Below are positions 1 to 64,000 of a stretch of DNA of 64,000 nt, in pieces. The notes under the pieces were generated by a model. It saw only the letters and a list, made by a program, of their open reading frames with translations. It ran no database searches and had not been told where the DNA came from. The DNA lies in the NCBI RefSeq assembly GCF_025244845.1, contig NZ_CP104264.1, forward strand, positions 372,001 through 436,000, given 5' to 3'. Both the position numbers and the translations under genes were made by a program. Position 1 is the stretch's first letter. Every line of letters starts with the position of its first letter. This stretch comes from Arthrobacter sp. zg-Y1171. Lineage in GTDB: Bacteria > Actinomycetota > Actinomycetes > Actinomycetales > Micrococcaceae.

Positions 1-835
1 ACCGGCCGCGGTAAACCGGCGGACGCCGTTCAGTGAAGGCAGCGGTAGCCTCGCCGAAATCGTGGCTGGCCAGGAACGCCGTGTTCCAGACCTGCACATA
101 ATCCAGCCCATCCTGGACCTGCGCCTGGGTCCGCCGGTTCATCACCTGTTTGACGCCCTGCACCACCAACGGGGGATTCGCAGCTATCTGCACGGCCAGC
201 TCGCGTCCGCGCGCGACGACGTCGTCCGCCAGTTCCGTGACCAGGCCGAGGGCCGCGGCGCGGTCGGCGTCGAAATCCTCTCCGGTCAGGGCCAGCTGCC
301 GGGTAGCGCCTTCACCGATGATGGCGGGCAGCCGCTGCAGCGAGCCGAGATCCGCCACGATGGCTACCCGAACCTCACGGACGCTGAAGCGCGCGGTGCG
401 GGAGGCAATACGGACGTCCGCTGCGGCAATAACGTCAATGGCTCCGCCGATGCACCAGCCGTCCACCGCTGCAATGACCGGCTTCGCGCAGCGGGCCAGC
501 GAGGTGACGGCGTCCTGGAGGTCCTTGATCTGCCGGCGGAAACCTTCGCGCAGCTTGGCATCCATGCCGCCGGCGGCGAGCAGCGGCGCGAACACCGGAG
601 CCATGGCGGGCAGGTCCAGGCCGTAGCTGAAACTCCCGCCGGAGCCGTAGAGCAGGACGGACCGGACGGCGTCGTCGGTGCTGAGCGCGTCAAACACTGC
701 GGGCAGCTCGACCCAGAAATCCGGTCCCATGGCGTTGCCTTTGGAGGGTCCGATCAACTGCACTTCGGCCACGCCGTCATGAATTTCGACACTCAGGGAT
801 TTCAGGGAAGGCAGTGAAGCGGCGCTGGACGTCAT
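1..835 (-). CDS. Enoyl-CoA hydratase/isomerase family (crotonase) protein, 3' end outside window
   Basis: The reverse-strand frame opens at ATG 835 and runs off the left edge without a stop, so the C-terminus is missing. The translation shows crotonase-fold features: an oxyanion-hole segment (YGSGGSFSYGLDLP), the CAKPVIAAVDGWCIGGAID segment and the ADVRIASRTARFSVRE segment. After the second of these, family members normally carry an acidic catalytic residue. Crotonases hydrate or isomerise acyl-CoA thioesters in the cytoplasm; the substrate cannot be told here. An ATG five bases upstream (840) hits a stop at once, which supports 835 as the start. It diverges from the gene at 925. Confidence 0.85.
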   Translation of the reverse strand, partial: MTSSAASLPSLKSLSVEIHDGVAEVQLIGPSKGNAMGPDFWVELPAVFDALSTDDAVRSVLLYGSGGSFSYGLDLPAMAPVFAPLLAAGGMDAKLREGFRRQIKDLQDAVTSLARCAKPVIAAVDGWCIGGAIDVIAAADVRIASRTARFSVREVRVAIVADLGSLQRLPAIIGEGATRQLALTGEDFDADRAAALGLVTELADDVVARGRELAVQIAANPPLVVQGVKQVMNRRTQAQVQDGLDYVQVWNTAFLASHDFGEATAAFTERRPPVYRGR

Positions 836-912
836 GGCATCTCCGTTGATTTGGGCGTCATTGTGCTGGACGTCAATATACCGGTCGTTTTAAGGCCCGA
901 AGAAAGCAAAGC

Positions 913-924
913 TAGGATCAAGGT
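913..924 (+). promoter_or_regulatory. -10 element of a probable leaderless transcript
   Basis: TAGGAT (913-918) fits the TANNNT -10 consensus and is followed by exactly six bases before ATG 925. There is no credible Shine-Dalgarno sequence. The same spacing is seen at three other genes in this window (5674, 60829, 61661), so the mRNA probably starts at or very near the ATG. Confidence 0.5.
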
Positions 925-1482
925 ATGGAGCTTGCGGTTATCATCCTCTTCGTCCTATCCATCGCTGTTTTGAGTGCGCTCTGGGGCAGGTTCGAGAAGC
1001 GCCGCGCCGCCAACCCCAAGCCGGAGGCAGGCGCTTCCAGCGGTGCCGACGGTTCGGGCGGTGCACGCCCGGCGCGGCCGGCACGGCCTGCACGTCCCCG
1101 TCCCGAGCCGGCGGCAACCGGCACGTCGCCGCAGGCCGCCAGGGATGCTGCCGCGCTGCTGAGCGCAGATCAGCACCGGCAGATCTATGCCGCCCTCGGA
1201 CAGGGCCAGCCGGTAAAGGCGCTGAAGCTCTACGCGATGTTCACCGGCGCCGGCATCCGTGCCTCGGGGGCTGCCATCACGAACATGGCTGCGCACCCGC
1301 AGCCGTATGTACGGCCCATTCCGGACCCCGGGTCCGCGGCCACGCCCGACGCCGCGAAGCCCGGTGCTGCCGCGCCGGATGCAGCCAAACCCGCAGCCGG
1401 GGCAGAATCAGAAGCGGTCCGGGAAGAAGAGATCAGCAAATGGGCGCAGAAGCTGCGCCCCGAGGACTTCCTCAAGCCGTAG
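925..1482 (+). CDS. Membrane-anchored protein with ribosomal L7/L12-like C-terminal motif
   Basis: A protein of 185 residues. Residues 1-20 are a hydrophobic membrane anchor (MELAVIILFVLSIAVLSALW). An Ala/Pro/Arg-rich linker follows to about residue 75. A compact helical segment at about 78-130 contains GQPVKALKLYAMFTGAGIR, which resembles the L7/L12 C-terminal module (a 'K-A-I-K-x-Y-R-x-x-T-G-x-G-L-x-x-A' pattern) found in many actinobacterial small proteins of unknown role. The C-terminus is a low-complexity Ala/Pro tail ending in a charged helix. I do not assign a function. It probably sits in the inner membrane with the soluble part in the cytoplasm. Confidence 0.75.
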   Translation: MELAVIILFVLSIAVLSALWGRFEKRRAANPKPEAGASSGADGSGGARPARPARPARPRPEPAATGTSPQAARDAAALLSADQHRQIYAALGQGQPVKALKLYAMFTGAGIRASGAAITNMAAHPQPYVRPIPDPGSAATPDAAKPGAAAPDAAKPAAGAESEAVREEEISKWAQKLRPEDFLKP

Positions 1483-1523
1483 GGCACTCAGGGGCCCCGG
1501 AACTCCCAGAAGCACAGCAGGCG

Positions 1524-2579
1524 TTATCGCCCGGCCCGGCCGCCCTCGAGCAGACGCTCCCGCTGGTTCCGGCCGTCCGGACCGTACGGATAGTTGCCGA
1601 CCTGCGGGACGCTCAGCTCCGTCAGGCGCTGCTTTTCCTCGTCGGCCAGCACCAGGAACGCCGCCCCCAGGTTGTCAGCGAGCTGGTCCGTCGTGCGCGC
1701 GCCGAGGATTACCGAGGTCACTCCGGGACGGTCCGCCAGCCAGGCCAGTGCCACCTGTGCCGGCGTGGCGGAGTGTGCGGCAGCCACCGTCCGCAGTTCG
1801 TCGACGATCCGCCAGGTCCGCTCGTTGTGGCTGCGCAGGTCCCACCCCTGGAACTGCCGCGTGGGGTTGTCGCCCACGCGCGTGTTTCCGGCGGGTACCG
1901 TCTCGCGGTGGTACTTGCCGGTGAGCCAGCCGCCGGCAAGCGGCGACCAGGGCAGCAACCCCAGCCCGGCGTCGAGCGCAGCTGGAACAATCTCGGATTC
2001 GATCTCCCGCTCAAGCAGGTTGTACTGCGGCTGGAGCGTGACCGGTAACGCCCATCCGTGTTCGCGGGCCACATAGACGGCCTTGGTCAGCTGCCAGCCG
2101 GTGAAGTTGGAAAGCCCGTAATAGCTGATCTTCCCCGCGGTGATGGCGTCATTGAGGAAGCCCAGGCTCTCCTCGAGCGGAGTGCAGGGATCCCAGGCAT
2201 GCAGCTGGTACAGGTCCACGTGGTCCACGCCCAGCCGGGTCAGGGAGTCATCCAGCGCGCGGCGCAGGTGGCGCCGGGACGTGCCCAGGTCGTTGGCCCC
2301 GCCGCCCATCGGGAAGCGCCCCTTGGTGGCCAGGACGACGTCGGCCGCTTCCATTGGATGGGCGTGCAGCCAGCGGCCGATGATCTCTTCGGACGCACCG
2401 GTTGTGTAAACATCCGCGGTGTCCACGAAGTTCCCGCCGGCCCGGACGTAATCGTCGAGGATGGCGTGCGAGGCCCGCTCATCGGATTCGTTGCCGAAGG
2501 TCATGGTGCCCAGCGCATAGTTGCTGACCGAGGTTCCACTGTTGCCGAGCAGTCGCATTTCCATGGATAGTTCCTTCAC
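1524..2579 (-). CDS. Aldo/keto reductase
   Basis: A 351-residue NADPH-dependent aldo/keto reductase, likely of the YajO/general-stress group. The catalytic tetrad is visible: Asp53 and Tyr58 in FVDTADVY, Lys86 in VVLATKGRF and His127 in VDLYQLHAW. The late segment VILGARTTDQLADNLGA is the usual cofactor-binding C-terminal part. The ATG at 2579 overlaps the stop of the upstream GNAT gene (ATGA, 2576-2579), so the two are probably translationally coupled. An internal ATG six codons on (MEMRLLG) is also plausible. The physiological carbonyl substrate is unknown. Confidence 0.88.
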   Translation of the reverse strand: MKELSMEMRLLGNSGTSVSNYALGTMTFGNESDERASHAILDDYVRAGGNFVDTADVYTTGASEEIIGRWLHAHPMEAADVVLATKGRFPMGGGANDLGTSRRHLRRALDDSLTRLGVDHVDLYQLHAWDPCTPLEESLGFLNDAITAGKISYYGLSNFTGWQLTKAVYVAREHGWALPVTLQPQYNLLEREIESEIVPAALDAGLGLLPWSPLAGGWLTGKYHRETVPAGNTRVGDNPTRQFQGWDLRSHNERTWRIVDELRTVAAAHSATPAQVALAWLADRPGVTSVILGARTTDQLADNLGAAFLVLADEEKQRLTELSVPQVGNYPYGPDGRNQRERLLEGGRAGR

Positions 2580-3202
2580 GGTAGGGAAGCTGGTGAACCG
2601 GCTGCCAGCTTATCCGCCGAGGGGTCTGAAAGCTCCCGGTCCCAGAGGTCCCGGCCCGGAAGGTCCCGGTCCGAAAGCAGGGCGGCGAACAACAGCGAAT
2701 CCCGCCGCTTCCCGCGCACCAGCCGGTGTTCCCGGAGTCGGCCTTCGAAGGCGAAGCCGTTCTTTTCCAACACCCGGACCGAACCCGCGTTCTCCGGATG
2801 GCAGGTGGCCTCCACCCGCACCAGCCCCATCGGACCGAAGGCATGGCCGAGCAGGAGCGCTGCGGCCTCGGTGGCTAGGCCCTGCCCCCACACATCATGC
2901 GCCAGCGTATATCCCAGTTCCCCGTTGCGGTCGGACGGGCTGGTGGTCCACACCGCCGCCGTCCCCACCAGGCGGTCCTGGAACAGCACGGCCAGCGTGA
3001 ACCGGGTCCTCTCCAGGGCAGCAGGTTCAGCGGCAGCATCCGCGACGAAGGCCCGCGTATCGGACCAGGTATTGGGCCCCCACGTGGACCACTGCGTGAC
3101 CACCGGATCGGAGGTAAACGCGTGCACGGCGTCGACGTCGTCGGCCCGGAAATCCCGCAGCGTCACCCGCGGTCCGTGAAGCAGGAGGCTGTCCCGTGCC
3201 AT
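2576..3202 (-). CDS. GNAT family N-acetyltransferase (RimJ/RimL type)
   Basis: A 208-residue protein with the GNAT fold: an N-terminal strand VTLRDFRADDVDAVHAFTSDP, the central ELGYTLAHDVWGQGLATEAAALLLGHAF region containing the acetyl-CoA pyrophosphate loop (here QGLATEA), and the late N-x-x-S-x-x-V-L-E-K-N-G-F motif (AGSVRVLEKNGFAFEG). These are typical of the RimJ/RimL-like acetyltransferases that act on protein N-termini or small amines. The substrate cannot be inferred. It is the first gene of a two-gene unit with the aldo/keto reductase. Confidence 0.88.
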   Translation of the reverse strand: MARDSLLLHGPRVTLRDFRADDVDAVHAFTSDPVVTQWSTWGPNTWSDTRAFVADAAAEPAALERTRFTLAVLFQDRLVGTAAVWTTSPSDRNGELGYTLAHDVWGQGLATEAAALLLGHAFGPMGLVRVEATCHPENAGSVRVLEKNGFAFEGRLREHRLVRGKRRDSLLFAALLSDRDLPGRDLWDRELSDPSADKLAAGSPASLP

Positions 3203-3250
3203 AGCTGCGTGCCCTTCTGAAGCGATTCGGTGGTGAATCTAGGGTAGACG

Positions 3251-3280
3251 CAAAAAAACCCCCGGTTGCCCGGGGGTTTC
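3251..3280 (-). terminator. Rho-independent terminator after tRNA-Ser
   Basis: On the minus strand, AAACCCCCGG and CCGGGGGTTT form a ten-base stem around a short GCAA-type loop, followed by a run of T. It lies just downstream of tRNA-Ser(GCT) and also faces the GNAT gene. Confidence 0.85.
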
Positions 3281-3284
3281 AGCG

Positions 3285-3372
3285 CGGAGACGGGGGGATT
3301 TGAACCCCCGGTGGGCTTTAGGCCCACACTTCATTAGCAGTGAAGCCCATTCGGCCGCTCTGGCACGTCTCC
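3285..3372 (-). tRNA. tRNA-Ser (anticodon GCT)
   Basis: An 88-base class II tRNA. The acceptor stem GGAGACG/CGTCTCC has discriminator G. The anticodon stem-loop contains CTGCTAA, giving anticodon GCT. There is a long variable arm (TGTGGGC...GCCCAC region) and a T-arm with GGTTCAAATCC. The long variable arm and the discriminator G fit serine. The CCA end is not encoded. Confidence 0.96.
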
Positions 3373-3446
3373 AACTTGCAACGCCGGCAACTTCCGCTGC
3401 CAGCCTGACAAGACTACCGGCAACTTGCCGATTAGGGCAAAACGCC

Positions 3447-5576
3447 TCAGCCCAGTCTTCCGGTGAGCGCTTCCCAGAGGAATTCGTAGGACATGGCGTG
3501 CATCCGGGCCGACTGCCGGTTGTCCGCCGCACCGGCGTGCCCGCCCTCCAACGCTTCGTGGAACCAGACCTTGTCCGCACCCATGGCCTTCATCCGGGCA
3601 GCCATTTTGCGGGCCTGCACCGGACCCACCCGGTCATCGCTGGTGGCCGTCCAGATCAGCGTGGGCGGATAGGAAACGTCTTCCTTGATCAGGTGGTAGG
3701 GGGAGAAAGTCTGAACGAACTCCCACTGCGCGGGATCGTCCGGGTCACCGTATTCGGCGATCCAGGAATAGCCGGCGGAAAGCTTGGTGTAGCGGCGCAT
3801 GTCCAGCAGCGGCACCCCGCAGGACACAGCACCGAACAGGTGCGGATAGGTGGTGAGCATGTTGCCCACCAGCAGTCCGCCGTTGCTGCGTCCGGTGCAG
3901 CCCAGATGTTCCCGGGAGGTAACGCCGCGGGCCACGAGGTCCTCGGCCACGGCGGCGAAGTCCTCGTAGGCCCGGTGCCGGTTTTCCTGCAGGGCGGCAC
4001 GGTGCCATTCGGGTCCGTATTCCCCGCCGCCGCGGATGTTGGCCAGCACATAGACTCCGTGCCGTTCGACGCCGTCGGCGTCCGTGGTGCGCCGCTCCAG
4101 CCAGCCGCGGCCCACCACGCCGCTGTACGTGGGGGTCAGGGAGGCTTCGAATCCGCCGTACCCGTTGAGCAGGGTGGGGTTGCCGCCGTCGAGCACCAGA
4201 TCCTGCGGGCCCACCTGGAAGTAGGGAACCTTGGTGCCGTCCGCGGACACGGCGAAGTGCTGTTCGACCGTCAGTCCCGCGGCGTCGAACATGGTGGGTG
4301 AGGTCTTGACCGCTTCGGCCCGGCGGCCGTCCGGGGAACCGGGACCGGCGAGCGTGCCGCGGGACAGCGTGGAGGGCGTGAGGAAGCCGGTGCTGATCAG
4401 CCAGTAGTCGTTGCCGGCGTCCTCATCCTCGTCATCCACGGCGTACGCGTCCACCGAGTGCAGCGGCGGGCAGGCGTCCAGGATGTCCGCCCGCCAGCCG
4501 TCTTCGGGGGTGAGGACCAGGATTTCGGAGCTGACATCGCGCAGCAGGTTCAGCAGCAGCCGGTCCCGGGTCCAGCTCCAGGACTGCAGCGACGTGGACG
4601 CATCCGGGGTGAAGATGCGGTGGACGCTCCGGTTTCCGGCGGTGAATTCGTCCAGCGACGCGGCCAGCAGGGAACCGGCGGGGTGCGTGACGCCGTCGAG
4701 CTCCCAGTCGGTACGCGGCCGCAGCAGCAGCCACTGGCGGTGAACATCCACGTTCACGTCCAGCGGGACATCAAGCTGCACCCAGTCGCTGCCCTCCCGC
4801 AGGAAGGTACGCGTGTTGTAGAAGTCGATGATGTCCACGGCCAGGTCCCGTTCGAAGCCGGGCGTCTGGTCCCGCTGCACCACGGCCATCATGTGGTCTT
4901 CCGGAACCTCGAAGAAGGGTTCGGCGTCCAACAAGTCCTGCCCCCGGTGCAGGATGCGGCTGGTGCGCGGGTAGGAGGAGGTAGTCATGGAACCCGGGCC
5001 GAAGTCCGTCCCCACATACAGGCTGTCCTCACCGGCCCAGCTAATCCGGCTCTTGGCCGCGGGAATGTCGAAGCCGCCGGGCACGAAAGCGCGGTCGACG
5101 ACGTCGAACTCCCGGTAGCGGGCCGCGTCACCGCCGTCGGGGGAGAGGGCCACCAATGCACGGCGGTAGGAAACGCCGTCCTGCGGGCGCAGGAACATAG
5201 ACCCGCCCCACACCCATTCGATCCCCTCGGCCGCGCTGAGCTCATCCAGGTCCAGCAGCACCTCCCACTCGGTTTCCGTTGCCGTGTAGCTCTCCCACGT
5301 GGTGCGGCGCCACAGGCCCTTCGGGTGTTCTGCGTCGCGCCAGAAGTTGTAATAGTGCTCCCCGCGCTTGGCGACCATGGGGATCCGGTCCGTGGAATCC
5401 AGGACTTCGAGCAGCCGTTCCTCCGTCTGCTCGAATCCGGTGCGCGAGAGCAGGTTTTCGGTCACGGCGTTCTCGGAGCGGACCCAGTCCAGCTGCTTAT
5501 CTCCGTAGATGTCCTCCAGCCAGAGGAACTCGTCGGTAGGGGCTGAATCGGCGGCGTCGAGGTTCGGGGATGTCAT
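3447..5576 (-). CDS. Prolyl oligopeptidase family serine peptidase (S9A)
   Basis: A 709-residue protein of the usual S9A length. It has an N-terminal beta-propeller (about 70-420) and a C-terminal alpha/beta-hydrolase domain. The start MTSP...EFLWLEDIYGDKQLDWVR is the classic family opening. The nucleophile is Ser564 in TGRSNGGLLVG, the acid is in ATSDDRVGP (Asp647/648) and the base is His680 in EGGHAGAAD. The enzyme cleaves short proline-containing peptides. No signal peptide is visible, so it is likely cytoplasmic. It is monocistronic and diverges from the FAD gene at 5674. Confidence 0.93.
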   Translation of the reverse strand: MTSPNLDAADSAPTDEFLWLEDIYGDKQLDWVRSENAVTENLLSRTGFEQTEERLLEVLDSTDRIPMVAKRGEHYYNFWRDAEHPKGLWRRTTWESYTATETEWEVLLDLDELSAAEGIEWVWGGSMFLRPQDGVSYRRALVALSPDGGDAARYREFDVVDRAFVPGGFDIPAAKSRISWAGEDSLYVGTDFGPGSMTTSSYPRTSRILHRGQDLLDAEPFFEVPEDHMMAVVQRDQTPGFERDLAVDIIDFYNTRTFLREGSDWVQLDVPLDVNVDVHRQWLLLRPRTDWELDGVTHPAGSLLAASLDEFTAGNRSVHRIFTPDASTSLQSWSWTRDRLLLNLLRDVSSEILVLTPEDGWRADILDACPPLHSVDAYAVDDEDEDAGNDYWLISTGFLTPSTLSRGTLAGPGSPDGRRAEAVKTSPTMFDAAGLTVEQHFAVSADGTKVPYFQVGPQDLVLDGGNPTLLNGYGGFEASLTPTYSGVVGRGWLERRTTDADGVERHGVYVLANIRGGGEYGPEWHRAALQENRHRAYEDFAAVAEDLVARGVTSREHLGCTGRSNGGLLVGNMLTTYPHLFGAVSCGVPLLDMRRYTKLSAGYSWIAEYGDPDDPAQWEFVQTFSPYHLIKEDVSYPPTLIWTATSDDRVGPVQARKMAARMKAMGADKVWFHEALEGGHAGAADNRQSARMHAMSYEFLWEALTGRLG

Positions 5577-5661
5577 GCGCCCATCCTAGCTACCGAGGCT
5601 TTCCAGTCGTGCTCGACGGGGTGTGCCCGCCTGCCCGAACCCGCGCCGCTCCGGCTCCGGA

Positions 5662-5673
5662 TACCCTAGATGG
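5662..5673 (+). promoter_or_regulatory. -10 element of a probable leaderless transcript
   Basis: TACCCT (5662-5667) is followed by six bases and then ATG 5674, with no Shine-Dalgarno sequence. The arrangement matches TANNNT-N6-ATG at 913, 60817 and 61673. Confidence 0.45.
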
Positions 5674-7695
5674 ATGGATCACACGCAGAGTTTCCGGGTA
5701 GCTGTCATTGGCGCAGGACCCCGCGGCCTCTCCGTAGTGGACCGGCTTCTGACCAACCGGCGGGCCGGTGCGCAGCGCCAGCCCCTCCGGATTGAGCTGA
5801 TTGACCCTTTTAACCCGGGTCCGGGCCACGTCTGGCGGACCAATCAGTCGCGGCTTTTCCTGATGAACACACCGGCGCTGTTCCCCACCGTGGTCCCGGC
5901 CGGGGATACGGTCCGCGACCTGCTGCCCTCGCCCGCCGGACTCTCCTTTAACCAGTGGCGCGAGCTGATGGGTGCCGGCACCCGTGCGGCGGATGGTCTC
6001 TCCGCCGGTGACCGCCAGGAGCTGGCCGCGCTTGGTCCCGCGGATTTCCCCAGCCGTCCGTTGTACGGGCGGTATCTGGAGTGGACCTACGACCAGTTGC
6101 GGAAAACCGCTGCCGACGACGGCGTGGAGCTCGTACACCGCCGCACCGAAGCCTTGGGCATCTCCCGCGAAGCGGACGGCCGGCTGATCGTCGAGCTGGA
6201 AGGACAGCAGGTCCTGGCAACGGACGCCGTGGTGCTGGCCCTGGGGCACCTGCCCGCACTGCTTTCCCCGGAACAGGCACGGCTGCAGGACGCCGCCCAA
6301 CGCCACGGACTGACCTACCTTCCGCCTGCCGTGCCGGCGGACGTCGACTTCTCCCGCCTGCCCGCCGGGGAACCGGTACTGGTGCGCGGACTGGGTCTGA
6401 ATTTCTTTGACGTGATGGCTGCCGCCACCGTCGGCCGCGGCGGGCGGTACGTCGCCACCGGGCAGCCCGCCGGCCGCGCCCTGCGCTACGAACCCTCGGG
6501 CCGGGAACCGCAGCTGATCGCTGCCTCACGCCGCGGCACCCCCTACCGGGCCAAGGCGAAGCTGGACTCCTACGTCCCCCGCGGAGTGCACCTCCGCTGG
6601 CTGACCCGCGAGAGGGCGCTCGCCTTCCGGGCCGACGGCCTGCTGCCCGGTTTTGACCACGATCTCTGGCCCCTGCTGCACCGTGACGCGGTCTGGGCGT
6701 ATTACAGCACGCTCGCCCGGGTGGCCCCCGGCGAGCTGAACGGCACCGCCGCGCAATTCTCTGACCAGCTGGAAGCTGCCCTTAACCTTCCGGGCCCGGA
6801 GTGGGATGCCGCGAAGGAAGCGGTGCTGGACGCCTACGTCCCGTCCAACCGCCGCACCAATCTTGAAGCCCTGGCCCAGCCGCTGGGACGCCGCCCCTTC
6901 AAGGGTGCCGCCGACGCGGACAACGCCGTCCTGGCCTATCTGGAGGAGGACGCCGCCGGAAGCGCCGCCGGGGAAGACGACCCGTTGAAGATGGCAATCG
7001 GGGCCCTGAACGCCGGACGCAGCCTCTTGAAAGCAGTAGTGGCCGACGGCGGCCTGGCCGAACCTTCCTGGCTCACCGAGCTGCGGGGCTGGTTTGAGCC
7101 GCTGGTCGAGGGCCTGGCCAGCGGTCCGCCGCCGGAGCGGATCGAACAGCTGGCGGCCTTGGTCCGCGCCGGACTGGTGCACTTTGTCGGGCCGGATCCA
7201 CGCTTTGACGTGGACGAGGCCCGGGGCATGTTCACGGCCTCATCCCCCTGGGTGGGCACTGAATACGCAGCTTCCACCCTGATGGAGGCCATGATGCCGC
7301 CCAACCGGGTGGACCGCAGCGTCTCACCGCTGCTGGCAGGACTGATCCGCGACGGCCTGGCCCGACCCAAGGTCATGATGTCCGCCGACGGTACCCCCGT
7401 GATGACTCCCGGGCTGGACGTTACCTTGCCGCCTTATCGGGCGGTGGGCGTCAGCGGCGAACCGGTGGAGAACCTGTTTGTGCTGGGGCTGCAGTTGTCC
7501 TCGGTCCAGTGGGGAACGGCGATTGCCGCCGAGGCCGGCGCTCCGGCAGCGGAAGGTTCACGGACGTTGCAGGACGCCGACGCGATAGCCGCTGCGGTGC
7601 TGTCCGCTGCCGCGTCCACCGCTGCGGTTCCGAATTCGCGGGCCACGGCCCCGGAACCGTCGGCCGGCCAGGACCAACCTGCTGTGCTGGGCTGA
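5674..7695 (+). CDS. FAD/NAD(P)-binding protein (NAD_binding_9-like)
   Basis: A protein of 673 residues from ATG 5674. Residues 8-14 carry the dinucleotide fold AVIGAGPRGLSVVDRLL. The family trait of an acidic residue after the second strand is present (IELIDPFNPGPGHVW). A second nucleotide-type stretch (DAVVLALGHLPALL) follows near 190. The C-terminal half is helical and includes LGLQLSSVQWGTAIAAEAGA, typical of this large FAD family. Such proteins resemble L-lysine/ornithine N-hydroxylase-like flavoproteins, but the substrate is unknown. A longer reading frame reaches upstream to 5623, but the -10 element at 5662 argues for the shorter start. Confidence 0.8.
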   Translation: MDHTQSFRVAVIGAGPRGLSVVDRLLTNRRAGAQRQPLRIELIDPFNPGPGHVWRTNQSRLFLMNTPALFPTVVPAGDTVRDLLPSPAGLSFNQWRELMGAGTRAADGLSAGDRQELAALGPADFPSRPLYGRYLEWTYDQLRKTAADDGVELVHRRTEALGISREADGRLIVELEGQQVLATDAVVLALGHLPALLSPEQARLQDAAQRHGLTYLPPAVPADVDFSRLPAGEPVLVRGLGLNFFDVMAAATVGRGGRYVATGQPAGRALRYEPSGREPQLIAASRRGTPYRAKAKLDSYVPRGVHLRWLTRERALAFRADGLLPGFDHDLWPLLHRDAVWAYYSTLARVAPGELNGTAAQFSDQLEAALNLPGPEWDAAKEAVLDAYVPSNRRTNLEALAQPLGRRPFKGAADADNAVLAYLEEDAAGSAAGEDDPLKMAIGALNAGRSLLKAVVADGGLAEPSWLTELRGWFEPLVEGLASGPPPERIEQLAALVRAGLVHFVGPDPRFDVDEARGMFTASSPWVGTEYAASTLMEAMMPPNRVDRSVSPLLAGLIRDGLARPKVMMSADGTPVMTPGLDVTLPPYRAVGVSGEPVENLFVLGLQLSSVQWGTAIAAEAGAPAAEGSRTLQDADAIAAAVLSAAASTAAVPNSRATAPEPSAGQDQPAVLG

Positions 7696-7906
7696 ACCCG
7701 GCTTTCAAGCCTGCACGTCGCACAGTAACAGTGGCGGTGAGGGGCGCCGGAGCGGCGCGCCCAGCGCTCAGCGGCGGGTGAACCTGGCCCCTGCCAGAGT
7801 GTGCCGCGCCGATAAAATCGGCATCAGCGGGGCTGAACCACTCCATTTCGTGCTCCTATCCAGCACGGCAGCCGCCTCGCGAATCAACCCGAGAGGACAC
7901 GTTGTG

Positions 7907-8857
7907 ATGAAAGCTTGGCAGTACATGGGGGACCGCAAACCGATCCAGCTGAACGAAATCCCGGAGCCCGTTCCGGCACCCACGCAGGTCATCATTGACG
8001 TCAAGGCGGCGGGCCTGTGCCACTCCGACGTGATGTACATGGAGGTCGGAGAATCCGCCATGCCGTTCCTGCCGATGACGCAGGGGCATGAAAACGCCGG
8101 CGTGATCACCGCGCTGGGATCCGAGGTGACCGGCTTCCAGGTCGGGGACGTCGTCGGCGTATGCTCCTCCGGAGTCCAGCCGCCTACCGGCATGTTCACT
8201 CCCGGCGGCTTCGCGGACAAGCTCGCTGCGGACTACCGCGACCTGGCCCGCGTTCCCGAGGGCCTCGATATTTCCCTCGCTGCCCTCGCCACGGACGCCG
8301 GCATGACCTCCTATCACGCCATGATCAAAGTCGGGAAGGCAGCCAAGGGCATGAAGGTCGGCGTGATCGGCTTCGGCGGCCTGGGGCAGATCGGCGCCCG
8401 CGCCGCCGTCCTGGCCGGTGCCGAAGTGCACGTAGCCGAGATGAAGGAAGAAGCCTGGGCCAATGCCAAGGAGGCCGGCGTAGTTTCCTGCGTCAAGGAC
8501 GCCGCGGAATGGGTCACCGACCCGCGGCGTGGCGGCGACTTCGACCTCATCGTTGACTACGCAGGGTTCGACACCACGCAGAAGGCCGTGAATGCGGTCC
8601 GGCGCGGCGGCAAGGTGGTCCAGGTTGGCCTCGGCAAGCCCACCTTCACGGTGGCGACCAACACCATCCTCGGCAAGTCCATTGAGGGTTCCCTCGGCGG
8701 CACCGTGGAAGACATCGAGGAAGTCTTCGACCTGATGCTCCGCGGCGAGATCACTCCGGGGTACGAGGAAATCAGCTTCGACCAGGTCGGTGACGGGCTT
8801 GAGCGGCTCAAGAACAACCAGGTGCTGGGGCGCTTGGTGGCCCGCTTCGGCGAATAG
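7907..8857 (+). CDS. Zinc-dependent alcohol dehydrogenase (MDR family), short form
   Basis: A 316-residue enzyme from ATG 7907, chosen for the GAGAGGA ribosome site about nine bases upstream. Catalytic zinc ligands appear in AGLCHSD (Cys38) and QGHENAG (His61, Glu62). The NAD(P) fold is GVIGFGGLGQIGARAAVLAG. The structural-zinc lobe with four closely spaced cysteines, usual in about 340-residue relatives, is missing, which explains the shorter length. It should oxidise or reduce an alcohol/aldehyde pair; the substrate is unknown. A longer in-frame start at 7778 lacks support. Confidence 0.87.
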   Translation: MKAWQYMGDRKPIQLNEIPEPVPAPTQVIIDVKAAGLCHSDVMYMEVGESAMPFLPMTQGHENAGVITALGSEVTGFQVGDVVGVCSSGVQPPTGMFTPGGFADKLAADYRDLARVPEGLDISLAALATDAGMTSYHAMIKVGKAAKGMKVGVIGFGGLGQIGARAAVLAGAEVHVAEMKEEAWANAKEAGVVSCVKDAAEWVTDPRRGGDFDLIVDYAGFDTTQKAVNAVRRGGKVVQVGLGKPTFTVATNTILGKSIEGSLGGTVEDIEEVFDLMLRGEITPGYEEISFDQVGDGLERLKNNQVLGRLVARFGE

Positions 8858-8880
8858 CTGTTAACGGCGAATAACCGTTA

Positions 8881-8924
8881 ACGACGGCGGCTGCGCACCT
8901 TCCAAGGTGCGCAGCCGCCGTCGT
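8881..8924. terminator. Bidirectional hairpin terminator
   Basis: A perfect 21-base inverted repeat begins ACGACGGCGGCTGCGCACC and ends CCGCCGTCGT. It lies between the convergent alcohol dehydrogenase (+) and lipoprotein (-) genes. Its stem base ACGACGGCGG recurs in three other terminators of this window. Confidence 0.8.
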
Positions 8925-8931
8925 TCTGTCC

Positions 8932-9708
8932 CTAGCCGTTGTAGGTCAGCGAAAGCATCATAGCTTTCAGTTGCTGGTAGATGTCGGTCTGCATCCAGGC
9001 CCGGGCTGCGGCGTCGTCCGCGAAGGCTCCGGGATCAATGAGGGCTTCGAACCTGATGTCGCCGTCAGACATGAAAACCGTGCCGTAGGCATTGCCGCCA
9101 TCCATACCATCCGCGTCCGGCAAGCCGTCATCCTCAAGCTGGACATAGTAGCCGCGACTGGGAGATCCCGGTGCTGCGTAGGTCGGACGGGATTCAAACT
9201 GGAAATAGACAGGCTCGCCAACCTTGTTCGTGTAGCCGGGCAGTTCCTGTACGTCGTACATGATGTGCCCCGGGCTAATTACTGAGATGTTGTGGAGGTC
9301 GGCTCCACTTTCAAACTTGGCTACCGGGTTCCCGGTTGAGTCCAAAATGTTGAAGGCCGCCGGTGACAGACCGACGCTATGGGCAAGCATGGGCAGCGGT
9401 TCGGTCGGAACGGCCGACCATCCGGCCGGAAGGGTGAAGCTGTGCAGCCCGTTGGGGGTGGTGACGGTGACCGGTGCTGCCGGTTCAGGAACGGGCGTTT
9501 CCGTGGGCGCCGGCGTCGCTGACGGTGTTGCAGCAGGCGTTGTCGCTGACGCCGTCGCCGACGGTGTTGCCGAAGTGGACGGTGTGGCCGTCGGGCTCTT
9601 CGACGGTGCCGGCTCGGCGGCCGTCTCCGCGCCGCAGGCGGTCAGTAAGGCAGCGGACGCGAGAACCAAGGCGCATATGCGGGCCCGGCGTGAAAAAGAA
9701 GCGGTCAA
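8932..9708 (-). CDS. Secreted lipoprotein of unknown function
   Basis: The mature protein starts at the lipobox LLTAC after a basic and hydrophobic signal (SRRARICALVLASAALLTAC). A Ser/Thr/Ala/Pro linker of about 45 residues follows, then a folded domain with TVTTPNGLHSFTLPAGWSAVP, a pattern seen in PsbP/LpqN-like surface proteins. The reading frame extends to 9804, but TACACT just before that point looks like a -10 box. I therefore prefer the TTG at 9708, which sits about ten bases after a GGGGG ribosome site; TTG 9717 is the alternative. Function is not known. Confidence 0.7.
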   Translation of the reverse strand: MTASFSRRARICALVLASAALLTACGAETAAEPAPSKSPTATPSTSATPSATASATTPAATPSATPAPTETPVPEPAAPVTVTTPNGLHSFTLPAGWSAVPTEPLPMLAHSVGLSPAAFNILDSTGNPVAKFESGADLHNISVISPGHIMYDVQELPGYTNKVGEPVYFQFESRPTYAAPGSPSRGYYVQLEDDGLPDADGMDGGNAYGTVFMSDGDIRFEALIDPGAFADDAAARAWMQTDIYQQLKAMMLSLTYNG

Positions 9709-9822
9709 TCCAATCAATTCCCCCAGTAGTTCGGCGCGGAGTTTCCGGGCCGGTGAGAGGGAGACTAACAGTGCGCCAGACGCCCTGGGGTGTGTCGCGT
9801 TCAAGTGTAGCCAAGACGTAAT

Positions 9823-9862
9823 ACGACGGCGGCCCGCACCTATTGGTGCGGACCGCCGTCGT
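9823..9862 (-). terminator. Hairpin terminator after the aldehyde dehydrogenase gene
   Basis: ACGACGGCGGCCCGCACC and GGTGCGGACCGCCGTCGT form an 18-base stem with one mismatch and a TATT loop. It lies 29 bases past the aldehyde dehydrogenase stop. It shares its stem base with the hairpins at 8881, 27527 and 30210. Confidence 0.75.
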
Positions 9863-9890
9863 CGTTTACCTGCCGGTATCCGTTACCGGA

Positions 9891-11384
9891 TTAGAACGGG
9901 TATTCCCGCGGAGCGTGCTGCACGCTGATGGTGTGGTCCGTGGTGAATTCGTCGATGGCCCACTCGCCGTTGAAGCGGCCGAGGCCGGAGTTCTTCTCGC
10001 CGCCGAAGGCAATGTGCGCCTCGTCCTGGACCGGGAAGTCATTGACGTGCGTCATGCCTGCCTTGATGCGGCGGGCGAACTTGACGCCCTCCTCCAGGTT
10101 GGCGGTGAAGACGGCGCTGGAGAGGCCGAGGTCGGTGTCATTGGCCAGGGCCAGTGCGTCCTCGGCGTCCTTGGCGCGCATGATCCCGGCGATGGGGCCG
10201 AAGATCTCCTCGCGGGCCAGTTCCATGTCCTTGGTAACGTCGGCGAAGACGGTCGGGGAAAGTACCTGGCCGTTGATTTCGCCTTCGAGCAGGAGGCGGG
10301 CGCCTTCGGACTTCGCGGTCTCGATCTTGGTCTTCAGGCCCTCGAGCTGCTTGGCGTTGATGATCGGGCCCACGACGTTCTTCGGGTCGGTCGGATCGCC
10401 GGCATTCAGCGTCTTCACGTGCGCCGTGAACTTCTCGACGAACTCGTCATAGACGGCGTCCTCGACGATGATCCGGTTCACGGCCATGCAGATCTGTCCC
10501 TGGTGCAGGAACTTGCCCATGGCTGCGGCGCGGACTGCCTGATCAACGTCGGCGTCGGCAAGAACCACGAACGGGCTGTTGCCGCCGAGCTCAAGTGCCG
10601 TGTACTTCAGCGTGGCGCCGGTGGCGGCCAGGGCACCGATGTTCTTGCCCACCGGTGTGGAACCGGTGAAGGAGATCATGCGCGGGGTCGGGTGCTCCAC
10701 GAAGGCGTCGCCGATTTCCGAGCCGGCTCCGACGACGGCGTTCAGCACGCCCGCGGGCAGGCCTGCCTCTTCAAAGATCTTGGCGATGATGAGGGCGCCG
10801 GTGACCGGGGTGTCGCTGGCAGGCTTCAGGACGACGGCGTTGCCCAGGGCCAGTGCCGGAGCCACGGAGCGCTGGGAGAGGTGGAGCGGGAAGTTCCACG
10901 GGCTGATGACGCCGACCACGCCCAGCGGTGCGCGGTAGACGCGCAGTTCCTTGTTCGGGGTGTCCGAGTCCATGATCTTGCCGGACACACGGTGCGGGAA
11001 GGTGGCTGCCTCGCGGGTGATGGAGGCGGCGGAGGCAACTTCAATGTTGGCCTTCAGCATGGTGCTGCCGGATTCGGCGTTGAGCCAGGCAATGATCTCG
11101 TCCCGGCGTTCCTCGAAGATTTCTGCGGCGCGGGCGATGACTGCTCGGCGCTCATTCGGGGTTTTGGCTGCCCAATCCTTCTGGGCTTCCTCTGCTGCGG
11201 AGTACGCGTCATTCAGGTCTTCGCGGGAGGCCTGCTGCATGGTCATCAGCTGCGAACCGTCAAAGGGGTTGGTGTCCGTGAGGGTCTTCTCCGAACGGCC
11301 GTCGCGCCACTGCCCGCCAATGAACTGCTTGGCGGGGATCCAGTCGGTGAGGGCCGGGGAAGTCGATTCGAGCTGGGTTGTCAT
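9891..11384 (-). CDS. NAD(P)-dependent aldehyde dehydrogenase
   Basis: A 497-residue enzyme from ATG 11384, which follows an AGGAGA ribosome site. All family landmarks are present: Asn164 in SPWNFP, Lys187 in VVLKPAS, the nucleotide loop [12 protein letters not shown], general base Glu265 in ALELGGNSP and nucleophile Cys299 in GQICMAVNR. The profile is close to benzaldehyde/vanillin-type or other broad aldehyde dehydrogenases; the exact substrate is unknown. The frame extends upstream to 11513 without a usable ribosome site. It is monocistronic, with a terminator at 9823. Confidence 0.93.
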
Positions 11385-11625
11385 GATTTCTCCTAGATGA
11401 ATCTTGACGGTGTATTGCTGGCTACAACCCGGGAGGGGCCGGATCAATTCCCGACGGGGATTCCCAAAGGTGCAGAGAGCGGTCACGGTCGAAGGGAGGA
11501 GACCTGCTGTCAAGGGCTCCAGATACTAAGTACCCTTTTTATTTCCTCCCGATCAGCCTAGCGTTGGGAGTACCAGTGGCCAAAAGGGGAATTCCCCGGC
11601 TGCTCTTACCGCAAAGGACACCTTC

Positions 11626-12285
11626 ATGAGCACAAGTGCAAGTGCGGCAGGGGACCGCGGACGAAAGGCTGCCGGCCAGGGGTCCGGAGAGCGCCGAGAC
11701 GGTGCGGCCCCGACTCCGGACGGCACGCGGGGCGACGCGATGGACAACTCCAGCCGCCGGCGGGTGGTTGAGCGTGAGAAAGCAACCTTCGGTGGAGTGA
11801 AGATCGGCTCGGCGTTTTTTGGCTGGCTGACCGCCATCGGAACCACGGTGCTGCTGAGTGCCCTGGCCACCGCCCTCGGCGCGGCCGTGCTGTTGAACGA
11901 CGACAGCCCGGATGCCACAGCCATCACGATCACCGGGACCATCATCCTGCTCGTGATCCTCTTCGTGGCCTATTACTGCGGCGGGTACGTCGCGGGACGA
12001 ATGGCCCGTTTTAACGGGATGAAGCAGGGCATTGCAGTCTGGGTCTGGGCAGTGGTCATCGCCATTGTGGCGGCCATCCTGGCCGCGATTGCGGGCGACC
12101 AGTTCAACATCCTGGTTGAACTCAACGGATTCCCCCAGATTCCGATGTTCGGTGACAACGCAACGGCGTCGACAATCATTGCCGCCATCGTGGCCGCAGC
12201 TGTGGCCCTGATCGGGGCCATCCTCGGCGGTCTGGGTGGTATGCGCTTCCACCGCCGGGTGGACAAGGCCGGGCTGGGGGACTGA
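11626..12285 (+). CDS. Four-helix integral membrane protein of unknown function
   Basis: A 219-residue protein. A charged cytoplasmic N-terminus of about 60 residues (RRRVVEREKATFGGVKIGS) is followed by four hydrophobic segments at about 63-87, 97-120, 135-155 and 180-203. A conserved-looking YYCGGYVAGRMARFNG stretch lies between the second and third. It resembles TIGR04086/YrzE-type small membrane proteins, but I cannot name it. It lies upstream of the PRC-barrel gene with a 122-base gap, so the two may be co-transcribed stress or envelope genes. Confidence 0.75.
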   Translation: MSTSASAAGDRGRKAAGQGSGERRDGAAPTPDGTRGDAMDNSSRRRVVEREKATFGGVKIGSAFFGWLTAIGTTVLLSALATALGAAVLLNDDSPDATAITITGTIILLVILFVAYYCGGYVAGRMARFNGMKQGIAVWVWAVVIAIVAAILAAIAGDQFNILVELNGFPQIPMFGDNATASTIIAAIVAAAVALIGAILGGLGGMRFHRRVDKAGLGD

Positions 12286-12407
12286 CCGGCCGGGCGAACC
12301 GGCCGGCGCCCGAAGGAAACCGGCGGAAAAGTCGTGGGGGGAAGCGGGGGACGTAGTTACCGAGGCAGCACCATGCGCCCGCGAGGCGCGGAACACAGGA
12401 GAACAAC

Positions 12408-13322
12408 GTGATCACCAGTGAACAGATCGACACGATTATGAACCACGGAACCGTGGAAGGTCCGAACGGGGAAAAGATCGGCTCGGCAGGGGATATCTAC
12501 CTGGATGACGAGTCGGGCCAGCCGGCATGGGTCACCACCAAGACCGGGCTCTTCGGCTCCAAGGAGAGCTTTGTGCCCCTGGCCGAAGCCTCGGTTGAGG
12601 GATCTGTTGTGCGGGTGCCGTACTCCAAAGAGATGGTGAAGGACGCTCCGCGGGTGGACAAGGACGGACACCTCAGCGACCAGGAGCAGGATGAGCTTTA
12701 CAGCTACTACTCCATCGGCACGTCCGGTAGCTCCGGTACTTCCGGTACCTCGGGCCAGCGGAGCTCTGCAGGATCCGGCGTCGGGACCTCGAGCGGAAGC
12801 AGAACCTCGAGCGGAAGCGGGACCTCGAGCGGAAGCAGAACCTCGAGCGGCGGAACCTCCGGCCGGACGGAAAGCAGCCGGGGTTCAGACCACGGCCAGG
12901 TGGGGCATGACACTTCCGGCCCCACTACGGACGACGCGATGACCCGCTCCGAGGAGCAGCTCCACGTTGGGAAGCAGAGCCGGGAGTCAGGCAGGGCCCG
13001 CCTGCGTAAGTACGTCACCACTGAGAACGTCACCAAGACGGTTCCGGTCAGCCACGAGGAAGCCCGGATTGAGCGTGAGCCCATCACGGACGCCAACCGT
13101 GGCTCCGCCATGGACGGACCAACGATCAGCGAGGAGGAACACGAAGTGACCCTCCACGCCGAGGAGCCCGTGGTGGAAAAGGAGGCAGTCCCGGTCGAGC
13201 GTGTCCGGCTGGACACTGAAACCGTGACAGAAGAGGCCACCGTCACCGAAGAGGTCAGCAAGGAACAGATTGACATGGAGGGTGAAGGCGGGAGCGGCCG
13301 CGGAGGCAAAAGCAGCCGCTGA
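12408..13322 (+). CDS. PRC-barrel and DUF2382 (YsnF/AvaK) domain protein
   Basis: A 304-residue protein from GTG 12408, preceded by AGGAGAA. Residues 1-90 form a PRC-barrel (VEGPNGEKIGSAGDIYLDD, then VTTKTGLFGSKESFVPL). Residues 105-165 are a Ser/Gly/Thr linker built from an 18-base DNA repeat. Residues 180-300 match DUF2382: EEQLHVGKQSRESGRARLRK, then EPVVEKEAVPVERVRL. The family is linked to general stress responses in soil bacteria, but its biochemical role is unknown. The protein lacks a signal peptide and is probably cytoplasmic. Confidence 0.87.
   Translation: MITSEQIDTIMNHGTVEGPNGEKIGSAGDIYLDDESGQPAWVTTKTGLFGSKESFVPLAEASVEGSVVRVPYSKEMVKDAPRVDKDGHLSDQEQDELYSYYSIGTSGSSGTSGTSGQRSSAGSGVGTSSGSRTSSGSGTSSGSRTSSGGTSGRTESSRGSDHGQVGHDTSGPTTDDAMTRSEEQLHVGKQSRESGRARLRKYVTTENVTKTVPVSHEEARIEREPITDANRGSAMDGPTISEEEHEVTLHAEEPVVEKEAVPVERVRLDTETVTEEATVTEEVSKEQIDMEGEGGSGRGGKSSR
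12786..12850 (+). repeat. 18-base tandem repeat coding the Ser/Gly linker
   Basis: Three full units and one partial unit of ACCTCGAGCGGAAGC(AGA/GGG) encode repeated TSSGSR/TSSGSG. They sit between the PRC-barrel and DUF2382 domains, where copy number could vary without harming either fold. Confidence 0.85.
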
Positions 13323-13345
13323 TCCGAACCAGTCTCACACCAGCA

Positions 13346-13379
13346 CCGCAGGCCGCCGGAATCCTCCGGCGGCCTGCGG
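13346..13379. terminator. Bidirectional hairpin terminator
   Basis: CCGCAGGCCGCCGGA and TCCGGCGGCCTGCGG form a perfect 15-base stem with a four-base loop between convergent genes (12408 + and 13394 -). Confidence 0.8.
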
Positions 13380-13393
13380 TGGTTTAGGGGTGG

Positions 13394-14332
13394 TCATCCG
13401 GCGCGGTCGGAGTGTTCCGCCATCCACCGGTCCAGCACCGCCGCGAAGTCCCCGCTGCTGCGCTCCGGCCACCAGTGGCCGGCGGCCACCTCACGGACTT
13501 CCACCCGGGGAAAACGGCTGTCCAGGCCGGAGACCAGCTTCGGCGAAAGGAACGGGTCCTGCACCGGAACGACCACCTGCACCGGGCCGGGATAGCCGCC
13601 GTCGGGTACCGCGCCGCCCGAGCGGAACATGTTGGCTCGGTAAAGCTGCAGGCCCCGCACTCCGCTGTCGCCGATTTTCCGGCCGGCGTATTTCTCGTAG
13701 CGGGGGGTCAGCAGGTACTTCCAAGCAACGTCGGGCAGGACCGGGACCTGGAAGGCTGCAACGTACCAGCTCCGCAGCGCCTGTGAAAGGGCCTGCGGCC
13801 AGAGGCGGGGTGAGCGCAGCCGGGTGCTGAACCAGCGCCGGAAGTGGCCCAGGTCCGGCCCCGAGATGCTGGTGTAACTGAGGATCCTGCCTTGTGCCCT
13901 CGGGTCCTGTATCGCGGCCCACCCCTGAATGGATCCCCAGTCATGGCCTACCAGATGCACTCGTCCGGTCCCGGTGGCGTTGAGGACGGCATAGAGGTCC
14001 TCCACCAGCAGCTCCAGCCGGTAGGGCGCCAAGGAACCGCGGTCCGCGGCGTTCCCTGTAACCCGCGAGGCGCCGGCGTTGCGGGTGTCGTACGTAATGA
14101 CGTGCCGGTCCGCAGCCAGCCGTTCCACTACGCCGTCGAACACGTGATGGTCATCCGGGTAGCCGTGCACCAGCAGGATACTTGGCACTGCGGAATCCGG
14201 ACTCCCGTGCTGGTACACCGCCAGTTCCGAGCCCTGGCTTCGGACCGTGATCCGCCGGCCGTCGGGACGTGCCCCATGCGGGGGTGGATCCGGCGGCAGG
14301 GGAGAAGAAGACCGGTTGTGGTGCTGCTCCAT
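13394..14332 (-). CDS. Alpha/beta hydrolase, epoxide hydrolase/dehalogenase-like
   Basis: A 312-residue protein from ATG 14332, eight bases after AGGAGA. The oxyanion segment is LLVHGYPDDHHVFD. The nucleophile elbow is VGHDWGS with Asp131 instead of Ser, which points to the epoxide hydrolase or haloalkane dehalogenase branch. The base His lies in VREVAAGHWWPERS near the C-terminus, and a lid region lies between. The substrate is unknown, and no signal peptide is seen. A longer frame to 14389 has no ribosome site. Confidence 0.86.
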   Translation of the reverse strand: MEQHHNRSSSPLPPDPPPHGARPDGRRITVRSQGSELAVYQHGSPDSAVPSILLVHGYPDDHHVFDGVVERLAADRHVITYDTRNAGASRVTGNAADRGSLAPYRLELLVEDLYAVLNATGTGRVHLVGHDWGSIQGWAAIQDPRAQGRILSYTSISGPDLGHFRRWFSTRLRSPRLWPQALSQALRSWYVAAFQVPVLPDVAWKYLLTPRYEKYAGRKIGDSGVRGLQLYRANMFRSGGAVPDGGYPGPVQVVVPVQDPFLSPKLVSGLDSRFPRVEVREVAAGHWWPERSSGDFAAVLDRWMAEHSDRAG

Positions 14333-14407
14333 GAAAATGTCTCCTGTTCCGACGCCGGCTTCCGGACCATTGCAGGTATGGATCACCACGATAGCCGTCC
14401 ACAGCGC

Positions 14408-14445
14408 AGAAGCGCCGCCCCGGGTAAACCCAAGGCGGCGCTTCT
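14408..14445 (-). terminator. Hairpin terminator of the secreted nuclease gene
   Basis: AGAAGCGCCGCC and GGCGGCGCTTCT form a perfect 12-base stem with a 14-base loop, 20 bases past the stop of the large secreted protein on the minus strand. Confidence 0.75.
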
Positions 14446-14465
14446 GTCATTGCTTTGCTAGCCGG

Positions 14466-17400
14466 TTACTTCCGTCCGGCCAGGCACAGAATGTACTGCG
14501 CCAGTTCGTAGGCGTAGCGGACCCAGCCGCGAACGTCCCACCACTGCTTCGGAGCGGTCGGCGCCTTGCAGACCGGCGCCGGCGCCGGCGCTGCAGCCTT
14601 CTCGACCGTGACCGGCAAGGTTACCGTGGTGCCGGAACCAGCAGCCGTCAGCACCAGGGATCCGGCGCCGGAGGCCGACGCGGGAAGCGTCGCGGTCACT
14701 GTGGCGGCACCGGCGCTGACCGGTGCCGTGCCCAGGGCCGTGGAGGTGCCGGCAGCATTCACGAAGCTGACTGCCAGCGAGGTGTTGGCAGGGCTGCCGA
14801 GTGATGTCAGGTCCAGCTGGCCGACGGTGAACGTCGCTGCCGTGCCTGCCTTGACCGTGGTGGGTGCACCCTTGACGACTACGCCCTGACGGGCAAAGTC
14901 GGGAGACAGGGGACTGTTGGCCGAGATGTAACTGATCCAGGCGTCACGGTCTACCAGTCCGGTATCGCGGGTGTTCTTGCCTTCCTTGAAGACGGTGAAG
15001 TTGTCGCCGCCCTGGGCCAGGAAGCTGAACGTACCCACCCGGTAATCGCGGGCCGGGTCCATGGCGGCACCGTTGATGGTGACGCTTTGGATCCGTGAGC
15101 CGCGGGGCTGGTCCGGGTCGAAGGTGTAGGTGATGTTGTCCGAAAGGCCGAGGGCCAGGAAGGCACGTGAACTGCCGTCCGGCTGCCACTGCTGCTCCAA
15201 CATTGTCTTCAGCTGGGCACCGGTCAACGTGGTGGTCCAGAGGTTGTTGACGAAGGGCAGGACCGCGTTGGCCTCGGCGTACGTTATGACGCCGTCCTCG
15301 CCGTAGTAGAGCTCGGCACGCAGGCCGCCCGGGTTGGTGACACCGATCTCGGCGCCTCCGCGTTCGGGGGCGGCAAGGGTGGACAGGAGTGAATCGGCCA
15401 CCAACGCGCCAAGGGTGGATTCGGAACTGCGGTCATCGCGGGCAGTACCCACGAAGGCCGAGGTGATGTCTCCGGTGACGGAGCCGACGGGCTGGTTGCC
15501 CACCTCGGCCGAGTAGGCCAGGGCGGCGTCGACAATCCGCTTTACCTCGGCCACTGCCGGGTAGGCGGCTACCAGTTCCGGTGCGGCCGTCTTGGTGCGG
15601 GCCACGTTGGCTGCGGTGTAGGACGTGACCTCGTCTGTTGCTGCGTTGTATTCGAGCCGGATCTGGCCGATGAATTCACCGTAGGAACCGGTCTGCACCA
15701 CGGGACGGGTCTTGCCGTCGCCGCCGGGAATGGCTGCATCCCAGGCGTACTGCTTGTGGGTGTGCCCGGTGTAGATGGCATCGACCAGCGGGGTGGTGTC
15801 ATTGACGATCTCCGCGAACGCACCGCCGGCCGCCAGCTCCTGATCGAGGTTGGCTCCGTCGGGGGTGCCGCTGCCGGCGCCCTCGTGGTATTCGGCGATG
15901 ATCACGTCGGCGAGGTCCTGCTCCACCAACTGTTCGGCTACGCGGTTGACCGCTTCCACCGGATCGCCGAAGTCCAGGTTGCTGATTCCGCCCGGGCTGA
16001 CCAGGCTTGCAGTCTCCCGGGTGATGGCACCGATAACGGCAACATCGACGCCGTTGACGTCGATGATCTCGTACTCCTGCAGTGCAGGCGTGGTGGTGCC
16101 CTTGGTGTAGACGTTGGCGCCCAGGTAGGGGAACTGTGCACCCGCGTCGACGCGGCCGGTGAGGTCCGCGAAACCGCCGTCGAACTCGTGGTTGCCGACG
16201 GCCGAGGCCTGCAGCCCGAGGGCGTTCAGGACATCAAGGGTGGGCTGGTCCTGCTGCACCGAGGAAGCGAACAGGGACGCGCCGATGTTGTCGCCCGCGG
16301 AGAGGAACAGCGAGCTGCCCTCCGGTGCGCCGGCCTTCAGTTCCTCAACGGTTCCGGCGAACGGAACCGTGTTGGCATCAATCCGTCCGTGGAAGTCGTT
16401 GATGTTCAGCAGGTTCAGCGTGGCGGTGTCCGTACCTTCGGCGGTCAGGTCCATGCCGACGAGGATCGGGTCATGGTCCGAGGCCCGGTAGGGATCCGGT
16501 GCGTAGAAATCGGTGGCGTTGTAGTTGTAGCGGCTGTATTCGAAGGCCACCGACTCCACGGAGTTGATGTTCCAGATATCCGCGCCGGTGACAGCTTCAT
16601 TGGCTGCCGGGGAGGCCAGGATGTGGTCCAGGCTGCCGACGGTCCCGCCGAAGGCGTAGGAGTGCTTGCCCGTGGTTGCGCCGAGGTCAACGTAGCCGGC
16701 GTCAACCAGCACCTTGATGGGATCCTCCGCGTGGTAGGCGTTGAAATCTCCGAGCAGGAACACCTTGTCCGTGCCGGCTGCTTCCGATACGGTCCCGGCG
16801 AACTCCACCAGTGCCTGCGCCTGGCGGACGCGGTCTGCGTTAAAGCCGCCCTGGCCGGTGTCGGCATTCTCGCCGGAGGAGGGTGCCGAACCCTTGGACT
16901 TGAAGTGGTTGGTGACGGCGAGGATTTCGGTGCCGTCTTCCGCGCCGGCGGGGCGGAAGGCCTGGGCCAGCGGTTCGCGGGCGTTGGAGAAGGCCTCTTC
17001 GTTGTCCAGGATGGTGGATTCGCCGACAGGTTCGGCGGTTCCGGTGCGGTAGATGAAGGCGGAGCGGATCACGTCTTCATCGGCAGGCAGAGCCGCCGGG
17101 GAGCGGACGTAGTCCCAGGTTCCCGGTGCCTGTGCGTTGAGGGCTGCCACCAGGCGCGACAGCGCATCGTCGCGGTTCTTGCCGAACTTGGCGGAGTTCT
17201 CCACCTCCATCAGCGAGACGACGTCAGCGCCCAGGGCGTTGATCGCGGCCACGATTTTGGCCTGCTGGCGTTCCAGGTTCGCTGCGTTGGCGGCGCCTCG
17301 GGCGTCGCAGCCTCCATTGACGGTCACGGGTTCGCCGCTGCGGTTCTTGTAGAAGGTGCAGCCGGACAGCGTGTCACCGGTGGTGGTGAAGTAATTCAGC

Positions 17401-18971
17401 ACGTTGAAGGACGCGAGCTTCAGGTTGCCGCCGACACTCTCGGGCGCCGCGGTGCGGGTGTTGGTGAACGACGCCGGGGTGGCGGTCGCCGCGTTGGCCT
17501 GTGTCAGTTCGGTCAGCGGCTGGAACTTCCAGGCACTGTTGCGGAAATCGAGGATCACGCCGGTGCTGAAGGTTGCTGCGGCACCTACCCGGACCGGGTT
17601 TTCCGGTGTCAGGTAGGGCAGGGGCTTGCCCTGGTTGGCGGCGTTGAGGAAGTTGGTGCTGGCACCGTCGTCGAGCTTCACGGCACGGGCAGCATTGTCC
17701 GCCACGACGGCGGCGTGCTCCGGGGTTCCGACGGCAGCTACGGCGGTCGGCTGGACAAGCGGGGAATTGCCGGCTGCGAGGCCGATTTCTGCGTACTGGT
17801 TCAGCGAGAAGTTATCGGTGACGGTGAACTCGCCCTGAGGCGCCAGCAGCATGCCCTCAAAGGTCTCGCGCTGTTCCTCGGTGGCCGGCCAGGCTACGGC
17901 GGCGGGCTTGACCTCGGGCGCTGCTTCGCTGAGCTTCGTCATGGCGCCGTCGGCGACGGTCAGCTGCGTGAGGTTGTAGTACTCGCCTACGGTACCCGTG
18001 ACTTCGACGTAGTCGCCGGCGGTCACCTGGCCTGCAGTTGCCGCGGAGAAGATGAAGATGCCTTCCGATGCGGTGTGCGTGGCCGGGTTGATGTCACCGC
18101 CAGTACCCGGGGTCTGGATGTAGTAGCCGTTGAAGCCGCCGGTGGCGTAGACGCCCGTGACCTTGCCGCGGGTTGTGACCGTCTGGCCGATCAGCGGGCT
18201 GGCCGCACCGGTGCCCTGGATCTCGGCGATCGGAACCGCGTCGCCCGGGACCGGCACCGGTACCGGCGTCGTGGGTGTGGGTGTGGGTGTCGGCGTGGGG
18301 GTGGGTTCGGTGGGAGCCGTGCCGGCCGAAGACGTGGGGGTGACCGACGTGCTGAGGGTGAAGTCGGCGGCGTTGTTGTTCGAATCTGAGAACCCGGTGC
18401 GGTTCAGCGACTTCGGATCCGAGTTGCCGGCGGGTGCGGCCGCGCCTGCGGTCTCGAAGGTGTTGGAGGTGCCGTAGCCGATCAGATCGACCACGCCGGG
18501 AGCGCCGATGACCGAGCCGGTGGGCAGGGGGTCAACGCGGGTGCCTTGGTTCGAGAGGATCAGGGTGCCGCCGCCTCCGGCGAAGCTGGCGCCGATGGAG
18601 GCGTCGGCGTTCGGGAGGGCCGCGCCGGTGGTGCCGTTGCTGGCGCCGGAAACCAGGTAATACCCGCCCGGAGCGATGCTGCCGGAGAGGGTACCGATGC
18701 CGGTGGGCGCCGCGGTGGCGGTCGCGGACCGGTACTGGAGGGACCAGCCGTCCAGGCTCACCGGTTCACTGGTGGGGTTGTAAAGCTCCACGAACTTGGT
18801 GTTGAACGGGGCGTTGGCGCTGCCGCCGGAAAGATATGCCTCGTTGATGATGATGCCGGGAACGGCAGCGTTGCCGTCCTGTGCGTAGGCCGGGAATGCG
18901 GTCAGCGGGGCGGCGAGCAGGCCTGCTGACAGAGCGGTCCCGAGCGCGGCCTTCCATGGGAAAGGTCTCAT
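14466..18971 (-). CDS. Secreted ExeM/NucH-type endonuclease fused to 5'-nucleotidase
   Basis: A 1501-residue protein. Signal peptide 1-30 ends AFPAYAQ. A lamin-tail domain lies at about 38-205 (IIINEAYLSGGSANAPF, then FVELYNP), then a (PT)n linker at about 218-243, and OB-fold/YhcR-like strands at about 250-490. An endonuclease/exonuclease/phosphatase domain at about 515-845 shows SFNVLNYF, DVVSLMEVEN, LGDFNAYH and YRASDHDPI. A calcineurin-like 5'-nucleotidase follows at about 850-1130 (NINDFHGRID, SAGDNIG, GNHEFD, GHTHKQYA) with its C-terminal domain to about 1370, then an Ig-like repeat. The tail CKAPTAPKQWWDVRGW has no sorting motif. It should degrade extracellular nucleic acid and dephosphorylate the nucleotides. 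ATG 18971 follows AAGGAG. Confidence 0.9.
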   Translation of the reverse strand: MRPFPWKAALGTALSAGLLAAPLTAFPAYAQDGNAAVPGIIINEAYLSGGSANAPFNTKFVELYNPTSEPVSLDGWSLQYRSATATAAPTGIGTLSGSIAPGGYYLVSGASNGTTGAALPNADASIGASFAGGGGTLILSNQGTRVDPLPTGSVIGAPGVVDLIGYGTSNTFETAGAAAPAGNSDPKSLNRTGFSDSNNNAADFTLSTSVTPTSSAGTAPTEPTPTPTPTPTPTTPVPVPVPGDAVPIAEIQGTGAASPLIGQTVTTRGKVTGVYATGGFNGYYIQTPGTGGDINPATHTASEGIFIFSAATAGQVTAGDYVEVTGTVGEYYNLTQLTVADGAMTKLSEAAPEVKPAAVAWPATEEQRETFEGMLLAPQGEFTVTDNFSLNQYAEIGLAAGNSPLVQPTAVAAVGTPEHAAVVADNAARAVKLDDGASTNFLNAANQGKPLPYLTPENPVRVGAAATFSTGVILDFRNSAWKFQPLTELTQANAATATPASFTNTRTAAPESVGGNLKLASFNVLNYFTTTGDTLSGCTFYKNRSGEPVTVNGGCDARGAANAANLERQQAKIVAAINALGADVVSLMEVENSAKFGKNRDDALSRLVAALNAQAPGTWDYVRSPAALPADEDVIRSAFIYRTGTAEPVGESTILDNEEAFSNAREPLAQAFRPAGAEDGTEILAVTNHFKSKGSAPSSGENADTGQGGFNADRVRQAQALVEFAGTVSEAAGTDKVFLLGDFNAYHAEDPIKVLVDAGYVDLGATTGKHSYAFGGTVGSLDHILASPAANEAVTGADIWNINSVESVAFEYSRYNYNATDFYAPDPYRASDHDPILVGMDLTAEGTDTATLNLLNINDFHGRIDANTVPFAGTVEELKAGAPEGSSLFLSAGDNIGASLFASSVQQDQPTLDVLNALGLQASAVGNHEFDGGFADLTGRVDAGAQFPYLGANVYTKGTTTPALQEYEIIDVNGVDVAVIGAITRETASLVSPGGISNLDFGDPVEAVNRVAEQLVEQDLADVIIAEYHEGAGSGTPDGANLDQELAAGGAFAEIVNDTTPLVDAIYTGHTHKQYAWDAAIPGGDGKTRPVVQTGSYGEFIGQIRLEYNAATDEVTSYTAANVARTKTAAPELVAAYPAVAEVKRIVDAALAYSAEVGNQPVGSVTGDITSAFVGTARDDRSSESTLGALVADSLLSTLAAPERGGAEIGVTNPGGLRAELYYGEDGVITYAEANAVLPFVNNLWTTTLTGAQLKTMLEQQWQPDGSSRAFLALGLSDNITYTFDPDQPRGSRIQSVTINGAAMDPARDYRVGTFSFLAQGGDNFTVFKEGKNTRDTGLVDRDAWISYISANSPLSPDFARQGVVVKGAPTTVKAGTAATFTVGQLDLTSLGSPANTSLAVSFVNAAGTSTALGTAPVSAGAATVTATLPASASGAGSLVLTAAGSGTTVTLPVTVEKAAAPAPAPVCKAPTAPKQWWDVRGWVRYAYELAQYILCLAGRK

Positions 18972-19327
18972 GCCTCATACTCCTTGGTCGGCCGTGCGGG
19001 CCGACAGGTAATGGCCGCCGGAAACGGCGGCAGGGGATACAGCGAGTGATTACGAAGGGTGATGCTAGGCGGGGCGGGTTACGAGCAGGTGTCCGTCCGG
19101 TGACATGCGTCCATGCATGAGCTTCGGGAAGGTTCCGCCGCGTCCCCCGAGGAGGCGGAAAAGTGATCGCCAGCACAGTGTACGGCCTCACACCCCCACT
19201 TCCTGCCACGAGGTACCGAGGAGTAACAAAGGAACGCCCGCTCACCGAGGGTGCCACGAAGGTTCGGCCCCTTATGGTCGTAGTGAACGCAAAACGAGTT
19301 CCTATCCGCCGAAGAGGAGGCCAATAC
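18972..19327. other. Intergenic region between secreted nuclease and galT
   Basis: This 356-base divergent region must hold the promoters of both flanking genes. On the minus strand TAGCAT near 19060 could be a -10 box. On the plus strand TATGGT near 19273 is a weak candidate. A small GC hairpin (CGGCCGTGCGGGCCG) lies near 18990. I see no gene, repeat or clear operator; no Pho-box pattern was found. Confidence 0.4.
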
Positions 19328-20491
19328 GTGTCCGGCCAGTTCCCTGCTGCTGATTCCGGTGCGGTTGTGCAACCGATCGTCCACCGCCGGCACCGGCTCG
19401 CCGACGGCCGGGAGTCGCTGTTCTTCACCGACCGCGGCGGGCGACCGGTGGAAACCGTCGTGGATGCCCGTCCGCTGGATCCCCGTTCCGGCAACGGGGA
19501 GGTGCGCTTCGACCGGCTAACGGGGGAGTGGGTGGCAGTGGCCGCCCACCGCCAGGCCCGGACCTACCTGCCGCCCGCCGACCAGTGCCCCCTGTGCCCC
19601 ACCCGTCCGGGACGGAGGTCGGAAATCCCGGCGGAGGATTTCGACGTCGTGGTCTTCGAGAACCGTTTCCCCTCCCTGGGACCGGAACTCGGCATCCTGC
19701 CGGAGCCGGAGCCGGAGCCGGAGGGGACAGGGGATGAACGTGCGCTGTGGGGGCGCCCCTCGCCCGCGTTCGGCCGCTGCGAGGTGGTGGTCTTCACCCC
19801 GGAGCACAACGGCTCCTTCGCCTCGCTGCCGTACACCCGCGCCCGCACCGTCGTCGAGGCCTGGGCGCAGCGCACCGGGGAACTCTCGGCCCTGCCGGGC
19901 ATTGCGCATGTGTTTCCCTTCGAGAACCGGGGCCAGGACATCGGCGTCACGCTGCACCACCCGCACGGGCAGATCTACGCCTATCCGTATGCGGCGCCCC
20001 ATGCCGCCCGGCTGGCCCAACGCTCCCGGCAGCACCTGTCCGAGCATGGCCGGGCACTGATGGGCGAGCTGCTCCGGGACGAGTCCGAGGCCGGGGACCG
20101 TATGGTCCTGGCGGGCAGGCACTTTTCCGCGTATGTGCCGTACGCAGCCCGCTGGCCGCTGGAAATCCACCTGGTGCCGCACCGCCAGGTCCCGGACCTG
20201 GCCGCGCTCAGGCGGGAGGAGCGCGACGAACTCGCTGCCGTCTACCTCGAACTGCTGCAGCGGGTGGACGGACTGTACGGCACCCCCACCCCGTACATTT
20301 CCGCCTGGCACCAGACGCCGGTGAATGCCGCTGATCGGGAGGCGGGCTGGCTGCACCTGCAGCTCACCAGTCCCCGACGGGCAGCGGACAAACTGAAGTT
20401 CCTGGCCGGCTCCGAGGCGGCGATGGGTGCCTTCATCAACGACACCACTGCGGAGCAGACCGCCGCCCGCCTTCGGGAGGTGCGCGTATGA
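19328..20491 (+). CDS. galT: Galactose-1-phosphate uridylyltransferase
   Basis: A 387-residue protein from GTG 19328, eight bases or so after a strong AGGAGG; an in-frame ATG at 19163 lacks such a site. GalT exchanges UMP between UDP-glucose and galactose-1-phosphate in the Leloir pathway. The active-site motif is VTLHHPHGQIYAYP, with the nucleophilic His in HPH. An N-terminal zinc-type CPLCP and VVVFENRFPSL are typical of the family. The C-terminal EIHLVPHRQVPDLAAL matches the second HIT-like half. Its stop overlaps the galK start by four bases (ATGA). Confidence 0.94.
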   Translation: MSGQFPAADSGAVVQPIVHRRHRLADGRESLFFTDRGGRPVETVVDARPLDPRSGNGEVRFDRLTGEWVAVAAHRQARTYLPPADQCPLCPTRPGRRSEIPAEDFDVVVFENRFPSLGPELGILPEPEPEPEGTGDERALWGRPSPAFGRCEVVVFTPEHNGSFASLPYTRARTVVEAWAQRTGELSALPGIAHVFPFENRGQDIGVTLHHPHGQIYAYPYAAPHAARLAQRSRQHLSEHGRALMGELLRDESEAGDRMVLAGRHFSAYVPYAARWPLEIHLVPHRQVPDLAALRREERDELAAVYLELLQRVDGLYGTPTPYISAWHQTPVNAADREAGWLHLQLTSPRRAADKLKFLAGSEAAMGAFINDTTAEQTAARLREVRV

Positions 20492-21699
20492 GCGCGCCGG
20501 TTCAGCCGGTGCAGTCCCGGGCGGAGAACCTTGTCCGGCGCTTTGCCGAGGTGTAGGGCGCCGAGCCCGACGGCGTGTGGCGGGCTCCCGGGCGAGTGAA
20601 CCTGATCGGCGAACACACGGACTACAACAACGGCTTCGTCCTGCCGTTCGCCATCGACCGCAGTGCCCTCGTGGCCGTGCGGCTGCGCCGGCCGGGGGAA
20701 ACAGGGGAGCCCGACGTCGTGCGCCTCGCCTCCACCTATGCACCCGAGGGTGGGGAGCTGTCCCGTGCGCAGTTCCGTACCGGCGGGCTGGAGCCGGGCG
20801 GGGCCGGCGGCTGGGCGGCGTATCCGGCGGGTGTGGTGTTCGCACTGGAGCACAGCGCCGGCGTCGTTGTTCCTGGTTTTGACCTGCTGCTGGATTCCAG
20901 CGTGCCGGTAGGTGCCGGCCTGTCCTCATCGCACGCCGTGGAAGTGGCCGTGATCGTGGCGCTGAACGAGCTGCTGGAGCTGGGCATGGACCGGCCGCGG
21001 ATGGCCCGGCTGACCCAGTACGCCGAAAACGAATTCGTCGGTGCGCCCACGGGCATCATGGACCAGTCGGCATCGCTGATGGGACAGGCGGGCGGTGCGC
21101 TGTTCCTGGACTGCCGCAGCCTCGACTCCGAAACCGTGCCGCTGCCCCTGGCCCGGCACGGACTGGAAGTGCTGGTCATCGATACGCGGGTGGTCCACAG
21201 CCACGCCGACGGCGGCTACAGCGCCCGGCGCTCGTCCTGCGAACGCGGAGCGGCGGCGCTGGGTGCGGCGTCGCTGCGGGAGGTGCCTGCCGGTACCTCC
21301 CTGGACCGGTTGGACGGGGAAACCCGGCGGCGGGTCCGGCACGTGCTTGGAGAGAACGAACGCGTGCTGCAGGTTGTCGGGCACCTGCGGGATGGCGACG
21401 TCGCCGGCATCGGGAACCTGCTGACCGCTTCCCATGCCTCGCTGCGGGATGACTTCGAAGTGTCCTGCCCGGAGCTGGACCTGGCCGTGGACACGGCGCT
21501 CGCCGCCGGTGCGCTGGGTGCCCGGATGACCGGCGGGGGATTCGGCGGCTCGGTCATTGCCTTGGTCCGGCAGGAGGACGAGGATCAGGTCCGTGCGGCT
21601 GTGCGGGGGGCCTTCGCGGGTAGAGGTTTCCGGGAGCCTGCACTGTTCACGGTGCTTCCCGCGGACGGGGCCGGACGGATCCGGGTCACCCGGCCCTGA
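20488..21699 (+). pseudogene. galK: Galactokinase with in-frame amber codon near the N-terminus
   Basis: The normal ATG 20488 overlaps the galT stop. Codon 23 is TAG (20554-20556) in the frame, at the place where relatives have the Tyr of FAEVYGAEP; TAC to TAG is one base change. The frame then continues intact through PGRVNLIGEHTDYNNG (substrate and catalytic Arg/Asp), VPVGAGLSSSHA (ATP loop) and ARMTGGGFGGS. A restart at GTG 20575, 19 bases after the stop, would give 374 residues and lose only the first 29, keeping all catalytic motifs. The gene may thus be inactive, partly active by reinitiation, or intact if the base is a sequencing error. Confidence 0.85.
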
Positions 21700-22315
21700 G
21701 GGGAATGACTGCCCGGCCGCTCCGGTCGCCCGCATTGCCGTCCTCGCCCTGCGAATACACCGCGAAGGAAATCGTTGCGGTTTTTTCACCCCACTGCACG
21801 GAAAAGGCTCCGCCACTGAACGGATCGTAGCCGTCATCGGTCAGCACCTGGTCCCGGTATGCGTAGACCGGGCCTTGCACCTGTTCGTAGACGGCATGCG
21901 AGCCGATCAACAAAATGCTCTGGTTGTTGATCAGCAGTGTGTGCTCTCCCGCCGGCGCTGAGATTCTTTGGTAGCCGAGCCCCGAGAAGAAAAGGGTGAG
22001 GAATCCATATCCAGCAAGGAGGAGCAACCATGCGCAGGTGATGATGCCGCCGAGGAAGCCGGCGGCCCGACGCAGAAAGACATGGCGAAAGAGGCCGCTG
22101 AACCAGGGAATGAGTGTCCAGGAAGCTCCGAGGAAGAAACACCAGGCCGCCACCAGTGCAGCCACGATCAACTGGCCTGTGCCGATTCCCGCCCCGAGGT
22201 AAAGCAGGGTCCCGCTGGCTTGGAGCACGCGGAGGAGATAGGCCAGAGCCATAAGGCTTGCCGCCTGGACCAACGAGTTCGCCCCGGAGATGATGCGCGG
22301 CGGCAGACCCGTCAT
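21686..22315 (-). CDS. Membrane protein of unknown function, coupled to marR
   Basis: A 209-residue protein with hydrophobic segments at about 12-35, 45-68 and 80-108, then an extracytoplasmic or cytoplasmic soluble domain of about 100 residues with several aromatic strands (TLLINNQSILLIGSHAVYE). The ATG overlaps the marR stop by four bases, so it is co-translated with the regulator, and its 3' end overlaps the galK end by 14 bases on the opposite strand. I do not recognise a family. Pairing with a MarR gene suggests a role in sensing or exporting a compound, but that is inference. Confidence 0.7.
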   Translation of the reverse strand: MTGLPPRIISGANSLVQAASLMALAYLLRVLQASGTLLYLGAGIGTGQLIVAALVAAWCFFLGASWTLIPWFSGLFRHVFLRRAAGFLGGIITCAWLLLLAGYGFLTLFFSGLGYQRISAPAGEHTLLINNQSILLIGSHAVYEQVQGPVYAYRDQVLTDDGYDPFSGGAFSVQWGEKTATISFAVYSQGEDGNAGDRSGRAVIPLRAG

Positions 22316-22788
22316 TTCTTGGCGTCCGCTCCACGGCCTATCTCGGCATGGACGGCGCGCATGCCCTGTTCGAGCGCGCGCAGGTCATTGATCGACAGCC
22401 GGGAGAGAATATCGACATTAAGTTCGGGGCGTCCGGCCACGAGCCGGCGCACCACCGTCCGTCCCAGCGGCGTTGCCTTCACCCGGCGTACCCGTGCATC
22501 CAGGGGATCCTCCGAACGGACGGCCACGCCCTGGGCAACGAGCCGGTCGATCAGGCCGGACATGGACGCCATGGAGACTCCGAAGGACTCCGAGAGGCCC
22601 CGGCCGGTGGCACCCTCCTCGGCGGTGACAAGAACGGTCAGGACCTTCAACTGGCGCACTGTCAGGTCCGTGGACAGCAGCGGATCGAGGAAGGCGGGTA
22701 GGGCCGTCGACTGCAGGGAATCGGCCAGTTCTTCGAGATTCAGCAGCACACGTTCGCGCTCCTGTTGCTCATTGCTTCCTTCGGTCAT
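22312..22788 (-). CDS. MarR family transcriptional regulator
   Basis: A 158-residue winged-helix protein. The DNA-binding part is TVRQLKVLTVLVTAEEGATG, then GLSESFGVSMASMSGLIDRLVAQGVAVRSEDPLDAR, which contains the recognition helix (SMASMSGLIDRL) and the basic wing (RSEDPLDARVRRVKATPLG). Such proteins usually repress their own gene and a divergent one and release DNA on binding a phenolic or similar ligand. The divergent monooxygenase at 23009 is therefore the likely target, with the inverted repeat near 22855-22873 as a possible operator. Confidence 0.9.
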   Translation of the reverse strand: MTEGSNEQQERERVLLNLEELADSLQSTALPAFLDPLLSTDLTVRQLKVLTVLVTAEEGATGRGLSESFGVSMASMSGLIDRLVAQGVAVRSEDPLDARVRRVKATPLGRTVVRRLVAGRPELNVDILSRLSINDLRALEQGMRAVHAEIGRGADAKK

Positions 22789-22854
22789 GAGTTCACCGTA
22801 GTGGCCGCGGACGTGTCGGCAAACACAGGGGTCAGCGAACCCTCAGTCAAATTA

Positions 22855-22875
22855 GTTAGGGTGAGGCTAACCGTT
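22855..22875. promoter_or_regulatory. Inverted repeat, candidate MarR operator or iron box
   Basis: GTTAG-N7-CTAAC is a perfect inverted repeat in the marR/monooxygenase intergenic region. The overlapping 19 bases 22857-22875 (TAGGGTGAGGCTAACCGTT) also match about 15 positions of the DtxR/IdeR iron-box consensus. The sequence alone does not decide between the two. Confidence 0.4.
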
Positions 22876-23008
22876 TATCGGTTTTTGAGATATACCGGCG
22901 TCCCCGCGGCTGCAGTTCGGAGTGAGACGGACTCCGAGCGCACCGGCGTCGTAGTCCTCCCGCTCTGCCCTGGGCCACGGGAACGCGCAAGCGAAGCGAG
23001 GACACTAC

Positions 23009-24823
23009 ATGAGCAGCACGCAAACCCCCATAGCGTACGAGCGCATAGAAGACGGCCTGGACGTCGAGGCGTTGAGGGCGAAGTACAAGGCGGAAAGGGA
23101 CCGGCGGATCCGCCCGGACGGCGCCACCCAGTACCAGCCCGCCAAGGGAAAATTCGGCTACTACGCCACTGATCCCTACACTCCCCGCACCGAGCGGGAG
23201 CCATTGACGGACACCGTTGAGGTGCTGGTGATCGGCGGCGGGTTCGGCGGGCTGATGACCGGAGCCCGGCTGCGGGAGGCAGGCGTCGAAAGCATCCGCA
23301 TGATGGACGAAGCCGGCGACTTCGGCGGCACCTGGTACTGGAACCGCTACCCCGGCATCCGCTGTGACATCCAGTCCTACGTCTACCTGCCGCTGCTCGA
23401 AGAAGTGGGTTACATGCCCAGCGAGCGTTACGCGCGGGGCGAGGAAATCCGCCGGCACGCCGTGGCCATCGCCGAACGCTTCGACCTGTACCGCGACACC
23501 GTTTTCTCCACCCGCGTCACCGGCCTGACCTGGGACGACGAAGCGCTGGAATGGATTGTCACCACCGACCGCGGGGACTCAATGCGGGCCCGCTACGTGA
23601 TCACCTCCTCCGGAACGCTCACCCAGCCGAAGCTGCCGGGCATCCCGGGCATCGACTCCTTCAAGGGGCACACCTTCCACACCAGCCGGTGGGACTACGG
23701 CTACACCGGGGGAGACCAGTCCGGCAACCTCACCGGACTCGCGGACAAGAAGGTGGCCGTGGTCGGCACCGGTGCCACGGGCATCCAGGTGATTCCCATG
23801 GTGGCGCGCGACGCCGAGCAGCTCCTGGTCTTCCAGCGCACGCCGTCGTCCGTGGATATCCGGAACAACCGCCCCACCGATCCGGCCTGGGCCGCCTCAC
23901 TGAAGCCGGGCTGGCAGAAGGAACGCATGGAGAACTTCCTTGCCGTGGTCTCCGGGGAACCGGTGGAGCAGGACCTCACCCGGGACGGCTGGACCTCCGT
24001 CCCGCAGCTGCACCGCAAGATGATCAGCGGCGCCGTCGACAAATCCGTGTCCGCGGAGGAGCGCGAACGCCTCGACGAACTCGTCGACTTCCGGAAAATG
24101 AACTCCATCCGCGCCCGGGTGGACGAGGAAGTCTACGATCCGAAGACGGCTGAACTGCTCAAGCCCTGGTACCGCTACATGTGCAAGCGTCCGACCTTCA
24201 GCGACTACTACCTGGAGACCTTCAACCTGCCCAACGTGACGCTGGTGGATACGGCGGACTTCGGCGGCATCACCCGCATCACCGAGAACACCATTGTGGT
24301 GGGCGACGAGGAATACGAGGTGGACTGCATCATCTTCGCCACCGGCTTTGAGGTAGGCGTCTCCGGTGTCACCTCCGGGGCCATGCCGGTAACCGGGCGC
24401 AGCGGCCAGACCCTGCTGGAAGCCTGGGGCCGGGGCCCGCGGACGCTGCACGGCTTCTACACGCACGGCTTCCCGAACCTGTTCCACCTCGGCTCGCTGC
24501 AGAACGCCAACTCGGTGAACTTTGTCCACATCCTGATGGAACAGGCCAACCACATCGGCGCCGTCATCGGCAGGGCGCGCGAGGTGGGTGCCCGCTACAT
24601 AGAACCCACGGCGGAAGCCGAGGCCGCCTGGGGCGAAACCATCCAGCGGACCTCCGCGGACAACCGCAAGTTCGCCGCCGAATGCACGCCCGGCTACTAC
24701 AACCGCGAGGGCAACCCGCCGCCCGTCAGCTTCTCCTTCAGCCCGGGGCCGGTGGTGTTCCACCGGCTGCTGAAGCAGTGGCGTGAGGAAAGCATCGACG
24801 AGGTGCTGGTGACTGAGGGGTAG
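23009..24823 (+). CDS. Flavin-containing monooxygenase, Baeyer-Villiger type
   Basis: A 604-residue protein. The FAD fold is VLVIGGGFGGLMTG (about 73-84). The diagnostic Baeyer-Villiger motif FxGxxxHxxxW(P/D) is exact: Phe218, Gly220, His224, Trp228, Asp229. The NADPH fold is VAVVGTGATGIQVIP near 250, and the late ATGFEVG motif is present. The enzyme inserts oxygen next to a ketone, making an ester or lactone, using NADPH and O2. The N-terminal extension of about 65 residues fits the larger cyclohexanone/steroid or phenylacetone monooxygenase-like members. The substrate is unknown. It diverges from marR. Confidence 0.92.
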   Translation: MSSTQTPIAYERIEDGLDVEALRAKYKAERDRRIRPDGATQYQPAKGKFGYYATDPYTPRTEREPLTDTVEVLVIGGGFGGLMTGARLREAGVESIRMMDEAGDFGGTWYWNRYPGIRCDIQSYVYLPLLEEVGYMPSERYARGEEIRRHAVAIAERFDLYRDTVFSTRVTGLTWDDEALEWIVTTDRGDSMRARYVITSSGTLTQPKLPGIPGIDSFKGHTFHTSRWDYGYTGGDQSGNLTGLADKKVAVVGTGATGIQVIPMVARDAEQLLVFQRTPSSVDIRNNRPTDPAWAASLKPGWQKERMENFLAVVSGEPVEQDLTRDGWTSVPQLHRKMISGAVDKSVSAEERERLDELVDFRKMNSIRARVDEEVYDPKTAELLKPWYRYMCKRPTFSDYYLETFNLPNVTLVDTADFGGITRITENTIVVGDEEYEVDCIIFATGFEVGVSGVTSGAMPVTGRSGQTLLEAWGRGPRTLHGFYTHGFPNLFHLGSLQNANSVNFVHILMEQANHIGAVIGRAREVGARYIEPTAEAEAAWGETIQRTSADNRKFAAECTPGYYNREGNPPPVSFSFSPGPVVFHRLLKQWREESIDEVLVTEG

Positions 24824-24840
24824 CCACCCTGTGCCTCAGC

Positions 24841-24958
24841 CCCGCTCACCTGCGGGGCTCGGCACCCCCGCTCACCTGCGGGGCCTGGCTCCGGCGGCAA
24901 CGAAATTCCAGAGCTCGCAGAGCTCGCTTGGAATATTAAAGCCGCCTCCGCCAGGCCC
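24841..24958. repeat. REP-like palindromic cluster after the monooxygenase gene
   Basis: Two identical 18-base copies of CCCGCTCACCTGCGGGGC (24841-24858 and 24867-24884) each fold into a small hairpin. They run into a long hairpin whose arms are 24881-24898 (GGGCCTGGCTCCGGCGGC) and 24941-24958 (GCCGCCTCCGCCAGGCCC), 15 of 18 bases pairing. Inside is a nested ATTCCA/TGGAAT pair. It could act as the terminator, but there is no T run. Confidence 0.65.
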
Positions 24959-25009
24959 CTACGGGTGTATGTCACCCCTGGTAGTCAGCGGTGCAGTCAC
25001 CGACAGGCG

Positions 25010-25029
25010 GCGCGCACCTTCGTGCGTGC
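25010..25029 (-). terminator. Possible terminator of the SMP-30-like gene
   Basis: GCGCGCAC and GTGCGTGC form a short stem (one G-U pair on one strand) with a CTTC loop about 20 bases past the stop at 25049. No T run follows on the minus strand, so this is weak. Confidence 0.3.
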
Positions 25030-25048
25030 TGTTCTGGGTGGGGGGAGG

Positions 25049-26107
25049 TTAGCCGCCGTTTGATTGGCGGATGCCGGTGGACAGGGATTCGAATTCGTAG
25101 ATGAAGCCGCCGGCAGGGCCGCTGACCGTAAGGTAGGCCTCGTTGGTGTCGGGCTTGATGGCGATATTGGTGGCCGAGGTGAGGCCTTCCCGGTCTTCGC
25201 CGGGGACGGTGACGGTGGACAGGAGTTCGCCCCGGGGGCTGTAGACAAAGATGCGGGGCTGTCCGTGGACAGCCTGGTAGACATTGCCGTCGGCGTCCAC
25301 GGCGTTTGAATCCGTCTGGCTGGTGCCGCCGTCAAAGTGCATGCCGGGGTGCGAGGTGGTGACTTCGGTTTTGTCCTCGTTGAGAACCAGGTAGTCGATC
25401 CGGTTGTCCATGTACTGGCTGACCCACAGGGCTTTGAAGTCCTCGCTGAAGGAGATGCCGTTCGGGGCGGCAAGGTTCTCGGCGAGGACGGTGGCCTCGG
25501 CGGTGTCCTTATCGATCCGCACCACGCGGCCCTGGGCTTCCCATGCCGGATCCGCGTAGCCGGTGGAATCGCTGACGAAGAGGTTTCCCTCCTCGTCGAA
25601 GGCCAGGTCGTCCGGGCGCATGGGGGCGCCGTCGACGTCGCCGGTAAAGAAGGTCTTGTGATCCTGGCCGTCGGCGGTGATGCTGTCGATTTTTCCGCCG
25701 GCAAAGTCCGTCAGGTAGATCCGGCCGTCCTTCGGGCTGAACTGCGCTGAGGTGTAGGCGCCGTTGCCCTCGGTGTAGACGCGGGAAACGGATTCATCCT
25801 CCACGTCCACCCGCATCACCTTGGCTTCGCCGGCCGGAGCCGTGACATCGACAACGAACAGGCCGCCGTCGGGCCCGAACGTGGGGCCTTCGATGAGGGT
25901 CATGCCGGTTTCCGGATGGATGGAGCTGACCTGGAGCACCCGCTCGGCGGTCTGTTCGGGGACCCCATGCATTCCGGTGCTCGACGCCGATTCGTCACGA
26001 TCGCCGTCGTCTCCGGCAGCGCATCCGCTGAGCGCTGCGGCCAGGCCCAGCGTGAGTGCGGCCAGGCGGACCGGCTTCGAAAAAGAGAAAGAGGTGCGGC
26101 GGGACAT
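25049..26107 (-). CDS. SMP-30/gluconolactonase-like beta-propeller lipoprotein
   Basis: A 352-residue protein. The signal RLAALTLGLAAALSGCAAG ends in lipobox LSGC, so the protein is lipid-anchored outside the cell. The mature part is a beta-propeller with repeated blades such as EGPTFGPDGGLFVVDV, RPDDLAFDEEGNLFVSD and APNGISFSEDFKALWVS, the SMP-30/gluconolactonase signature style. Members hydrolyse lactones or bind sugars; no specific substrate can be given. An unusually good inverted repeat at 26141-26171 lies 34 bases upstream of the start and may be its operator. Confidence 0.85.
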   Translation of the reverse strand: MSRRTSFSFSKPVRLAALTLGLAAALSGCAAGDDGDRDESASSTGMHGVPEQTAERVLQVSSIHPETGMTLIEGPTFGPDGGLFVVDVTAPAGEAKVMRVDVEDESVSRVYTEGNGAYTSAQFSPKDGRIYLTDFAGGKIDSITADGQDHKTFFTGDVDGAPMRPDDLAFDEEGNLFVSDSTGYADPAWEAQGRVVRIDKDTAEATVLAENLAAPNGISFSEDFKALWVSQYMDNRIDYLVLNEDKTEVTTSHPGMHFDGGTSQTDSNAVDADGNVYQAVHGQPRIFVYSPRGELLSTVTVPGEDREGLTSATNIAIKPDTNEAYLTVSGPAGGFIYEFESLSTGIRQSNGG

Positions 26108-26140
26108 GCTGGGGCTCCGATGCGGTTAGGGACTGCGGAA

Positions 26141-26171
26141 GCAATTACTTAGGACAACCCTAAGTGATTGC
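26141..26171. promoter_or_regulatory. Long inverted repeat, candidate operator of the SMP-30-like gene
   Basis: GCAATTACTTAGG and CCTAAGTGATTGC are 13-base arms with one mismatch around ACAAC. The symmetry and the position just upstream of the lipoprotein start fit a repressor site. The core CTTAGG-N5-CCTAAG resembles, but does not match, the 19-base DtxR iron box, whose half sites are nine bases apart. Confidence 0.5.
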
Positions 26172-26310
26172 CGCCTTCGCCGGCATGGACCTAGAGGGAA
26201 GCCGTGATGAGCGGTCCCTTCTGTACAGCAAAGGCGGTCTGGAACCCACTTAGCCAGCATCAGCTGTACACAAGGAGGTGCCGGGCCTGCAGAGCCTGGC
26301 CGTTAAACAA

Positions 26311-26342
26311 AAGAAGCGGCCCCTGATCAGGGGCCGCTTCTT
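26311..26342 (-). terminator. Rho-independent terminator after tRNA-Ser(TGA)
   Basis: AAGAAGCGGCCCCT and AGGGGCCGCTTCTT form a perfect 14-base stem with loop GATC and a T-rich tail on the minus strand. Confidence 0.88.
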
Positions 26343-26349
26343 TGTTGTC

Positions 26350-26440
26350 TGGCGGAAGGTAAGGGATTCGAACCCTTGGTACGGGGTTACCGCACACTGG
26401 TTTTCAAGACCAGCTCCATCGGCCGCTCGGACAACCTTCC
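26350..26440 (-). tRNA. tRNA-Ser (anticodon TGA)
   Basis: A class II tRNA with acceptor stem GGAAGGT/ACCTTCC, discriminator G and an encoded CCA end (26352-26350). The anticodon arm CTGGTCTTGAAAACCAG gives anticodon TGA. A long variable arm and a GGTTCGAATCC T-arm confirm serine. Confidence 0.96.
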
Positions 26441-26502
26441 TCACTATGTAGTCTGGCAGAAGGGATGAAATCACCAAAATTCCCTAAACCTGGAAGGACA
26501 GC

Positions 26503-27480
26503 ATGAAAGCCATCGTTATTGGAACACCCGGCGGACCGGAAGCACTGGAACTGCAGGATGTTCCTGCTCCCGAGGCCGGACCGGGCGAGGTCCTGATCGA
26601 CGTCATTGCCGCCGGCATCAACCGCGCAGACGTGATGCAGCGCCAGGGTTACTACCCGGTGCCCGCCGGAGCATCCGAGTATCCGGGCCTGGAAGTCTCC
26701 GGCCGCATTGCTGCGCTGGGTGAGGGCGTTGAAGGCTTCGCAGTGGGAACCGAAGTGGTGGCACTGCTGACCGGCGGCGGATACGCCGAGCAGGTTGCCG
26801 TCCCCGCCGGGCAGGTCCTGCCCCTCCCGGACGGCTTCGACGCCGTGACCTCCGCGTCCCTGCCGGAAACCGCCGCCACCGTGTTCTCCAACCTCTTTAT
26901 GGCCGCCGGCGTCAAGGAGGGGGACTACGTCCTCATCCACGGCGCCACGGGCGGCATCGGCACCATGGCCATCCAGATGGTCGCCGCGTTCGACGCCGTT
27001 CCGATGGTGACCGCAGGGTCGGCCGAAAAGCTGGAACTGGCCGAATCGCTCGGCGCGAAGGTCCTTATCAACTACAAGGAGCAGGACTTCGTCGAGGCGG
27101 TGCATGAAGCCACTGACGGCCACGGTGCGGACGTCATCCTCGACGTCGTCGGTGCGAAATACCTGCAGCGGAACCTGGACGCGCTCGCCGTCGCAGGCCG
27201 TTTGGTGATCATCGGGCTGCAGGGCGGCACCAAGGCGGAGCTGAACCTGAACCAGCTCATGACCAAGCGCGCCGCCGTCATCGGCACCACCCTGCGCGGC
27301 CGGCCCGTGGAGGAAAAGGCCGCCATCATGTCCGCCGTCGGCGAGTACGTCTGGCCGTTGCTGGTTTCCGGCCAGATCCGGCCCCTCGTGGACCGCACCT
27401 TCCCGCTGGCCGACGCCGCCGCCGCGCACGAGTATTTCGACTCCGGGCAGCACGCGGGAAAGATCCTGCTGACGAGCTAG
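26503..27480 (+). CDS. Zinc-free NAD(P)H:quinone oxidoreductase (MDR family)
   Basis: A 325-residue protein of typical length. The start is MKAIVIGTPGGPEALELQDVP, preceded by GGAAGGA. AGINRADVMQRQGYYP is the quinone oxidoreductase motif that replaces the zinc-ligand region of alcohol dehydrogenases. The cofactor fold is LIHGATGGIGTMAIQMV near 145-160. The C-terminal VDRTFPLADAAAAHEYFDSGQHAGKILL is diagnostic of the Qor/PIG3 subgroup. It reduces quinones or enones with NADPH. It is monocistronic, ending at the hairpin 27527-27560. Confidence 0.9.
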   Translation: MKAIVIGTPGGPEALELQDVPAPEAGPGEVLIDVIAAGINRADVMQRQGYYPVPAGASEYPGLEVSGRIAALGEGVEGFAVGTEVVALLTGGGYAEQVAVPAGQVLPLPDGFDAVTSASLPETAATVFSNLFMAAGVKEGDYVLIHGATGGIGTMAIQMVAAFDAVPMVTAGSAEKLELAESLGAKVLINYKEQDFVEAVHEATDGHGADVILDVVGAKYLQRNLDALAVAGRLVIIGLQGGTKAELNLNQLMTKRAAVIGTTLRGRPVEEKAAIMSAVGEYVWPLLVSGQIRPLVDRTFPLADAAAAHEYFDSGQHAGKILLTS

Positions 27481-27526
27481 GCAAGCAACCCGCCGGGCGG
27501 CATCCCGCCCGGCAGAATCCCCGACG

Positions 27527-27560
27527 ACGACGGCGGCCGCGCACCTGTGCGGCCGCCGTC
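27527..27560 (+). terminator. Hairpin terminator after the quinone oxidoreductase gene
   Basis: GACGGCGGCCGC (27529-27540) pairs with GCGGCCGCCGTC (27549-27560). The stem base ACGACGGCGG is shared with three other terminators here. Confidence 0.75.
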
Positions 27561-27645
27561 ACGTATGTCTGTGACCGCCGCCTCACGCGCTGGTAATCTC
27601 AAGGTGCAGGGCCACTCCCTGCCCCCGTTCGGTACGTATGTCAAT

Positions 27646-27673
27646 GCAGACAAGCCACCGCAGACAAGTCACC
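27646..27673 (+). repeat. 14-base tandem repeat in the cstA leader
   Basis: GCAGACAAGCCACC is followed at once by GCAGACAAGTCACC, 20 bases before the cstA start. Its meaning is unknown; it could be a regulator site in direct orientation. Confidence 0.5.
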
Positions 27674-27692
27674 GCTGACAAAAGGGATCATC

Positions 27693-29987
27693 ATGAGCGA
27701 GAACCAACGGCGCCGGGCCGACAACCGGCAACCACTGGACGGCGACGTCCTGGAACAGGACCCGGCACTGCCGCCGGTGGCCGTGGACCCGGAAGTCCTC
27801 GAGGCGGAGGACCGCCGCTGGACGCCCGCGAAGATCGCCGTTTGGGCCGGCATTGCCCTGCTGGGCGGTTTCAGCTGGACCATGCTCGCCGTAGTCCGCG
27901 GCGAAACCGTGAACGCCATCTGGTTCGTGTTCGCCGCCGTGTGTACCTACCTCATCGGCTACCGCTTCTATTCAAAGCTCATCGAAGCGAAGCTGCTGAA
28001 GCCCAATGACCGCCGCGCCACCCCCGCCGAATACAAGGCGGACGGCAAGGACTACGCCGCCACGGACCGCCGGGTCCTCTACGGCCACCACTTCGCCGCC
28101 ATCGCCGGCGCCGGACCGCTCGTCGGACCGGTCCTGGCCGCGCAGATGGGCTACCTGCCCGGCACCATCTGGATCATCGTGGGCGTGGTGCTGGCAGGTG
28201 CCGTCCAGGACTACCTGGTGATGTTCTTCTCCATGCGCCGCGGCGGGCGCTCCCTGGGCCAGATGGCGCGGGATGAACTCGGACTTATCGGCGGCACCGC
28301 CGCCCTGATCGCGACCCTGGTCATCATGATCATCATCGTGGCCATCCTTGCCCTGGTGGTGGTGAACGCCCTCGCCGAAAGCCCGTGGGGTGTCTTCTCC
28401 GTGAGCATGACCATCCCCATCGCCCTGTTTATGGGCGTGTACCTGCGCTACCTGCGTCCCGGCAAGGTCACCGAGGTCTCCATCATCGGCTTCGTCCTCC
28501 TGCTCGCCGCCATCATTGCCGGCGGCTGGGTTGCCGGGACCCCGCTGGGCGACGCCCTGACCCTGGAACCGACCACCATTGCGTGGGGCATCATCATCTA
28601 CGGCTTCATTGCCGCCGTCCTGCCGGTCTGGCTGCTGCTGGCCCCGCGAGACTACCTCTCCACCTTCATGAAGGTGGGAACCATCGTGATGCTGGCCGTG
28701 GCCATCATCATTGTCCGCCCGGAGATCAGCGTTCCGGCGGTCAGCGAGTTTGCCAGCCGGGACGATGGACCGGTGGTCGCCGGACCGCTCTTCCCGTTCC
28801 TCTTCGTCACCATCGCCTGCGGCGCCCTGTCCGGCTTCCATGCCCTGATTGCCTCCGGCACCACCCCCAAGATGCTGGAGAAGGAACGCCAGACCCGCTT
28901 CATCGGCTACGGCGGCATGCTGATGGAGTCCTTCGTGGCCATCATGGCGCTGGTGGCTGCCATCTCCATTGACCGGGGCATCTACTTCGCCATGAACTCG
29001 TCCGCCGGCGCCACCGGCGGAACGGTGGAAGGCGCGGTCGCCTTCGTGAACGGCCTGGGCCTGGCCGGTGTGAACCTCACTCCGGACATGCTCTCGTCGC
29101 TGGCATCCAACGTGGGCGAGGAATCCATTGTGTCGCGCACCGGCGGCGCGCCCACCCTCGCCGTCGGCCTGGCCACGATCATGCAGAGCCTGATCGGCGG
29201 CCCCGGCATGATGGCGTTCTGGTACCACTTCGCGATCATGTTCGAGGCCCTGTTCATCCTCACCGCGGTCGACGCCGGCACCCGGGTGGCGCGGTTCATG
29301 CTGCAGGACACCATCGGCAACGTGGCCCCGAAGTTCAAGGACATGTCCTGGCGTCCCGGAGCCTGGATATGTACGGCAATCATGGTCGCCGGCTGGGGGT
29401 CGATCCTGATCATGGGGGTCACGGACCCATTGGGCGGCATCAATACGCTGTTCCCGCTCTTCGGCATCGCCAACCAGCTGCTGGCCGCCATTGCGCTGGC
29501 CATCTGCATGGCGATCATTGCCAAGAAGAACGCATTCAAGTGGCTCTGGATCGTGGCACTTCCCCTGGCGTTCGCCGCAGTGGTGACCATCACGGCGTCG
29601 TTCTACAAGATCTTCTCGCCGGTGCCGAGCGTCGGTTACTGGGCCAACCACGAGGCCTTCCAGCAGGCACTGGCGGACGGGAAAACCAGCTTCGGCACGG
29701 CCAAGACCGTGGAGGCCATGGAAGCGGTGGTGCGCAACACGCTCATCCAGACCACGCTCTCGGTGGTGTTCGTGACCCTGGCGATCATTGTCATCATCAC
29801 GGCCATCATTGCCAGCATCCGGTCCTTCCGTTCGGGCGGCGCCCCGAGCGCTGAGGATCCGGCCGTTCCGTCCCGCACCTTCGCACCGGCCGGTTTCCTG
29901 GCGACGCCGGCTGAAAAGGAGATCCTGGCCCAGTGGGAGTCGCTGCCGGAGGCTGACCGGCCCGCAAAGAGGGCGGCGCACACATGA
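27693..29987 (+). CDS. cstA: Carbon starvation protein A (pyruvate/peptide transporter family)
   Basis: A 764-residue polytopic membrane protein of the usual CstA length with more than fifteen hydrophobic segments. Conserved family stretches include YGHHFAAIAGAGPLVGPVLA, DYLVMFFSMRRGGRSLG, FPFLFVTIACGALSGFHA and LFILTAVDAGTRVARFM. CstA/BtsT proteins are H+-driven importers of pyruvate or of peptides during carbon limitation. The N-terminal 50 residues are polar and precede the first helix. The stop overlaps the next gene by four bases, the usual pairing with a small YbdD/YjiX protein. Confidence 0.94.
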   Translation: MSENQRRRADNRQPLDGDVLEQDPALPPVAVDPEVLEAEDRRWTPAKIAVWAGIALLGGFSWTMLAVVRGETVNAIWFVFAAVCTYLIGYRFYSKLIEAKLLKPNDRRATPAEYKADGKDYAATDRRVLYGHHFAAIAGAGPLVGPVLAAQMGYLPGTIWIIVGVVLAGAVQDYLVMFFSMRRGGRSLGQMARDELGLIGGTAALIATLVIMIIIVAILALVVVNALAESPWGVFSVSMTIPIALFMGVYLRYLRPGKVTEVSIIGFVLLLAAIIAGGWVAGTPLGDALTLEPTTIAWGIIIYGFIAAVLPVWLLLAPRDYLSTFMKVGTIVMLAVAIIIVRPEISVPAVSEFASRDDGPVVAGPLFPFLFVTIACGALSGFHALIASGTTPKMLEKERQTRFIGYGGMLMESFVAIMALVAAISIDRGIYFAMNSSAGATGGTVEGAVAFVNGLGLAGVNLTPDMLSSLASNVGEESIVSRTGGAPTLAVGLATIMQSLIGGPGMMAFWYHFAIMFEALFILTAVDAGTRVARFMLQDTIGNVAPKFKDMSWRPGAWICTAIMVAGWGSILIMGVTDPLGGINTLFPLFGIANQLLAAIALAICMAIIAKKNAFKWLWIVALPLAFAAVVTITASFYKIFSPVPSVGYWANHEAFQQALADGKTSFGTAKTVEAMEAVVRNTLIQTTLSVVFVTLAIIVIITAIIASIRSFRSGGAPSAEDPAVPSRTFAPAGFLATPAEKEILAQWESLPEADRPAKRAAHT

Positions 29988-30184
29988 GTGCCGCCGTCGC
30001 CGTCCGCCAAGGGGTCACCGGGTTCGTCCGGTTCTTCCGTGACGTGATGGGGGAGGACGCCTACCGCAAGTACACGGACTTCCATGCCTCGTCCGGCTGC
30101 ACCTCGCCGCTGATGAGCGAACGCGAGTTCTGGCGGGACAAGATGGACCGGCAGGATGCCAATCCGGAGGGCCGCTGCTGCTAG
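29984..30184 (+). CDS. YbdD/YjiX family small protein, CstA partner
   Basis: A 66-residue protein starting at an ATG that overlaps the cstA stop (ATGA). FFRDVMGEDAYRKYTDFHASSGC and PLMSEREFWRDKMDR are the hallmark of the DUF466/YbdD family, which is almost always encoded right after cstA or btsT and is needed for full transport in enterobacteria. The protein ends GRCC. It probably acts with CstA at the membrane; the mechanism is unknown. Confidence 0.92.
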   Translation: MSAAVAVRQGVTGFVRFFRDVMGEDAYRKYTDFHASSGCTSPLMSEREFWRDKMDRQDANPEGRCC

Positions 30185-30209
30185 CAAGGCGGGCGATCCG
30201 GCAATAAGG

Positions 30210-30258
30210 ACGACGGCGGCACCGCAGCTGATTGCCTCAGCTGCGGTGCCGCCGTCGT
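30210..30258 (+). terminator. Strong hairpin terminator of the cstA operon
   Basis: A perfect 21-base stem (arms 30210-30230 and 30238-30258, beginning ACGACGGCGGCACCGCAGC) with a seven-base loop and TTGTTT after it. It shares the ACGACGGCGG stem base with three other terminators. Confidence 0.85.
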
Positions 30259-30396
30259 TGTTTCGCTTTGTTGCTTCCCCCTTGGGACGCCTGGGCCCGG
30301 CCTGTCGAACCGGAGAAAACGCCAAAACGGGAGGACGATACCGGAAAACCGCCCGCCCGCGGGGCAACCGCCGCCAACCGTGAGAGCATTAATGCC

Positions 30397-31068
30397 ATGA
30401 CTGAACAGAACGGATCCTCCGAGCGCCGCGAGGCGGCTCCGGGGACTGGGCAGAAGTCAGAACAGACACCGGCGGACGATGGCACGGCCCGCGCCGTTGC
30501 GCCCGCCGGTGACGCCGGAGCGGTGAACCACGCCGGGGACAGCCGGGAAGCGCCCGGGCACGGTAAAGGCAAGGCCGGACCGGCGAAGCTCAACGAACTG
30601 GTGGATGAGCCGGCAAAGGTCATGCGGATCGGCACCATGATCAAGCAGCTGCTGGAGGAAGTCCGCAACGCACCGCTGGACGATGCGGCACGCAACCGGC
30701 TGGCGGAGATCCACTCCCGGTCCCTGAAGGAACTCGAGGACGGGCTGGCCCCGGAACTCGTGAACGAGCTGCACCGGATCAACCTGCCGTTCACGGACGA
30801 TTCCACCCCTACCGACGCCGAGCTGAGGATTGCGCAGGCCCAGATGGTGGGATGGCTGGAAGGGTTGTTCCGCGGCATCCAGACGGCCATTGCCGCGCAG
30901 CAGACCGCCAGCCACGCGGCCGGGCGCCTGCAGCTGCGCCAGCTGCCGCCCGGAACCATACTGGCGCCGGGTGTTGTTATCGGAGACGATGGGGAACCTC
31001 ACCGCGCTTCCCAGGGGACGGGCAGTCCGCGGCAGGAACCACAATCGGGCCCCGGCCAGTACTTGTAG
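30397..31068 (+). CDS. bpa: Bacterial proteasome activator (Bpa/PafE)
   Basis: A 223-residue protein from ATG 30397; longer frames upstream lie in the cstA terminator. The N-terminal 65 residues are disordered (Ala/Gly/Pro/acidic). The core at about 70-190 is a four-helix bundle containing VDEPAKVMRIGTMIKQLLEE and FTDDSTPTDAELRIAQAQMVGWLEGLF, the DUF2587 signature. The C-terminus is GQYL, the motif by which Bpa docks into 20S proteasome pockets and opens the gate without ATP. It should feed unfolded proteins such as HspR to the proteasome. The core proteasome genes are not in this window. Confidence 0.93.
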   Translation: MTEQNGSSERREAAPGTGQKSEQTPADDGTARAVAPAGDAGAVNHAGDSREAPGHGKGKAGPAKLNELVDEPAKVMRIGTMIKQLLEEVRNAPLDDAARNRLAEIHSRSLKELEDGLAPELVNELHRINLPFTDDSTPTDAELRIAQAQMVGWLEGLFRGIQTAIAAQQTASHAAGRLQLRQLPPGTILAPGVVIGDDGEPHRASQGTGSPRQEPQSGPGQYL

Positions 31069-31075
31069 GACGTTG

Positions 31076-31552
31076 ATGGTACTTTTTGCAGCCGCCCGGC
31101 AGGGGCGGAAAGACGACGCGGAGCTCGGCAAGGGTGTCTGGCGCCGTGCGCACGACCGCTTTACGCGGGGCCTGGACCGCTATTACCAGATGCTCGAGGG
31201 CGTGCAGGATGACGCCATCTACAACGAGCTGGTGACCGTGGCCAATGAGCTCGCCGGGCTGCTTCCGCGCGTCCGGGAGGTGTGCGCCTCTGCCCAGCTG
31301 CAGCTGCCCAGTACCGGACAGAACATACCCGGAGCGTTGACCGCAGTGCACCGGGCACTGTCCCGCAGCGGCAATTCCCTCGCTGCCGCCGCCGAAGCCG
31401 CCGCCATGTCGCGGCTCGAAGGGGAGCGCTGGGGGATCGCGTCCGCCGGCCTGGACAATGTGCGGCGGCGGGCGGAACTCGTCCAGGAGGACGTGGTTGA
31501 AGCCGAACGCGCGCTGCTCAGCGCGCAGGAAACCGGGATTTCGCGGAAGTAG
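31076..31552 (+). CDS. Hypothetical helical protein next to bpa
   Basis: A 158-residue protein from ATG 31076, seven bases after the bpa stop and with AGGAC as a weak ribosome site. It is mostly alpha-helical and charged: WRRAHDRFTRGLDRYYQMLEG, then VTVANELAGLLPRVREV and AAMSRLEGERWGIASAGLDNVRRRAE. No membrane segment or signal is seen. The tight spacing suggests co-transcription with the proteasome activator, so a role in protein turnover is possible, but I do not recognise the family. Confidence 0.75.
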   Translation: MVLFAAARQGRKDDAELGKGVWRRAHDRFTRGLDRYYQMLEGVQDDAIYNELVTVANELAGLLPRVREVCASAQLQLPSTGQNIPGALTAVHRALSRSGNSLAAAAEAAAMSRLEGERWGIASAGLDNVRRRAELVQEDVVEAERALLSAQETGISRK

Positions 31553-31680
31553 GAAGCGGTTTCCTGAAAATACCGGTAATACCGCAAAAGAAACCTGGAA
31601 ATCCGGGAATACGTTACGTGGGGTTTTCGCGGTGAGCTTATCCGCTTTGTCCTGCCCGGCATCAGGGCAAGGATGAGGAG

Positions 31681-32517
31681 ATGACTACATCACCGGTACT
31701 GACTTTCAATGACGGCAACACCATCCCCCAGCTCGGCTACGGCGTGTGGCAGGTTGAGGACGAAGTTGCCGAAAAGGTAGTGGGACAGGCATTCGAGGTT
31801 GGCTACCGCCACATCGACACGGCCAAGATCTACGGCAACGAAGCCGGCGTCGGCCGCGCCATCGCCGCCACCTCCGTCCCCCGCGAGGACATGTTCATCA
31901 CCACGAAGGTGTGGAACGCGGACCAGGGCTACGAAGAAACCCTTAAGGCCTTCGACGCCTCCATGGAGCGCCTCGGCCTGGAAACCCTCGATCTGTACCT
32001 GATCCACTGGCTGCAGCCGAAGCAGAACAAGTACGTGGACACCTGGAAGGCGCTGGTCGAGCTGCAGAAGCAGGGCCGCGTGAAGTCCATCGGCGTCTGC
32101 AACTTCACCAAGGAAGCCCTGCAGGAAATCATCGACGCCACCGGCGTTGTCCCGGTCCTGAACCAGGTGGAAACCCACCCGTACCTGAACCAGGCGGACC
32201 TGCGTGCCTTCGAGGCCGAGCACAACATCCTGCACGAGTCCTGGTCCCCGCTGGGCTCCGGCAAGGGCCTGCTCGAGGATCCCAAGCTCGTTGAGATCGC
32301 TGCGAAGTACGACGGCGCCACCCCGGCCCAGGTCGTCATTGCCTGGCACTTGGCCCTGGGCAGCATTGTGATCCCCAAGTCCGTCACGGAATCCCGTATC
32401 CGGGAAAACTGGGAAGCCCTGAACCTCACGCTGAGTGACGAAGACATCGAGGCGATCAACGCGCTCGACAACGGCACCCGCTACGGCGCGGATCCGGCCA
32501 CGGCCGACTTCGCATAA
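31681..32517 (+). CDS. Aldo/keto reductase, 2,5-diketo-D-gluconate reductase type
   Basis: A 278-residue member of the AKR5 group. The tetrad is Asp46 and Tyr51 in YRHIDTAKIYGNEAGVG, Lys76 in FITTKVWNADQG and His109 in DLYLIHWLQPKQNKY. IGVCNFTKEALQEI and SIVIPKSVTESRIRENWEA are further signatures. It reduces aldehydes or keto-sugars with NADPH; members are often annotated as Dkg. GAGGAG directly precedes ATG 31681 at short spacing. It ends at a bidirectional terminator shared with fliW. Confidence 0.9.
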   Translation: MTTSPVLTFNDGNTIPQLGYGVWQVEDEVAEKVVGQAFEVGYRHIDTAKIYGNEAGVGRAIAATSVPREDMFITTKVWNADQGYEETLKAFDASMERLGLETLDLYLIHWLQPKQNKYVDTWKALVELQKQGRVKSIGVCNFTKEALQEIIDATGVVPVLNQVETHPYLNQADLRAFEAEHNILHESWSPLGSGKGLLEDPKLVEIAAKYDGATPAQVVIAWHLALGSIVIPKSVTESRIRENWEALNLTLSDEDIEAINALDNGTRYGADPATADFA

Positions 32518-32535
32518 GCCTTCCGGCTTAAGTAC

Positions 32536-32569
32536 AAAAGGCGCACGTTCCGCGGAACGTGCGCCTTTT
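32536..32569. terminator. Bidirectional rho-independent terminator
   Basis: AAAAGGCGCACGTTCC and GGAACGTGCGCCTTTT form a perfect 16-base stem with a two-base loop and A/T runs on both sides. It ends the aldo/keto reductase (+) and the flgN-flgK-flgL-fliW operon (-). Confidence 0.92.
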
Positions 32570-32581
32570 TGCGTTGGAAAC

Positions 32582-32974
32582 CTATGCGGCCACCGGCTCC
32601 AGGGGAGCACGGACCGGCCAGTCCTGGCCCTCAAGGATCACCTGGGCGCAGCTGCCCGTGGACAGATTGACCACGATCGGCGCCAGCAGGTTCACGGTGG
32701 TCCCGCCGACCGTCGGATTGGCCACCACCAGCACGGCGGCGTCCTCGGGAGTCTCCAGTTCCAGCTGATAACGCTGTTCGTCGGTGATTTCCGGGTGGTA
32801 GTCCGGAAGATAGACGGAGGCGTCCAGCACGTAGAGGCGCCTGCTGCCGCCGTCGGCGCTTCCGGCCGCGGTCATGGCGAACAGGCCGGCGGCGCCGTCG
32901 ATCTCTTCGAGGTCGAAGTGCACCTCCGGAGCCAGCCCCGGAGGAGGAGTCAGGAACGTCAGGCCGGTGCTCAT
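32582..32974 (-). CDS. fliW: Flagellar assembly factor FliW
   Basis: A 130-residue cytoplasmic protein. LTFLTPPPGLAPEVHFDLEEID, then YLPDYHPEITDEQRYQLEL, AVLVVANP and VNLLAPIVVNLSTGSCAQVIL are FliW family signatures. FliW binds either flagellin or CsrA; when flagellin is exported it captures CsrA and frees flagellin mRNA for translation. Its start overlaps the flgL stop (ATGA). It is the last gene of the operon. Finding csrA at the far end of the same island and CsrA-like sites in the fliC leader supports the full circuit here. Confidence 0.94.
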   Translation of the reverse strand: MSTGLTFLTPPPGLAPEVHFDLEEIDGAAGLFAMTAAGSADGGSRRLYVLDASVYLPDYHPEITDEQRYQLELETPEDAAVLVVANPTVGGTTVNLLAPIVVNLSTGSCAQVILEGQDWPVRAPLEPVAA

Positions 32975-33858
32975 CGCAGGAAGTCCATGAGCGTCGGCTG
33001 AAGTGCCTTGGCCGTCACAGCGAGGGCCGACTGATAGGCGACTTCCTGCAGCTTCATGTCCAGAATGACCTTCGCCGTGTCCAGATCTTCGATCCCCGAG
33101 CGGCGGGTTTCCAGACTGATGGACTTCTCGGCCAGGTTGTCCTTGGCATTGAGTGTGGCTGCATGCCGGACGCCGAGCGCGGAATGTTCCATGAGGACGG
33201 TGTCGGCCGCCGCGTCAACCTTTGTGAGGTAGCCGCTGACGTCGTTGTTCGCTTCCAGGTCCGCCACGAGGTTGTCCATCATCCGAAAGACCGAGTTGTC
33301 TCCCTTGCCGAAAACGGCCTCACCGTCGGTGTCCACGCGCATCTGCGTACTGCTGTCCAGCCGGCGGGTGGTGGGGGTTCCGCTGCCGCTGTAGGTGTAG
33401 GCGCCGTCCGTTTCGGTGAACGCCTTGCCGGTGTCCGAGGTGCCCGCGAAGACCGTGCGGCCAAGGTGGGTGGTGTTGGCCTCGCGCAGCAGATCCGTCT
33501 TCAGGCCGGAGAGTTCCGTGGCGATGGCCTTGCGGTCGGTCGGCGAAAGCGTGCCGTTGGCAGCGTTCAGCGTGAGGTCCTTGACCCGGCGCAGGATGTC
33601 AGTGGTATTGGTCAGCGCATTGTCGGTGACGGTAAGCCAGCCCTCTGCGTCGCTCACGTTGGACGTGTACTGCACGTTGGCCCGGATTTCCGACCGTACC
33701 TTCAGTGCATTGGCGGTCCCCGTGGGATCGTCGGACGGGCGGGCAATGGCAGCGGAGGAGGCGACCTGCTCCTGCAGTTTGGCCATCCGGGACATGCTGG
33801 CCTGCAGGTTCTGCTGGGCCGTGCGGGCCATGGTCTGGTTCGTGGTGCGGCTGATCAC
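32971..33858 (-). CDS. flgL: Hook-filament junction protein FlgL
   Basis: A 295-residue flagellin-like protein. The N-terminal TNQTMARTAQQNLQASMSRMAKLQEQ and the C-terminal AKVILDMKLQEVAYQSALAV form the paired D0/D1 helices that assemble the hook-filament junction. The middle domain (about 110-210) is short. The start is GTG 33858 with a GGAAGG ribosome site, three bases after the flgK stop. It is secreted by the flagellar export gate and lies between flgK and fliW in the class III operon. Confidence 0.93.
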   Translation of the reverse strand: MISRTTNQTMARTAQQNLQASMSRMAKLQEQVASSAAIARPSDDPTGTANALKVRSEIRANVQYTSNVSDAEGWLTVTDNALTNTTDILRRVKDLTLNAANGTLSPTDRKAIATELSGLKTDLLREANTTHLGRTVFAGTSDTGKAFTETDGAYTYSGSGTPTTRRLDSSTQMRVDTDGEAVFGKGDNSVFRMMDNLVADLEANNDVSGYLTKVDAAADTVLMEHSALGVRHAATLNAKDNLAEKSISLETRRSGIEDLDTAKVILDMKLQEVAYQSALAVTAKALQPTLMDFLR

Positions 33859-33861
33859 GGG

Positions 33862-35262
33862 TTACCTTCCAACAATTCCGGTGCGGTTAATGAGGGTGTC
33901 AAGCATTTCGTCAATGGCGCTCATGACGCGGGAGGCACCCTGGTAGGCGTGCTGGTACATCAGCAGGTTCACGTTTTCTTCGTCCAGGTCCACCGAGGCG
34001 TTGGAAAGCTGAAGATCCAGTGCGGAGGAGGACGCGACGTCGGCCAGCGTTGCCTGCTGCAGTTCGGCTCGGCTCTGCGACGCGGTGGCCGTGACGAAGG
34101 CGCTCCAGACCTTGTCCGCGGACCCGGCCTTGGAACCCAGCTGGGCAATCTGGTCGGCGATGCCGCCGTCGAGTGTTCCCGAGCCCGGCCGGCCGGAAGC
34201 AATGCCGGAGGCATCGGTCGGCACAGTGGCCAGGGTGGTTGCGGCCGGGGTGCCCACGCTGAAGAAATCTCCGCCGGCGATACCCGCTGTGGTTGCGCCT
34301 TGACGGTGCAGCTCGTTGACGCTGGAAGCCAGCGAGGCGGCAACCTCGTTGTAGGAAGCTGCGGCCTGCGCGAAGACGCCGCCGTTGCCGGCCGAGGCGA
34401 GGATCGACGTGGCGCCGGCAATTTCGCCCTTGCCAATGCCTGCCGAGCCGGGCCGGTCGGTCCAGCCCACCACGGGTTCCTGCGCATCGTCCATGGTTTT
34501 TCCGCCGGTGACCTGGAGCGAACGGGCATTCGTGCCGGACACCAGTGCATTGCCGTCGATGAGGACATCCACCATGCCGTCGGAGGATTCCCGCACCGTG
34601 GCGCCGCTAAGCGCCGCGATGGTGGTGGCCAGGGCGTTGCGCTGGTCAACGAGTTCGTTCGCCGACGCGCCGGAGGCAAGCGTGGAGCGGATGGCCCCGT
34701 TAAGGCTGGCCAGCTGCTTTGCGCTGGAATTCAGCTCAGTGACCATGTCATTGAGCCCGCTGCGGGTGCTGTTCCACTGGTCCCGGACCGCGTTGTAGCC
34801 GTTGGCGATCTGGCCTGCGGCGGTACTGGCCGCGCTGAGCAGTACGGCGGCGGCCGTGTTGTCCGAGGGATTGTGGGAAATGCCGTCCCAAGCGGCGGAG
34901 AAGTTCTGCAGCGCCGTGGAGAGCCCGTTCTTGCCCGGCTCGTTGAAGCCGTCTTCCAGCTCGATCAGCGCGTTGGCGCGGACGGCGGAATAGCCTGCGA
35001 CGGCGGCGGTGCTGCGTACCCGGGTGTCCAGCTGCTGGCTGCCCAGCCGGGCAATGGAATCCACCGATACGCCCTGGCCTACCCCGGTAGGGGCGGCGAA
35101 CCTGCCGGCCGGGGCGAGGGAGGGCGCTGCGGAAGTATTCAGGCGCTGCCGCGTGTAGCCGGCCACGTTGGCGTTGGCCACGTTCTGGCCGACGACGTCA
35201 AGGCCCTTGCGGGCGGCGGTGAGGCCGGTGTACGCCGTGTTCAGGCCGCTGAAGGTGCTCAT
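33862..35262 (-). CDS. flgK: Hook-associated protein FlgK
   Basis: A 466-residue protein. The N-terminal FSGLNTAYTGLTAARKGLDVVGQNVANANVAGYTRQR is the rod/hook family motif. The C-terminal SVDLDEENVNLLMYQHAYQGASRVMSAIDEMLDTLI is the matching helix. The middle carries the usual FlgK domains without the large variable insert of enteric bacteria. It forms the first hook-filament junction ring and is exported. It is in the flgN-flgK-flgL-fliW operon, reading away from fliA. Confidence 0.94.
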   Translation of the reverse strand: MSTFSGLNTAYTGLTAARKGLDVVGQNVANANVAGYTRQRLNTSAAPSLAPAGRFAAPTGVGQGVSVDSIARLGSQQLDTRVRSTAAVAGYSAVRANALIELEDGFNEPGKNGLSTALQNFSAAWDGISHNPSDNTAAAVLLSAASTAAGQIANGYNAVRDQWNSTRSGLNDMVTELNSSAKQLASLNGAIRSTLASGASANELVDQRNALATTIAALSGATVRESSDGMVDVLIDGNALVSGTNARSLQVTGGKTMDDAQEPVVGWTDRPGSAGIGKGEIAGATSILASAGNGGVFAQAAASYNEVAASLASSVNELHRQGATTAGIAGGDFFSVGTPAATTLATVPTDASGIASGRPGSGTLDGGIADQIAQLGSKAGSADKVWSAFVTATASQSRAELQQATLADVASSSALDLQLSNASVDLDEENVNLLMYQHAYQGASRVMSAIDEMLDTLINRTGIVGR

Positions 35263-35281
35263 TCTCTAGGAGTCCTTAACG

Positions 35282-35767
35282 TCAAATGCTCTGGTCAACC
35301 AGCCGGGCGGCTGAGGTGGGGGCGGCCGAGGTGCCGGACGCCGTGTAGGTATTCGCTTCCGGGCTTAGCCCCGCCAGCGTTTCCTGGGCCGAGCGTGCCG
35401 CAGTGCGCAGGAACTGTTCGTTGATGTCGCGCAGTTCGCGGATCTTCACGGTCAGCTCGGTCATGGCCTGCAGGTGTGCGTTGAAGATTTCCGTCCACGG
35501 ACCGGGAGGAGCTGCGGCTACCAGCTCACGCAGCGTGGCGTTTTCGGAGGTGCCCCATTCGACGGCGAGTCCGGCAACGGCAACAGCCCGGCCGAGATCG
35601 GCTCCGCGGAGGCGCTCGAGGACCTGTTCAACCTCGCGCGTGGCGTGCGTCAGCCATTTTGTTTTTCCGGAGGTGAGCAGCAGTTGTTCTTCTTCGAGCT
35701 TGAACACAAGAAGTTCCAACAACTCGCGCTCTTCCCAAAGAAGGGCCGAGAGTTTCTGGGTACCCAT
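35282..35767 (-). CDS. flgN: FlgN-type export chaperone for FlgK/FlgL
   Basis: A 161-residue helical protein from ATG 35767, eight bases after AGGAGGTGAG; a longer frame to 35794 would include that ribosome site. LLWEERELLELLVFKLEEEQLLL at the N-terminus is the FlgN family signature, followed by long amphipathic helices (about 40-130) and a flexible C-terminal tail. FlgN binds the C-terminal helices of FlgK and FlgL in the cytoplasm and brings them to the export gate, which fits its position at the head of their operon behind a sigma-28 promoter. Confidence 0.87.
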   Translation of the reverse strand: MGTQKLSALLWEERELLELLVFKLEEEQLLLTSGKTKWLTHATREVEQVLERLRGADLGRAVAVAGLAVEWGTSENATLRELVAAAPPGPWTEIFNAHLQAMTELTVKIRELRDINEQFLRTAARSAQETLAGLSPEANTYTASGTSAAPTSAARLVDQSI

Positions 35768-35775
35768 GCGTTGCT

Positions 35776-35788
35776 CACCTCCTAGGTG
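35776..35788 (-). promoter_or_regulatory. Hairpin over the flgN ribosome site, possible CsrA target
   Basis: On the mRNA, CACC-TAGGA-GGTG can fold with AGGA in the loop, burying the flgN Shine-Dalgarno sequence. The loop lacks the ideal ACGGA core, so CsrA binding is only possible. Confidence 0.3.
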
Positions 35789-35896
35789 GTGCACTGAATG
35801 TCTCTAAAGCGGAATAAGACGTCTGATTTCAGGCCCCAACCTGCGGCAAAAGTCTTTGGTTTGGCGTCCGCATTCCAATACGTCCGCCACAAATCA

Positions 35897-35923
35897 CTAT
35901 CGGCCGGTTCATCTTCAATGTTA
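35897..35923 (-). promoter_or_regulatory. Sigma-28 promoter of flgN-flgK-flgL-fliW
   Basis: On the minus strand the sequence reads TAAC, 15 bases, then GCCGATAG. It matches the FliA/sigma-D consensus (TAAA-N15-GCCGATAA) and is identical in both boxes and spacing to the fliC promoter. Confidence 0.85.
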
Positions 35924-36047
35924 GTGGTATGTTTCAGCTAAAGCGCTTAAGCGTGGATTCACCAGCGGTCTCAGCCACTGACCACGAAGCAGGCGTAACT
36001 GGTCGCAGTATGGGGACAGTTGGGAAACAAGGGCTTGGGGGTCCACA

Positions 36048-36920
36048 TTGAATCGCGCCGAACGTAATGCCATGGTGGTGGAAAATCTGCCATTGGTTGG
36101 TTATCTCGTATCCGAAGTCTGCGCCAAGGCCACGCACCTCTCGCGTGATGACCTGGCCTCAGCCGGATCCATCGCCCTTATAACGTCCGCAGATTCGTTC
36201 GATCCGGACCTGGGTGTTCCCTTTGGAGCCTATGCCCGCCGACGCATCGTCGGTGCTTTTGCGGATGAAATGCGTTCCAATGACTGGGCCACGCGATCCG
36301 CCCGCCGGCGGATCAAGGAAACCCTCGCGGTGAAGGAAACCCTCACCGGCGCCCTGGGCCGCACTCCCAATGTGGACGAGATTGCCTCCGCCTTGGGTGT
36401 GGACCGCACTGTGGCTGAGGATGCACTGTCGGATGCTTCCCGCACAGTGTCCAGCCTGGACGAATCCGCGACGGATTTCCTGATCGCGGACATGCCGTCG
36501 CCCGAGGGTTCCCTCCTGGCCTCCGAGCGCTTGAAGTACCTGCAGGCCGCCGTCGCCGCCCTGCCGGAAAAGATGCGGTATGTAGTGGAGGAGATTTACT
36601 TCCACGACCGCACGGTCAAGGAAATCGCCGAAGAGCTCGGCAGCACCCACTCGGCCGTGTCCCAGCAGCGGGCCGAAGCGGTCCGCCTCCTTCGGGACGG
36701 CCTGGGCACGCATTACTCCGACGCTGCTGCGGCACCGGAACTCCAGTCCCGGATTGCACCGGCGCGCCGCAACGCCTATCTCACCTCAGTGGGAGAACGC
36801 ACCGCCGGCGGCATCACCCGGCACCATCTGGCCCCGGCCCTTCCCGGCGCGCAGGCTTTTGTGCCCGGACTTACGGGTGTTCCGGGCCGCCCGGCAACTT
36901 TCAATCCGGCCGCTTCCTAG
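36048..36920 (+). CDS. fliA: Flagellar sigma factor, sigma-28/FliA-WhiG type
   Basis: A 290-residue sigma-70 family protein. Region 2 is ENLPLVGYLVSEV, then DDLASAGSIALITSADSFDPDLGVPFGAYARRRIVGAFADEMRS; region 3 is RRRIKETLAVKETL...GRTPNVDEIASALGV; region 4 is LPEKMRYVVEEIYFHDRTVKEIAEELGSTHSAVSQQRAEAVRLL. The start is TTG 36048 after GGGGGT; ATG 36072 is the alternative but would clip region 1/2. The C-terminal 55 residues are an extra tail. It should read the five TWAC-N15-GCCGAWAR promoters in this island. No flgM anti-sigma gene is seen in the window. Confidence 0.93.
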   Translation: MNRAERNAMVVENLPLVGYLVSEVCAKATHLSRDDLASAGSIALITSADSFDPDLGVPFGAYARRRIVGAFADEMRSNDWATRSARRRIKETLAVKETLTGALGRTPNVDEIASALGVDRTVAEDALSDASRTVSSLDESATDFLIADMPSPEGSLLASERLKYLQAAVAALPEKMRYVVEEIYFHDRTVKEIAEELGSTHSAVSQQRAEAVRLLRDGLGTHYSDAAAAPELQSRIAPARRNAYLTSVGERTAGGITRHHLAPALPGAQAFVPGLTGVPGRPATFNPAAS

Positions 36921-36968
36921 GCTTACCGCCGCACTTAAATCTTTTTTCGAATTCTTTTTCAGAACTGC

Positions 36969-36995
36969 TAACACCCGTCGGTGCTCCGCCGATAG
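36969..36995 (+). promoter_or_regulatory. Sigma-28 promoter of fliC
   Basis: TAAC (36969-36972), 15 bases, GCCGATAG (36988-36995). A strong match to the FliA consensus, placed about 60 bases before the flagellin start. The mRNA should begin near 37002. Confidence 0.9.
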
Positions 36996-37004
36996 CTATG
37001 GTTG

Positions 37005-37048
37005 CAGGCCCACGGAAGGGCCTGTTAGTACAGCCCACTCACGGAGGA
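37005..37048 (+). promoter_or_regulatory. CsrA-binding leader of fliC (two sites)
   Basis: Site 1 is a hairpin, CAGGCCC/GGGCCTG with loop ACGGAA (37005-37024). Site 2 is ACGGAGGA (37041-37048), which overlaps the Shine-Dalgarno sequence eight bases before ATG 37056. CsrA dimers bind ANGGA in hairpin loops and bridge two sites, blocking ribosomes; the layout matches the Bacillus subtilis hag leader. Confidence 0.75.
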
Positions 37049-37055
37049 ATACATC

Positions 37056-37892
37056 ATGGGTTTCACAATCAACACCAACGTTTCGTCGCTCAACGCCATG
37101 CGCAACCTGAACCTGAACCAGACGAACCAGGCCAAGTCGGTGGAGCGCCTCTCCAGCGGTATGCGCATCAACCGTGCGGCTGACGACGCTGCAGGCCTGG
37201 CAATCTCCGAAGGCCTGAAGAACCAGGTTTCCGGTCTGACGCAGGCCGGCCGCAACGCCCAGGACGGCATCAGCCTCATCCAGACCGCTGAAGGCGCCCT
37301 GACCGAGGTCCACAACATCCTCAACCGTATGCGTGACCTGACGGTTCAGGCCTCGAATGATACGAACAACGCTGAGTCGCGTACGGCGATCCAGACCGAA
37401 GTCACCGCGCTGACCTCGGAACTGGGCCGGATCAAGGACACCACAAACTTCAACGGCATCCAGCTGCTGGACAACACGGTAACCTCCGGTGCAACGGCCG
37501 GCACGCTGAAGATCCAGGTCGGCGCCGATGCCAACGAGACCATCGACGTCACGATGGCCAACGTGGCCGCCACGCTCACCACGATGGGCGACCTGACCGT
37601 CGATTCGCAGGTAAATGCTGCCGCATCGACCACCAAGTTGGATGCTGCCATCAAGTCGACTTCGGATCAGCGCGCCACCTTGGGTGCACAGCAGAACCGC
37701 CTCGAGTCCACCTCGCGCTCCATCGCGGTGTCCGTGGAGAACCTCTCCTCGGCCAACTCCCGCATCCGCGACACGGACATGGCTGCGGAAATGGGTAACT
37801 TCACGAAGTCCCAGATCCTCTCCCAGGCCGCTACCGCGATGCTGGCCCAGGCCAACCAGATGAACTCCGGCGTTATGTCGCTCCTGCAGTAG
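37056..37892 (+). CDS. fliC: Flagellin
   Basis: A 278-residue flagellin, the filament subunit. The conserved N-terminal D0/D1 part contains INTNVSSLNAMRNLNLNQ and SSGMRINRAADDAAGLAI; the C-terminal part contains SRIRDTDMAAEMGNFTKSQIL and ends NQMNSGVMSLLQ. The variable middle (about 145-195) is very short, so the filament core is nearly bare. The C-terminal helix is the site to which FliW and FliS normally bind. It is transcribed alone from a sigma-28 promoter and ends at a hairpin (37950-37998). It is the only flagellin gene here. Confidence 0.96.
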   Translation: MGFTINTNVSSLNAMRNLNLNQTNQAKSVERLSSGMRINRAADDAAGLAISEGLKNQVSGLTQAGRNAQDGISLIQTAEGALTEVHNILNRMRDLTVQASNDTNNAESRTAIQTEVTALTSELGRIKDTTNFNGIQLLDNTVTSGATAGTLKIQVGADANETIDVTMANVAATLTTMGDLTVDSQVNAAASTTKLDAAIKSTSDQRATLGAQQNRLESTSRSIAVSVENLSSANSRIRDTDMAAEMGNFTKSQILSQAATAMLAQANQMNSGVMSLLQ

Positions 37893-37949
37893 TAGCAGCG
37901 CCTGACCAGATTCATCAGCAGTAACCGCAGAACCGGCAGGTGAATGGCC

Positions 37950-37998
37950 GCTGGCGGCGGGGAAACATGACTTGGACCTCACGCTTCCCGCCGCCAGC
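37950..37998 (+). terminator. Hairpin terminator of fliC
   Basis: GCTGGCGGCGGGGA and TTCCCGCCGCCAGC form a 13-base stem with one bulged G and a 21-base loop, 57 bases after the flagellin stop. There is no T run. Confidence 0.6.
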
Positions 37999-38108
37999 CC
38001 ATTCCCTGCCTTCTGTTTGTCACCGCAGGACATGCAACCCCAGCATGACCCAGCAGGATCCCGTAAGACACCAGCAGGACACGGCAGGACTTCTCAAGGA
38101 GCATTTTC

Positions 38109-39443
38109 ATGGCGCTAGGCATTGACGGGCTGATCAGCGGCATCGACACCACCGCCATGATTGCGGACCTGATGAAGATCGAAGCCCGCCCGCAGAAGCT
38201 CCTGAAGGACAAGGTCGAGAGCAACCAGCTCTTTGTGACCGCCCTGCAGAACCTCAACACCAAGATCGCTTCGCTGACCGAAGCCGCCGGGAAGATCGCC
38301 AAGGCAGGTGGAACGGACCGCTACGCCGCCGTCACCGGCTCCGCCAGCGTCACGGCCACCACCAAGGCCGGCGCTGCTGCAGGCTCGCTGGACATCACGG
38401 TGAACAAACTGGCCACGGCACAGGTCTCCCTTTCCAGCGCCATGGCGGCGTGGCCCAACGGCGATGCCCTTTCCATCTCCGCCAACGGAACCATCACCGA
38501 GCTCGACACGGCAGGCAAGAGCCTGGATCAGGTCATCAGCACCGTCAACAAAGCCAACCTGGGTGTCACCGCCGTCAAGATCGCTGCCGGCAGCGTGGAC
38601 GGCGTCGCCCAGTACCGGATGCAGTTCAGTGCCTCCGCCACGGGCTCGGCCGGTGCGTTTACCGTCTCGCAGAACGGCACGGACCTGGGTGCCATCCGCG
38701 CCGGTCAGGACGCCGAGGTCACCCTGTGGGCCGGGGTGGCCGGAGCCGAAACGAAGATCACCTCCGCCACCAACACCTTCACGGACCTGATGCCCGGTGT
38801 GGACATCACGGTCTCCGCGGTGTCCGCCGATCCGGTCAACGTGGCAGTGAGCCGGGACGTCAAGGCGATTTCGGCCGTCGCGGCATCTCTGGTGGCCACC
38901 CTGACGGATGTTTTCGGCTACATGGACCGGAACTCCGCCGTGACGATCGATACCTCCGACGGCGTCACCAAGACCACTGGTGGAGTATTCACCGGGGATT
39001 CGGCCACCCGCTCCCTGAAGCAGTCCATTATGGGTGCGGCCACCGGCTCGCTGGACGGGCGTTCGACGTCGGACATCGGCATTACCCTCACCAAATACGG
39101 CACCGTGGAGTTCAACGCCGACAAGTTCGCCGCCGCCCTCGCAGCGGATCCGGAAAAAACCCAGGCTTCGCTGCAGGCAATTGCCAGCCGCGTTGAGGCC
39201 GTAGGTAAGACAGCCTCCGATAAGTACGACGGCTCCATTACCAAGCGGATCCAGAGCCAGGAATCCACCGTGAAGTCCCTCAACAGCCAGGTTGAGCAAT
39301 GGGACCGCCGGCTGGCTTCGCGGGAATCCACGTTGAAGCTCGTCTGGACCAACCTTGAAGTCAAGCTGGGCTCCCTCAACAGCCAGATGGACTGGCTCAC
39401 CGGCCAGCTCGACTCCCTCACCGCCTCCTCGAGTAAGAAGTGA
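38109..39443 (+). CDS. fliD: Filament cap protein FliD
   Basis: A 444-residue protein. The start MALGIDGLISGIDTTAMIADLMKIEARPQ is the FliD_N signature, the C-terminal helices (SQVEQWDRRLASRESTLKL, then LEVKLGSLNSQMDWLTGQL) form the coiled coil of the cap leg, and the middle is an immunoglobulin-like beta region. Five copies cap the growing filament and fold flagellin. AAGGAG lies eight bases before ATG 38109. It starts the fliD-fliS-fliT-like operon. No sigma-28 site is evident in the 200 bases before it, so it may be read from the fliC promoter. Confidence 0.94.
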   Translation: MALGIDGLISGIDTTAMIADLMKIEARPQKLLKDKVESNQLFVTALQNLNTKIASLTEAAGKIAKAGGTDRYAAVTGSASVTATTKAGAAAGSLDITVNKLATAQVSLSSAMAAWPNGDALSISANGTITELDTAGKSLDQVISTVNKANLGVTAVKIAAGSVDGVAQYRMQFSASATGSAGAFTVSQNGTDLGAIRAGQDAEVTLWAGVAGAETKITSATNTFTDLMPGVDITVSAVSADPVNVAVSRDVKAISAVAASLVATLTDVFGYMDRNSAVTIDTSDGVTKTTGGVFTGDSATRSLKQSIMGAATGSLDGRSTSDIGITLTKYGTVEFNADKFAAALAADPEKTQASLQAIASRVEAVGKTASDKYDGSITKRIQSQESTVKSLNSQVEQWDRRLASRESTLKLVWTNLEVKLGSLNSQMDWLTGQLDSLTASSSKK

Positions 39444-39883
39444 CCGTGAACTACTCAATGGCAGCCAAACGGGCCGAATACGCACGCAATGCCGTGCTCT
39501 CCGCCTCGCCTGCCCGGCTCCTGACCATGCTGTACGACCGGCTGCTGCTGGACCTTGTCCGGGCCGAAACCGCGCAGCAGAATGCCGAGTGGCCGGTGGC
39601 TTCGGAGAACCTGCTCCATGCCCAGGCCATCATCACCGAGCTGATGGGCACGCTGAAGACCGAGGTGTGGGAGGGCGGGGAAAACCTGCACGGGATCTAC
39701 ACCTATTCGTTGGCGAACCTGATGAACGCGAACATCGGCCGGGACGCAAAGCTGACCCGGGAATGCATCGACCTGCTCGAACCGATCCGCCTGGCCTGGC
39801 ATGAAGCGGCGGCACAGCTCCCCGCTGCCGGTGCAACACCCGCAGCCGCAGGCACACCGGGAGGGGTTCTCGGTGTCGGCTGA
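39440..39883 (+). CDS. fliS: Flagellin export chaperone FliS
   Basis: A 147-residue protein. The start at GTG 39440 overlaps the fliD stop, and MAAKRAEYARNAVLSASPARLLTMLYDRLLLDL is the FliS signature. The four-helix bundle includes NAEWPVASENLLHAQAIITEL and YTYSLANLMNANIGRD. The C-terminal 25 residues are an Ala/Pro tail. FliS wraps the C-terminal helix of flagellin in the cytoplasm and prevents premature polymerisation; it also links to the FliC-FliW balance. Confidence 0.93.
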   Translation: MTVNYSMAAKRAEYARNAVLSASPARLLTMLYDRLLLDLVRAETAQQNAEWPVASENLLHAQAIITELMGTLKTEVWEGGENLHGIYTYSLANLMNANIGRDAKLTRECIDLLEPIRLAWHEAAAQLPAAGATPAAAGTPGGVLGVG

Positions 39884-40217
39884 ATCGGCAGAGCCCTACC
39901 GCGGCCCCGAGGAACTGGCCAACATCGCGCTCTGGGAATTCGTCCTCACGCAGCTCGAAGACAATCTGGAATCCTTCCTGGAAGGACAGTCCCTTACGGA
40001 ACAGGCCCGGGAGGTGGCCGCCGACTGGGAACCTCCGGCGGAACTCGGCCCGCTCCCCGAGGAACTCCTTACCCGTGCCCGGATGCTGTCCAAGGCGCAG
40101 ACCCGGGCATACGCCCAGCTGCGCAGCGAGTCGCGGACCAATAGGAAGCAGTCCCTGCTGATTCGCAGTGTCCCCGGCCCCGCGGCGTCGGCCGTTTATC
40201 TCGAAGTTGACGGCTAA
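39873..40217 (+). CDS. FliT-like small flagellar protein
   Basis: A 114-residue protein from GTG 39873, which follows GGGAGGGG and overlaps the fliS end. It is helical with acidic patches: GPEELANIALWEFVLTQLEDNLESFLEG, then LPEELLTRARMLSKAQTRAYAQL. It sits where fliT is usually found after fliS, and the size fits, but I see no sequence-level proof of FliT. It could be a chaperone for FliD. The operon ends here. Confidence 0.65.
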   Translation: MSAESAEPYRGPEELANIALWEFVLTQLEDNLESFLEGQSLTEQAREVAADWEPPAELGPLPEELLTRARMLSKAQTRAYAQLRSESRTNRKQSLLIRSVPGPAASAVYLEVDG

Positions 40218-40296
40218 AAGCAGCGAAATCGGAAGACTGCTTACTTTTCCTATACCGCATACTTGCAAAAATCCAAAAGAATTACTTGATTACCGC

Positions 40297-40323
40297 TTAC
40301 CTACTCGTTAATTCGGCCGATAA
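40297..40323 (+). promoter_or_regulatory. Sigma-28 promoter of the flgB-flgE operon
   Basis: TTAC (40297-40300), 15 bases, GCCGATAA (40316-40323). The -10 is a perfect consensus and the spacing is the same as at four other sites. The -35 has T instead of A at its second base, as in front of fliM. Confidence 0.75.
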
Positions 40324-40334
40324 CCATTAACGAG
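40304..40334. promoter_or_regulatory. Perfect inverted repeat enclosing the flgB -10 box
   Basis: CTCGTTAAT (40304-40312) and ATTAACGAG (40326-40334) are perfect 9-base arms. The 13 bases between them contain GCCGATAA. This looks like an operator that would block sigma-28 RNA polymerase. Confidence 0.55.
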
Positions 40335-40369
40335 CACGGATAGCTCACGAAAGAGGCCACGGATCGGCC
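40332..40369 (+). promoter_or_regulatory. Two ACGGA hairpins in the flgB leader, candidate CsrA sites
   Basis: GAGC-ACGGATA-GCTC (40332-40346) and GGCC-ACGGATC-GGCC (40355-40369) both present ACGGAT in a seven-base loop. The leader begins near 40330, so both are on the mRNA. Confidence 0.5.
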
Positions 40370-40402
40370 GCACTGTCCCTTTAGCGAGAACTGGGTTTCA
40401 CT

Positions 40403-40744
40403 GTGTTCGATTCCGTCTCCTCCATTGCGCTGCAAAGCGCCCTGGACGGTCTTGCCCTCCGTCAGCGGACCATCGCAAACAATATTGCGAATGTGAATAC
40501 CCCCGGCTACCAGGCCCAGCGCGTCACTTTCGAGGACGCCCTCGCTAAGTCGGTAAAAGCCGGCAATGGAGCAGTCGCCGCCACCACCTCGCGTTCCCTT
40601 GAACCCACCCGCCTGGACGGCAGCAACGTCAACCTGGACACCGAAACACTGTCCAATATCGACACCGTGCTGCGCTACCAGTTCGCCACCCAAGCCGTTG
40701 GCGGAGAAGCCAATTCCCTCCGCACGGCATTGAGGACCAACTAA
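40403..40744 (+). CDS. flgB: Flagellar basal-body rod protein FlgB
   Basis: A 113-residue rod protein from GTG 40403. FDSVSSIALQSALDGLALRQRTIANNIANVNTPGYQ is the rod-family N-terminus (NNIANVNTPGY motif). It begins the long flgB-flgC-fliE-fliF-fliG-fliH-fliI-fliJ-C40-fliK-flgD-flgE operon, whose genes mostly touch or overlap. FlgB forms the proximal rod with FlgC and FliE. Its stop shares a base with the flgC start. Confidence 0.94.
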   Translation: MFDSVSSIALQSALDGLALRQRTIANNIANVNTPGYQAQRVTFEDALAKSVKAGNGAVAATTSRSLEPTRLDGSNVNLDTETLSNIDTVLRYQFATQAVGGEANSLRTALRTN

Positions 40745-41136
40745 TGACTTTCGATGCCATCGGCATTGCCGCAACCGGACTCACCACGCACCGTAAGTGG
40801 CTGGACGCAGTTTCCGACAACCTGGCCAACGCCAACAATGTCTCCAGCACCGACGGTGCTGCTTTCCAGGCCCGCTACGTTGTAGCCCAGGAAGGCCGGG
40901 AAGGCAGCGGAGTCCACGTCACAGGCGTGGAGTACGGCGACGCCGAAGGCCGGATGGTCTACCAGCCGGACCACGCCCTCGCCGACGCCGAAGGCTACGT
41001 CCGTTACCCGGACATTGACCTCTCGGAGCAAATGGGCAACCTGATCCTTGCCCAGCGCGGCTATGAAGCGAATGCCGCCGTGGTTGACCGTGCCAAGAGC
41101 ACATACGAAGCAGCACTGCAGATTGGACGCTCCTAA
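40744..41136 (+). CDS. flgC: Flagellar basal-body rod protein FlgC
   Basis: A 130-residue rod protein. FDAIGIAATGLTTHRKWLDAVSDNLANANNVSS is the N-terminal motif. The C-terminal VRYPDIDLSEQMGNLILAQRGYEANAAVVDRAKSTYEAAL is the matching helix and the 'Q-R-x-Y-E-A-N' signature. It is exported and forms part of the proximal rod. The ATG shares its A with the flgB stop (TAATG). Confidence 0.95.
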   Translation: MTFDAIGIAATGLTTHRKWLDAVSDNLANANNVSSTDGAAFQARYVVAQEGREGSGVHVTGVEYGDAEGRMVYQPDHALADAEGYVRYPDIDLSEQMGNLILAQRGYEANAAVVDRAKSTYEAALQIGRS

Positions 41137-41441
41137 TGCCCGTTCCCGCCATCGCCGCAGTCAGCAGCACCACGCCGACGGGATACGTGGAAGCCGTAAA
41201 GCCCGCCGTCTCCACTGACGGTTCCTCCTTTGCCACGCAGCTCACCGGAGCCGTGGACAACGTCACCGAACTGCAGTCCACGTCCAAGACACTCGCCGTG
41301 CAGGCCGTGACCGGCGACCTTGATGACATCCACGCAGCCACCATCGCGTCCACCCGGGCCTCCGTCACCCTGGAACTTGTCGCCGCAGTGCGGAACAAGG
41401 GTGTTGACGCGTTCAACGAGATCATGCGGATGCAGGCCTGA
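41136..41441 (+). CDS. fliE: Hook-basal body protein FliE
   Basis: A 101-residue protein. The C-terminal half DDIHAATIASTRASVTLELVAAVRNKGVDAFNEIMRMQA is the FliE signature, which contains the helix joining the MS ring to the rod. The N-terminal half is a polar linker. ATG 41136 shares a base with the flgC stop, and its stop shares a base with fliF. It is the first rod subunit exported. Confidence 0.93.
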   Translation: MPVPAIAAVSSTTPTGYVEAVKPAVSTDGSSFATQLTGAVDNVTELQSTSKTLAVQAVTGDLDDIHAATIASTRASVTLELVAAVRNKGVDAFNEIMRMQA

Positions 41442-43036
41442 TGCCCGGACCCATGAGCGCGATGACCGGCCGGCTGGGCAAGACGGTAGGCCAGTTCACC
41501 CTGGCGCAGAAGACCATCGCCATTATCGGTATTGCCGTGGTGGCCCTGGGCATTGCGCTGCTTGCCTCCTGGCTGACCAAGCCGGCGTACACCCCGCTGT
41601 TCTCCGGCCTCGAAGCCACGGATGCCAACAGCATCGTGGAACAGCTCAAGACCGACGGCGTTCCCTACGAGGTTGCCAACGGCGGCGGCACCATCATGGT
41701 GCCGGAGGAATTCGTGTACGACCAGCGGCTCAAGGCCGCAGGCGCCGGCCTGCCGTCCGAATCCAGCGGCGGCTACTCGCTGCTGGACGAAATGGGAGTC
41801 ACCTCCTCGGAATTCCAGCAGTCCGTAACCTACAAGCGGGCCCTGGAAGGCGAGATCGCCAAGACCGTAGGTGCCATCGACGGCGTGAAGAACGCCTCCG
41901 TGCAGCTGGCCATCCCCGAAGACACCGTGTTCGTTTCCAAAAAAGCCGATCCCACCGCATCCGTATTCGTGGAAACGCAGAACGGGACCACGCTCAGCTC
42001 GGACCAGGTCTCCGCCATCGTGCACCTGACCTCAGCCTCGGTTGACGGTATGCAGTCCACCGACGTCGCCGTTATCGATGCCACCGGCACCGTGCTGTCC
42101 GCCGTCGGCACCGGCACTGTCGGTTCGGCCGACAAGCAGGCCACCGATTACGAGGAGCGGGTTACCGCCTCCGTGCAGACCATGCTGGACCGCGTAGTGG
42201 GTCCCGGCAACGCCACCGTAGCCGTGGCAGCCGACATGAACTATGAGTCCGCCAACCGGGTGGAGGAATCCTTCACCGCGCCGCAGGACACCCCGGCCCT
42301 GAACGAAGCCACCAGCACCGAGGAATACACCGGCGGTGCCAACGGCAGCGCCGCGGGCATCCTGGGTCCGGACAACATCGCGGTGCCCAACGGAGGTAAC
42401 GACGACGGCGCCTTCCGCTCCGAAACGAGCACCAAGAACAACGCGGTGAACAAGGTGACCGAAACCCGGGACATCCCGGCCGGTTCCCTGAACCGCCAGA
42501 CAATCTCCGTGGCACTGAATACCAATGCGGCCGCCGGATTGAACGTGGCAGACCTGGAAGCCCTGGTCGCCACCGCCGCCGGCATCAACGCCGAGCGCGG
42601 TGACGAGATCACGGTCGAAATGGTCTCCTTCAACGCAGACGGCGCCACCAGCGCGCGGGATGCCCTGGCCGAGGCACAGGCAGAAGAAGAAGCCGAACGC
42701 CGGGCACAGATGCTCCAGATGGGAATCATCGTGGCCGGCATCGTCCTGGTGGTCATCCTGGCCCTGGTCGCCTACGCCATGCGCTCCCGCCGGCAGAACC
42801 GCGAAGCCATCGACATTGGAGAACTGCCGGAGCTGGATCCACTGGCACCGGCCGCAGGCCTCACCATGCTGAGCGAACCCGCCCCGCTCGTTTCCACGGA
42901 CACGGCCTCCATGCAGATTGTGGCTGCTGCCGTGGACCAGGACCGCAAGCGGGCCGAACTCGACGCCTTGGCAGCACAGGACCCGGTTCGCACCGCTGAC
43001 TACCTGCGCAACCTCATGGAGGACACCCGAGCATGA
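41441..43036 (+). CDS. fliF: MS-ring protein FliF
   Basis: A 531-residue membrane protein. Transmembrane helices lie at about 25-45 (TIAIIGIAVVALGIALLASW) and 428-448 (MGIIVAGIVLVVILALVAYA). Between them are ring-building motifs (TPLFSGLEATDANSIVEQL, GAGLPSESSGGYSLLDEMG, VTYKRALEGEIAKTV) and a long periplasmic-side domain. The C-terminal tail (ALAAQDPVRTADYLRNLMED) binds FliG. It forms the base on which the motor and export gate are built. Confidence 0.95.
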   Translation: MPGPMSAMTGRLGKTVGQFTLAQKTIAIIGIAVVALGIALLASWLTKPAYTPLFSGLEATDANSIVEQLKTDGVPYEVANGGGTIMVPEEFVYDQRLKAAGAGLPSESSGGYSLLDEMGVTSSEFQQSVTYKRALEGEIAKTVGAIDGVKNASVQLAIPEDTVFVSKKADPTASVFVETQNGTTLSSDQVSAIVHLTSASVDGMQSTDVAVIDATGTVLSAVGTGTVGSADKQATDYEERVTASVQTMLDRVVGPGNATVAVAADMNYESANRVEESFTAPQDTPALNEATSTEEYTGGANGSAAGILGPDNIAVPNGGNDDGAFRSETSTKNNAVNKVTETRDIPAGSLNRQTISVALNTNAAAGLNVADLEALVATAAGINAERGDEITVEMVSFNADGATSARDALAEAQAEEEAERRAQMLQMGIIVAGIVLVVILALVAYAMRSRRQNREAIDIGELPELDPLAPAAGLTMLSEPAPLVSTDTASMQIVAAAVDQDRKRAELDALAAQDPVRTADYLRNLMEDTRA

Positions 43037-44136
43037 CCGACCTTGCCACTGCCCCGGCCGGACTGCCCTTTGCCGCCGCCTCGAACGGGTCCGCCCTTGC
43101 CCTAAGCGGCGCCCGGACGGATGCGGGATCCGGCGAGCTGACCGGCACCCAGAAGGCTGCCATCATTTTGATGCAGCTGGAAACCTCCCGGGCCGCGGTG
43201 GTTATGCAGCAGTTCACCGAGGCCGAGGCGCAGGCCATCGCGGCGGAGATTGTCCGGCTTCGCCGGGTGGACTCTTCCGTGGCCGAGGAAGCCATCAACG
43301 AGTTCTACGAGATGACCATTGAGGGCCGCCGCCGCGCCCACGGCGGCCGCGACGTCGCCATGGGACTGCTTGAAGCGTCCTTCGGTGTCGAGCGTGCCTC
43401 CGGCGTGATGGAACGACTGGCCTCCTCGATGGCGGGCAAGTCCTTCGAATTCCTCGAAACCGCTGAGCCCAACCAGGTGATTTCCCTGCTGGACGGCGAG
43501 CTGCCGCAGACCATTGCGCTGGTCCTGGCGCATATGCGTCCCCAGCGCGCCTCAGCCGTGCTGACCGGCCTGAGCGCGGAGCTGCGCACCGACGTCGCGC
43601 AGGCCATTGCAACCATGGCCCGCGCTACCCCGGAAGCCGTGCGCGTGGTCGCCGAAACGCTGCGGGCACGTGCCTCGGCGCTGGGCGCCGCCCGCGAGGC
43701 CACCGATGCCATCGGCGGCGTGCAGCCGCTGGTGGAAATCATCAACCGCTCCGACGCAGTCACCGAACGCGCGCTGCTCGAGGCGCTCGAGGAACGCGAT
43801 CCGGAGCTGGCGGAAGAAGTCCGCTCCCGGATGCTTACCTTCGCCGACCTGGTCAAGCTCGAACGCCGGGACGTGCAGCTGGTGCTGCGCGGCATCGATG
43901 TGGGCACCCTGGCCCTGGCCATGAAGGGTGCTTCCGAGGCGGTGCTGGACGCCATCCGCACCAACGTCTCCGAGCGCAACCGCGAACTGCTCGACGACGA
44001 AATCAAGGTTTCCGGTCCCGCCCGCCTCTCGCAGGTGGAAGAAGCACGCGCCAACATTGTCCGGGCCATCCGCGAAATGGAAGCCCAGGGCATCATCGAG
44101 GTGCATCATGCGGACGAGGAAGAATATGTCTACTGA
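43033..44136 (+). CDS. fliG: Motor switch protein FliG
   Basis: A 367-residue protein. Its N-terminal domain binds FliF (LTGTQKAAIILMQLETSRAA), and its middle domain contains the FliM-binding region (LDGELPQTIALVLAHMRPQRAS). The C-terminal torque domain has FADLVKLERRDVQLVLRGIDVGTLALAMKGAS, with the charged residues that meet MotA. The first 38 residues are a non-conserved Ala-rich extension. It overlaps fliF by four bases and the fliH start by eleven. Confidence 0.95.
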   Translation: MTDLATAPAGLPFAAASNGSALALSGARTDAGSGELTGTQKAAIILMQLETSRAAVVMQQFTEAEAQAIAAEIVRLRRVDSSVAEEAINEFYEMTIEGRRRAHGGRDVAMGLLEASFGVERASGVMERLASSMAGKSFEFLETAEPNQVISLLDGELPQTIALVLAHMRPQRASAVLTGLSAELRTDVAQAIATMARATPEAVRVVAETLRARASALGAAREATDAIGGVQPLVEIINRSDAVTERALLEALEERDPELAEEVRSRMLTFADLVKLERRDVQLVLRGIDVGTLALAMKGASEAVLDAIRTNVSERNRELLDDEIKVSGPARLSQVEEARANIVRAIREMEAQGIIEVHHADEEEYVY

Positions 44137-44737
44137 CGAGCAGACGTTCTCCCGCCTGATCTACACCTCCCTCGGCGCCACGGACGAAGCACAGCTCAAC
44201 GCGCAGGTGGAAGCCCGCGGCCATGCCGCCGGTTACGCCGCCGGCCTGCGGGCCGCCGCAGCGGACACCGACCTGCTGCGCCGCACCCTGCGGGAGCAGT
44301 ACGACGACGAAATGCGCCGGGGACAGGAACGCATCAACCGGAGCCTTTCCGCCCTTAACTCCGCTGTCTTCAGCCTCGAAGGCCGCACCGTCGCCCTGAT
44401 CACCGACGTCCAGGACGCCCTGGCCGCCGCAGCAATCGACCTGGCCGAAGCACTGCTGGGCCGGGAACTCGCTTCCGGCGAGACGTCCGCCCGCGCAGCG
44501 CTGGCCCGTGCCCTGGAAGGCGTGGACACAGACCTGGTGCAGCGCGTCCGCATGCATCCGGTGGACCTCGCATCCCTGGATGAAGACACGCTCCGCCGCG
44601 CACGGGTGGAGTTCGTGGGCGACGCCGGCCTGCGGCGGGGAGACGCCGTCACCGAGTTCCCGGACGGCTACCTGGACGCCTCGCTGAGTTCCGCCGTCGA
44701 GCGTGTCCGCGCGGCACTGCTGGGGGAGGACTCATGA
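44126..44737 (+). CDS. fliH: Flagellar export protein FliH
   Basis: A 203-residue protein from ATG 44126, inside the fliG end. RGHAAGYAAGLRAAA resembles the GxxxG repeat segment of FliH/YscL, followed by a long coiled coil (RRTLREQYDDEMRRGQERIN) and a C-terminal domain (AIDLAEALLGRELASGE, then VRMHPVDLASLDEDTL) like the V-ATPase E subunit. It holds the FliI ATPase inactive and anchors it to the export gate. A longer frame upstream overlaps fliG and is rejected. Confidence 0.88.
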   Translation: MSTDEQTFSRLIYTSLGATDEAQLNAQVEARGHAAGYAAGLRAAAADTDLLRRTLREQYDDEMRRGQERINRSLSALNSAVFSLEGRTVALITDVQDALAAAAIDLAEALLGRELASGETSARAALARALEGVDTDLVQRVRMHPVDLASLDEDTLRRARVEFVGDAGLRRGDAVTEFPDGYLDASLSSAVERVRAALLGEDS

Positions 44738-46065
44738 CCGTCACCACGTGGCGCCCCCGCGCCGACCGTTTTACGGCAGCCCTGCGCTCCGCCGCCCCGC
44801 AGCGCATTGGCCGGGTGTCCTCCGTCCTGGGGCTGAGCATTGAAATTGCCGGCCTCGACTGCGGTGTAGGCGAGCTGGTGTCAATCGGGCACCCCGGGTC
44901 CGAGGTGGACGCCGAAGTGGTGGCAGCCACCCGTGACGGCATCCGCTGCATGCCCTTCGGCCGGCTCACCGGCCTGACCGCCGGAACTCCGGCACGCTCC
45001 AAGGGCACACCGCTGCTGGTCCCCACCGGCACCGGGCTGTTCGGCCGGGTGCTGGACGGCCTGGGCCGCCCCATCGACGGCAAGGGTCCGCTGCAGGTCG
45101 AGGCCTTTGTACCGCTGGACCACGAAACCCCGTCCGCCATGCTGCGCACCCGGATCAATACCCCGCTGCAGCTCGGCGTCCGGGCGATGGACACCCTCAC
45201 CACTGTGGGGCGCGGCCAGCGTATGGGCCTGTTCGCCGGCTCCGGCGTCGGCAAGTCCTCGCTGCTGTCCATGATTGCCCGCGGCACGGACGCGGAAGTG
45301 TCCGTGATTGCCCTGGTAGGGGAGCGCGGCCGTGAAGTCCGCGAGTTCCTCGAAGACGACCTGGGCGCCGAGGGCCTGGCACGGTCCATCGTGGTGGTCT
45401 CGACGTCGGACGAACCTGCGCTCATGCGCCTGCGCGCCGCGTTTGTGGCCACCCGGATTGCCGAATCCTTCCGCGATCAGGGTGCCGACGTCATGCTGAT
45501 GATGGATTCCCTGACCCGCGTGGCCATGGCCCAGCGTGAAATCGGGCTATCCGTAGGCGAACCGCCGGCCACCCGCGGCTATCCGCCTTCCACCTTCTCC
45601 CTGCTCGCGCAGCTGCTCGAACGCGCCGGTACGGGCGAACGGGGTTCCGTCACCGGCATGTACACCGTGCTCGTGGACGGCGACGACCACAACGAGCCCA
45701 TTGCCGACAGCGCCCGCTCCATCCTCGACGGACACGTGGTCCTGGACCGCAAGCTGGCCGTCTCCGGGCACTTCCCGTCAATTGACGCCCTGGCTTCCAT
45801 TTCCCGCGTTGCCTCCCGCGTAAACCCGCGGGAACGCAGCGATGCCGCGTCAACGCTGCGCCGGGTAATGGCTGCGCGGAAGGCTGCGCAGGATCTGCTC
45901 GACGTCGGCGCCTACCAACGCGGATCCAATCCCCTGGTGGACGCGGCAGTGGACAACCAGGACGCCATCAACGCCTTCCTGCAGCAGCGCATGGATGAAC
46001 AGACGCCGGCGGAGACCGCCTGGGCGCAGCTGCACAATCTCACCCGGATGCTGGGGGTGTCCTGA
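44734..46065 (+). CDS. fliI: Flagellum-specific ATPase FliI
   Basis: A 443-residue ATPase of the F1-beta-like family. Walker A is GSGVGKSS (169-176), preceded by GQRMGLFAG; Walker B is DVMLMMDSLTRVAMAQREI; the motif RGYPPSTFSLLAQLLERAG is the family signature. It powers unfolding and delivery of export substrates. It overlaps fliH by four bases and fliJ by one. Confidence 0.96.
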   Translation: MTVTTWRPRADRFTAALRSAAPQRIGRVSSVLGLSIEIAGLDCGVGELVSIGHPGSEVDAEVVAATRDGIRCMPFGRLTGLTAGTPARSKGTPLLVPTGTGLFGRVLDGLGRPIDGKGPLQVEAFVPLDHETPSAMLRTRINTPLQLGVRAMDTLTTVGRGQRMGLFAGSGVGKSSLLSMIARGTDAEVSVIALVGERGREVREFLEDDLGAEGLARSIVVVSTSDEPALMRLRAAFVATRIAESFRDQGADVMLMMDSLTRVAMAQREIGLSVGEPPATRGYPPSTFSLLAQLLERAGTGERGSVTGMYTVLVDGDDHNEPIADSARSILDGHVVLDRKLAVSGHFPSIDALASISRVASRVNPRERSDAASTLRRVMAARKAAQDLLDVGAYQRGSNPLVDAAVDNQDAINAFLQQRMDEQTPAETAWAQLHNLTRMLGVS

Positions 46066-46496
46066 TGTCCCGTGCCTTCCCCCTCGCCGGCCTGCTGCGC
46101 CTGCGCCAGCTGCAGCAGGACCGTGCCGCAGGCGAACTCGCGGCGGCCAACGTCCGCATGCGGGAAATCCGCGAAGCCCGTGCAGAGGCCTACAACTCCC
46201 TCGAAAGCTCCCACAGCGAGGCGGTGGATGCGGCAACCATGAACGCGATTGCGGCGGCCCGGGCCTCCTCGCGCAGCATGCTCGCCGATCTGAACGCGCT
46301 GGACACGCGCCATGCCGCGGAAGTGGAAACGGCACGCGCCGAATTTTCCTCCGCACGCGCCCGCTCCGTGGGCCTGGAAAAGCTTGAAGGCAAGTTCGCC
46401 GAGGCAGAAGCCGCCGAGGACCTGCGCACCGAACAAACCATCCTGGACGAACTCGCCGGCTCCGCCTGGCACCGCCGGCAGAAGGAAGCCAACTAA
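46065..46496 (+). CDS. fliJ: FliJ-like export chaperone/coiled-coil protein
   Basis: A 143-residue protein. It is almost entirely coiled coil (FPLAGLLRLRQLQQDRAAGEL, then LERKLE-like heptads through residue 130), the expected size and shape of FliJ, the central stalk of the FliI hexamer. Sequence identity with known FliJ is not visible by eye, so the call rests on position between fliI and fliK and on the fold. ATG 46065 shares its A with the fliI stop. Confidence 0.8.
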   Translation: MSRAFPLAGLLRLRQLQQDRAAGELAAANVRMREIREARAEAYNSLESSHSEAVDAATMNAIAAARASSRSMLADLNALDTRHAAEVETARAEFSSARARSVGLEKLEGKFAEAEAAEDLRTEQTILDELAGSAWHRRQKEAN

Positions 46497-47167
46497 TGAG
46501 CATGACGGACGCCCTGGGGCGGATCGACGAAATCCGAAGCACGCTGAGCCAGCTCTCCGGAACAGCAGCCGCAAAGGCGGCTGCCGTCACTACCACGGCC
46601 ACGGCGGCCGGGTCGGATGCGGAGTTCGCTTCCACTCTGTCCGCGCTGACTTCTGCGGCGTCGGCGGGAACGGACACCGGCACCTCCGGCGGCGCGGCAG
46701 CGGACGGCAAGGTGCTCGACGCCGTCCAGAAATACCTTGGCCTGCCCTACATCTGGGGCGGCAACGATCCAGCGCAGGGTCTGGATTGTTCTTCCTTCGT
46801 GCAGAACGTCTACAAGGATCTCGGCTTCACCCTTCCGCGAGTCACCTGGGACCAGATGAACTCGGGGACCGAGGTCGCTTCCATGGCCGATGCACAGCCC
46901 GGGGACCTGCTCTTCAGCCACGACGGCGGACACGTTGCCATCTACCTGGGCAACGGAAAGGCAGTGGACGCGCCGCAGCCCGGCCAGACCATTGCCATCC
47001 GCGATGCATGGGAAACCGACGCCAACCTGACCACTATCCGCCGCATCCTGCCGACGGAATCCGCCGGTGCCGCCGGTAGTGCCGGCGCTGCCGGTGCCGC
47101 GGGTCTCTCCGACCTGGTGGCTTCCGCCCGCGCTGCGCAGGCGGCCATGATGGGAACGGCAGCATGA
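46496..47167 (+). CDS. NlpC/P60 (C40) peptidase in the flagellar operon
   Basis: A 223-residue protein. The N-terminal 70 residues are Ala/Thr-rich, then comes a C40 domain: KVLDAVQKYLGLPYIWGGNDP, nucleophile Cys98 in LDCSSFVQNVY, base His146 in SHDGGHVAIYLGNG and Asp158 at the third position, 12 residues on, where many members have His and RipA has Glu. No signal peptide is visible, so export probably uses the flagellar gate. It likely cuts peptidoglycan cross-bridges so that the rod can pass the thick wall, taking the part of the FlgJ muramidase, which is absent here. Confidence 0.88.
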   Translation: MSMTDALGRIDEIRSTLSQLSGTAAAKAAAVTTTATAAGSDAEFASTLSALTSAASAGTDTGTSGGAAADGKVLDAVQKYLGLPYIWGGNDPAQGLDCSSFVQNVYKDLGFTLPRVTWDQMNSGTEVASMADAQPGDLLFSHDGGHVAIYLGNGKAVDAPQPGQTIAIRDAWETDANLTTIRRILPTESAGAAGSAGAAGAAGLSDLVASARAAQAAMMGTAA

Positions 47168-48717
47168 GCGTCTCCGCAGGCATGCCGCGCACGGCCGCCC
47201 CCGCTGCTTCCCTCCGGACCGCTGTCCCGGGGTCCGCCTCCGCCGGCGTTGGTGCGGACCAGTTCGGGTCCACGTTTGAGGATGCCCTTGCCGCCTCGAA
47301 CCGGGCGGCATCCGGCCGTGACGCCGGCCGTGACGCCGGCCGCGACGCTGGCCGCGACGCCGGAAAAGCTGCTGCCGCGCCGGAGCAAAAGGCTGGCCGA
47401 CAGGCTGCCGCGACAGCCCCTGCAGATTTTGCCGACGCGCCCGTCGCCGACGAGGGCGCCGCGGTTTCCCCGTTGCAGCCTGCGTCCGTAATGCCCGCGT
47501 CCGGATCATCGGTGCAGCCCCAGGTTTCCGCTCCGGCAACGGCTTTTGCCGGTTTTGCGGGTAACTCCCTGCCGGCAGCAGCCTCGACCAGTGCCGGGTC
47601 CAGCGATTCCGACGCTGTTGACGGCGTTCCTGCCGGAGGAGCCACATCGGGTGCGGCAGCCACGGCCGCCCCCTCCACCCCGGGCGGTTTCATGGCCGCG
47701 GCTACTGCCGGCGCCGCCGCCGTCGTCACCACCGGGGCAGCAGCAACGGCAGTTCCGCGGAACACGGCAGACGCCGGTACCCCGAAGGCGAATGCCGTCA
47801 CCGCCTTTGCTGCGGCCAACGTGGTGACCGGAGGAAGTCCCTTGCCGGGCACCGCAGCCACAGCCACAGCCGCCACCGCAGCCACAGCCGCCACCGCAGC
47901 CACGCCGGCGAACGCCGTCACCGCAGGTACCGTTCAAGCAGATGCCGCCGCACCGGTGGCAGGACTCCCGGCAACCGGCGGCGCCGCACCGGCGTCGAAC
48001 GCGCCGGCCGGGGCAGCAAACAGTGCAGTGGTTCCCGGCTCCGTGCCGGTCTCCGGTGCAGGCGCCGGAAACGAGGCGCCCCTGGCCTTCGCCGCCATAA
48101 TGCCCGCCGCCGCAATGCCCGCCGCCGGAACCGCCGGAACTGCCGATACTGCAGCTTCCGCCGCACCGGTTCCCGCGGGCGCAGCAGAAGCCCCGGCTGT
48201 CGGGCCGGCTATCACGCCGTCCCCGCTGCAGCCCCAGATGGCTGTCTCCGGAGCGGCCGCCATGCCGGCGGCACCGGCGGCCGCGCCCGTTGCCACCCCG
48301 CTGCTGCCACAGGTGTCCCAGCCGCTGTTTTCCCTCGCAACGGCCGCGCAGGGGGAGCACGTGATGACGCTGAGTATCACCCCGGACAACCTCGGGCCGG
48401 TCACCGTCAGGGCCCATGTGGGTGCAGAAGGCGTTCGGATCGAGCTCTTCGCTCCGTCCGAGGCCGGCCGCGAAGCGCTGCGCACCCTCATGACGGACCT
48501 GCGCCGGGACCTTGCCGGCTCGGGCATGAACGCCAACCTTTCCCTCTCCGCCCAGGACGCCCCGGGCGAGGGCGCTGAACGCCGCGGGCACGGAACGGAA
48601 CCGGGTTCTGCAACGCAGGCCCCGCCCGATCCCGAGCGGATGCCGGCGGACCCGGCCCCACGCACTTACCGGCCGGGATTCCCCGCGTCGGCATCAACCA
48701 TCGACTTCCTGGCCTAG
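47164..48717 (+). CDS. fliK: Hook-length control protein FliK
   Basis: A 517-residue protein. Residues 1-375 are an Ala/Pro/Gly/Thr-rich, low-complexity ruler with tandem repeats. The C-terminal domain at about 390-480 contains HVMTLSITPDNLGPVTVRAHV and LRTLMTDLRRDLAGSGMN, the Flg_hook (PF02120) signature. FliK measures the hook and switches the export gate from hook to filament substrates. The repeat DNA could allow length changes. It starts in the ATGA overlap with the C40 gene and ends before flgD. Confidence 0.9.
   Translation: MSVSAGMPRTAAPAASLRTAVPGSASAGVGADQFGSTFEDALAASNRAASGRDAGRDAGRDAGRDAGKAAAAPEQKAGRQAAATAPADFADAPVADEGAAVSPLQPASVMPASGSSVQPQVSAPATAFAGFAGNSLPAAASTSAGSSDSDAVDGVPAGGATSGAAATAAPSTPGGFMAAATAGAAAVVTTGAAATAVPRNTADAGTPKANAVTAFAAANVVTGGSPLPGTAATATAATAATAATAATPANAVTAGTVQADAAAPVAGLPATGGAAPASNAPAGAANSAVVPGSVPVSGAGAGNEAPLAFAAIMPAAAMPAAGTAGTADTAASAAPVPAGAAEAPAVGPAITPSPLQPQMAVSGAAAMPAAPAAAPVATPLLPQVSQPLFSLATAAQGEHVMTLSITPDNLGPVTVRAHVGAEGVRIELFAPSEAGREALRTLMTDLRRDLAGSGMNANLSLSAQDAPGEGAERRGHGTEPGSATQAPPDPERMPADPAPRTYRPGFPASASTIDFLA
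47317..47364 (+). repeat. 12-base tandem repeat in fliK
   Basis: Four units of CGYGACGCYGGC encode RDAGRDAGRDAGRDAG near residue 55 of the FliK ruler. A second (Ala-Thr)-coding repeat lies near 47857-47912. Confidence 0.85.
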
Positions 48718-48730
48718 AAGAGGAGACCAC

Positions 48731-49192
48731 GTGCCCGTAGAAGGAGTAGCGGCTGCAGGCGGCATTACCGCCGGCGGAACCGCAGTTCGAGAGCCCAAGC
48801 AAACCATGGACAGCGAGGTCTTTATGCACCTGCTGGTCACCCAGCTGCGCAACCAGGACCCCAGCTCGCCCATGGACACCAACCAGATGATCTCGCAGAC
48901 CACCGAGCTGGCATCCATGGAACAGCTCACCGCCATGGCGAAGATGGACGAAGAGAATTTCTCCCTGCAGATGCGTATCGCCGCCGCTGCGCTCATCGGC
49001 CAGACCGTCACCTATACCAACGACGACGGCGTCGCCGTCACCGGAACCGCCAAATCGGTCTCCTACGCCGCCGGCGTCCCGACCGTCAACATCAACGGCG
49101 AGGACGTCCTGCTGGACCGAATCTCCGGCGTCGTCGACGGGGCAGCAGATCAAACCCCCGACGCACCCAAAGCACCCGCAGCAACCGCATAA
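48731..49192 (+). CDS. flgD: Hook-capping protein FlgD
   Basis: A 153-residue protein from GTG 48731, after GAGGAG. The core is the FlgD N-terminal signature: SEVFMHLLVTQLRNQDPSSPMDTNQMISQTTELASMEQL, followed by a short Tudor-like strand region (GQTVTYTNDDGVAVTG). Enteric FlgD is longer and has two domains, so the C-terminal domain here is reduced. It caps and scaffolds the hook. Confidence 0.92.
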   Translation: MPVEGVAAAGGITAGGTAVREPKQTMDSEVFMHLLVTQLRNQDPSSPMDTNQMISQTTELASMEQLTAMAKMDEENFSLQMRIAAAALIGQTVTYTNDDGVAVTGTAKSVSYAAGVPTVNINGEDVLLDRISGVVDGAADQTPDAPKAPAATA

Positions 49193-49232
49193 CCCTCCCT
49201 CCCGGCACCACCAAAGCTGAAAGGCGCCACCA

Positions 49233-50399
49233 ATGCTTCGCTCCCTTTACTCCGGTATCTCCGGACTCCGCTCGCACCAGACCATGCTCGACGTCACCGG
49301 CAACAACATCGCCAACGTCAACACCACGGGCTACAAGGCCACCGCCGTCCAGTTCCAGGACACCCTGTCCCAGCTGACGCAGGGCGCCACCGCGCCCGGC
49401 GCCAACAACGGCGGCGGCAACCCGGCGCAGGTGGGCCTCGGCGTCCTGGTCTCCGGCATCACCACCAACTTCACGCAGGGTTCGGCGCAGGCCACGGGCC
49501 GGGCCGAGGACCTGATGATCAACGGCGAGGGTTACTTCATCACCCGCCAGGGCAACACCTCCACCTATACCCGCGCGGGCGCGTTCAACCTGGACGGAGC
49601 CGGCCGCCTGGTCTCCACGGACGGCGGCATTGTCCAGGGCTGGACTGCCAATGCCGACGGCACCCTGAACACCGGCGGCGCAGTGGGCAACATTGTCCTG
49701 CCCGACGGCGCCATCGTCCCGGCCGCGGCCACCAGCGAAGCCACCATGACCGGCAACCTGCCCTCGGAGACCCCGGTCGGCGGCACGGTTGTACGCGACA
49801 TGGACGTCTACGATGCCAACGGCAACCCCTCAACGGTTCCCCTGACGTTCACGCGTACCGCGGGCGGCTGGAGCGTTAGCGGGAAGGACGCGACAGCCGT
49901 GGACCTGACCTTTGCCGACGGCGCCCAGGCCGATGCCAACGCCGACACCATCACCGTTGGCGGCGTGGCCGTGAACCTCACCGGGCTCTCCAGCTACGCC
50001 GGTGTCAGCACGGCCTCGGTCACCAGCAACGGCCGCAGTGCGGGCACGCTGGAGTCCTTCTCCATCGGCAAGGACGGCACGGTGATCGGTTCCTTCACCA
50101 ACGGTGCAAAGCAGGCCCTTGCCCGCATCGCCGTGGCCACCTTCACCAATTCGGCCGGCCTGGAGAAGACCGGCAACTCGAGCTTCACCGCTACGGTGAA
50201 CTCCGGCAACCCCGTCATCGCCGGTCCCGGCGAGGCCGGTGCAGGCGGCATCGGCAGCGGCATGCTGGAAATGTCCAATGTGGACCTGTCCCAGGAGTTC
50301 ACCAACCTGATCGTCGCCCAGCGCGGCTTCCAGGCCAACGCCCGAATCATCACCACCTCGGATGAAGTGCTGCAGGAACTTACCAACTTGAAGCGCTAG
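49233..50399 (+). CDS. flgE: Flagellar hook protein FlgE
   Basis: A 388-residue protein. Its N-terminus, LRSLYSGISGLRSHQTMLDVTGNNIANVNTTGYKA, and its C-terminus, EMSNVDLSQEFTNLIVAQRGFQANARIITTSDEVLQELTNLKR, are the paired hook/rod helices. The middle has the FlgE-type insert with GEGYFITRQGNTSTYTRAGAFN. Length and insert fit FlgE rather than FlgG. Only one such long rod/hook protein is present, so no separate FlgF or FlgG is encoded in the window. Confidence 0.92.
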   Translation: MLRSLYSGISGLRSHQTMLDVTGNNIANVNTTGYKATAVQFQDTLSQLTQGATAPGANNGGGNPAQVGLGVLVSGITTNFTQGSAQATGRAEDLMINGEGYFITRQGNTSTYTRAGAFNLDGAGRLVSTDGGIVQGWTANADGTLNTGGAVGNIVLPDGAIVPAAATSEATMTGNLPSETPVGGTVVRDMDVYDANGNPSTVPLTFTRTAGGWSVSGKDATAVDLTFADGAQADANADTITVGGVAVNLTGLSSYAGVSTASVTSNGRSAGTLESFSIGKDGTVIGSFTNGAKQALARIAVATFTNSAGLEKTGNSSFTATVNSGNPVIAGPGEAGAGGIGSGMLEMSNVDLSQEFTNLIVAQRGFQANARIITTSDEVLQELTNLKR

Positions 50400-50414
50400 C
50401 CTTCGCTGAACCGA

Positions 50415-50453
50415 ACGGCCCCGCCTGCGGCAGCTGCCGGCGGGGCCGTTTTG
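50415..50453 (+). terminator. Rho-independent terminator of the flgB-flgE operon
   Basis: ACGGCCCCGCC and GGCGGGGCCGTT form an 11-base stem followed by TTTTG, 16 bases past the flgE stop. Confidence 0.88.
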
Positions 50454-50497
50454 CCGTCCTGTACCCCTGGGATGCAACGTCCGGTACCGGACCTTCC

Positions 50498-50524
50498 TAA
50501 CGACGGGGCCGTAACGGCCGAAAG
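50498..50524 (+). promoter_or_regulatory. Sigma-28 promoter of flbD-motA-motB
   Basis: TAAC (50498-50501), 15 bases, GCCGAAAG (50517-50524). One base differs from GCCGATAG. Its position between a terminator and flbD fits a separate class III unit for the stator. Confidence 0.75.
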
Positions 50525-50545
50525 TAGGGGTGAGGGCCTATCGGA

Positions 50546-50567
50546 GTCCTGCGGAACCAGCCAGGAC
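50546..50567 (+). promoter_or_regulatory. Hairpin over the flbD ribosome site
   Basis: GTCCTG and CAGGAC form a six-base perfect stem; the loop contains CGGA and the second arm is part of the Shine-Dalgarno region (AGGACGGGG). It may be a weak CsrA target or simply a thermodynamic brake on flbD translation. Confidence 0.35.
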
Positions 50568-50573
50568 GGGGCA

Positions 50574-50879
50574 ATGATTGTTCTAACGCGTCTCAACGAT
50601 GCTCAGTTTGCGATCAACCCTGACCTGATCGAGCGGATCCACTCCAACCCGGACACCACCCTCGTGATGGTCGACGGCGCGAAATACATCGTGACGGAGA
50701 GCCTGCAGGAAGTTATCGACCGCATTGCGGCCTACCGGGCGCAGGTGATTTCCATGGCACGCGATATCCCTCCCCGCGTTCCCGGGCGTCCCCTTGGGCT
50801 CGTGCCCGACGCTTTTCCGGCAGCCCCGGAGAAAGCTCCCCCCAGCAATGCAGTGCCCCTTCGCCCTAGGAACGACTAA
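50574..50879 (+). CDS. flbD: Flagellar FlbD family protein
   Basis: A 101-residue protein from ATG 50574. MIVLTRLNDAQFAINPDLIERIHSNPDTTLVMVDGAKYIVTESLQEVIDRI is the FlbD (PF06289) signature, the small protein found between flgE and motA in Gram-positive bacteria and spirochaetes. The C-terminal 40 residues are a Pro-rich tail. Its role is unknown; in spirochaetes and Bacillus it is part of the flagellar operon. Confidence 0.92.
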   Translation: MIVLTRLNDAQFAINPDLIERIHSNPDTTLVMVDGAKYIVTESLQEVIDRIAAYRAQVISMARDIPPRVPGRPLGLVPDAFPAAPEKAPPSNAVPLRPRND

Positions 50880-51691
50880 TGGATCCAGCAACAATTATCG
50901 GCTTAGTCCTCGCCTTCGGGTCGCTTTATGCCATGATCACCCTCGAAGGTGCCCATGTGTCCGCGCTCCTGCTGCCGGCGCCGATGATCCTCGTATTCGG
51001 CGCCACCATTGCCGTGGGCCTTGCGGGAGGAACCTTCAAGGACTTCATCCTGTCCTTCAAGTCCCTGCCCCGGGCCTTCATGGGCAAGACCCCCCGGCCG
51101 CAGGAGACCATTGACCGAGTGGTCCTGCTGGCGGAAAAGGCCCGCAGCGAAGGCCTCCTGTCCCTTGAGCAGGACGCCGCGGAGGTCGAAGATCCCTTCC
51201 TGCGCACGGCCCTGCAGAACATCGCCGACGGCACCGACGGCGAGGAGCTGCGCATGCTGCTCGAAGACGAAATCGCCACCAAGACCGCCACCGACAAGAT
51301 TGCGGTGAAGTTCTTCAACAGCTTGGGCGGTTATGGTCCCACCATCGGCATCATCGGCACCGTTGTTTCGCTGACCCACGTCCTGGAGAACCTCTCCACG
51401 CCGGACCACCTGGGGCCCATGATCGCCACTGCCTTTGTGGCCACACTCTGGGGGCTGCTTTCGGCCAACTTCATCTGGCTGCCCATCAGCACCCGGTTGA
51501 AACGGCTGGCGGAGCTCGAAGCGGATGAAATGAACCTCCTGATGGAAGGTGTCCTGGCCCTGCAGGCCGGCAGCCAGCCGCGCCTGCTCGGGGAACGGCT
51601 GCGCGCGATGGTCCCGGCCCACGTGTTGGGCGGCAAAGCGGACAAGGCAGACAAGTCCGATGCCGCGGACAAGGTCCAGGACGCAGCGTGA
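50879..51691 (+). CDS. motA: Flagellar motor stator protein MotA
   Basis: A 270-residue membrane protein. Helices lie at about 4-20, 25-44, 146-170 and 178-200. LGGYGPTIGIIGTVVSLTHVLENL and HLGPMIATAFVATLWGLLSANFIWLPI are the MotA/TolQ/ExbB signature. The cytoplasmic loop (VLLAEKARSEGLLSLEQ) carries the charged residues that meet FliG. MotA and MotB form the proton channel. It shares one base with flbD and overlaps motB by four. Confidence 0.94.
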   Translation: MDPATIIGLVLAFGSLYAMITLEGAHVSALLLPAPMILVFGATIAVGLAGGTFKDFILSFKSLPRAFMGKTPRPQETIDRVVLLAEKARSEGLLSLEQDAAEVEDPFLRTALQNIADGTDGEELRMLLEDEIATKTATDKIAVKFFNSLGGYGPTIGIIGTVVSLTHVLENLSTPDHLGPMIATAFVATLWGLLSANFIWLPISTRLKRLAELEADEMNLLMEGVLALQAGSQPRLLGERLRAMVPAHVLGGKADKADKSDAADKVQDAA

Positions 51692-52500
51692 GCGCCAAGG
51701 GCCGGCGTCCGAAACAGCACGAGGAGGACGATCACCCGGACGAACGCTGGATGGCCTCCTACATGGATATGGTCACCGTGCTGATGTGCATGTTCATTGT
51801 CCTGTTCGCCATGTCCACTGTGGACGCGAAGAAGTTCGAACAGCTCAAGGAGTCCCTGGCCACCGGTTTCGGCGCCGAGGAGAGCAACACGGTGGACACA
51901 GCCGTCGGCATCATCGTGCCGCCGGACAAGGTGGACAGCGAAGAGACCGTTGAACCCGACGCCGCCCTGGCCGCCAAGGAAGTCGACGATCTCACAGCGC
52001 TCCAGGACGCAATTTACGCGGGCCTGCAGGAAAAGGGCATGGAAGACGCCGTGCGCTTCGAAATGGATGAGCGGGGCCTGACCATCCGGCTGGTCAGCTC
52101 GGAAATGTTCTTCGCCCCGGACCTGGCCGACCTCACCGACGAGGCCGTCCAGGTGCTGGACACCGTAGGTCCCGCACTCGCGCCGACCACCTACCAGGTG
52201 TCGGTGGAAGGCCACACAGCCCAGGTCCGCCAGTACGCCGACGACGCGTTGGACTGGGAACTGTCCTCGTCCCGTTCGGTGAACGTGCTGCGCTACCTCG
52301 TCTCCGGCGGGGGAGTGAAGCAGGACCATATGAAGGCAGTGGGTTACGGCGAGTCCCGCCCGCTGACCCCCGGCAGGGACGCCGCTGAACTCGCCCAGAA
52401 CCGGCGGGTGGACATCGTGGTCCTGTCCGGACAAAGCGAAGACGTCCGCTCCCTCATCCCCCAAATCGTGGCCGAGCGTGAAACCGCTGCAGGCACCTAG
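51688..52500 (+). CDS. motB: Flagellar motor stator protein MotB
   Basis: A 270-residue protein from GTG 51688. Its single transmembrane helix MDMVTVLMCMFIVLFAMS (about 26-43) contains the proton-carrying Asp27 (family Asp32). The C-terminal OmpA-like peptidoglycan-binding domain (about 150-260) has YQVSVEGHTA, SRSVNVLRYLVSGG and NRRVDIVVLS. It anchors the stator to the wall. It is the last gene of the flbD unit. Confidence 0.95.
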   Translation: MSAKGRRPKQHEEDDHPDERWMASYMDMVTVLMCMFIVLFAMSTVDAKKFEQLKESLATGFGAEESNTVDTAVGIIVPPDKVDSEETVEPDAALAAKEVDDLTALQDAIYAGLQEKGMEDAVRFEMDERGLTIRLVSSEMFFAPDLADLTDEAVQVLDTVGPALAPTTYQVSVEGHTAQVRQYADDALDWELSSSRSVNVLRYLVSGGGVKQDHMKAVGYGESRPLTPGRDAAELAQNRRVDIVVLSGQSEDVRSLIPQIVAERETAAGT

Positions 52501-52509
52501 CGGCTTTTC

Positions 52510-52536
52510 TTACGCAGCCGTTCCAAGTGCCGATAG
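52510..52536 (+). promoter_or_regulatory. Sigma-28 promoter of the fliM-flhA operon
   Basis: TTAC (52510-52513), 15 bases, GCCGATAG (52529-52536). This gives a start of transcription near 52543, almost at the fliM start codon, so fliM mRNA would be leaderless or have a leader of a few bases. Confidence 0.75.
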
Positions 52537-52547
52537 TGCGGGTTGTG

Positions 52548-53444
52548 ATGGTCCAAGATTCACCTTCCTTAAGCATGCCCGCGAAAGCAAAGCCCGTAGA
52601 GGTCTATGACTTCAGCAGGCCCACTACGCTGGCCCGTGAGCATGCGCGTGTCCTGGAAATGGCCTTTGATACCTTCGCCCGCCAGTGGGGCACGCAGCTG
52701 ACCGCCAAGGTGCGGGTGCTGTCGCAGGTCACCTCGGAAGACGTCCAGGTGCTGAGCTACGACGAGTACGCCGCCGCGCTGCCGGACAACACCGGCATGG
52801 TGCTTTTCAACATCTCCACGACCTCCGCCAAGGCCGTCATCCAGTTCCCCATGGCCGCAGCACTGTCCTGGGTGGGACACATGCTCGGCGGCACCGGTTT
52901 CCAGACCGCGCCGGAGCGCAAGTTCACGCATATCGAGCAGGCACTGCTGGGCAAGATCATGGACGACGCCGTGGAGGACCTGCACTACTCCCTCGGCCAC
53001 CTGCTCTCGGCCCCGCTGACGCTGTCCTCGGTCCAGTACAACTCGCAGTTCGCCCAGGCGGCGGCCTCCGGCGACCCGATGATCGTGGCCACTTTCGAGA
53101 TGGTGGTCGGTGAAACCACCGCTCCCGCCACCGTGGCCATCCCGGCCGCGGCCCTGCTGCCGCAGCTGGACCCGCTGGGCGCCCAGTCCAGTAACGCCAC
53201 GCCGGCCGAACTTGTCCAGCTGCAGCTTGCACACGTGCCCGTGAAGGTGTGCCTGCAGCTGGAACCCATCACGGTGAAGCCCGCCATGGTCTTGAACCTT
53301 GCCGTAGGGGACGTCCTGAATCTGGGCCACCCCCGCCACCGCCCGCTGAACGTCACCGTTGACGGACAGACGCTGGCCCAGGCAGCAGTAGGAGCCAGCG
53401 GGTCACGCCTTGCCGGCAGCATCGTCAGTATCGAGGAGAAGTAA
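52548..53444 (+). CDS. fliM: Motor switch protein FliM
   Basis: A 298-residue protein from ATG 52548; a longer frame to 52527 would sit on the sigma-28 -10 box and is rejected. FSRPTTLAREHARVLEMAFDTFARQWGTQLTAKVRV, then FPMAAALSWVGHMLGGTG, are the FliM signatures. The C-terminal SpoA-like part is VKPAMVLNLAVGDVLNLGHPRHRPLNVTVDG. The N-terminal CheY-binding motif (LSQxEIDALL) of chemotactic bacteria is missing. It starts the fliM-fliN-fliO-fliP-fliQ-fliR-flhB-flhA-flhF-like operon. Confidence 0.93.
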   Translation: MVQDSPSLSMPAKAKPVEVYDFSRPTTLAREHARVLEMAFDTFARQWGTQLTAKVRVLSQVTSEDVQVLSYDEYAAALPDNTGMVLFNISTTSAKAVIQFPMAAALSWVGHMLGGTGFQTAPERKFTHIEQALLGKIMDDAVEDLHYSLGHLLSAPLTLSSVQYNSQFAQAAASGDPMIVATFEMVVGETTAPATVAIPAAALLPQLDPLGAQSSNATPAELVQLQLAHVPVKVCLQLEPITVKPAMVLNLAVGDVLNLGHPRHRPLNVTVDGQTLAQAAVGASGSRLAGSIVSIEEK

Positions 53445-53447
53445 CCT

Positions 53448-54149
53448 ATGTCCAGCCCCCACAGCCTGCACGCCGACGCCGTTTCCGCCCTGGTGCGCGG
53501 CCTGCCCACCCCCCTTGTCCTGGAACCGATCCCGCATAACGGGGCGGGAGTACCGGCGTCGCACACCGCGACGGCGGTCACCGCTTCCTTCGTGGGCACC
53601 GAATCGGCGGACCTGGCCCTGGTCCTGGACAGTTCCTCGCCGCTGGCCGATGTCGCCGGCACCGACTCCGCGCTCGTTTCGGCCGCGGACGTACTGCGTC
53701 CCTCGCTCGAAGCAGCGAGTGCCACCCTGGGCGTCGGCGTGCTCGGCGAAGCCCGCACCGAGGATGCCGCCGCACTCTTTGCCGATCCGGACAGCGTCGT
53801 CTTCGAACTGCGCTCCCCTGAGGGCACCGCCGGGTGGTTCGCCATCCGCCTGCGGGACACCCCCGGCACCTCCGGCGGCCACAACGACCCCTCGATCGTC
53901 GGCAAGATGGGCCGCATCAACAACATCGAGATGGCACTGACCGTGGAAATCGGGCACACCCGCATGTCCGTCCGCGACGTCCTGAACCTCGAACCCGGCC
54001 GGGTGGTGGAGCTGGACCGGTCCGCCGGTGCCCCCGCGGACATCCTGCTGAACGGCCGGCTCATCGCCAACGGCGAAGTTGTGGTTATTGACCAGGATTA
54101 CGCCGTGCGGATCACCAAAATCCTGGACGTGGTCGAGGGGCTCAATTAG
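53448..54149 (+). CDS. fliN: Motor switch protein FliN with N-terminal CheC-like region
   Basis: A 233-residue protein; plain FliN is about 80-140. The last 75 residues are the SpoA domain: MALTVEIGHTRMSVRDVLNLEPGRVVELDRSAGAPADILLNGRL. The first 150 residues have strands and helices like the CheC/FliY phosphatase domain, but the E-x-x-N catalytic pattern is not seen (the helix has EAASATLG). So it may be a structural FliY-like extension without phosphatase activity. Confidence 0.9.
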   Translation: MSSPHSLHADAVSALVRGLPTPLVLEPIPHNGAGVPASHTATAVTASFVGTESADLALVLDSSSPLADVAGTDSALVSAADVLRPSLEAASATLGVGVLGEARTEDAAALFADPDSVVFELRSPEGTAGWFAIRLRDTPGTSGGHNDPSIVGKMGRINNIEMALTVEIGHTRMSVRDVLNLEPGRVVELDRSAGAPADILLNGRLIANGEVVVIDQDYAVRITKILDVVEGLN

Positions 54150-54658
54150 TGGAAACCCTGTTTCTGGGACTCCGTGTCCTGGTTTCACTGGGCGCCGTGC
54201 TCGGACTCCTGTGGTTCCTGCAGCGCCGCTTTAGCCGCACCCTCGGTTCTGCCGGTGCGAACCAGCCCGCCGTGCGCGTGGTCAGCCGCCAGCCGCTGAG
54301 CCCCAAGGCCTCCCTGGTAGTGGTGGAAACCGACGGACAGCGGCTCCTGCTCGGGGTGGCCGAAGGTTCGGTAAACCTGCTGCACACCACAGAGGTTCCC
54401 CCGGAATCCGAACAGGTGCCCGCAACCGGATTTGCCGCGTCGCTGGAAGCCGCCCAGCAGTCCTCCGGGTCCTCTCCGGAGGGCGGCCATGCCGCCGACC
54501 CCTACTCCGGCCTGCCCCCGCGCCGCGCCGCGCGAGGGGCACATGCCCTTCCCTCCGCACACCCGGTGCCCGCCAAATCGGCGCTGGCCGGATCCATCCT
54601 GGCCCCCGAAACCTGGCGCCAGGCCGGCGCGGCCCTGGGCCGGGGACGTAAACGGTGA
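54149..54658 (+). CDS. fliO: Flagellar biosynthesis protein FliO
   Basis: A 169-residue protein from GTG 54149. A short outside part, a transmembrane helix at about 5-24 (LGLRVLVSLGAVLGLLWFLQ) and a FliO-like domain containing VVSRQPLSPKASLVVVETDGQRLLLGVAEG. The C-terminal half is Pro/Ala-rich. FliO helps FliP assemble in the export gate. It touches fliN and overlaps fliP by four bases. Confidence 0.87.
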   Translation: METLFLGLRVLVSLGAVLGLLWFLQRRFSRTLGSAGANQPAVRVVSRQPLSPKASLVVVETDGQRLLLGVAEGSVNLLHTTEVPPESEQVPATGFAASLEAAQQSSGSSPEGGHAADPYSGLPPRRAARGAHALPSAHPVPAKSALAGSILAPETWRQAGAALGRGRKR

Positions 54659-55506
54659 GCGCCGCCGTCGACGTGCGCAGGGCACGGCACGCGCTTACCC
54701 TGGCCGCTGCCCTGTTCTTCGCCGTGGCCGCCCTGCTCCTGCTCGGGGCCGCAGCAGGGCACGCCACCACTTTCGATCCCGCCGCGCCCGTTGCGCCTAC
54801 CGACCCCAGCGCTCCCACGGAGCCGGACGACGGCGGCGGGCTGAGCATCGATATCAATGGCCAGGACGGCGGGCCCTCCACGGCCGTGACCACACTCATC
54901 GGCATCACCCTGCTTTCGGTGGCGCCGTCATTGCTGCTGATGCTCAGCTCCTTCACGAAGATCTTCGTGGTGCTGGCCATGACCCGCAACGCCCTGTCGC
55001 TGCCTTCAATCCCGCCCAACCAGGTCCTGGCCGGGCTGGCACTGTTCCTCTCGCTTTTCATCATGGCGCCCGTCATCAGCGAAATTAACACGATCGCCGT
55101 GCAGCCCTACCTCAACGGCGAGCTCAACTTCGATGCCGCCCTCGACACCGGGTCCGGGCCGCTGCAGCAGTTCATGCTCGCCCACACCCGGGAAGAGGAC
55201 ATCGCACTGATGACCCGCGCGGCCGGGCAGGAGAACCCCGAAAGCCCCGAGTCCGTTCCGCTGACCACCCTGATCCCGGCGTTCATGATCTCGGAGCTGC
55301 GGGCGGCGTTCATCATCGGGTTCGTGATTTTCGTGCCGTTCCTCGTCATCGACCTGGTGGTGTCCGCAGCACTGATGTCCATGGGCATGATGATGCTCCC
55401 GCCGGTGATGATCTCGCTGCCGTTCAAGATCCTGCTGTTCATCCTCGTGGACGGCTGGGGACTGATCATTACGTCCTTGGTCAACAGTTACCAGGGCGGC
55501 ACCTAG
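54655..55506 (+). CDS. fliP: Flagellar export gate protein FliP
   Basis: A 283-residue protein from GTG 54655. A signal-like segment at 12-35 (LTLAAALFFAVAALLLLGAAAGHA), then the FliP core with TRNALSLPSIPPNQVLAGLALFLSLFIMAP, MISELRAAFIIGFVIFVPFLVIDLVVS and MGMMMLPPVMISLPFKILLFILVDGW, the family signatures. Five copies form the export channel core. Confidence 0.96.
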   Translation: MSAAVDVRRARHALTLAAALFFAVAALLLLGAAAGHATTFDPAAPVAPTDPSAPTEPDDGGGLSIDINGQDGGPSTAVTTLIGITLLSVAPSLLLMLSSFTKIFVVLAMTRNALSLPSIPPNQVLAGLALFLSLFIMAPVISEINTIAVQPYLNGELNFDAALDTGSGPLQQFMLAHTREEDIALMTRAAGQENPESPESVPLTTLIPAFMISELRAAFIIGFVIFVPFLVIDLVVSAALMSMGMMMLPPVMISLPFKILLFILVDGWGLIITSLVNSYQGGT

Positions 55507-55781
55507 TGGATACAAACGCGGTCCTGGACATCGCCATGCAGGGACTCTGGGTTGCGGCCAAGCTGTCGGCCCCGGTGCTGATCACCGCGCTCGTCGTCGG
55601 GTTCGGCATCTCGCTGCTGCAGTCCATCACCCAGATCCAGGAAGTCACGCTTTCGTTCGTGCCCAAGGCCCTTGCCGTGGCCCTCGCCCTGCTCGTGTGC
55701 GGACACTGGATGATTTCGGAAATCGTGTCCTTCACCCACGAGATGTTCCAGAGGATCCCGTCCCTGCTCGGCGGCGGCTAG
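55506..55781 (+). CDS. fliQ: Flagellar export gate protein FliQ
   Basis: A 91-residue protein from GTG 55506, which shares a base with the fliP stop. Two hydrophobic segments (about 15-38 and 52-72) with KLSAPVLITALVVGFGISLLQSITQIQEVTLSFVPKALAV, the FliQ signature. It packs around FliP/FliR in the gate. Confidence 0.95.
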   Translation: MDTNAVLDIAMQGLWVAAKLSAPVLITALVVGFGISLLQSITQIQEVTLSFVPKALAVALALLVCGHWMISEIVSFTHEMFQRIPSLLGGG

Positions 55782-56540
55782 ATGAACATCACCCTTGACC
55801 AGGACTGGATCGAGGCGTTCCTGCTGGCCTCGGTACGGATGGTGGCCTTCCTGGTCATCGCACCCCCGTTCTCCTACAACGCGTTCCCGGCGCGGATCAA
55901 AGCCATGCTCGGGCTCGGCCTGGGGCTGGCCATCGCCCCGCAGGTAAGCGAGGGGTACAACGCCCTGAGCACCGGGGCGTTCTTCATGGCCATCGTGATG
56001 GAGCTGCTGGTGGGGTTTGTGCTGGGGTTCCTCGTGATGGTGGTTTTCTCCGCCGTGCAGTCCGCCGGCAACCTGATCGATACCTTCGGCGGTTTCCAGC
56101 TGGCGCAGGCCTTCGATCCGCAGTCCATGGTCAACGGCGCCCAGTTCACACGCATCTTCCAGATCACCGCCCTGGCGCTGCTCTTTGCCTCGGACGGCTA
56201 CCAGCTGATCATCGGCGGGCTGCTGCGCAGTTTCACCGCACTGCCGCTGACCGGGGGACTGGACCTGTCCTCGCCGGTGTCCGCCCTGACCGCCGCGGTA
56301 TCGCAGATGTTCCTGGCGTCGGTGCAGATTGCCGGACCGCTGCTGGTGGTCCTGTTCCTGGCCGACGCAGGACTGGGCCTGCTCACCCGCGTGGCCCCGG
56401 CCCTGAACGCCTTCGCCCTCGGCTTCCCCCTGAAGATCCTGCTGACGTTGTCCCTGGCCTCAGTTGTCTTCCTGGCACTGCCCCGCATCGTCTCCGGGCT
56501 GGTCTCCACTATCGAGCGCGCGCTGACGGGGGTGGGATAG
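55782..56540 (+). CDS. fliR: Flagellar export gate protein FliR
   Basis: A 252-residue protein with six hydrophobic helices. Family stretches are APPFSYNAFPARIKAMLGLGLGLAIAP, ELLVGFVLGFLVMVVFSAVQSAGNLID and LNAFALGFPLKILLTLSLASVVFLALP. It closes the export gate with FliP and FliQ. ATG 55782 follows the fliQ stop directly. Confidence 0.95.
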   Translation: MNITLDQDWIEAFLLASVRMVAFLVIAPPFSYNAFPARIKAMLGLGLGLAIAPQVSEGYNALSTGAFFMAIVMELLVGFVLGFLVMVVFSAVQSAGNLIDTFGGFQLAQAFDPQSMVNGAQFTRIFQITALALLFASDGYQLIIGGLLRSFTALPLTGGLDLSSPVSALTAAVSQMFLASVQIAGPLLVVLFLADAGLGLLTRVAPALNAFALGFPLKILLTLSLASVVFLALPRIVSGLVSTIERALTGVG

Positions 56541-57668
56541 ATGCCGGAACAGCCCTCAGGGGAGCGGACCGAGCAGGCCACGGACAAACGGATGAAAGAG
56601 GTCCGTTCCAAGGGCCAGCTTTCCCGGTCCGAGGACCTCACCGCCTGGGTCGGCGTCGGCACGGCCGCCCTGATGATGCCGTTGACCATCTCCCGGGGCG
56701 CCGAAGCTGCCGGCGAGATCCTGGCCGGCGTCGCCACCACCATCGCGAACCCCGATCCCGAGTTCGCCCTGATCCAGATGAACGAGGGCCTGGGCACCCT
56801 GGCCTTTATCCTCGGCCCGCTGCTGGGCGTAGTTGCCGCTGCGGTCCTGCTCACCGCCGCCGTCCAGGGCGGTATCCACGTGAAGAAGTTCAAGGGCAAG
56901 TTCGAGCAGTTCAACCTGTTCGCCGGCGTCAAACGCGTCTTCGGCGCCCAGGCCCTGTGGAACGGCGTGAAATCCCTGCTCAAGACCGCCGTGGTGGGAC
57001 TGGTCCTGTACGCGGTGATCCAGCAACTGATGCCGGTGCTGATGTCCGCCGGCGGCCTGCCGATCTCCGCCGTCCTGGAAGCTGCGGGAGGCGGTACCGC
57101 GTTACTGCTGCAGGCAGCCGTCGCCGCGGGCCTGATCCTCGCCGCAGCGGACATCTTCGTGGTTATGAAGCGCAACCGCAAACGAACCCGCATGACCAAG
57201 AAGGAAGTCAAAGACGAAAACAAGAACAGCGACGGCGATCCGTTGATCAAGTCGCAGCGCCGGTCCAGACAGCTGGCCATGAGCCGGAACCGGATGATCG
57301 CCGCCGTGGCGGATGCCGACGTCGTGCTCGTGAATCCCACCCACGTGGCCGTCGCCCTGAAATACGAGCCGGGCAAGTCCGCGCCGCGGGTCGTAGCGAA
57401 GGGTGCGGACAACATTGCCACCCGGATCCGTGAAGAGGCCGAAAAGCAGGGCGTCCCCATGGTCTCCGACATTCCGCTGGCCCGTGCCCTGCACAGCGCC
57501 TGCGAACTGAACGCCGAAATTCCCGTGGAACTGTACAACGCCGTGGCCCGGGTCCTCGCCTTCGTTATGGCCCTGAAGCGGCGCGGCGCCGCCCGGGGCA
57601 TGCACACCATGGCAGCCGCACCGCCCGAACCCGGAACCACCCCACAACACCGTAAGGCCGCGTCGTGA
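56541..57668 (+). CDS. flhB: Flagellar export switch protein FlhB
   Basis: A 375-residue protein. The N-terminus SGERTEQATDKRMKEVRSKGQLSRSEDL is the FlhB signature, followed by four helices (about 33-55, 85-107, 148-170, 185-207). The cytoplasmic domain has the autocleavage site NPTH (Asn265-Pro266) in VVLVNPTHVAVALKY. Cleavage switches export from hook to filament proteins together with FliK. It touches fliR and overlaps flhA by four bases. Confidence 0.96.
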   Translation: MPEQPSGERTEQATDKRMKEVRSKGQLSRSEDLTAWVGVGTAALMMPLTISRGAEAAGEILAGVATTIANPDPEFALIQMNEGLGTLAFILGPLLGVVAAAVLLTAAVQGGIHVKKFKGKFEQFNLFAGVKRVFGAQALWNGVKSLLKTAVVGLVLYAVIQQLMPVLMSAGGLPISAVLEAAGGGTALLLQAAVAAGLILAAADIFVVMKRNRKRTRMTKKEVKDENKNSDGDPLIKSQRRSRQLAMSRNRMIAAVADADVVLVNPTHVAVALKYEPGKSAPRVVAKGADNIATRIREEAEKQGVPMVSDIPLARALHSACELNAEIPVELYNAVARVLAFVMALKRRGAARGMHTMAAAPPEPGTTPQHRKAAS

Positions 57669-59722
57669 ACCGCAACCGCAACCTCCTGAAACTCGCCGTC
57701 CCCGTCGGGGTCATCGGCATCATCCTGCTGCTGGTGGTACCCATCCCCGCCGAACTGCTGGACGTGCTGATCATCATCAACATCCTGCTGGCACTGGTGA
57801 TCCTGCTGACCACCATGTTCGTACGGAAGCCGCTGGACTTCTCAGTGTTCCCGTCCCTGCTCCTTGTCGCCACCCTGTTCCGGCTGGGCCTGAATGTGGC
57901 CTCCACGCGACTGGTGCTGGGGGAGGGGTACGCCGGGCAGGTGATCGAAGCGTTCGGGCACGTTGCCGTGGGCGGTTCGCTGATCATCGGCGCCGTGATC
58001 TTCCTGATCCTGGTGGTCATCCAGTTCGTGGTGGTCACCAAGGGTGCCGAACGCGTGGCCGAAGTGGGAGCCCGCTTCACCCTGGACGCCATGCCGGGCA
58101 AGCAGATGGCCATTGACGCAGACCTCAACGCCGGCCTGATCACCGACACCCAGGCCCGGGAACGCCGGGCGGAGGTTTCCGCGGAAGCGGACTTCTACGG
58201 TGCGATGGACGGCGCGTCGAAGTTCGTCAAGGGCGACGCTATCGCCGGGTTGATCATCATCATCATCAACCTCATCGGCGGCATCGCGATCGGAATGATC
58301 CAGCGCAGCATGTCGGCCGGCGAAGCGGTGAGCACCTACAGCCTCCTGACCATCGGCGATGGACTGGTCACCCAGATCCCTGCCCTGCTGATGGCCGTTT
58401 CCACCGGCATGATCGTCACCCGGTCCAATGCCGAGGCGGACATGGGAACCACGGCCGGCGCGCAGCTGGGCCAGTCCCGGAACGCCCTGATGATTGCCGG
58501 CGCCGCGGCCATCGTGATGGCCCTGATTCCGGGCATGCCGAAGCTCTATTTCATCGCCATCGGTGCCCTGCTGATTTTCATTTCCTGGAAAATCAAGGGA
58601 AAGGAAACCACCGATCAGGCCGAGAAGGATTCTGCGCAGGCGGCGCTGGACGCGCCCGCCACCTCCGAGACCACGGAGGACCTGATTGAACAGATGCGTG
58701 TCCATGCGCTGGAAATCATGCTGGCACCGGATCTGGTGGACATTGTCACCGGCGGGTCCGACGATCTCCTGGCACGGGTTCGGGCACTGCGCCGCAAGAT
58801 CGCCATGGAGCTGGGCATTGTGGTGCCTCCGGTCCGCACGCGCGACAGTGTCGACCTGCCAATGTCCACCTACGTCATCCGGATCGCAGGCGTGGAAGCC
58901 GGCCGCGGGGACGCCCCTGCGGGCAAGATCCTGGCCCTGGGGGACTATCTGGAGGGTTTGCCGGGCACTGCCACCGTGGAACCCGTGTTCGGCTTGGCCG
59001 GGAAGTGGGTTCCGGCGGAAATGCAGCACGCGGCAGAGATGTCCGGGGCAACCGTGATCGACCGCGTGTCGGTGCTGGTCACGCACCTTTCCGCGGTCAT
59101 CACCGCCAACGCTGCCCGGCTGCTCACCCGCGAAGACGTCCGGGTGCTGACCGAGGGGGTCAAGCTGGTCAACCCGTCAGCCGTCGAGGAACTGATCCCC
59201 AATGTGATGTCCCTTGCCGAAGTGCAGCGGGTGCTCCAGGGTCTGCTGGCCGAGCAGATCCCCATCAACGACCTGCCGAGGATCTACGAGTCCCTGCTGC
59301 TGCGGGCCAAGGTTTCCGCGGACCCGGAGGGGCTCATCGAGACGGCACGGACGGCACTGGGGCCGGCGCTGGCCGCGCAGTACATCGCCGACGGAGTCCT
59401 GCGGGTGATCATGATCGATCCGGCGCTGGAGCAGTCCATGCTCGAAGCGCTGCGCCCCTCGGAGCAGGGCAGCCAGATCCTGCTGGACCCTGCCCGGGTT
59501 GATGCCGTGCTGGCGTCGCTGAAAGCTGCCGTGGCGGGCGCCGAGAACGCCGGGTTCAATGCGGTGCTGGTCTGTGCCCCGGCCCTGCGCCCGGCCATCC
59601 GGCGGCTGGTCTCGGCACAGACCGGCGGCCTGCCGGTACTGTCCTACCAGGAAGCCACAGCGGGTAATGTCGGTATCGAGACTGTAGGGGTGGTGCGTGG
59701 AAGTGAGACGATTTCAGCTTGA
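57665..59722 (+). CDS. flhA: Flagellar export protein FlhA
   Basis: A 685-residue protein from GTG 57665. Eight helices lie in the first 320 residues. RKPLDFSVFPSLLLVATLFRLGLNVASTRLVL is the FHIPEP family motif, and the loop AMPGKQMAIDADLNAGLI is conserved. The C-terminal cytoplasmic domain (about 340-680) is the docking platform for chaperone-substrate complexes. The end overlaps the next gene by 26 bases. Confidence 0.96.
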   Translation: MNRNRNLLKLAVPVGVIGIILLLVVPIPAELLDVLIIINILLALVILLTTMFVRKPLDFSVFPSLLLVATLFRLGLNVASTRLVLGEGYAGQVIEAFGHVAVGGSLIIGAVIFLILVVIQFVVVTKGAERVAEVGARFTLDAMPGKQMAIDADLNAGLITDTQARERRAEVSAEADFYGAMDGASKFVKGDAIAGLIIIIINLIGGIAIGMIQRSMSAGEAVSTYSLLTIGDGLVTQIPALLMAVSTGMIVTRSNAEADMGTTAGAQLGQSRNALMIAGAAAIVMALIPGMPKLYFIAIGALLIFISWKIKGKETTDQAEKDSAQAALDAPATSETTEDLIEQMRVHALEIMLAPDLVDIVTGGSDDLLARVRALRRKIAMELGIVVPPVRTRDSVDLPMSTYVIRIAGVEAGRGDAPAGKILALGDYLEGLPGTATVEPVFGLAGKWVPAEMQHAAEMSGATVIDRVSVLVTHLSAVITANAARLLTREDVRVLTEGVKLVNPSAVEELIPNVMSLAEVQRVLQGLLAEQIPINDLPRIYESLLLRAKVSADPEGLIETARTALGPALAAQYIADGVLRVIMIDPALEQSMLEALRPSEQGSQILLDPARVDAVLASLKAAVAGAENAGFNAVLVCAPALRPAIRRLVSAQTGGLPVLSYQEATAGNVGIETVGVVRGSETISA

Positions 59723-60752
59723 GGGGGCGTCGCTTGACGCGCTAAAAGCCCAGGTGCTGGCCGAACACGGCCCGCGGGCCCGGATAATTGCGGCGGAAAA
59801 GGTCACCGTGGGCGGGATCGGCGGATTCCTGTCCCGCCAGCATTACGAGGTGACGGTGGAGCTGCCGCCCAGCGGCCGGCGTCGGGCACCGGTGGAACCG
59901 GACCTGCCCAGCCGAACCGACTCCGGGCGGGCAGGCATATCCGCACTGCTGGAAGAGGCAGAGCGGGCCGAATCCACGCTGCACCCGGCGGCCGCGGTCA
60001 TCCCGGTTGTACCCATGGATCCGGCCCCGCAGCCCGCTCCGTCCGTATCCACGGGGTCCCATGCGTTCGCCGAACTTATGGATACCCTCGCGGCAAGCAC
60101 GGGCACCCCCGTGCAGGGCCAGGCCGCGGCCGCGTTCACTCCCGGGCTGGAGGCCATGCAGCCGCCCAACGCCGTGAACCACGTTCCGCTCAGCCAGGCG
60201 GGTTCCGGCCGGATCAACCAAGGCACGGAGCCGGTCCAGCGCAATGCCGTGCCGATGGCGCCTGCTCCGCTCGCCGGAGCCGGTGACCTGGTGATGGTGG
60301 TCGGCCTGGGCGACGACGCGCTGGAGGTGTGCCGCTCCATGGCCGACTTCTCCGGCACGGGTGCCGCAGCCGTCCGCGTGGCCGGCGTGCTGGAGACCGA
60401 CGGCGTCGGCCGGGCCGCGGACCGGCGTGCGGTGGCAACCGCACGTGCCGCCGGCGTTATGGCCGGACACAGCATCTTCCTGGCCTACGGGCTGGGGCGG
60501 TCGGGTACCGAAATGGCCCGGCATTCCACGTTGATCTCCGCATTGGCCGCCGATCAAATCTGGGTGGTGGTCGACGCCGGCCGGAAACCGGAAGACACCG
60601 CAGCCTGGGTCGGGGCGGTGCGGTCCGCAGCAGTGGTGGACGCCGCCGCCGTCGAAGGCATTGACACCACCGGCACGCCGCAGTCCGTGAACGCGCTTGG
60701 CCTGCCCATCGGGTGGCTCGACGGCGGACCCTCGCCGACGCCGGTGCTCTGA
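59697..60752 (+). CDS. FlhF-like protein with degenerate GTPase motifs
   Basis: A 351-residue protein from GTG 59697, inside the flhA end. Residues 1-53 (EVRRFQLEGASLDALKAQVLAEHGPRARI, then GIGGFLSRQHYEV) are the FlhF-type N-terminus. Residues 60-195 are a disordered linker. The last 155 residues have the order of an SRP-GTPase, but the P-loop (GxxGxGKT) is replaced by VVGLGDDALEVCRS, and the end GLPIGWLDGG is like the G5 region. Thus GTP binding is unlikely. FlhF normally sets flagellar number and position. I infer a scaffolding remnant. Confidence 0.8.
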   Translation: MEVRRFQLEGASLDALKAQVLAEHGPRARIIAAEKVTVGGIGGFLSRQHYEVTVELPPSGRRRAPVEPDLPSRTDSGRAGISALLEEAERAESTLHPAAAVIPVVPMDPAPQPAPSVSTGSHAFAELMDTLAASTGTPVQGQAAAAFTPGLEAMQPPNAVNHVPLSQAGSGRINQGTEPVQRNAVPMAPAPLAGAGDLVMVVGLGDDALEVCRSMADFSGTGAAAVRVAGVLETDGVGRAADRRAVATARAAGVMAGHSIFLAYGLGRSGTEMARHSTLISALAADQIWVVVDAGRKPEDTAAWVGAVRSAAVVDAAAVEGIDTTGTPQSVNALGLPIGWLDGGPSPTPVL

Positions 60753-60763
60753 GCCACGGGTAA

Positions 60764-60798
60764 CCCGCCGGACTGAAGCGATCCTCAGCTTCGGCGGG
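60764..60798 (+). terminator. Hairpin after the flagellar operon
   Basis: CCCGCC/GGCGGG and GAAGC/GCTTC form two stacked stems with a five-base bulge, 12 bases after the FlhF-like stop. No T run; it may end the fliM operon or be part of the csrA promoter region. Confidence 0.5.
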
Positions 60799-60816
60799 AA
60801 CGGCCCCGGCTTGGGG

Positions 60817-60828
60817 TAGAGTGGGCGG
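60817..60828 (+). promoter_or_regulatory. -10 element of a probable leaderless csrA transcript
   Basis: TAGAGT (60817-60822), six bases, then ATG 60829, with no Shine-Dalgarno sequence. The arrangement matches TANNNT-N6-ATG at three other genes here. Confidence 0.5.
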
Positions 60829-61095
60829 ATGCTGGTGCTAACACGCAAGTCCGGGGAGCAGATCCTGATCGGGGATGACATTGTCATTACCGTTTTGGAT
60901 TCACGCGGTGACGGCGTACGCATCGGCATCGATGCCCCCCGCGGGGTCAAGATCCAGCGCCACGAGGTGCTGCGCGCCGTGGAAGAGGCCAATGTGGCCG
61001 CCAGCGCCGCCGCCCTGCCGGATGCGGAAGACCGCATCAAGGCGTTGCTGGCCGGCCGGATGCTGCCCCCGGAAAGCGACAAACCCGCTTCCTGA
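60829..61095 (+). CDS. csrA: Carbon storage regulator CsrA
   Basis: An 88-residue RNA-binding protein. MLVLTRKSGEQILIGDDIVITVLDSRGDGVRIGIDAPRGVKIQRHEV is the complete CsrA core with both RNA-binding edges (LTRKSG and RHEV with its conserved Arg). The C-terminal 25 residues are an extra helical tail. It blocks flagellin translation by binding GGA sites, and FliW removes it. Its gene lies at the opposite end of the flagellar island from fliW. Leaderless transcription would place it outside its own control. Confidence 0.95.
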   Translation: MLVLTRKSGEQILIGDDIVITVLDSRGDGVRIGIDAPRGVKIQRHEVLRAVEEANVAASAAALPDAEDRIKALLAGRMLPPESDKPAS

Positions 61096-61204
61096 CCGGG
61101 TGGCCTTAGCCTGTTACGCCTCGGTTGCTCGGTTGCCCCTTGTCTGCTGGGCCGGACTGTTCCATGCCCTCTTCTGCCGGGTGTTCCGGGTACACCGGAC
61201 AGCA

Positions 61205-61243
61205 GAAACCCCCGCCGTTTCTTGGGGAAAACGACGAGGGTTC
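61205..61243. terminator. Imperfect bidirectional terminator
   Basis: GAAACCCCCGCCGTTTC and GAAAACGACGAGGGTTC pair imperfectly, between convergent csrA (+) and the small gene at 61290 (-). Confidence 0.5.
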
Positions 61244-61289
61244 CCGGTCTATTGCCCGGGGACGGCCGGGCGTATCAAGGGACCGGCGG

Positions 61290-61661
61290 CTAGGTGCTGC
61301 GCTGTGCGCGTTTGGCACCCAACCCCAGGAACCGGCTGCCGGCTTTGGAGCTCCGGGCAGACGTTGCGGTGTCCCGCCGCGCGTTCGGGGCGGGGACGTG
61401 CTGGGAAAGCCCGAAATACTCGGGAAGGACGCGGCGTTCGTGGGTGCTGCACCGGACGCCCGGGTAACGGAAGCCGTTGATGATCCACCGGCCCCGGTCC
61501 TCCACCCAGTTCGGGATCATGCGGCGGTTGCACTCGGCACAGAGCGGGGAAATGAAGTTCTCGCGCTGAACCAGCGTGTAGCGGCGGGTAGTGAGCCCCG
61601 TCGATGCTCCGTCCATGGTGATCCCCCTCGTCCCGCCGGCGTCCTGCCGTTGCGGTTTCAT
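61290..61661 (-). CDS. Small hypothetical protein with CxxC motif
   Basis: A 123-residue protein from ATG 61661, preceded by TATCCT and six bases (leaderless pattern). A Cys pair in PLCAECNRRMIPNWVEDRGRWI, then a conserved-looking RCSTHERRVLPEYFGLS, suggests a small zinc-binding fold. The C-terminus is basic. A longer frame to 61829 lacks a start signal. I do not recognise the family. Confidence 0.6.
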   Translation of the reverse strand: MKPQRQDAGGTRGITMDGASTGLTTRRYTLVQRENFISPLCAECNRRMIPNWVEDRGRWIINGFRYPGVRCSTHERRVLPEYFGLSQHVPAPNARRDTATSARSSKAGSRFLGLGAKRAQRST

Positions 61662-61667
61662 GTCCCG

Positions 61668-61673
61668 AGGATA
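61668..61673 (-). promoter_or_regulatory. -10 element of a probable leaderless transcript
   Basis: On the minus strand TATCCT is followed by CGGGAC and then ATG 61661: the TANNNT-N6-ATG pattern again. Confidence 0.5.
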
Positions 61674-61812
61674 GGGCGCAGGGCGACAGGAAACCCTAAA
61701 GCCATCCGCAAGGAAACCGGAATTTCTGCGCAGCGTTTCCACAACCGGATCGGCTGCGCTGCTGTCGAAGACGTCCAGCGGGACCGCCGCGTCGTTGCCG
61801 TGGACAGGAAAG

Positions 61813-61849
61813 CAGAAAGCCCCCGGCACAAGATGCCGAGGGCTTTCTG
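61813..61849 (-). terminator. Rho-independent terminator after tRNA-Thr
   Basis: CAGAAAGCCCCCGGCA and TGCCGAGGGCTTTCTG form a 16-base stem with one mismatch and a five-base loop on the minus strand, 12 bases past the tRNA. Confidence 0.82.
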
Positions 61850-61860
61850 GGGGGGTACTG

Positions 61861-61933
61861 AGCCTCCTGCCAGAATCGAACTGGCGACCTTCTCATTACG
61901 AGTGAGACGCTCTACCAACTGAGCTAAGGAGGC
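61861..61933 (-). tRNA. tRNA-Thr (anticodon CGT)
   Basis: A 73-base class I tRNA: acceptor GCCTCCT/AGGAGGC with discriminator T, D-arm TAGCTCAGTTGGTAGAGC, anticodon arm TCTCACTCGTAATGAGA giving CGT, and T-arm GCCAGTTCGATTCTGGC. CCA is not encoded. Confidence 0.96.
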
Positions 61934-62076
61934 GGGCTTCAGCTGTCCGTTGCCGGGCAGAATCCACAAGGAACTACTTTATACGTCCCGGCGGTGCGGG
62001 TCAAAATGGCCGCGCATGACCGAGCCGTTCGGTGGCCGGCGGCAACGTCCCGCAGGGTCCGCCCCGGCCCCCGTGA

Positions 62077-63642
62077 TCAGCAGACCACGTTGTCCTGCGG
62101 CACCGTTCCGTCCACGAAGTAGTCGTCCACCGTGTCTTCGATGCACTGGCTGCCGCGTCCGTACGCCGTATGTCCTTCGCCCTCCCACGTGACCAGTACC
62201 GCGGATTCGAGCTGTGCAGCGAGCGCCTGGGACCATTCATAGGGGGTGGCGGGATCCCCGGTGGTTCCAATCACCAGGAGGTCCGCCGCACCGGCAGCCT
62301 CAATGGGGTGCGGTTCATTCACCGGTCCGTGCGGCCACGCCTCGCAGGTGACCCCGCCGTAGGCCAGGTACTTGCCGATGGTGGGGGACGCCGCTTTAAG
62401 TTCCAGGGCGTCGGCGGCCATCTGCGCATCATCGCTGGTCATGGGATAGTCCAGGCAGTTGACCGCGTTGAATGCCACGGTGCTGTTGGACCGGTACGTG
62501 CCGTCTTCCGCACGGTCGGCACTGATGTCGGCCAGGCGGAGCATGTAGGTCGGGTCGCCGTCCAGGGCAGTCTCCAGGGCCTGCGAGAGCACCGGCCAGT
62601 TGCCGTCGTCGTACAGCGGGAGAATGAAGCCGCTGACAAAGGTGGAGATGGTGACAACCCGCCCGTCGGCTGCCGTCATCGGACTCGCCTCGACGGAGGC
62701 CAGCAGCTCCCGGATTGTTGCGATGCCTTCGTCGGCACTGCCTTCAAGCGGGCAGTTGCTGCCGGTCACGCAGTCCTCGACGTAGGCGCGGATGGCCTTT
62801 TCGAACGCCGCGGCCTGGCCGAGGGTGATTTCCTCGTTGGTGGAGGCGGGGTCCAGGGCTCCGTCGAGCACCAGCCGCCCCGTCTTGTCTGGGAACAGTT
62901 CGGCATAGCTGGCGCCGAGGTAGGTGCCGTAGGAGAAGCCGAGGTAGTTCAGCTTCTCGTCCCCGGCTATGGCCCGGAGGATGTCCATGTCGCGGGCAGC
63001 GCTGGCCGTGTCGACAAACCCAAGCAGCTCGCCGGTCTCTTCTGCACACGTATCGGCGAATTCCTTCGCGCTCAACCGCGAGGCGGTGAGCCCTTCGGGT
63101 GTGCTCGCGTCGATGTACTCGGCGCGGGCCTCATCCATTTCCTTGTCGCTCAGGCACTTCACCGGGGTGGAGCGGCCGACGCCGCGCGGGTCGAATCCGA
63201 GGATGTTGAAGTTCTCCCGCAGCCGGTCGCTGGTGACGTTTTCCAGCGACTGGAGTACCACGTCGTAACCGGATCCGCCCGGACCGCCCGGGTTGATGAG
63301 GATGGTGCCCTTGGCCTCCCCGTCGGCATCGGCCAGGATGGCTGACAATTCCACCGTCCCGGCGTCCGGGTCTGCGTAATTCATCGGGACCGTAATGGTG
63401 GCGCAGCGGAACTTCTCTTCGCACTCGGACCAGGTGACATCCTGGCTGTAGAACTCCTGCAGGTCCTCGGGCACGTCGCCAATCACGTCTGCCGGGGCGG
63501 TGGTGGAGGAGTCCCCGCCGCCGCTGCCTTCTGCGCCCGGTTCGGAGTCCGTGGTGCAGGCGGTGGAGGCCGCCAGCAGCACCACCGAGGCGGCGGCGGC
63601 GGCCAGCCGGGGGAAACGGCGGCGGGCAGTGGCGGTGGTCAT
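62077..63642 (-). CDS. Secreted tripeptidyl aminopeptidase-like lipoprotein (alpha/beta hydrolase, TAP domain)
   Basis: A 521-residue protein. The signal peptide FPRLAAAAASVVLLAASTAC ends in lipobox STAC. The hydrolase fold has NPGGPGGSGYD (oxyanion), the elbow GFSYGTYLGASYAELFPD with nucleophile Ser, and a TAP C-terminal domain (LLVIGTTGDPATPYEW) with His in EGEGHTAYGRG. CVTGSNC and a late Cys pair suggest disulfides. It resembles SlpD/SlpE and Tap of actinomycetes, which cut tripeptides from protein N-termini outside the cell. Confidence 0.92.
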   Translation of the reverse strand: MTTATARRRFPRLAAAAASVVLLAASTACTTDSEPGAEGSGGGDSSTTAPADVIGDVPEDLQEFYSQDVTWSECEEKFRCATITVPMNYADPDAGTVELSAILADADGEAKGTILINPGGPGGSGYDVVLQSLENVTSDRLRENFNILGFDPRGVGRSTPVKCLSDKEMDEARAEYIDASTPEGLTASRLSAKEFADTCAEETGELLGFVDTASAARDMDILRAIAGDEKLNYLGFSYGTYLGASYAELFPDKTGRLVLDGALDPASTNEEITLGQAAAFEKAIRAYVEDCVTGSNCPLEGSADEGIATIRELLASVEASPMTAADGRVVTISTFVSGFILPLYDDGNWPVLSQALETALDGDPTYMLRLADISADRAEDGTYRSNSTVAFNAVNCLDYPMTSDDAQMAADALELKAASPTIGKYLAYGGVTCEAWPHGPVNEPHPIEAAGAADLLVIGTTGDPATPYEWSQALAAQLESAVLVTWEGEGHTAYGRGSQCIEDTVDDYFVDGTVPQDNVVC

Positions 63643-63709
63643 TCTTACTCCTGGAGCGGCTAGGTGCGCGGACCAGCCGGGCTGGCGGAAGGCGGTGGAT
63701 AACTGGACA

Positions 63710-64000
63710 TTACAGCAGGCTCAGGGCCATCGCTTCGATGGCCAGCAACGGTGCCACATTCGTGGTCACCAGGCGGCGGCGCACGGTGTTGATCTCCTCC
63801 ATGCGCATCAGGGTCTGTTCCGGAGAGCCGTACGCGGCAAACTCGTCCAGCTCCCGGCGGAGTCCCTCGTTCACGAGGGGGCCGGCACTGCCCAGCTGGA
63901 TCATCAGCACGTCGCGGTAAAAGGAGAGCAGGTCAGTCAGCGCCCGGTCGAAATAGTCGTTCTTGGACCGCTTGGCCCGGCGCACCTGGTCTTCTTCGAG
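63710..64000 (-). CDS. holB: DNA polymerase III subunit delta prime, C-terminal part
   Basis: The frame ends at 63710 and runs to the window edge, so only the last 96 or so residues are visible. LEEDQVRRAKRSKNDYFDRALTDLLSFYRDVLMIQLG and EEINTVRRRLVTTNVAPLLAIEAMALSLL match the C-terminal collar of actinobacterial HolB. It is part of the clamp-loader that loads the sliding clamp. The catalytic-like zinc and AAA parts lie outside the window. Confidence 0.85.
   Translation of the reverse strand, partial: LEEDQVRRAKRSKNDYFDRALTDLLSFYRDVLMIQLGSAGPLVNEGLRRELDEFAAYGSPEQTLMRMEEINTVRRRLVTTNVAPLLAIEAMALSLL

Follow-up and report, generated by a model that had tools for sequence, protein, structure and literature searches.

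Sigma-28 promoters of the flagellar island of an Arthrobacter and paired GGA hairpins in the predicted leader of its flgB mRNA

In Bacillus subtilis the early flagellar units have sigma-A or activator-dependent promoters, and the classical sigma-28 –35 element is TAAA. All flagellar genes of Actinoplanes missouriensis, by comparison, are reportedly transcribed simultaneously with no transcriptional checkpoint, from a promoter said to read CTCA-N15-17-GCCGAA (work attributed to Jang, 2016). The locus described here, lying in a 64,000-nucleotide stretch of the genome of Arthrobacter sp. zg-Y1171 (the window), resembles the latter in the joint transcription proposed for its flagellar genes; the CTCA promoter of A. 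missouriensis resembles those of loci from other orders of the class, whereas the window and its family carry TWAC at –35.

A review, in the part available (PMC8306008), also describes the flagellar genes of A. missouriensis as transcribed together with no transcriptional checkpoint, calls post-transcriptional flagellar control unknown and, within that part, does not mention leader hairpins. A flat flagellar hierarchy is not new, having already been reported for Actinoplanes. According to the accessible sections of PMC7652899, the flhDC mRNA of E. coli is protected by CsrA and has two sites near its 5′ end, and the CsrA-FliW-Hag system of B. subtilis can be compared with the present fliC, whose leader combines a GGA hairpin with a GGA Shine-Dalgarno sequence, with csrA and fliW in the cluster. 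Unlike B. subtilis, the window also has paired GGA hairpins in its early flgB unit, at a distance from the Shine-Dalgarno sequence, and FlgM was not found. The likeness to flhDC is that an early flagellar mRNA carries, close to its 5′ end, two sites of the CsrA type; the target here would, however, be a structural operon read by sigma-28 and not a master regulator, and its protection is our proposal. The island of Kineococcus radiotolerans, described in 2008 (PMC2587704, available in part), shares with the window a csrA next to the flagellar genes, the apparent absence of flgM and a hag BS2-like flagellin site; the available text does not mention the flgB leader.

Five sigma-28 sites and the units behind them

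The original prediction was that five sites reading TWAC, 15 bases and GCCGAWAR stand before the units that build the flagellum. An exact pattern search of the window returned all five at the predicted coordinates and strands, the spacer from TWAC to GCCGAWAR being exactly 15 bases in every case, and Pfam and NCBIfam searches agreed with the genes that had been named downstream.

35897–35923, – strand: sigma-28 promoter (exact pattern) of flgN-flgK-flgL-fliW, with –35 at 35920–35923 and –10 octamer at 35897–35904
36969–36995, + strand: sigma-28 promoter (exact pattern) of fliC
40297–40323, + strand: sigma-28 promoter (exact pattern) of the flgB-flgE unit
40403–50399, + strand: flgB-flgC-fliE-fliF-fliG-fliH-fliI-fliJ-NlpC/P60-fliK-flgD-flgE (Pfam, NCBIfam)
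50498–50524, + strand: sigma-28 promoter (exact pattern) of flbD-motA-motB
52510–52536, + strand: sigma-28 promoter (exact pattern) of fliM-flhA

A chance origin of the five sites is excluded by the window shuffles (5 matches versus 0 in 100 dinucleotide shuffles) and by the genome-wide counts (6 matches in the 3,421,827 bases of the single contig versus 2 for the reversed control). The sixth exact match (C1:2090173) is flanked by two ORFs of the minus strand, the nearest plus-strand ORF of at least 90 aa beginning more than 800 nt away; a wider sigma-28 regulon was rejected, this site having no ORF of at least 90 aa within 800 nt downstream on its own strand. A looser pattern, TWA-N16-GCCGAWA, matched the genome 11 times, 5 of these being the window sites, versus 13 for its reversed control, and only the full pattern is clean because the matches of the looser one are no commoner than those of its control. 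The sites have a GCCGATAA-like –10 box 15–16 nt after a T/A-rich –35 (here TWAC), as expected of sigma-28 promoters, a layout that we take to be the textbook one. They are confirmed as real and specific.

In 40 of 60 syntenic family loci, namely those holding fliC, 124 of the 126 pattern matches precede flgN, fliC, flgB, flbD or fliM, while the reversed control gives 0. The pattern stands before flgN in 34/40 loci, fliC in 26/40, flgB in 30/39, fliM in 19/20 and flbD in 15/31, the last mainly in the window's genus; at flgB the spacer is 16 rather than 15 in 5 of 39. In other orders of the class the flgB site is conserved with CTCA mostly replacing TWAC, the –35 classes having been defined post hoc after inspection of the sequences. 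No clear sigma-28 site of their own was seen before fliD and fliS, and these genes are probably expressed by read-through from fliC. The sites, conserved in position and sequence across the family, behave like promoters read by a single FliA-type sigma factor. Both early units (flgB-flgE, fliM-flhA) and late ones (fliC, flgN-flgK-flgL) have them, and sigma-28 control of early and late genes alike is supported.

The listed start of the fliM ORF (GTG 52527) falls within its own sigma-28 promoter; the likely start is GTG 52545, exactly 8 nt past the –10 octamer, and the mRNA is predicted to be leaderless. The succession –10 octamer, 8 nt, GTG was counted by eye in 21 of 23 aligned rows, two loci of this alignment (L028, L034) having misplaced starts; with a loose pattern, automatic measurement in 59 loci gave 8 nt only in 20, 7 in 13, 6 in 8, no value in 4 and several or other values in 14.

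The sigma factor, CsrA and FliW

36048–36920, + strand: fliA, FliA/WhiG-type sigma-28 (Pfam Sigma70_r2 and r4 above cut-off)
35925–35935, + strand: candidate extended –10 of a different promoter, that of fliA, overlapping the flgN –35 on the opposite strand
60829–61095, + strand: csrA, RNA-binding regulator (PF02599, 84.6 bits)
32582–32974, – strand: fliW, CsrA antagonist (PF02623, 69 bits)

The fliA product is identified as FliA because of its genomic context and the promoters, its best NCBIfam match (TIGR02479 FliA_WhiG, 126.4 bits) being below the cut-off of 189.6. The fliA gene itself has no TWAC-N15-GCCGAWAR site. The pattern TGRTANSTTNC, composed after the alignments had been inspected, stands ahead of fliA in 33 of the 61 loci and in 18 of 20 of the genus set, against a mean of 0.14 in shuffles and 1 on the reverse strand; the candidate promoter is probably of the sigma-A type. 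The suggestion that the class II/class III hierarchy is collapsed holds in part: early and late units do share one site, but fliA lacks it and has another conserved upstream element, and therefore at least two tiers remain. A profile search for FlgM gave no match above cut-off in any of 39 relatives.

The window's CsrA translation has L4 and R44, residues that bind RNA in CsrA. Scored by presence only in 80 of 89 selected genomes (G133 left out), CsrA was found in 69 of the 71 that have a match to FliA or FlhA and in none of the 9 without a FliA match. In one genome lacking CsrA (G102) the locus has neither the flgB element described below nor an AYGGAGGA Shine-Dalgarno sequence; CsrA is present in G030, where the flgB element is absent (L064), and in G203, where both stems are present and GGA is absent (L067).

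Leaders of the flgB and fliC mRNAs

40332–40346, + strand: flgB leader hairpin 1, GAGC(ACGGATA)GCTC, at the predicted mRNA 5′ end (alignments, strict scan, fold)
40355–40369, + strand: flgB leader hairpin 2, GGCC(ACGGATC)GGCC (alignments, strict scan, lineage-specific compensated stem changes)
37004–37025, + strand: fliC leader hairpin with a GGA loop, hag BS1-like (fold)
37041–37048, + strand: Shine-Dalgarno ACGGAGGA of fliC, hag BS2-like (leader comparison)

As predicted from the sequence, the flgB mRNA should start with two GGA-loop hairpins (40332–40369), which the original prediction did not include, a new case of the CsrA-type signature in which GGA occupies the loops of two 5′-leader hairpins. 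In the family, 36 of 39 loci have hairpin 1 starting 8 nt past the –10 octamer. A loose hairpin scan found 77 of 91 loci together with 874 off-target pairs, and because of the latter a strict ANGGA tandem-hairpin scan was adopted, which excluded flgB matches below 60 bits; 71 of 88 flgB loci pass it (39/42 in the family, 32/46 elsewhere in the class) versus 0.0031 expected per locus, the wrong partner hairpin having been taken in L051. Away from flgB, 31 of 32 strict matches lie on the flagellar sense strand. Among the 17 failing loci, inspection by eye revealed variant paired GGA hairpins in eleven (L079, L081, L082, L088, L090, L097, L100, L104, L107, L108, L110), one GGA hairpin in L091 and none in L064, L065, L067, L089 and L109.

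A model of the leader (R1, run on the window and 64 loci; alignment A1, a hand-thinned set holding 47 of the 71 strict loci) has a single strong match in the window's own genome (52.6 bits, the next being 17.6), and in 296 class genomes all 26 model matches of at least 34 bits fall in FlhA-positive genomes. In a scan of species genomes, among the matches listed, at least 123 are exact, of which 110 precede flgB-flgC, 10 fliH or nlpC, 2 are cut off behind fliD-fliS and 1 is non-flagellar (122/123 flagellar). A known Rfam element at the flgB leader is ruled out, the covariance models of 4227 families giving no match up to E 10.

Both loops keep ANGGA in the aligned loci while stem 2 varies with compensated changes. 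The alignment cells are 87.5% paired versus 23–38% when slid, the rows having been selected because they pair; pairs changed on both sides are not above shuffles (369/500 reach the observed number), nor are changed pair types clearly so (65/500). Thermodynamically the single window sequence does not fold exceptionally (z –1.04 with the two hairpins taken by themselves, –0.04 with the full leader), and the full leader has a minimum-energy fold in which another structure takes the place of hairpin 2. No GGA site of the flgB leader overlaps the Shine-Dalgarno sequence, hairpin 2 ending at 40369 and the start codon standing at 40403.

The fliC leader is of the hag kind: a GGA hairpin of at least 4 bp is present in 39 of 41 leaders, AYGGAGGA, which places a GGA over the Shine-Dalgarno sequence, in 40, and both in 38, the exceptions being L027 and L064 (no 4-bp hairpin) and L065 (another Shine-Dalgarno sequence). 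The fliC starts were taken from tblastn; profile-derived starts had given 34/45 with at least 8 misplaced. GGA hairpins in the window's flbD leader were rejected, the ANGGA loops not being conserved in the genus alignment. Titles and abstracts yielded neither CsrA binding in actinobacteria nor anything on the flgB leader, subscription papers being mostly beyond reach and the absence unproven.

Proposed flat transcription and the order of expression

The leader hairpins suggest that assembly order is restored after transcription. The reading that we hold to be probable is that transcription by FliA is flat and that CsrA and FliW order expression on the mRNA. From the sites we infer that FliA, with RNA polymerase, would read all five, starting transcription just downstream, and therefore that rod, switch, export gate, hook, filament and motor genes would be transcribed jointly as soon as FliA is present; another promoter, probably sigma-A, would serve fliA. 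No FlgM gate was found. CsrA and FliW would restore order on the RNA, CsrA binding the tandem GGA hairpins with which the flgB-flgE mRNA is predicted to begin and, on the fliC mRNA, the GGA hairpin and the Shine-Dalgarno sequence. The direction of control is the weakest step: by analogy, repression as in hag is favoured at fliC and 5′-end protection as in flhDC at flgB, because the flgB hairpins sit at the predicted 5′ end and stop 33 nt before the start codon.

A more specific version, put forward tentatively and with somewhat less than even confidence, is that a single CsrA-FliW switch acts on co-transcribed sigma-28 mRNAs through leaders of two kinds. Paired 5′-terminal hairpins, found at flgB and, where the operon is split, at fliH and nlpC, would keep the early mRNA while CsrA is free, and a hairpin with a GGA Shine-Dalgarno sequence, found at fliC and in several other families at flbD-motA, would hold the late mRNA until the hook is complete; the leaderless fliM would escape both controls. 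The order set elsewhere by sigma-28 and FlgM would thus have been rebuilt on RNA across the actinomycete class.

The hairpins might instead be CsrA-independent 5′-end stabilisers on a regulon that sigma-28 transcribes as a whole and that export and chaperones put in order. The position of hairpin 1 at the predicted 5′ end fits this, as does the transcription without checkpoint of Actinoplanes (PMC8306008, as far as available), yet a stabiliser needs no fixed loop, whereas ANGGA is kept in both loops while stem 2 changes, and csrA accompanies FliA/FlhA in 69/71 genomes; we regard this account as rather unlikely. Another idea is that the inverted repeats are DNA operators of some transcription factor directly downstream of the promoter: they do begin at about the predicted transcription start, but an operator should keep its stem letters, and in hairpin 2 these vary with pairing kept, while the ANGGA loop is asymmetric and lies on the sense strand in 31 of the 32 strict matches off flgB, which makes the idea highly improbable. 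A last alternative leaves the usual hierarchy in place, the early units having sigma-A or activator-dependent promoters as well and the sigma-28 sites giving only a boost. It draws on fliM being reachable also by read-through from motB, but what is conserved upstream of flgB in the genus alignment consists chiefly of the sigma-28 boxes and of the leader, and we consider it unlikely.

In this soil actinobacterium, then, almost the whole set of flagellar genes appears to be turned on jointly by a single dedicated sigma factor. The shift of the –35 from CTCA to TWAC offers, with the recognition helix of the sigma factor, a natural experiment in promoter specificity, and the tandem hairpin, a concrete candidate of class-wide scope, needs no more than a single protein and a short RNA to be put to the test. 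If the proposal of post-transcriptional ordering by CsrA and FliW is true, CsrA control would reach beyond flagellin to the first structural operon of the flagellum.

Sigma-28 sites and the units that they precede

In the window the pattern TWAC-N15-GCCGAWAR occurs at five places only and in 100 dinucleotide shuffles not at all, which bears out the five sites of the original prediction; the gene units assigned to them were likewise confirmed by Pfam/NCBIfam-type gene identification across the window:

35897-35923, minus strand: site before flgN-flgK-flgL-fliW
36969-36995, plus strand: site before fliC-fliD-fliS, the unit that follows fliA on this strand
40297-40323, plus strand: site before flgB-flgC-fliE-fliF-fliG-fliH-fliI-fliJ-NlpC/P60-fliK-flgD-flgE
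50498-50524, plus strand: site before flbD-motA-motB
52510-52536, plus strand: site before fliM-fliN-fliO-fliP-fliQ-fliR-flhB-flhA, an unnamed ORF and csrA

The search of the whole genome, one contig of 3,421,827 bases with the window at C1:372001-436000, yielded six matches, as against two for the reversed control, the sixth lying between two minus-strand ORFs. The two ORFs flanking csrA (59697-60752 and 61125-61922; 351 and 265 aa) have no Pfam match, and a tRNA gene (61861-61933, minus strand, 72.6 bits) adjoins the flagellar island. Although the flagellar set of the host looks complete, the chemoreceptor domain PF00015 gave no match in its whole genome, as against 7 of 14 control genomes with one; swimming in this organism may not involve methyl-accepting chemotaxis.

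At an E-value of 1e-20 or below, 98 of 295 Micrococcaceae genomes have a relative of the window sigma factor, the best-scoring named relative being that of Arthrobacter zhaoxinii (91% identical). Sixty such loci were taken and the promoter count was restricted to the 40 holding fliC, in which TWAC-N15/16-GCCGAWAR occurs 126 times in 1.56 million strand-bases and the reversed pattern never; 124 of these matches have the start of a flagellar gene no more than 200 nt downstream. The site is present before flgN in 34/40 loci, fliC in 26/40, flgB in 30/39, fliM in 19/20 and flbD in 15/31, the last being chiefly confined to the genus of the window. The sigma-28 reading of the sites is well supported.

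Promoter recognition and the position of fliA

In a second set of 48 fliF-centred loci, nearly all from outside the family, the position of the flgB promoter is kept, and a site was called in 69 of 88 loci overall. Whereas every one of the 39 family loci where a site was called has TWAC as its −35 element, the 30 others divide into 20 with CTCA, 3 with TWAC and 7 with neither; the CTCA form agrees with the promoter reported for Actinoplanes. Sigma region 4.2 (compared in L072, L243, L245-L257 and L259-L261, with labels given by eye and three of 20 fetched sigma genes, in the wrong frame, excluded from the count) reads (E/D)SR(V/I)SQ(L/M) in eleven CTCA-labelled genomes and also in loci L097 and L100, and (H/P)(S/A)AV(S/T)QQ in the TWAC set, namely the window, genomes G649, G671 and G431 and locus L072, five sequences that are few and related to one another. 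On these alignments, the recognition helix switches from the ESRVSQ to the HSAVSQQ type where the −35 element goes from CTCA to TWAC.

The original prediction had also proposed that the class II/class III hierarchy may be collapsed. A flat hierarchy, with simultaneous transcription of all flagellar genes, is already on record for an actinomycete, Actinoplanes missouriensis, and the sigma-28 sites agree with this part of the claim; fliA, however, stands apart. Family upstream alignments contain no consistent sigma-28 site before this gene; instead, an extended −10-like element, TGRTANSTTNC, a pattern composed after the alignments had been inspected, precedes it in 33 of 61 loci (shuffle mean 0.14) and in 18 of 20 loci of the genus set. 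Flagellar transcription would therefore have at least two tiers, fliA first and the others after.

A small hairpin, GGGC(TTGGGG)GTCC (36031-36044), encloses the G-rich likely Shine-Dalgarno sequence directly before the TTG start of fliA; it is conserved in the genus and has counterparts of different sequence and similar form in other genera, is without GGA, and may exert translational control on fliA. In eight loci with a differently arranged flagellar cluster (L035, L037, L038, L039, L041, L047, L048 and L066), the order near fliA is flhA, csrA, flgN, fliA, with nothing else from the query set. The FlgM model passed its cut-off in none of 39 relatives and in 3 of 14 control genomes; two papers likewise describe FlgM as absent, from later actinobacterial classes (PMC10746217) and from four flagellated actinobacteria (PMC2587704).

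Tandem GGA hairpins in the flgB leader

Conservation in the flgB upstream alignments peaks downstream of the promoter, at two hairpins:

40332-40346, plus strand: hairpin 1, GAGC(ANGGANN)GCTC
40355-40369, plus strand: hairpin 2, in the family mostly GGCC(AYGGAYC)GGCC

GGA within a loop is the signature of CsrA sites, according to PMC7652899 and PMC4894983. Adjacent hairpin pairs with ANGGA in each loop, sought by a strict scan, are present at flgB in 71 of the 88 loci (39/42 in the family, 32/46 elsewhere in the class), the expectation being 0.0031 per flgB interval; outside flgB the same loci gave 32 matches in 3.47 million strand-bases, 31 of them on the flagellar sense strand. Eleven of these lie upstream of flbD-motA (L084, L088, L092, L095, L096, L099, L100, L101, L102, L103 and L111), where the likely Shine-Dalgarno sequence is usually inside the second hairpin.

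Stem 2 varies by lineage with its pairing retained (GGCC/GGCC, GCCG/CGGC, CGCC/GGCG, GCCC/GGGC, GCCA/TGGC). Over 47 aligned rows, whose selection for pairing biases these statistics in favour of structure, the observed mean pairing was reached in 0 of 2000 shuffles of the 3′ arm for each hairpin, and fixed-column pairing amounted to 87.5% of cells, compared with 23-38% after sliding and 84.6% after shuffling (0/500 reaching the observed value). The covariation score exceeded that of every shuffle; the count of pairs altered on both sides was not above shuffles (369/500 reached it). Folding of the window leader alone is not exceptional, and the full 71-nt leader folds with an alternative pairing in place of hairpin 2.

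A covariance model of the 47 rows has a single strong match in the host genome, the flgB leader (52.6 bits; runner-up 17.6), for which Rfam gave no match. Among 296 class genomes there are 26 matches at 34 bits or more, in 25 genomes, all FlhA-positive; weaker ones, scoring at most 32.2 bits, extend to genomes with no FlhA hit and resemble background. Presence in the class is circular, since many rows were drawn from the same genomes, but the lack of strong matches in FlhA-negative genomes is not. In a species genome collection the exact pattern gave at least 123 matches in at least 120 stretches; among the 80 stretches listed, 79 are actinobacterial by title and one is titled only "bacterium". 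For 110 of the 123 matches flgB or flgC begins no more than 900 nt further on; eight stand before fliH (seven by a fliH match, L149 by its position between fliG and fliI), two before nlpC, two are truncated after fliD and fliS, and one, in the "bacterium" record, has no flagellar protein match alongside. Where enough upstream sequence exists (n=122), TWAC or CTCA lies at the expected distance in 114 (random positions 0.8 and 4.9%) and a CGA-type −10 in 107 (random 38%). Inside the early cluster a second promoter together with the tandem hairpin lies before fliH (L123, L149, L152, L162, L164, L168, L208, L219) or nlpC (L180, L213); in a split flgB operon the new unit thus has both elements.

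In 21 of 23 aligned fliM rows, judged by eye, GTG comes 8 nt after the −10 octamer (mostly 6-8 nt in a loose automatic count over 59 loci), which would suit a leaderless mRNA. At flgB, hairpin 1 starts 8 nt past the octamer in 36 of the 39 loci of the family and 7 or 8 nt past it in 26 of 30 others; from this shared spacing, hairpin 1 should stand at the extreme 5′ end of the flgB mRNA.

CsrA, FliW and a proposed order of expression

In the window csrA ends the flhA unit and fliW, encoding the CsrA antagonist, ends the flgN unit. CsrA exceeded its cut-off in 69 of 80 genomes searched. None of the nine genomes lacking a FliA hit has it, and where FliA or FlhA gave a hit (71 genomes) it is missing only from G102 and G133; the G102 locus, L065, has no flgB element and a different fliC Shine-Dalgarno sequence. 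Two loci run counter to the link: L064 has CsrA and lacks the flgB element, and L067 (genome G203) has CsrA and both stems with GGA lost from both loops, its leader being by sequence a natural loop mutant.

Of 41 fliC leaders, 39 contain a GGA hairpin with 4 bp or more and 40 the Shine-Dalgarno sequence AYGGAGGA, which is how B. subtilis hag is arranged; for the Kineococcus flagellin, a 2008 paper (PMC2587704) notes a BS2-like site. At flgB, the candidate action of CsrA is somewhat more probably protection of the mRNA, comparable to that described for E. coli flhDC in PMC7652899, than repression, which we consider a less probable though real alternative; protection is favoured by the location of the hairpins, which are at the predicted 5′ terminus and leave 33 nt between them and the start codon.

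With protection at flgB, the scheme would run as follows. FliA would turn on all flagellar units; as long as the hook is unfinished, cytoplasmic flagellin would hold FliW and leave CsrA free, a mechanism outlined for B. subtilis in PMC8306008 and PMC7652899, and free CsrA would block fliC translation while protecting the flgB mRNA at its hairpins. One regulator would in this way keep early genes expressed and late ones silent in the same cell state. In other families, flbD-motA leaders that combine a hairpin and a GGA Shine-Dalgarno sequence fit the late type. Within the literature searched, tandem GGA hairpins that recur across the class and are predicted to form the 5′ end of the early flagellar mRNA appear to be new.
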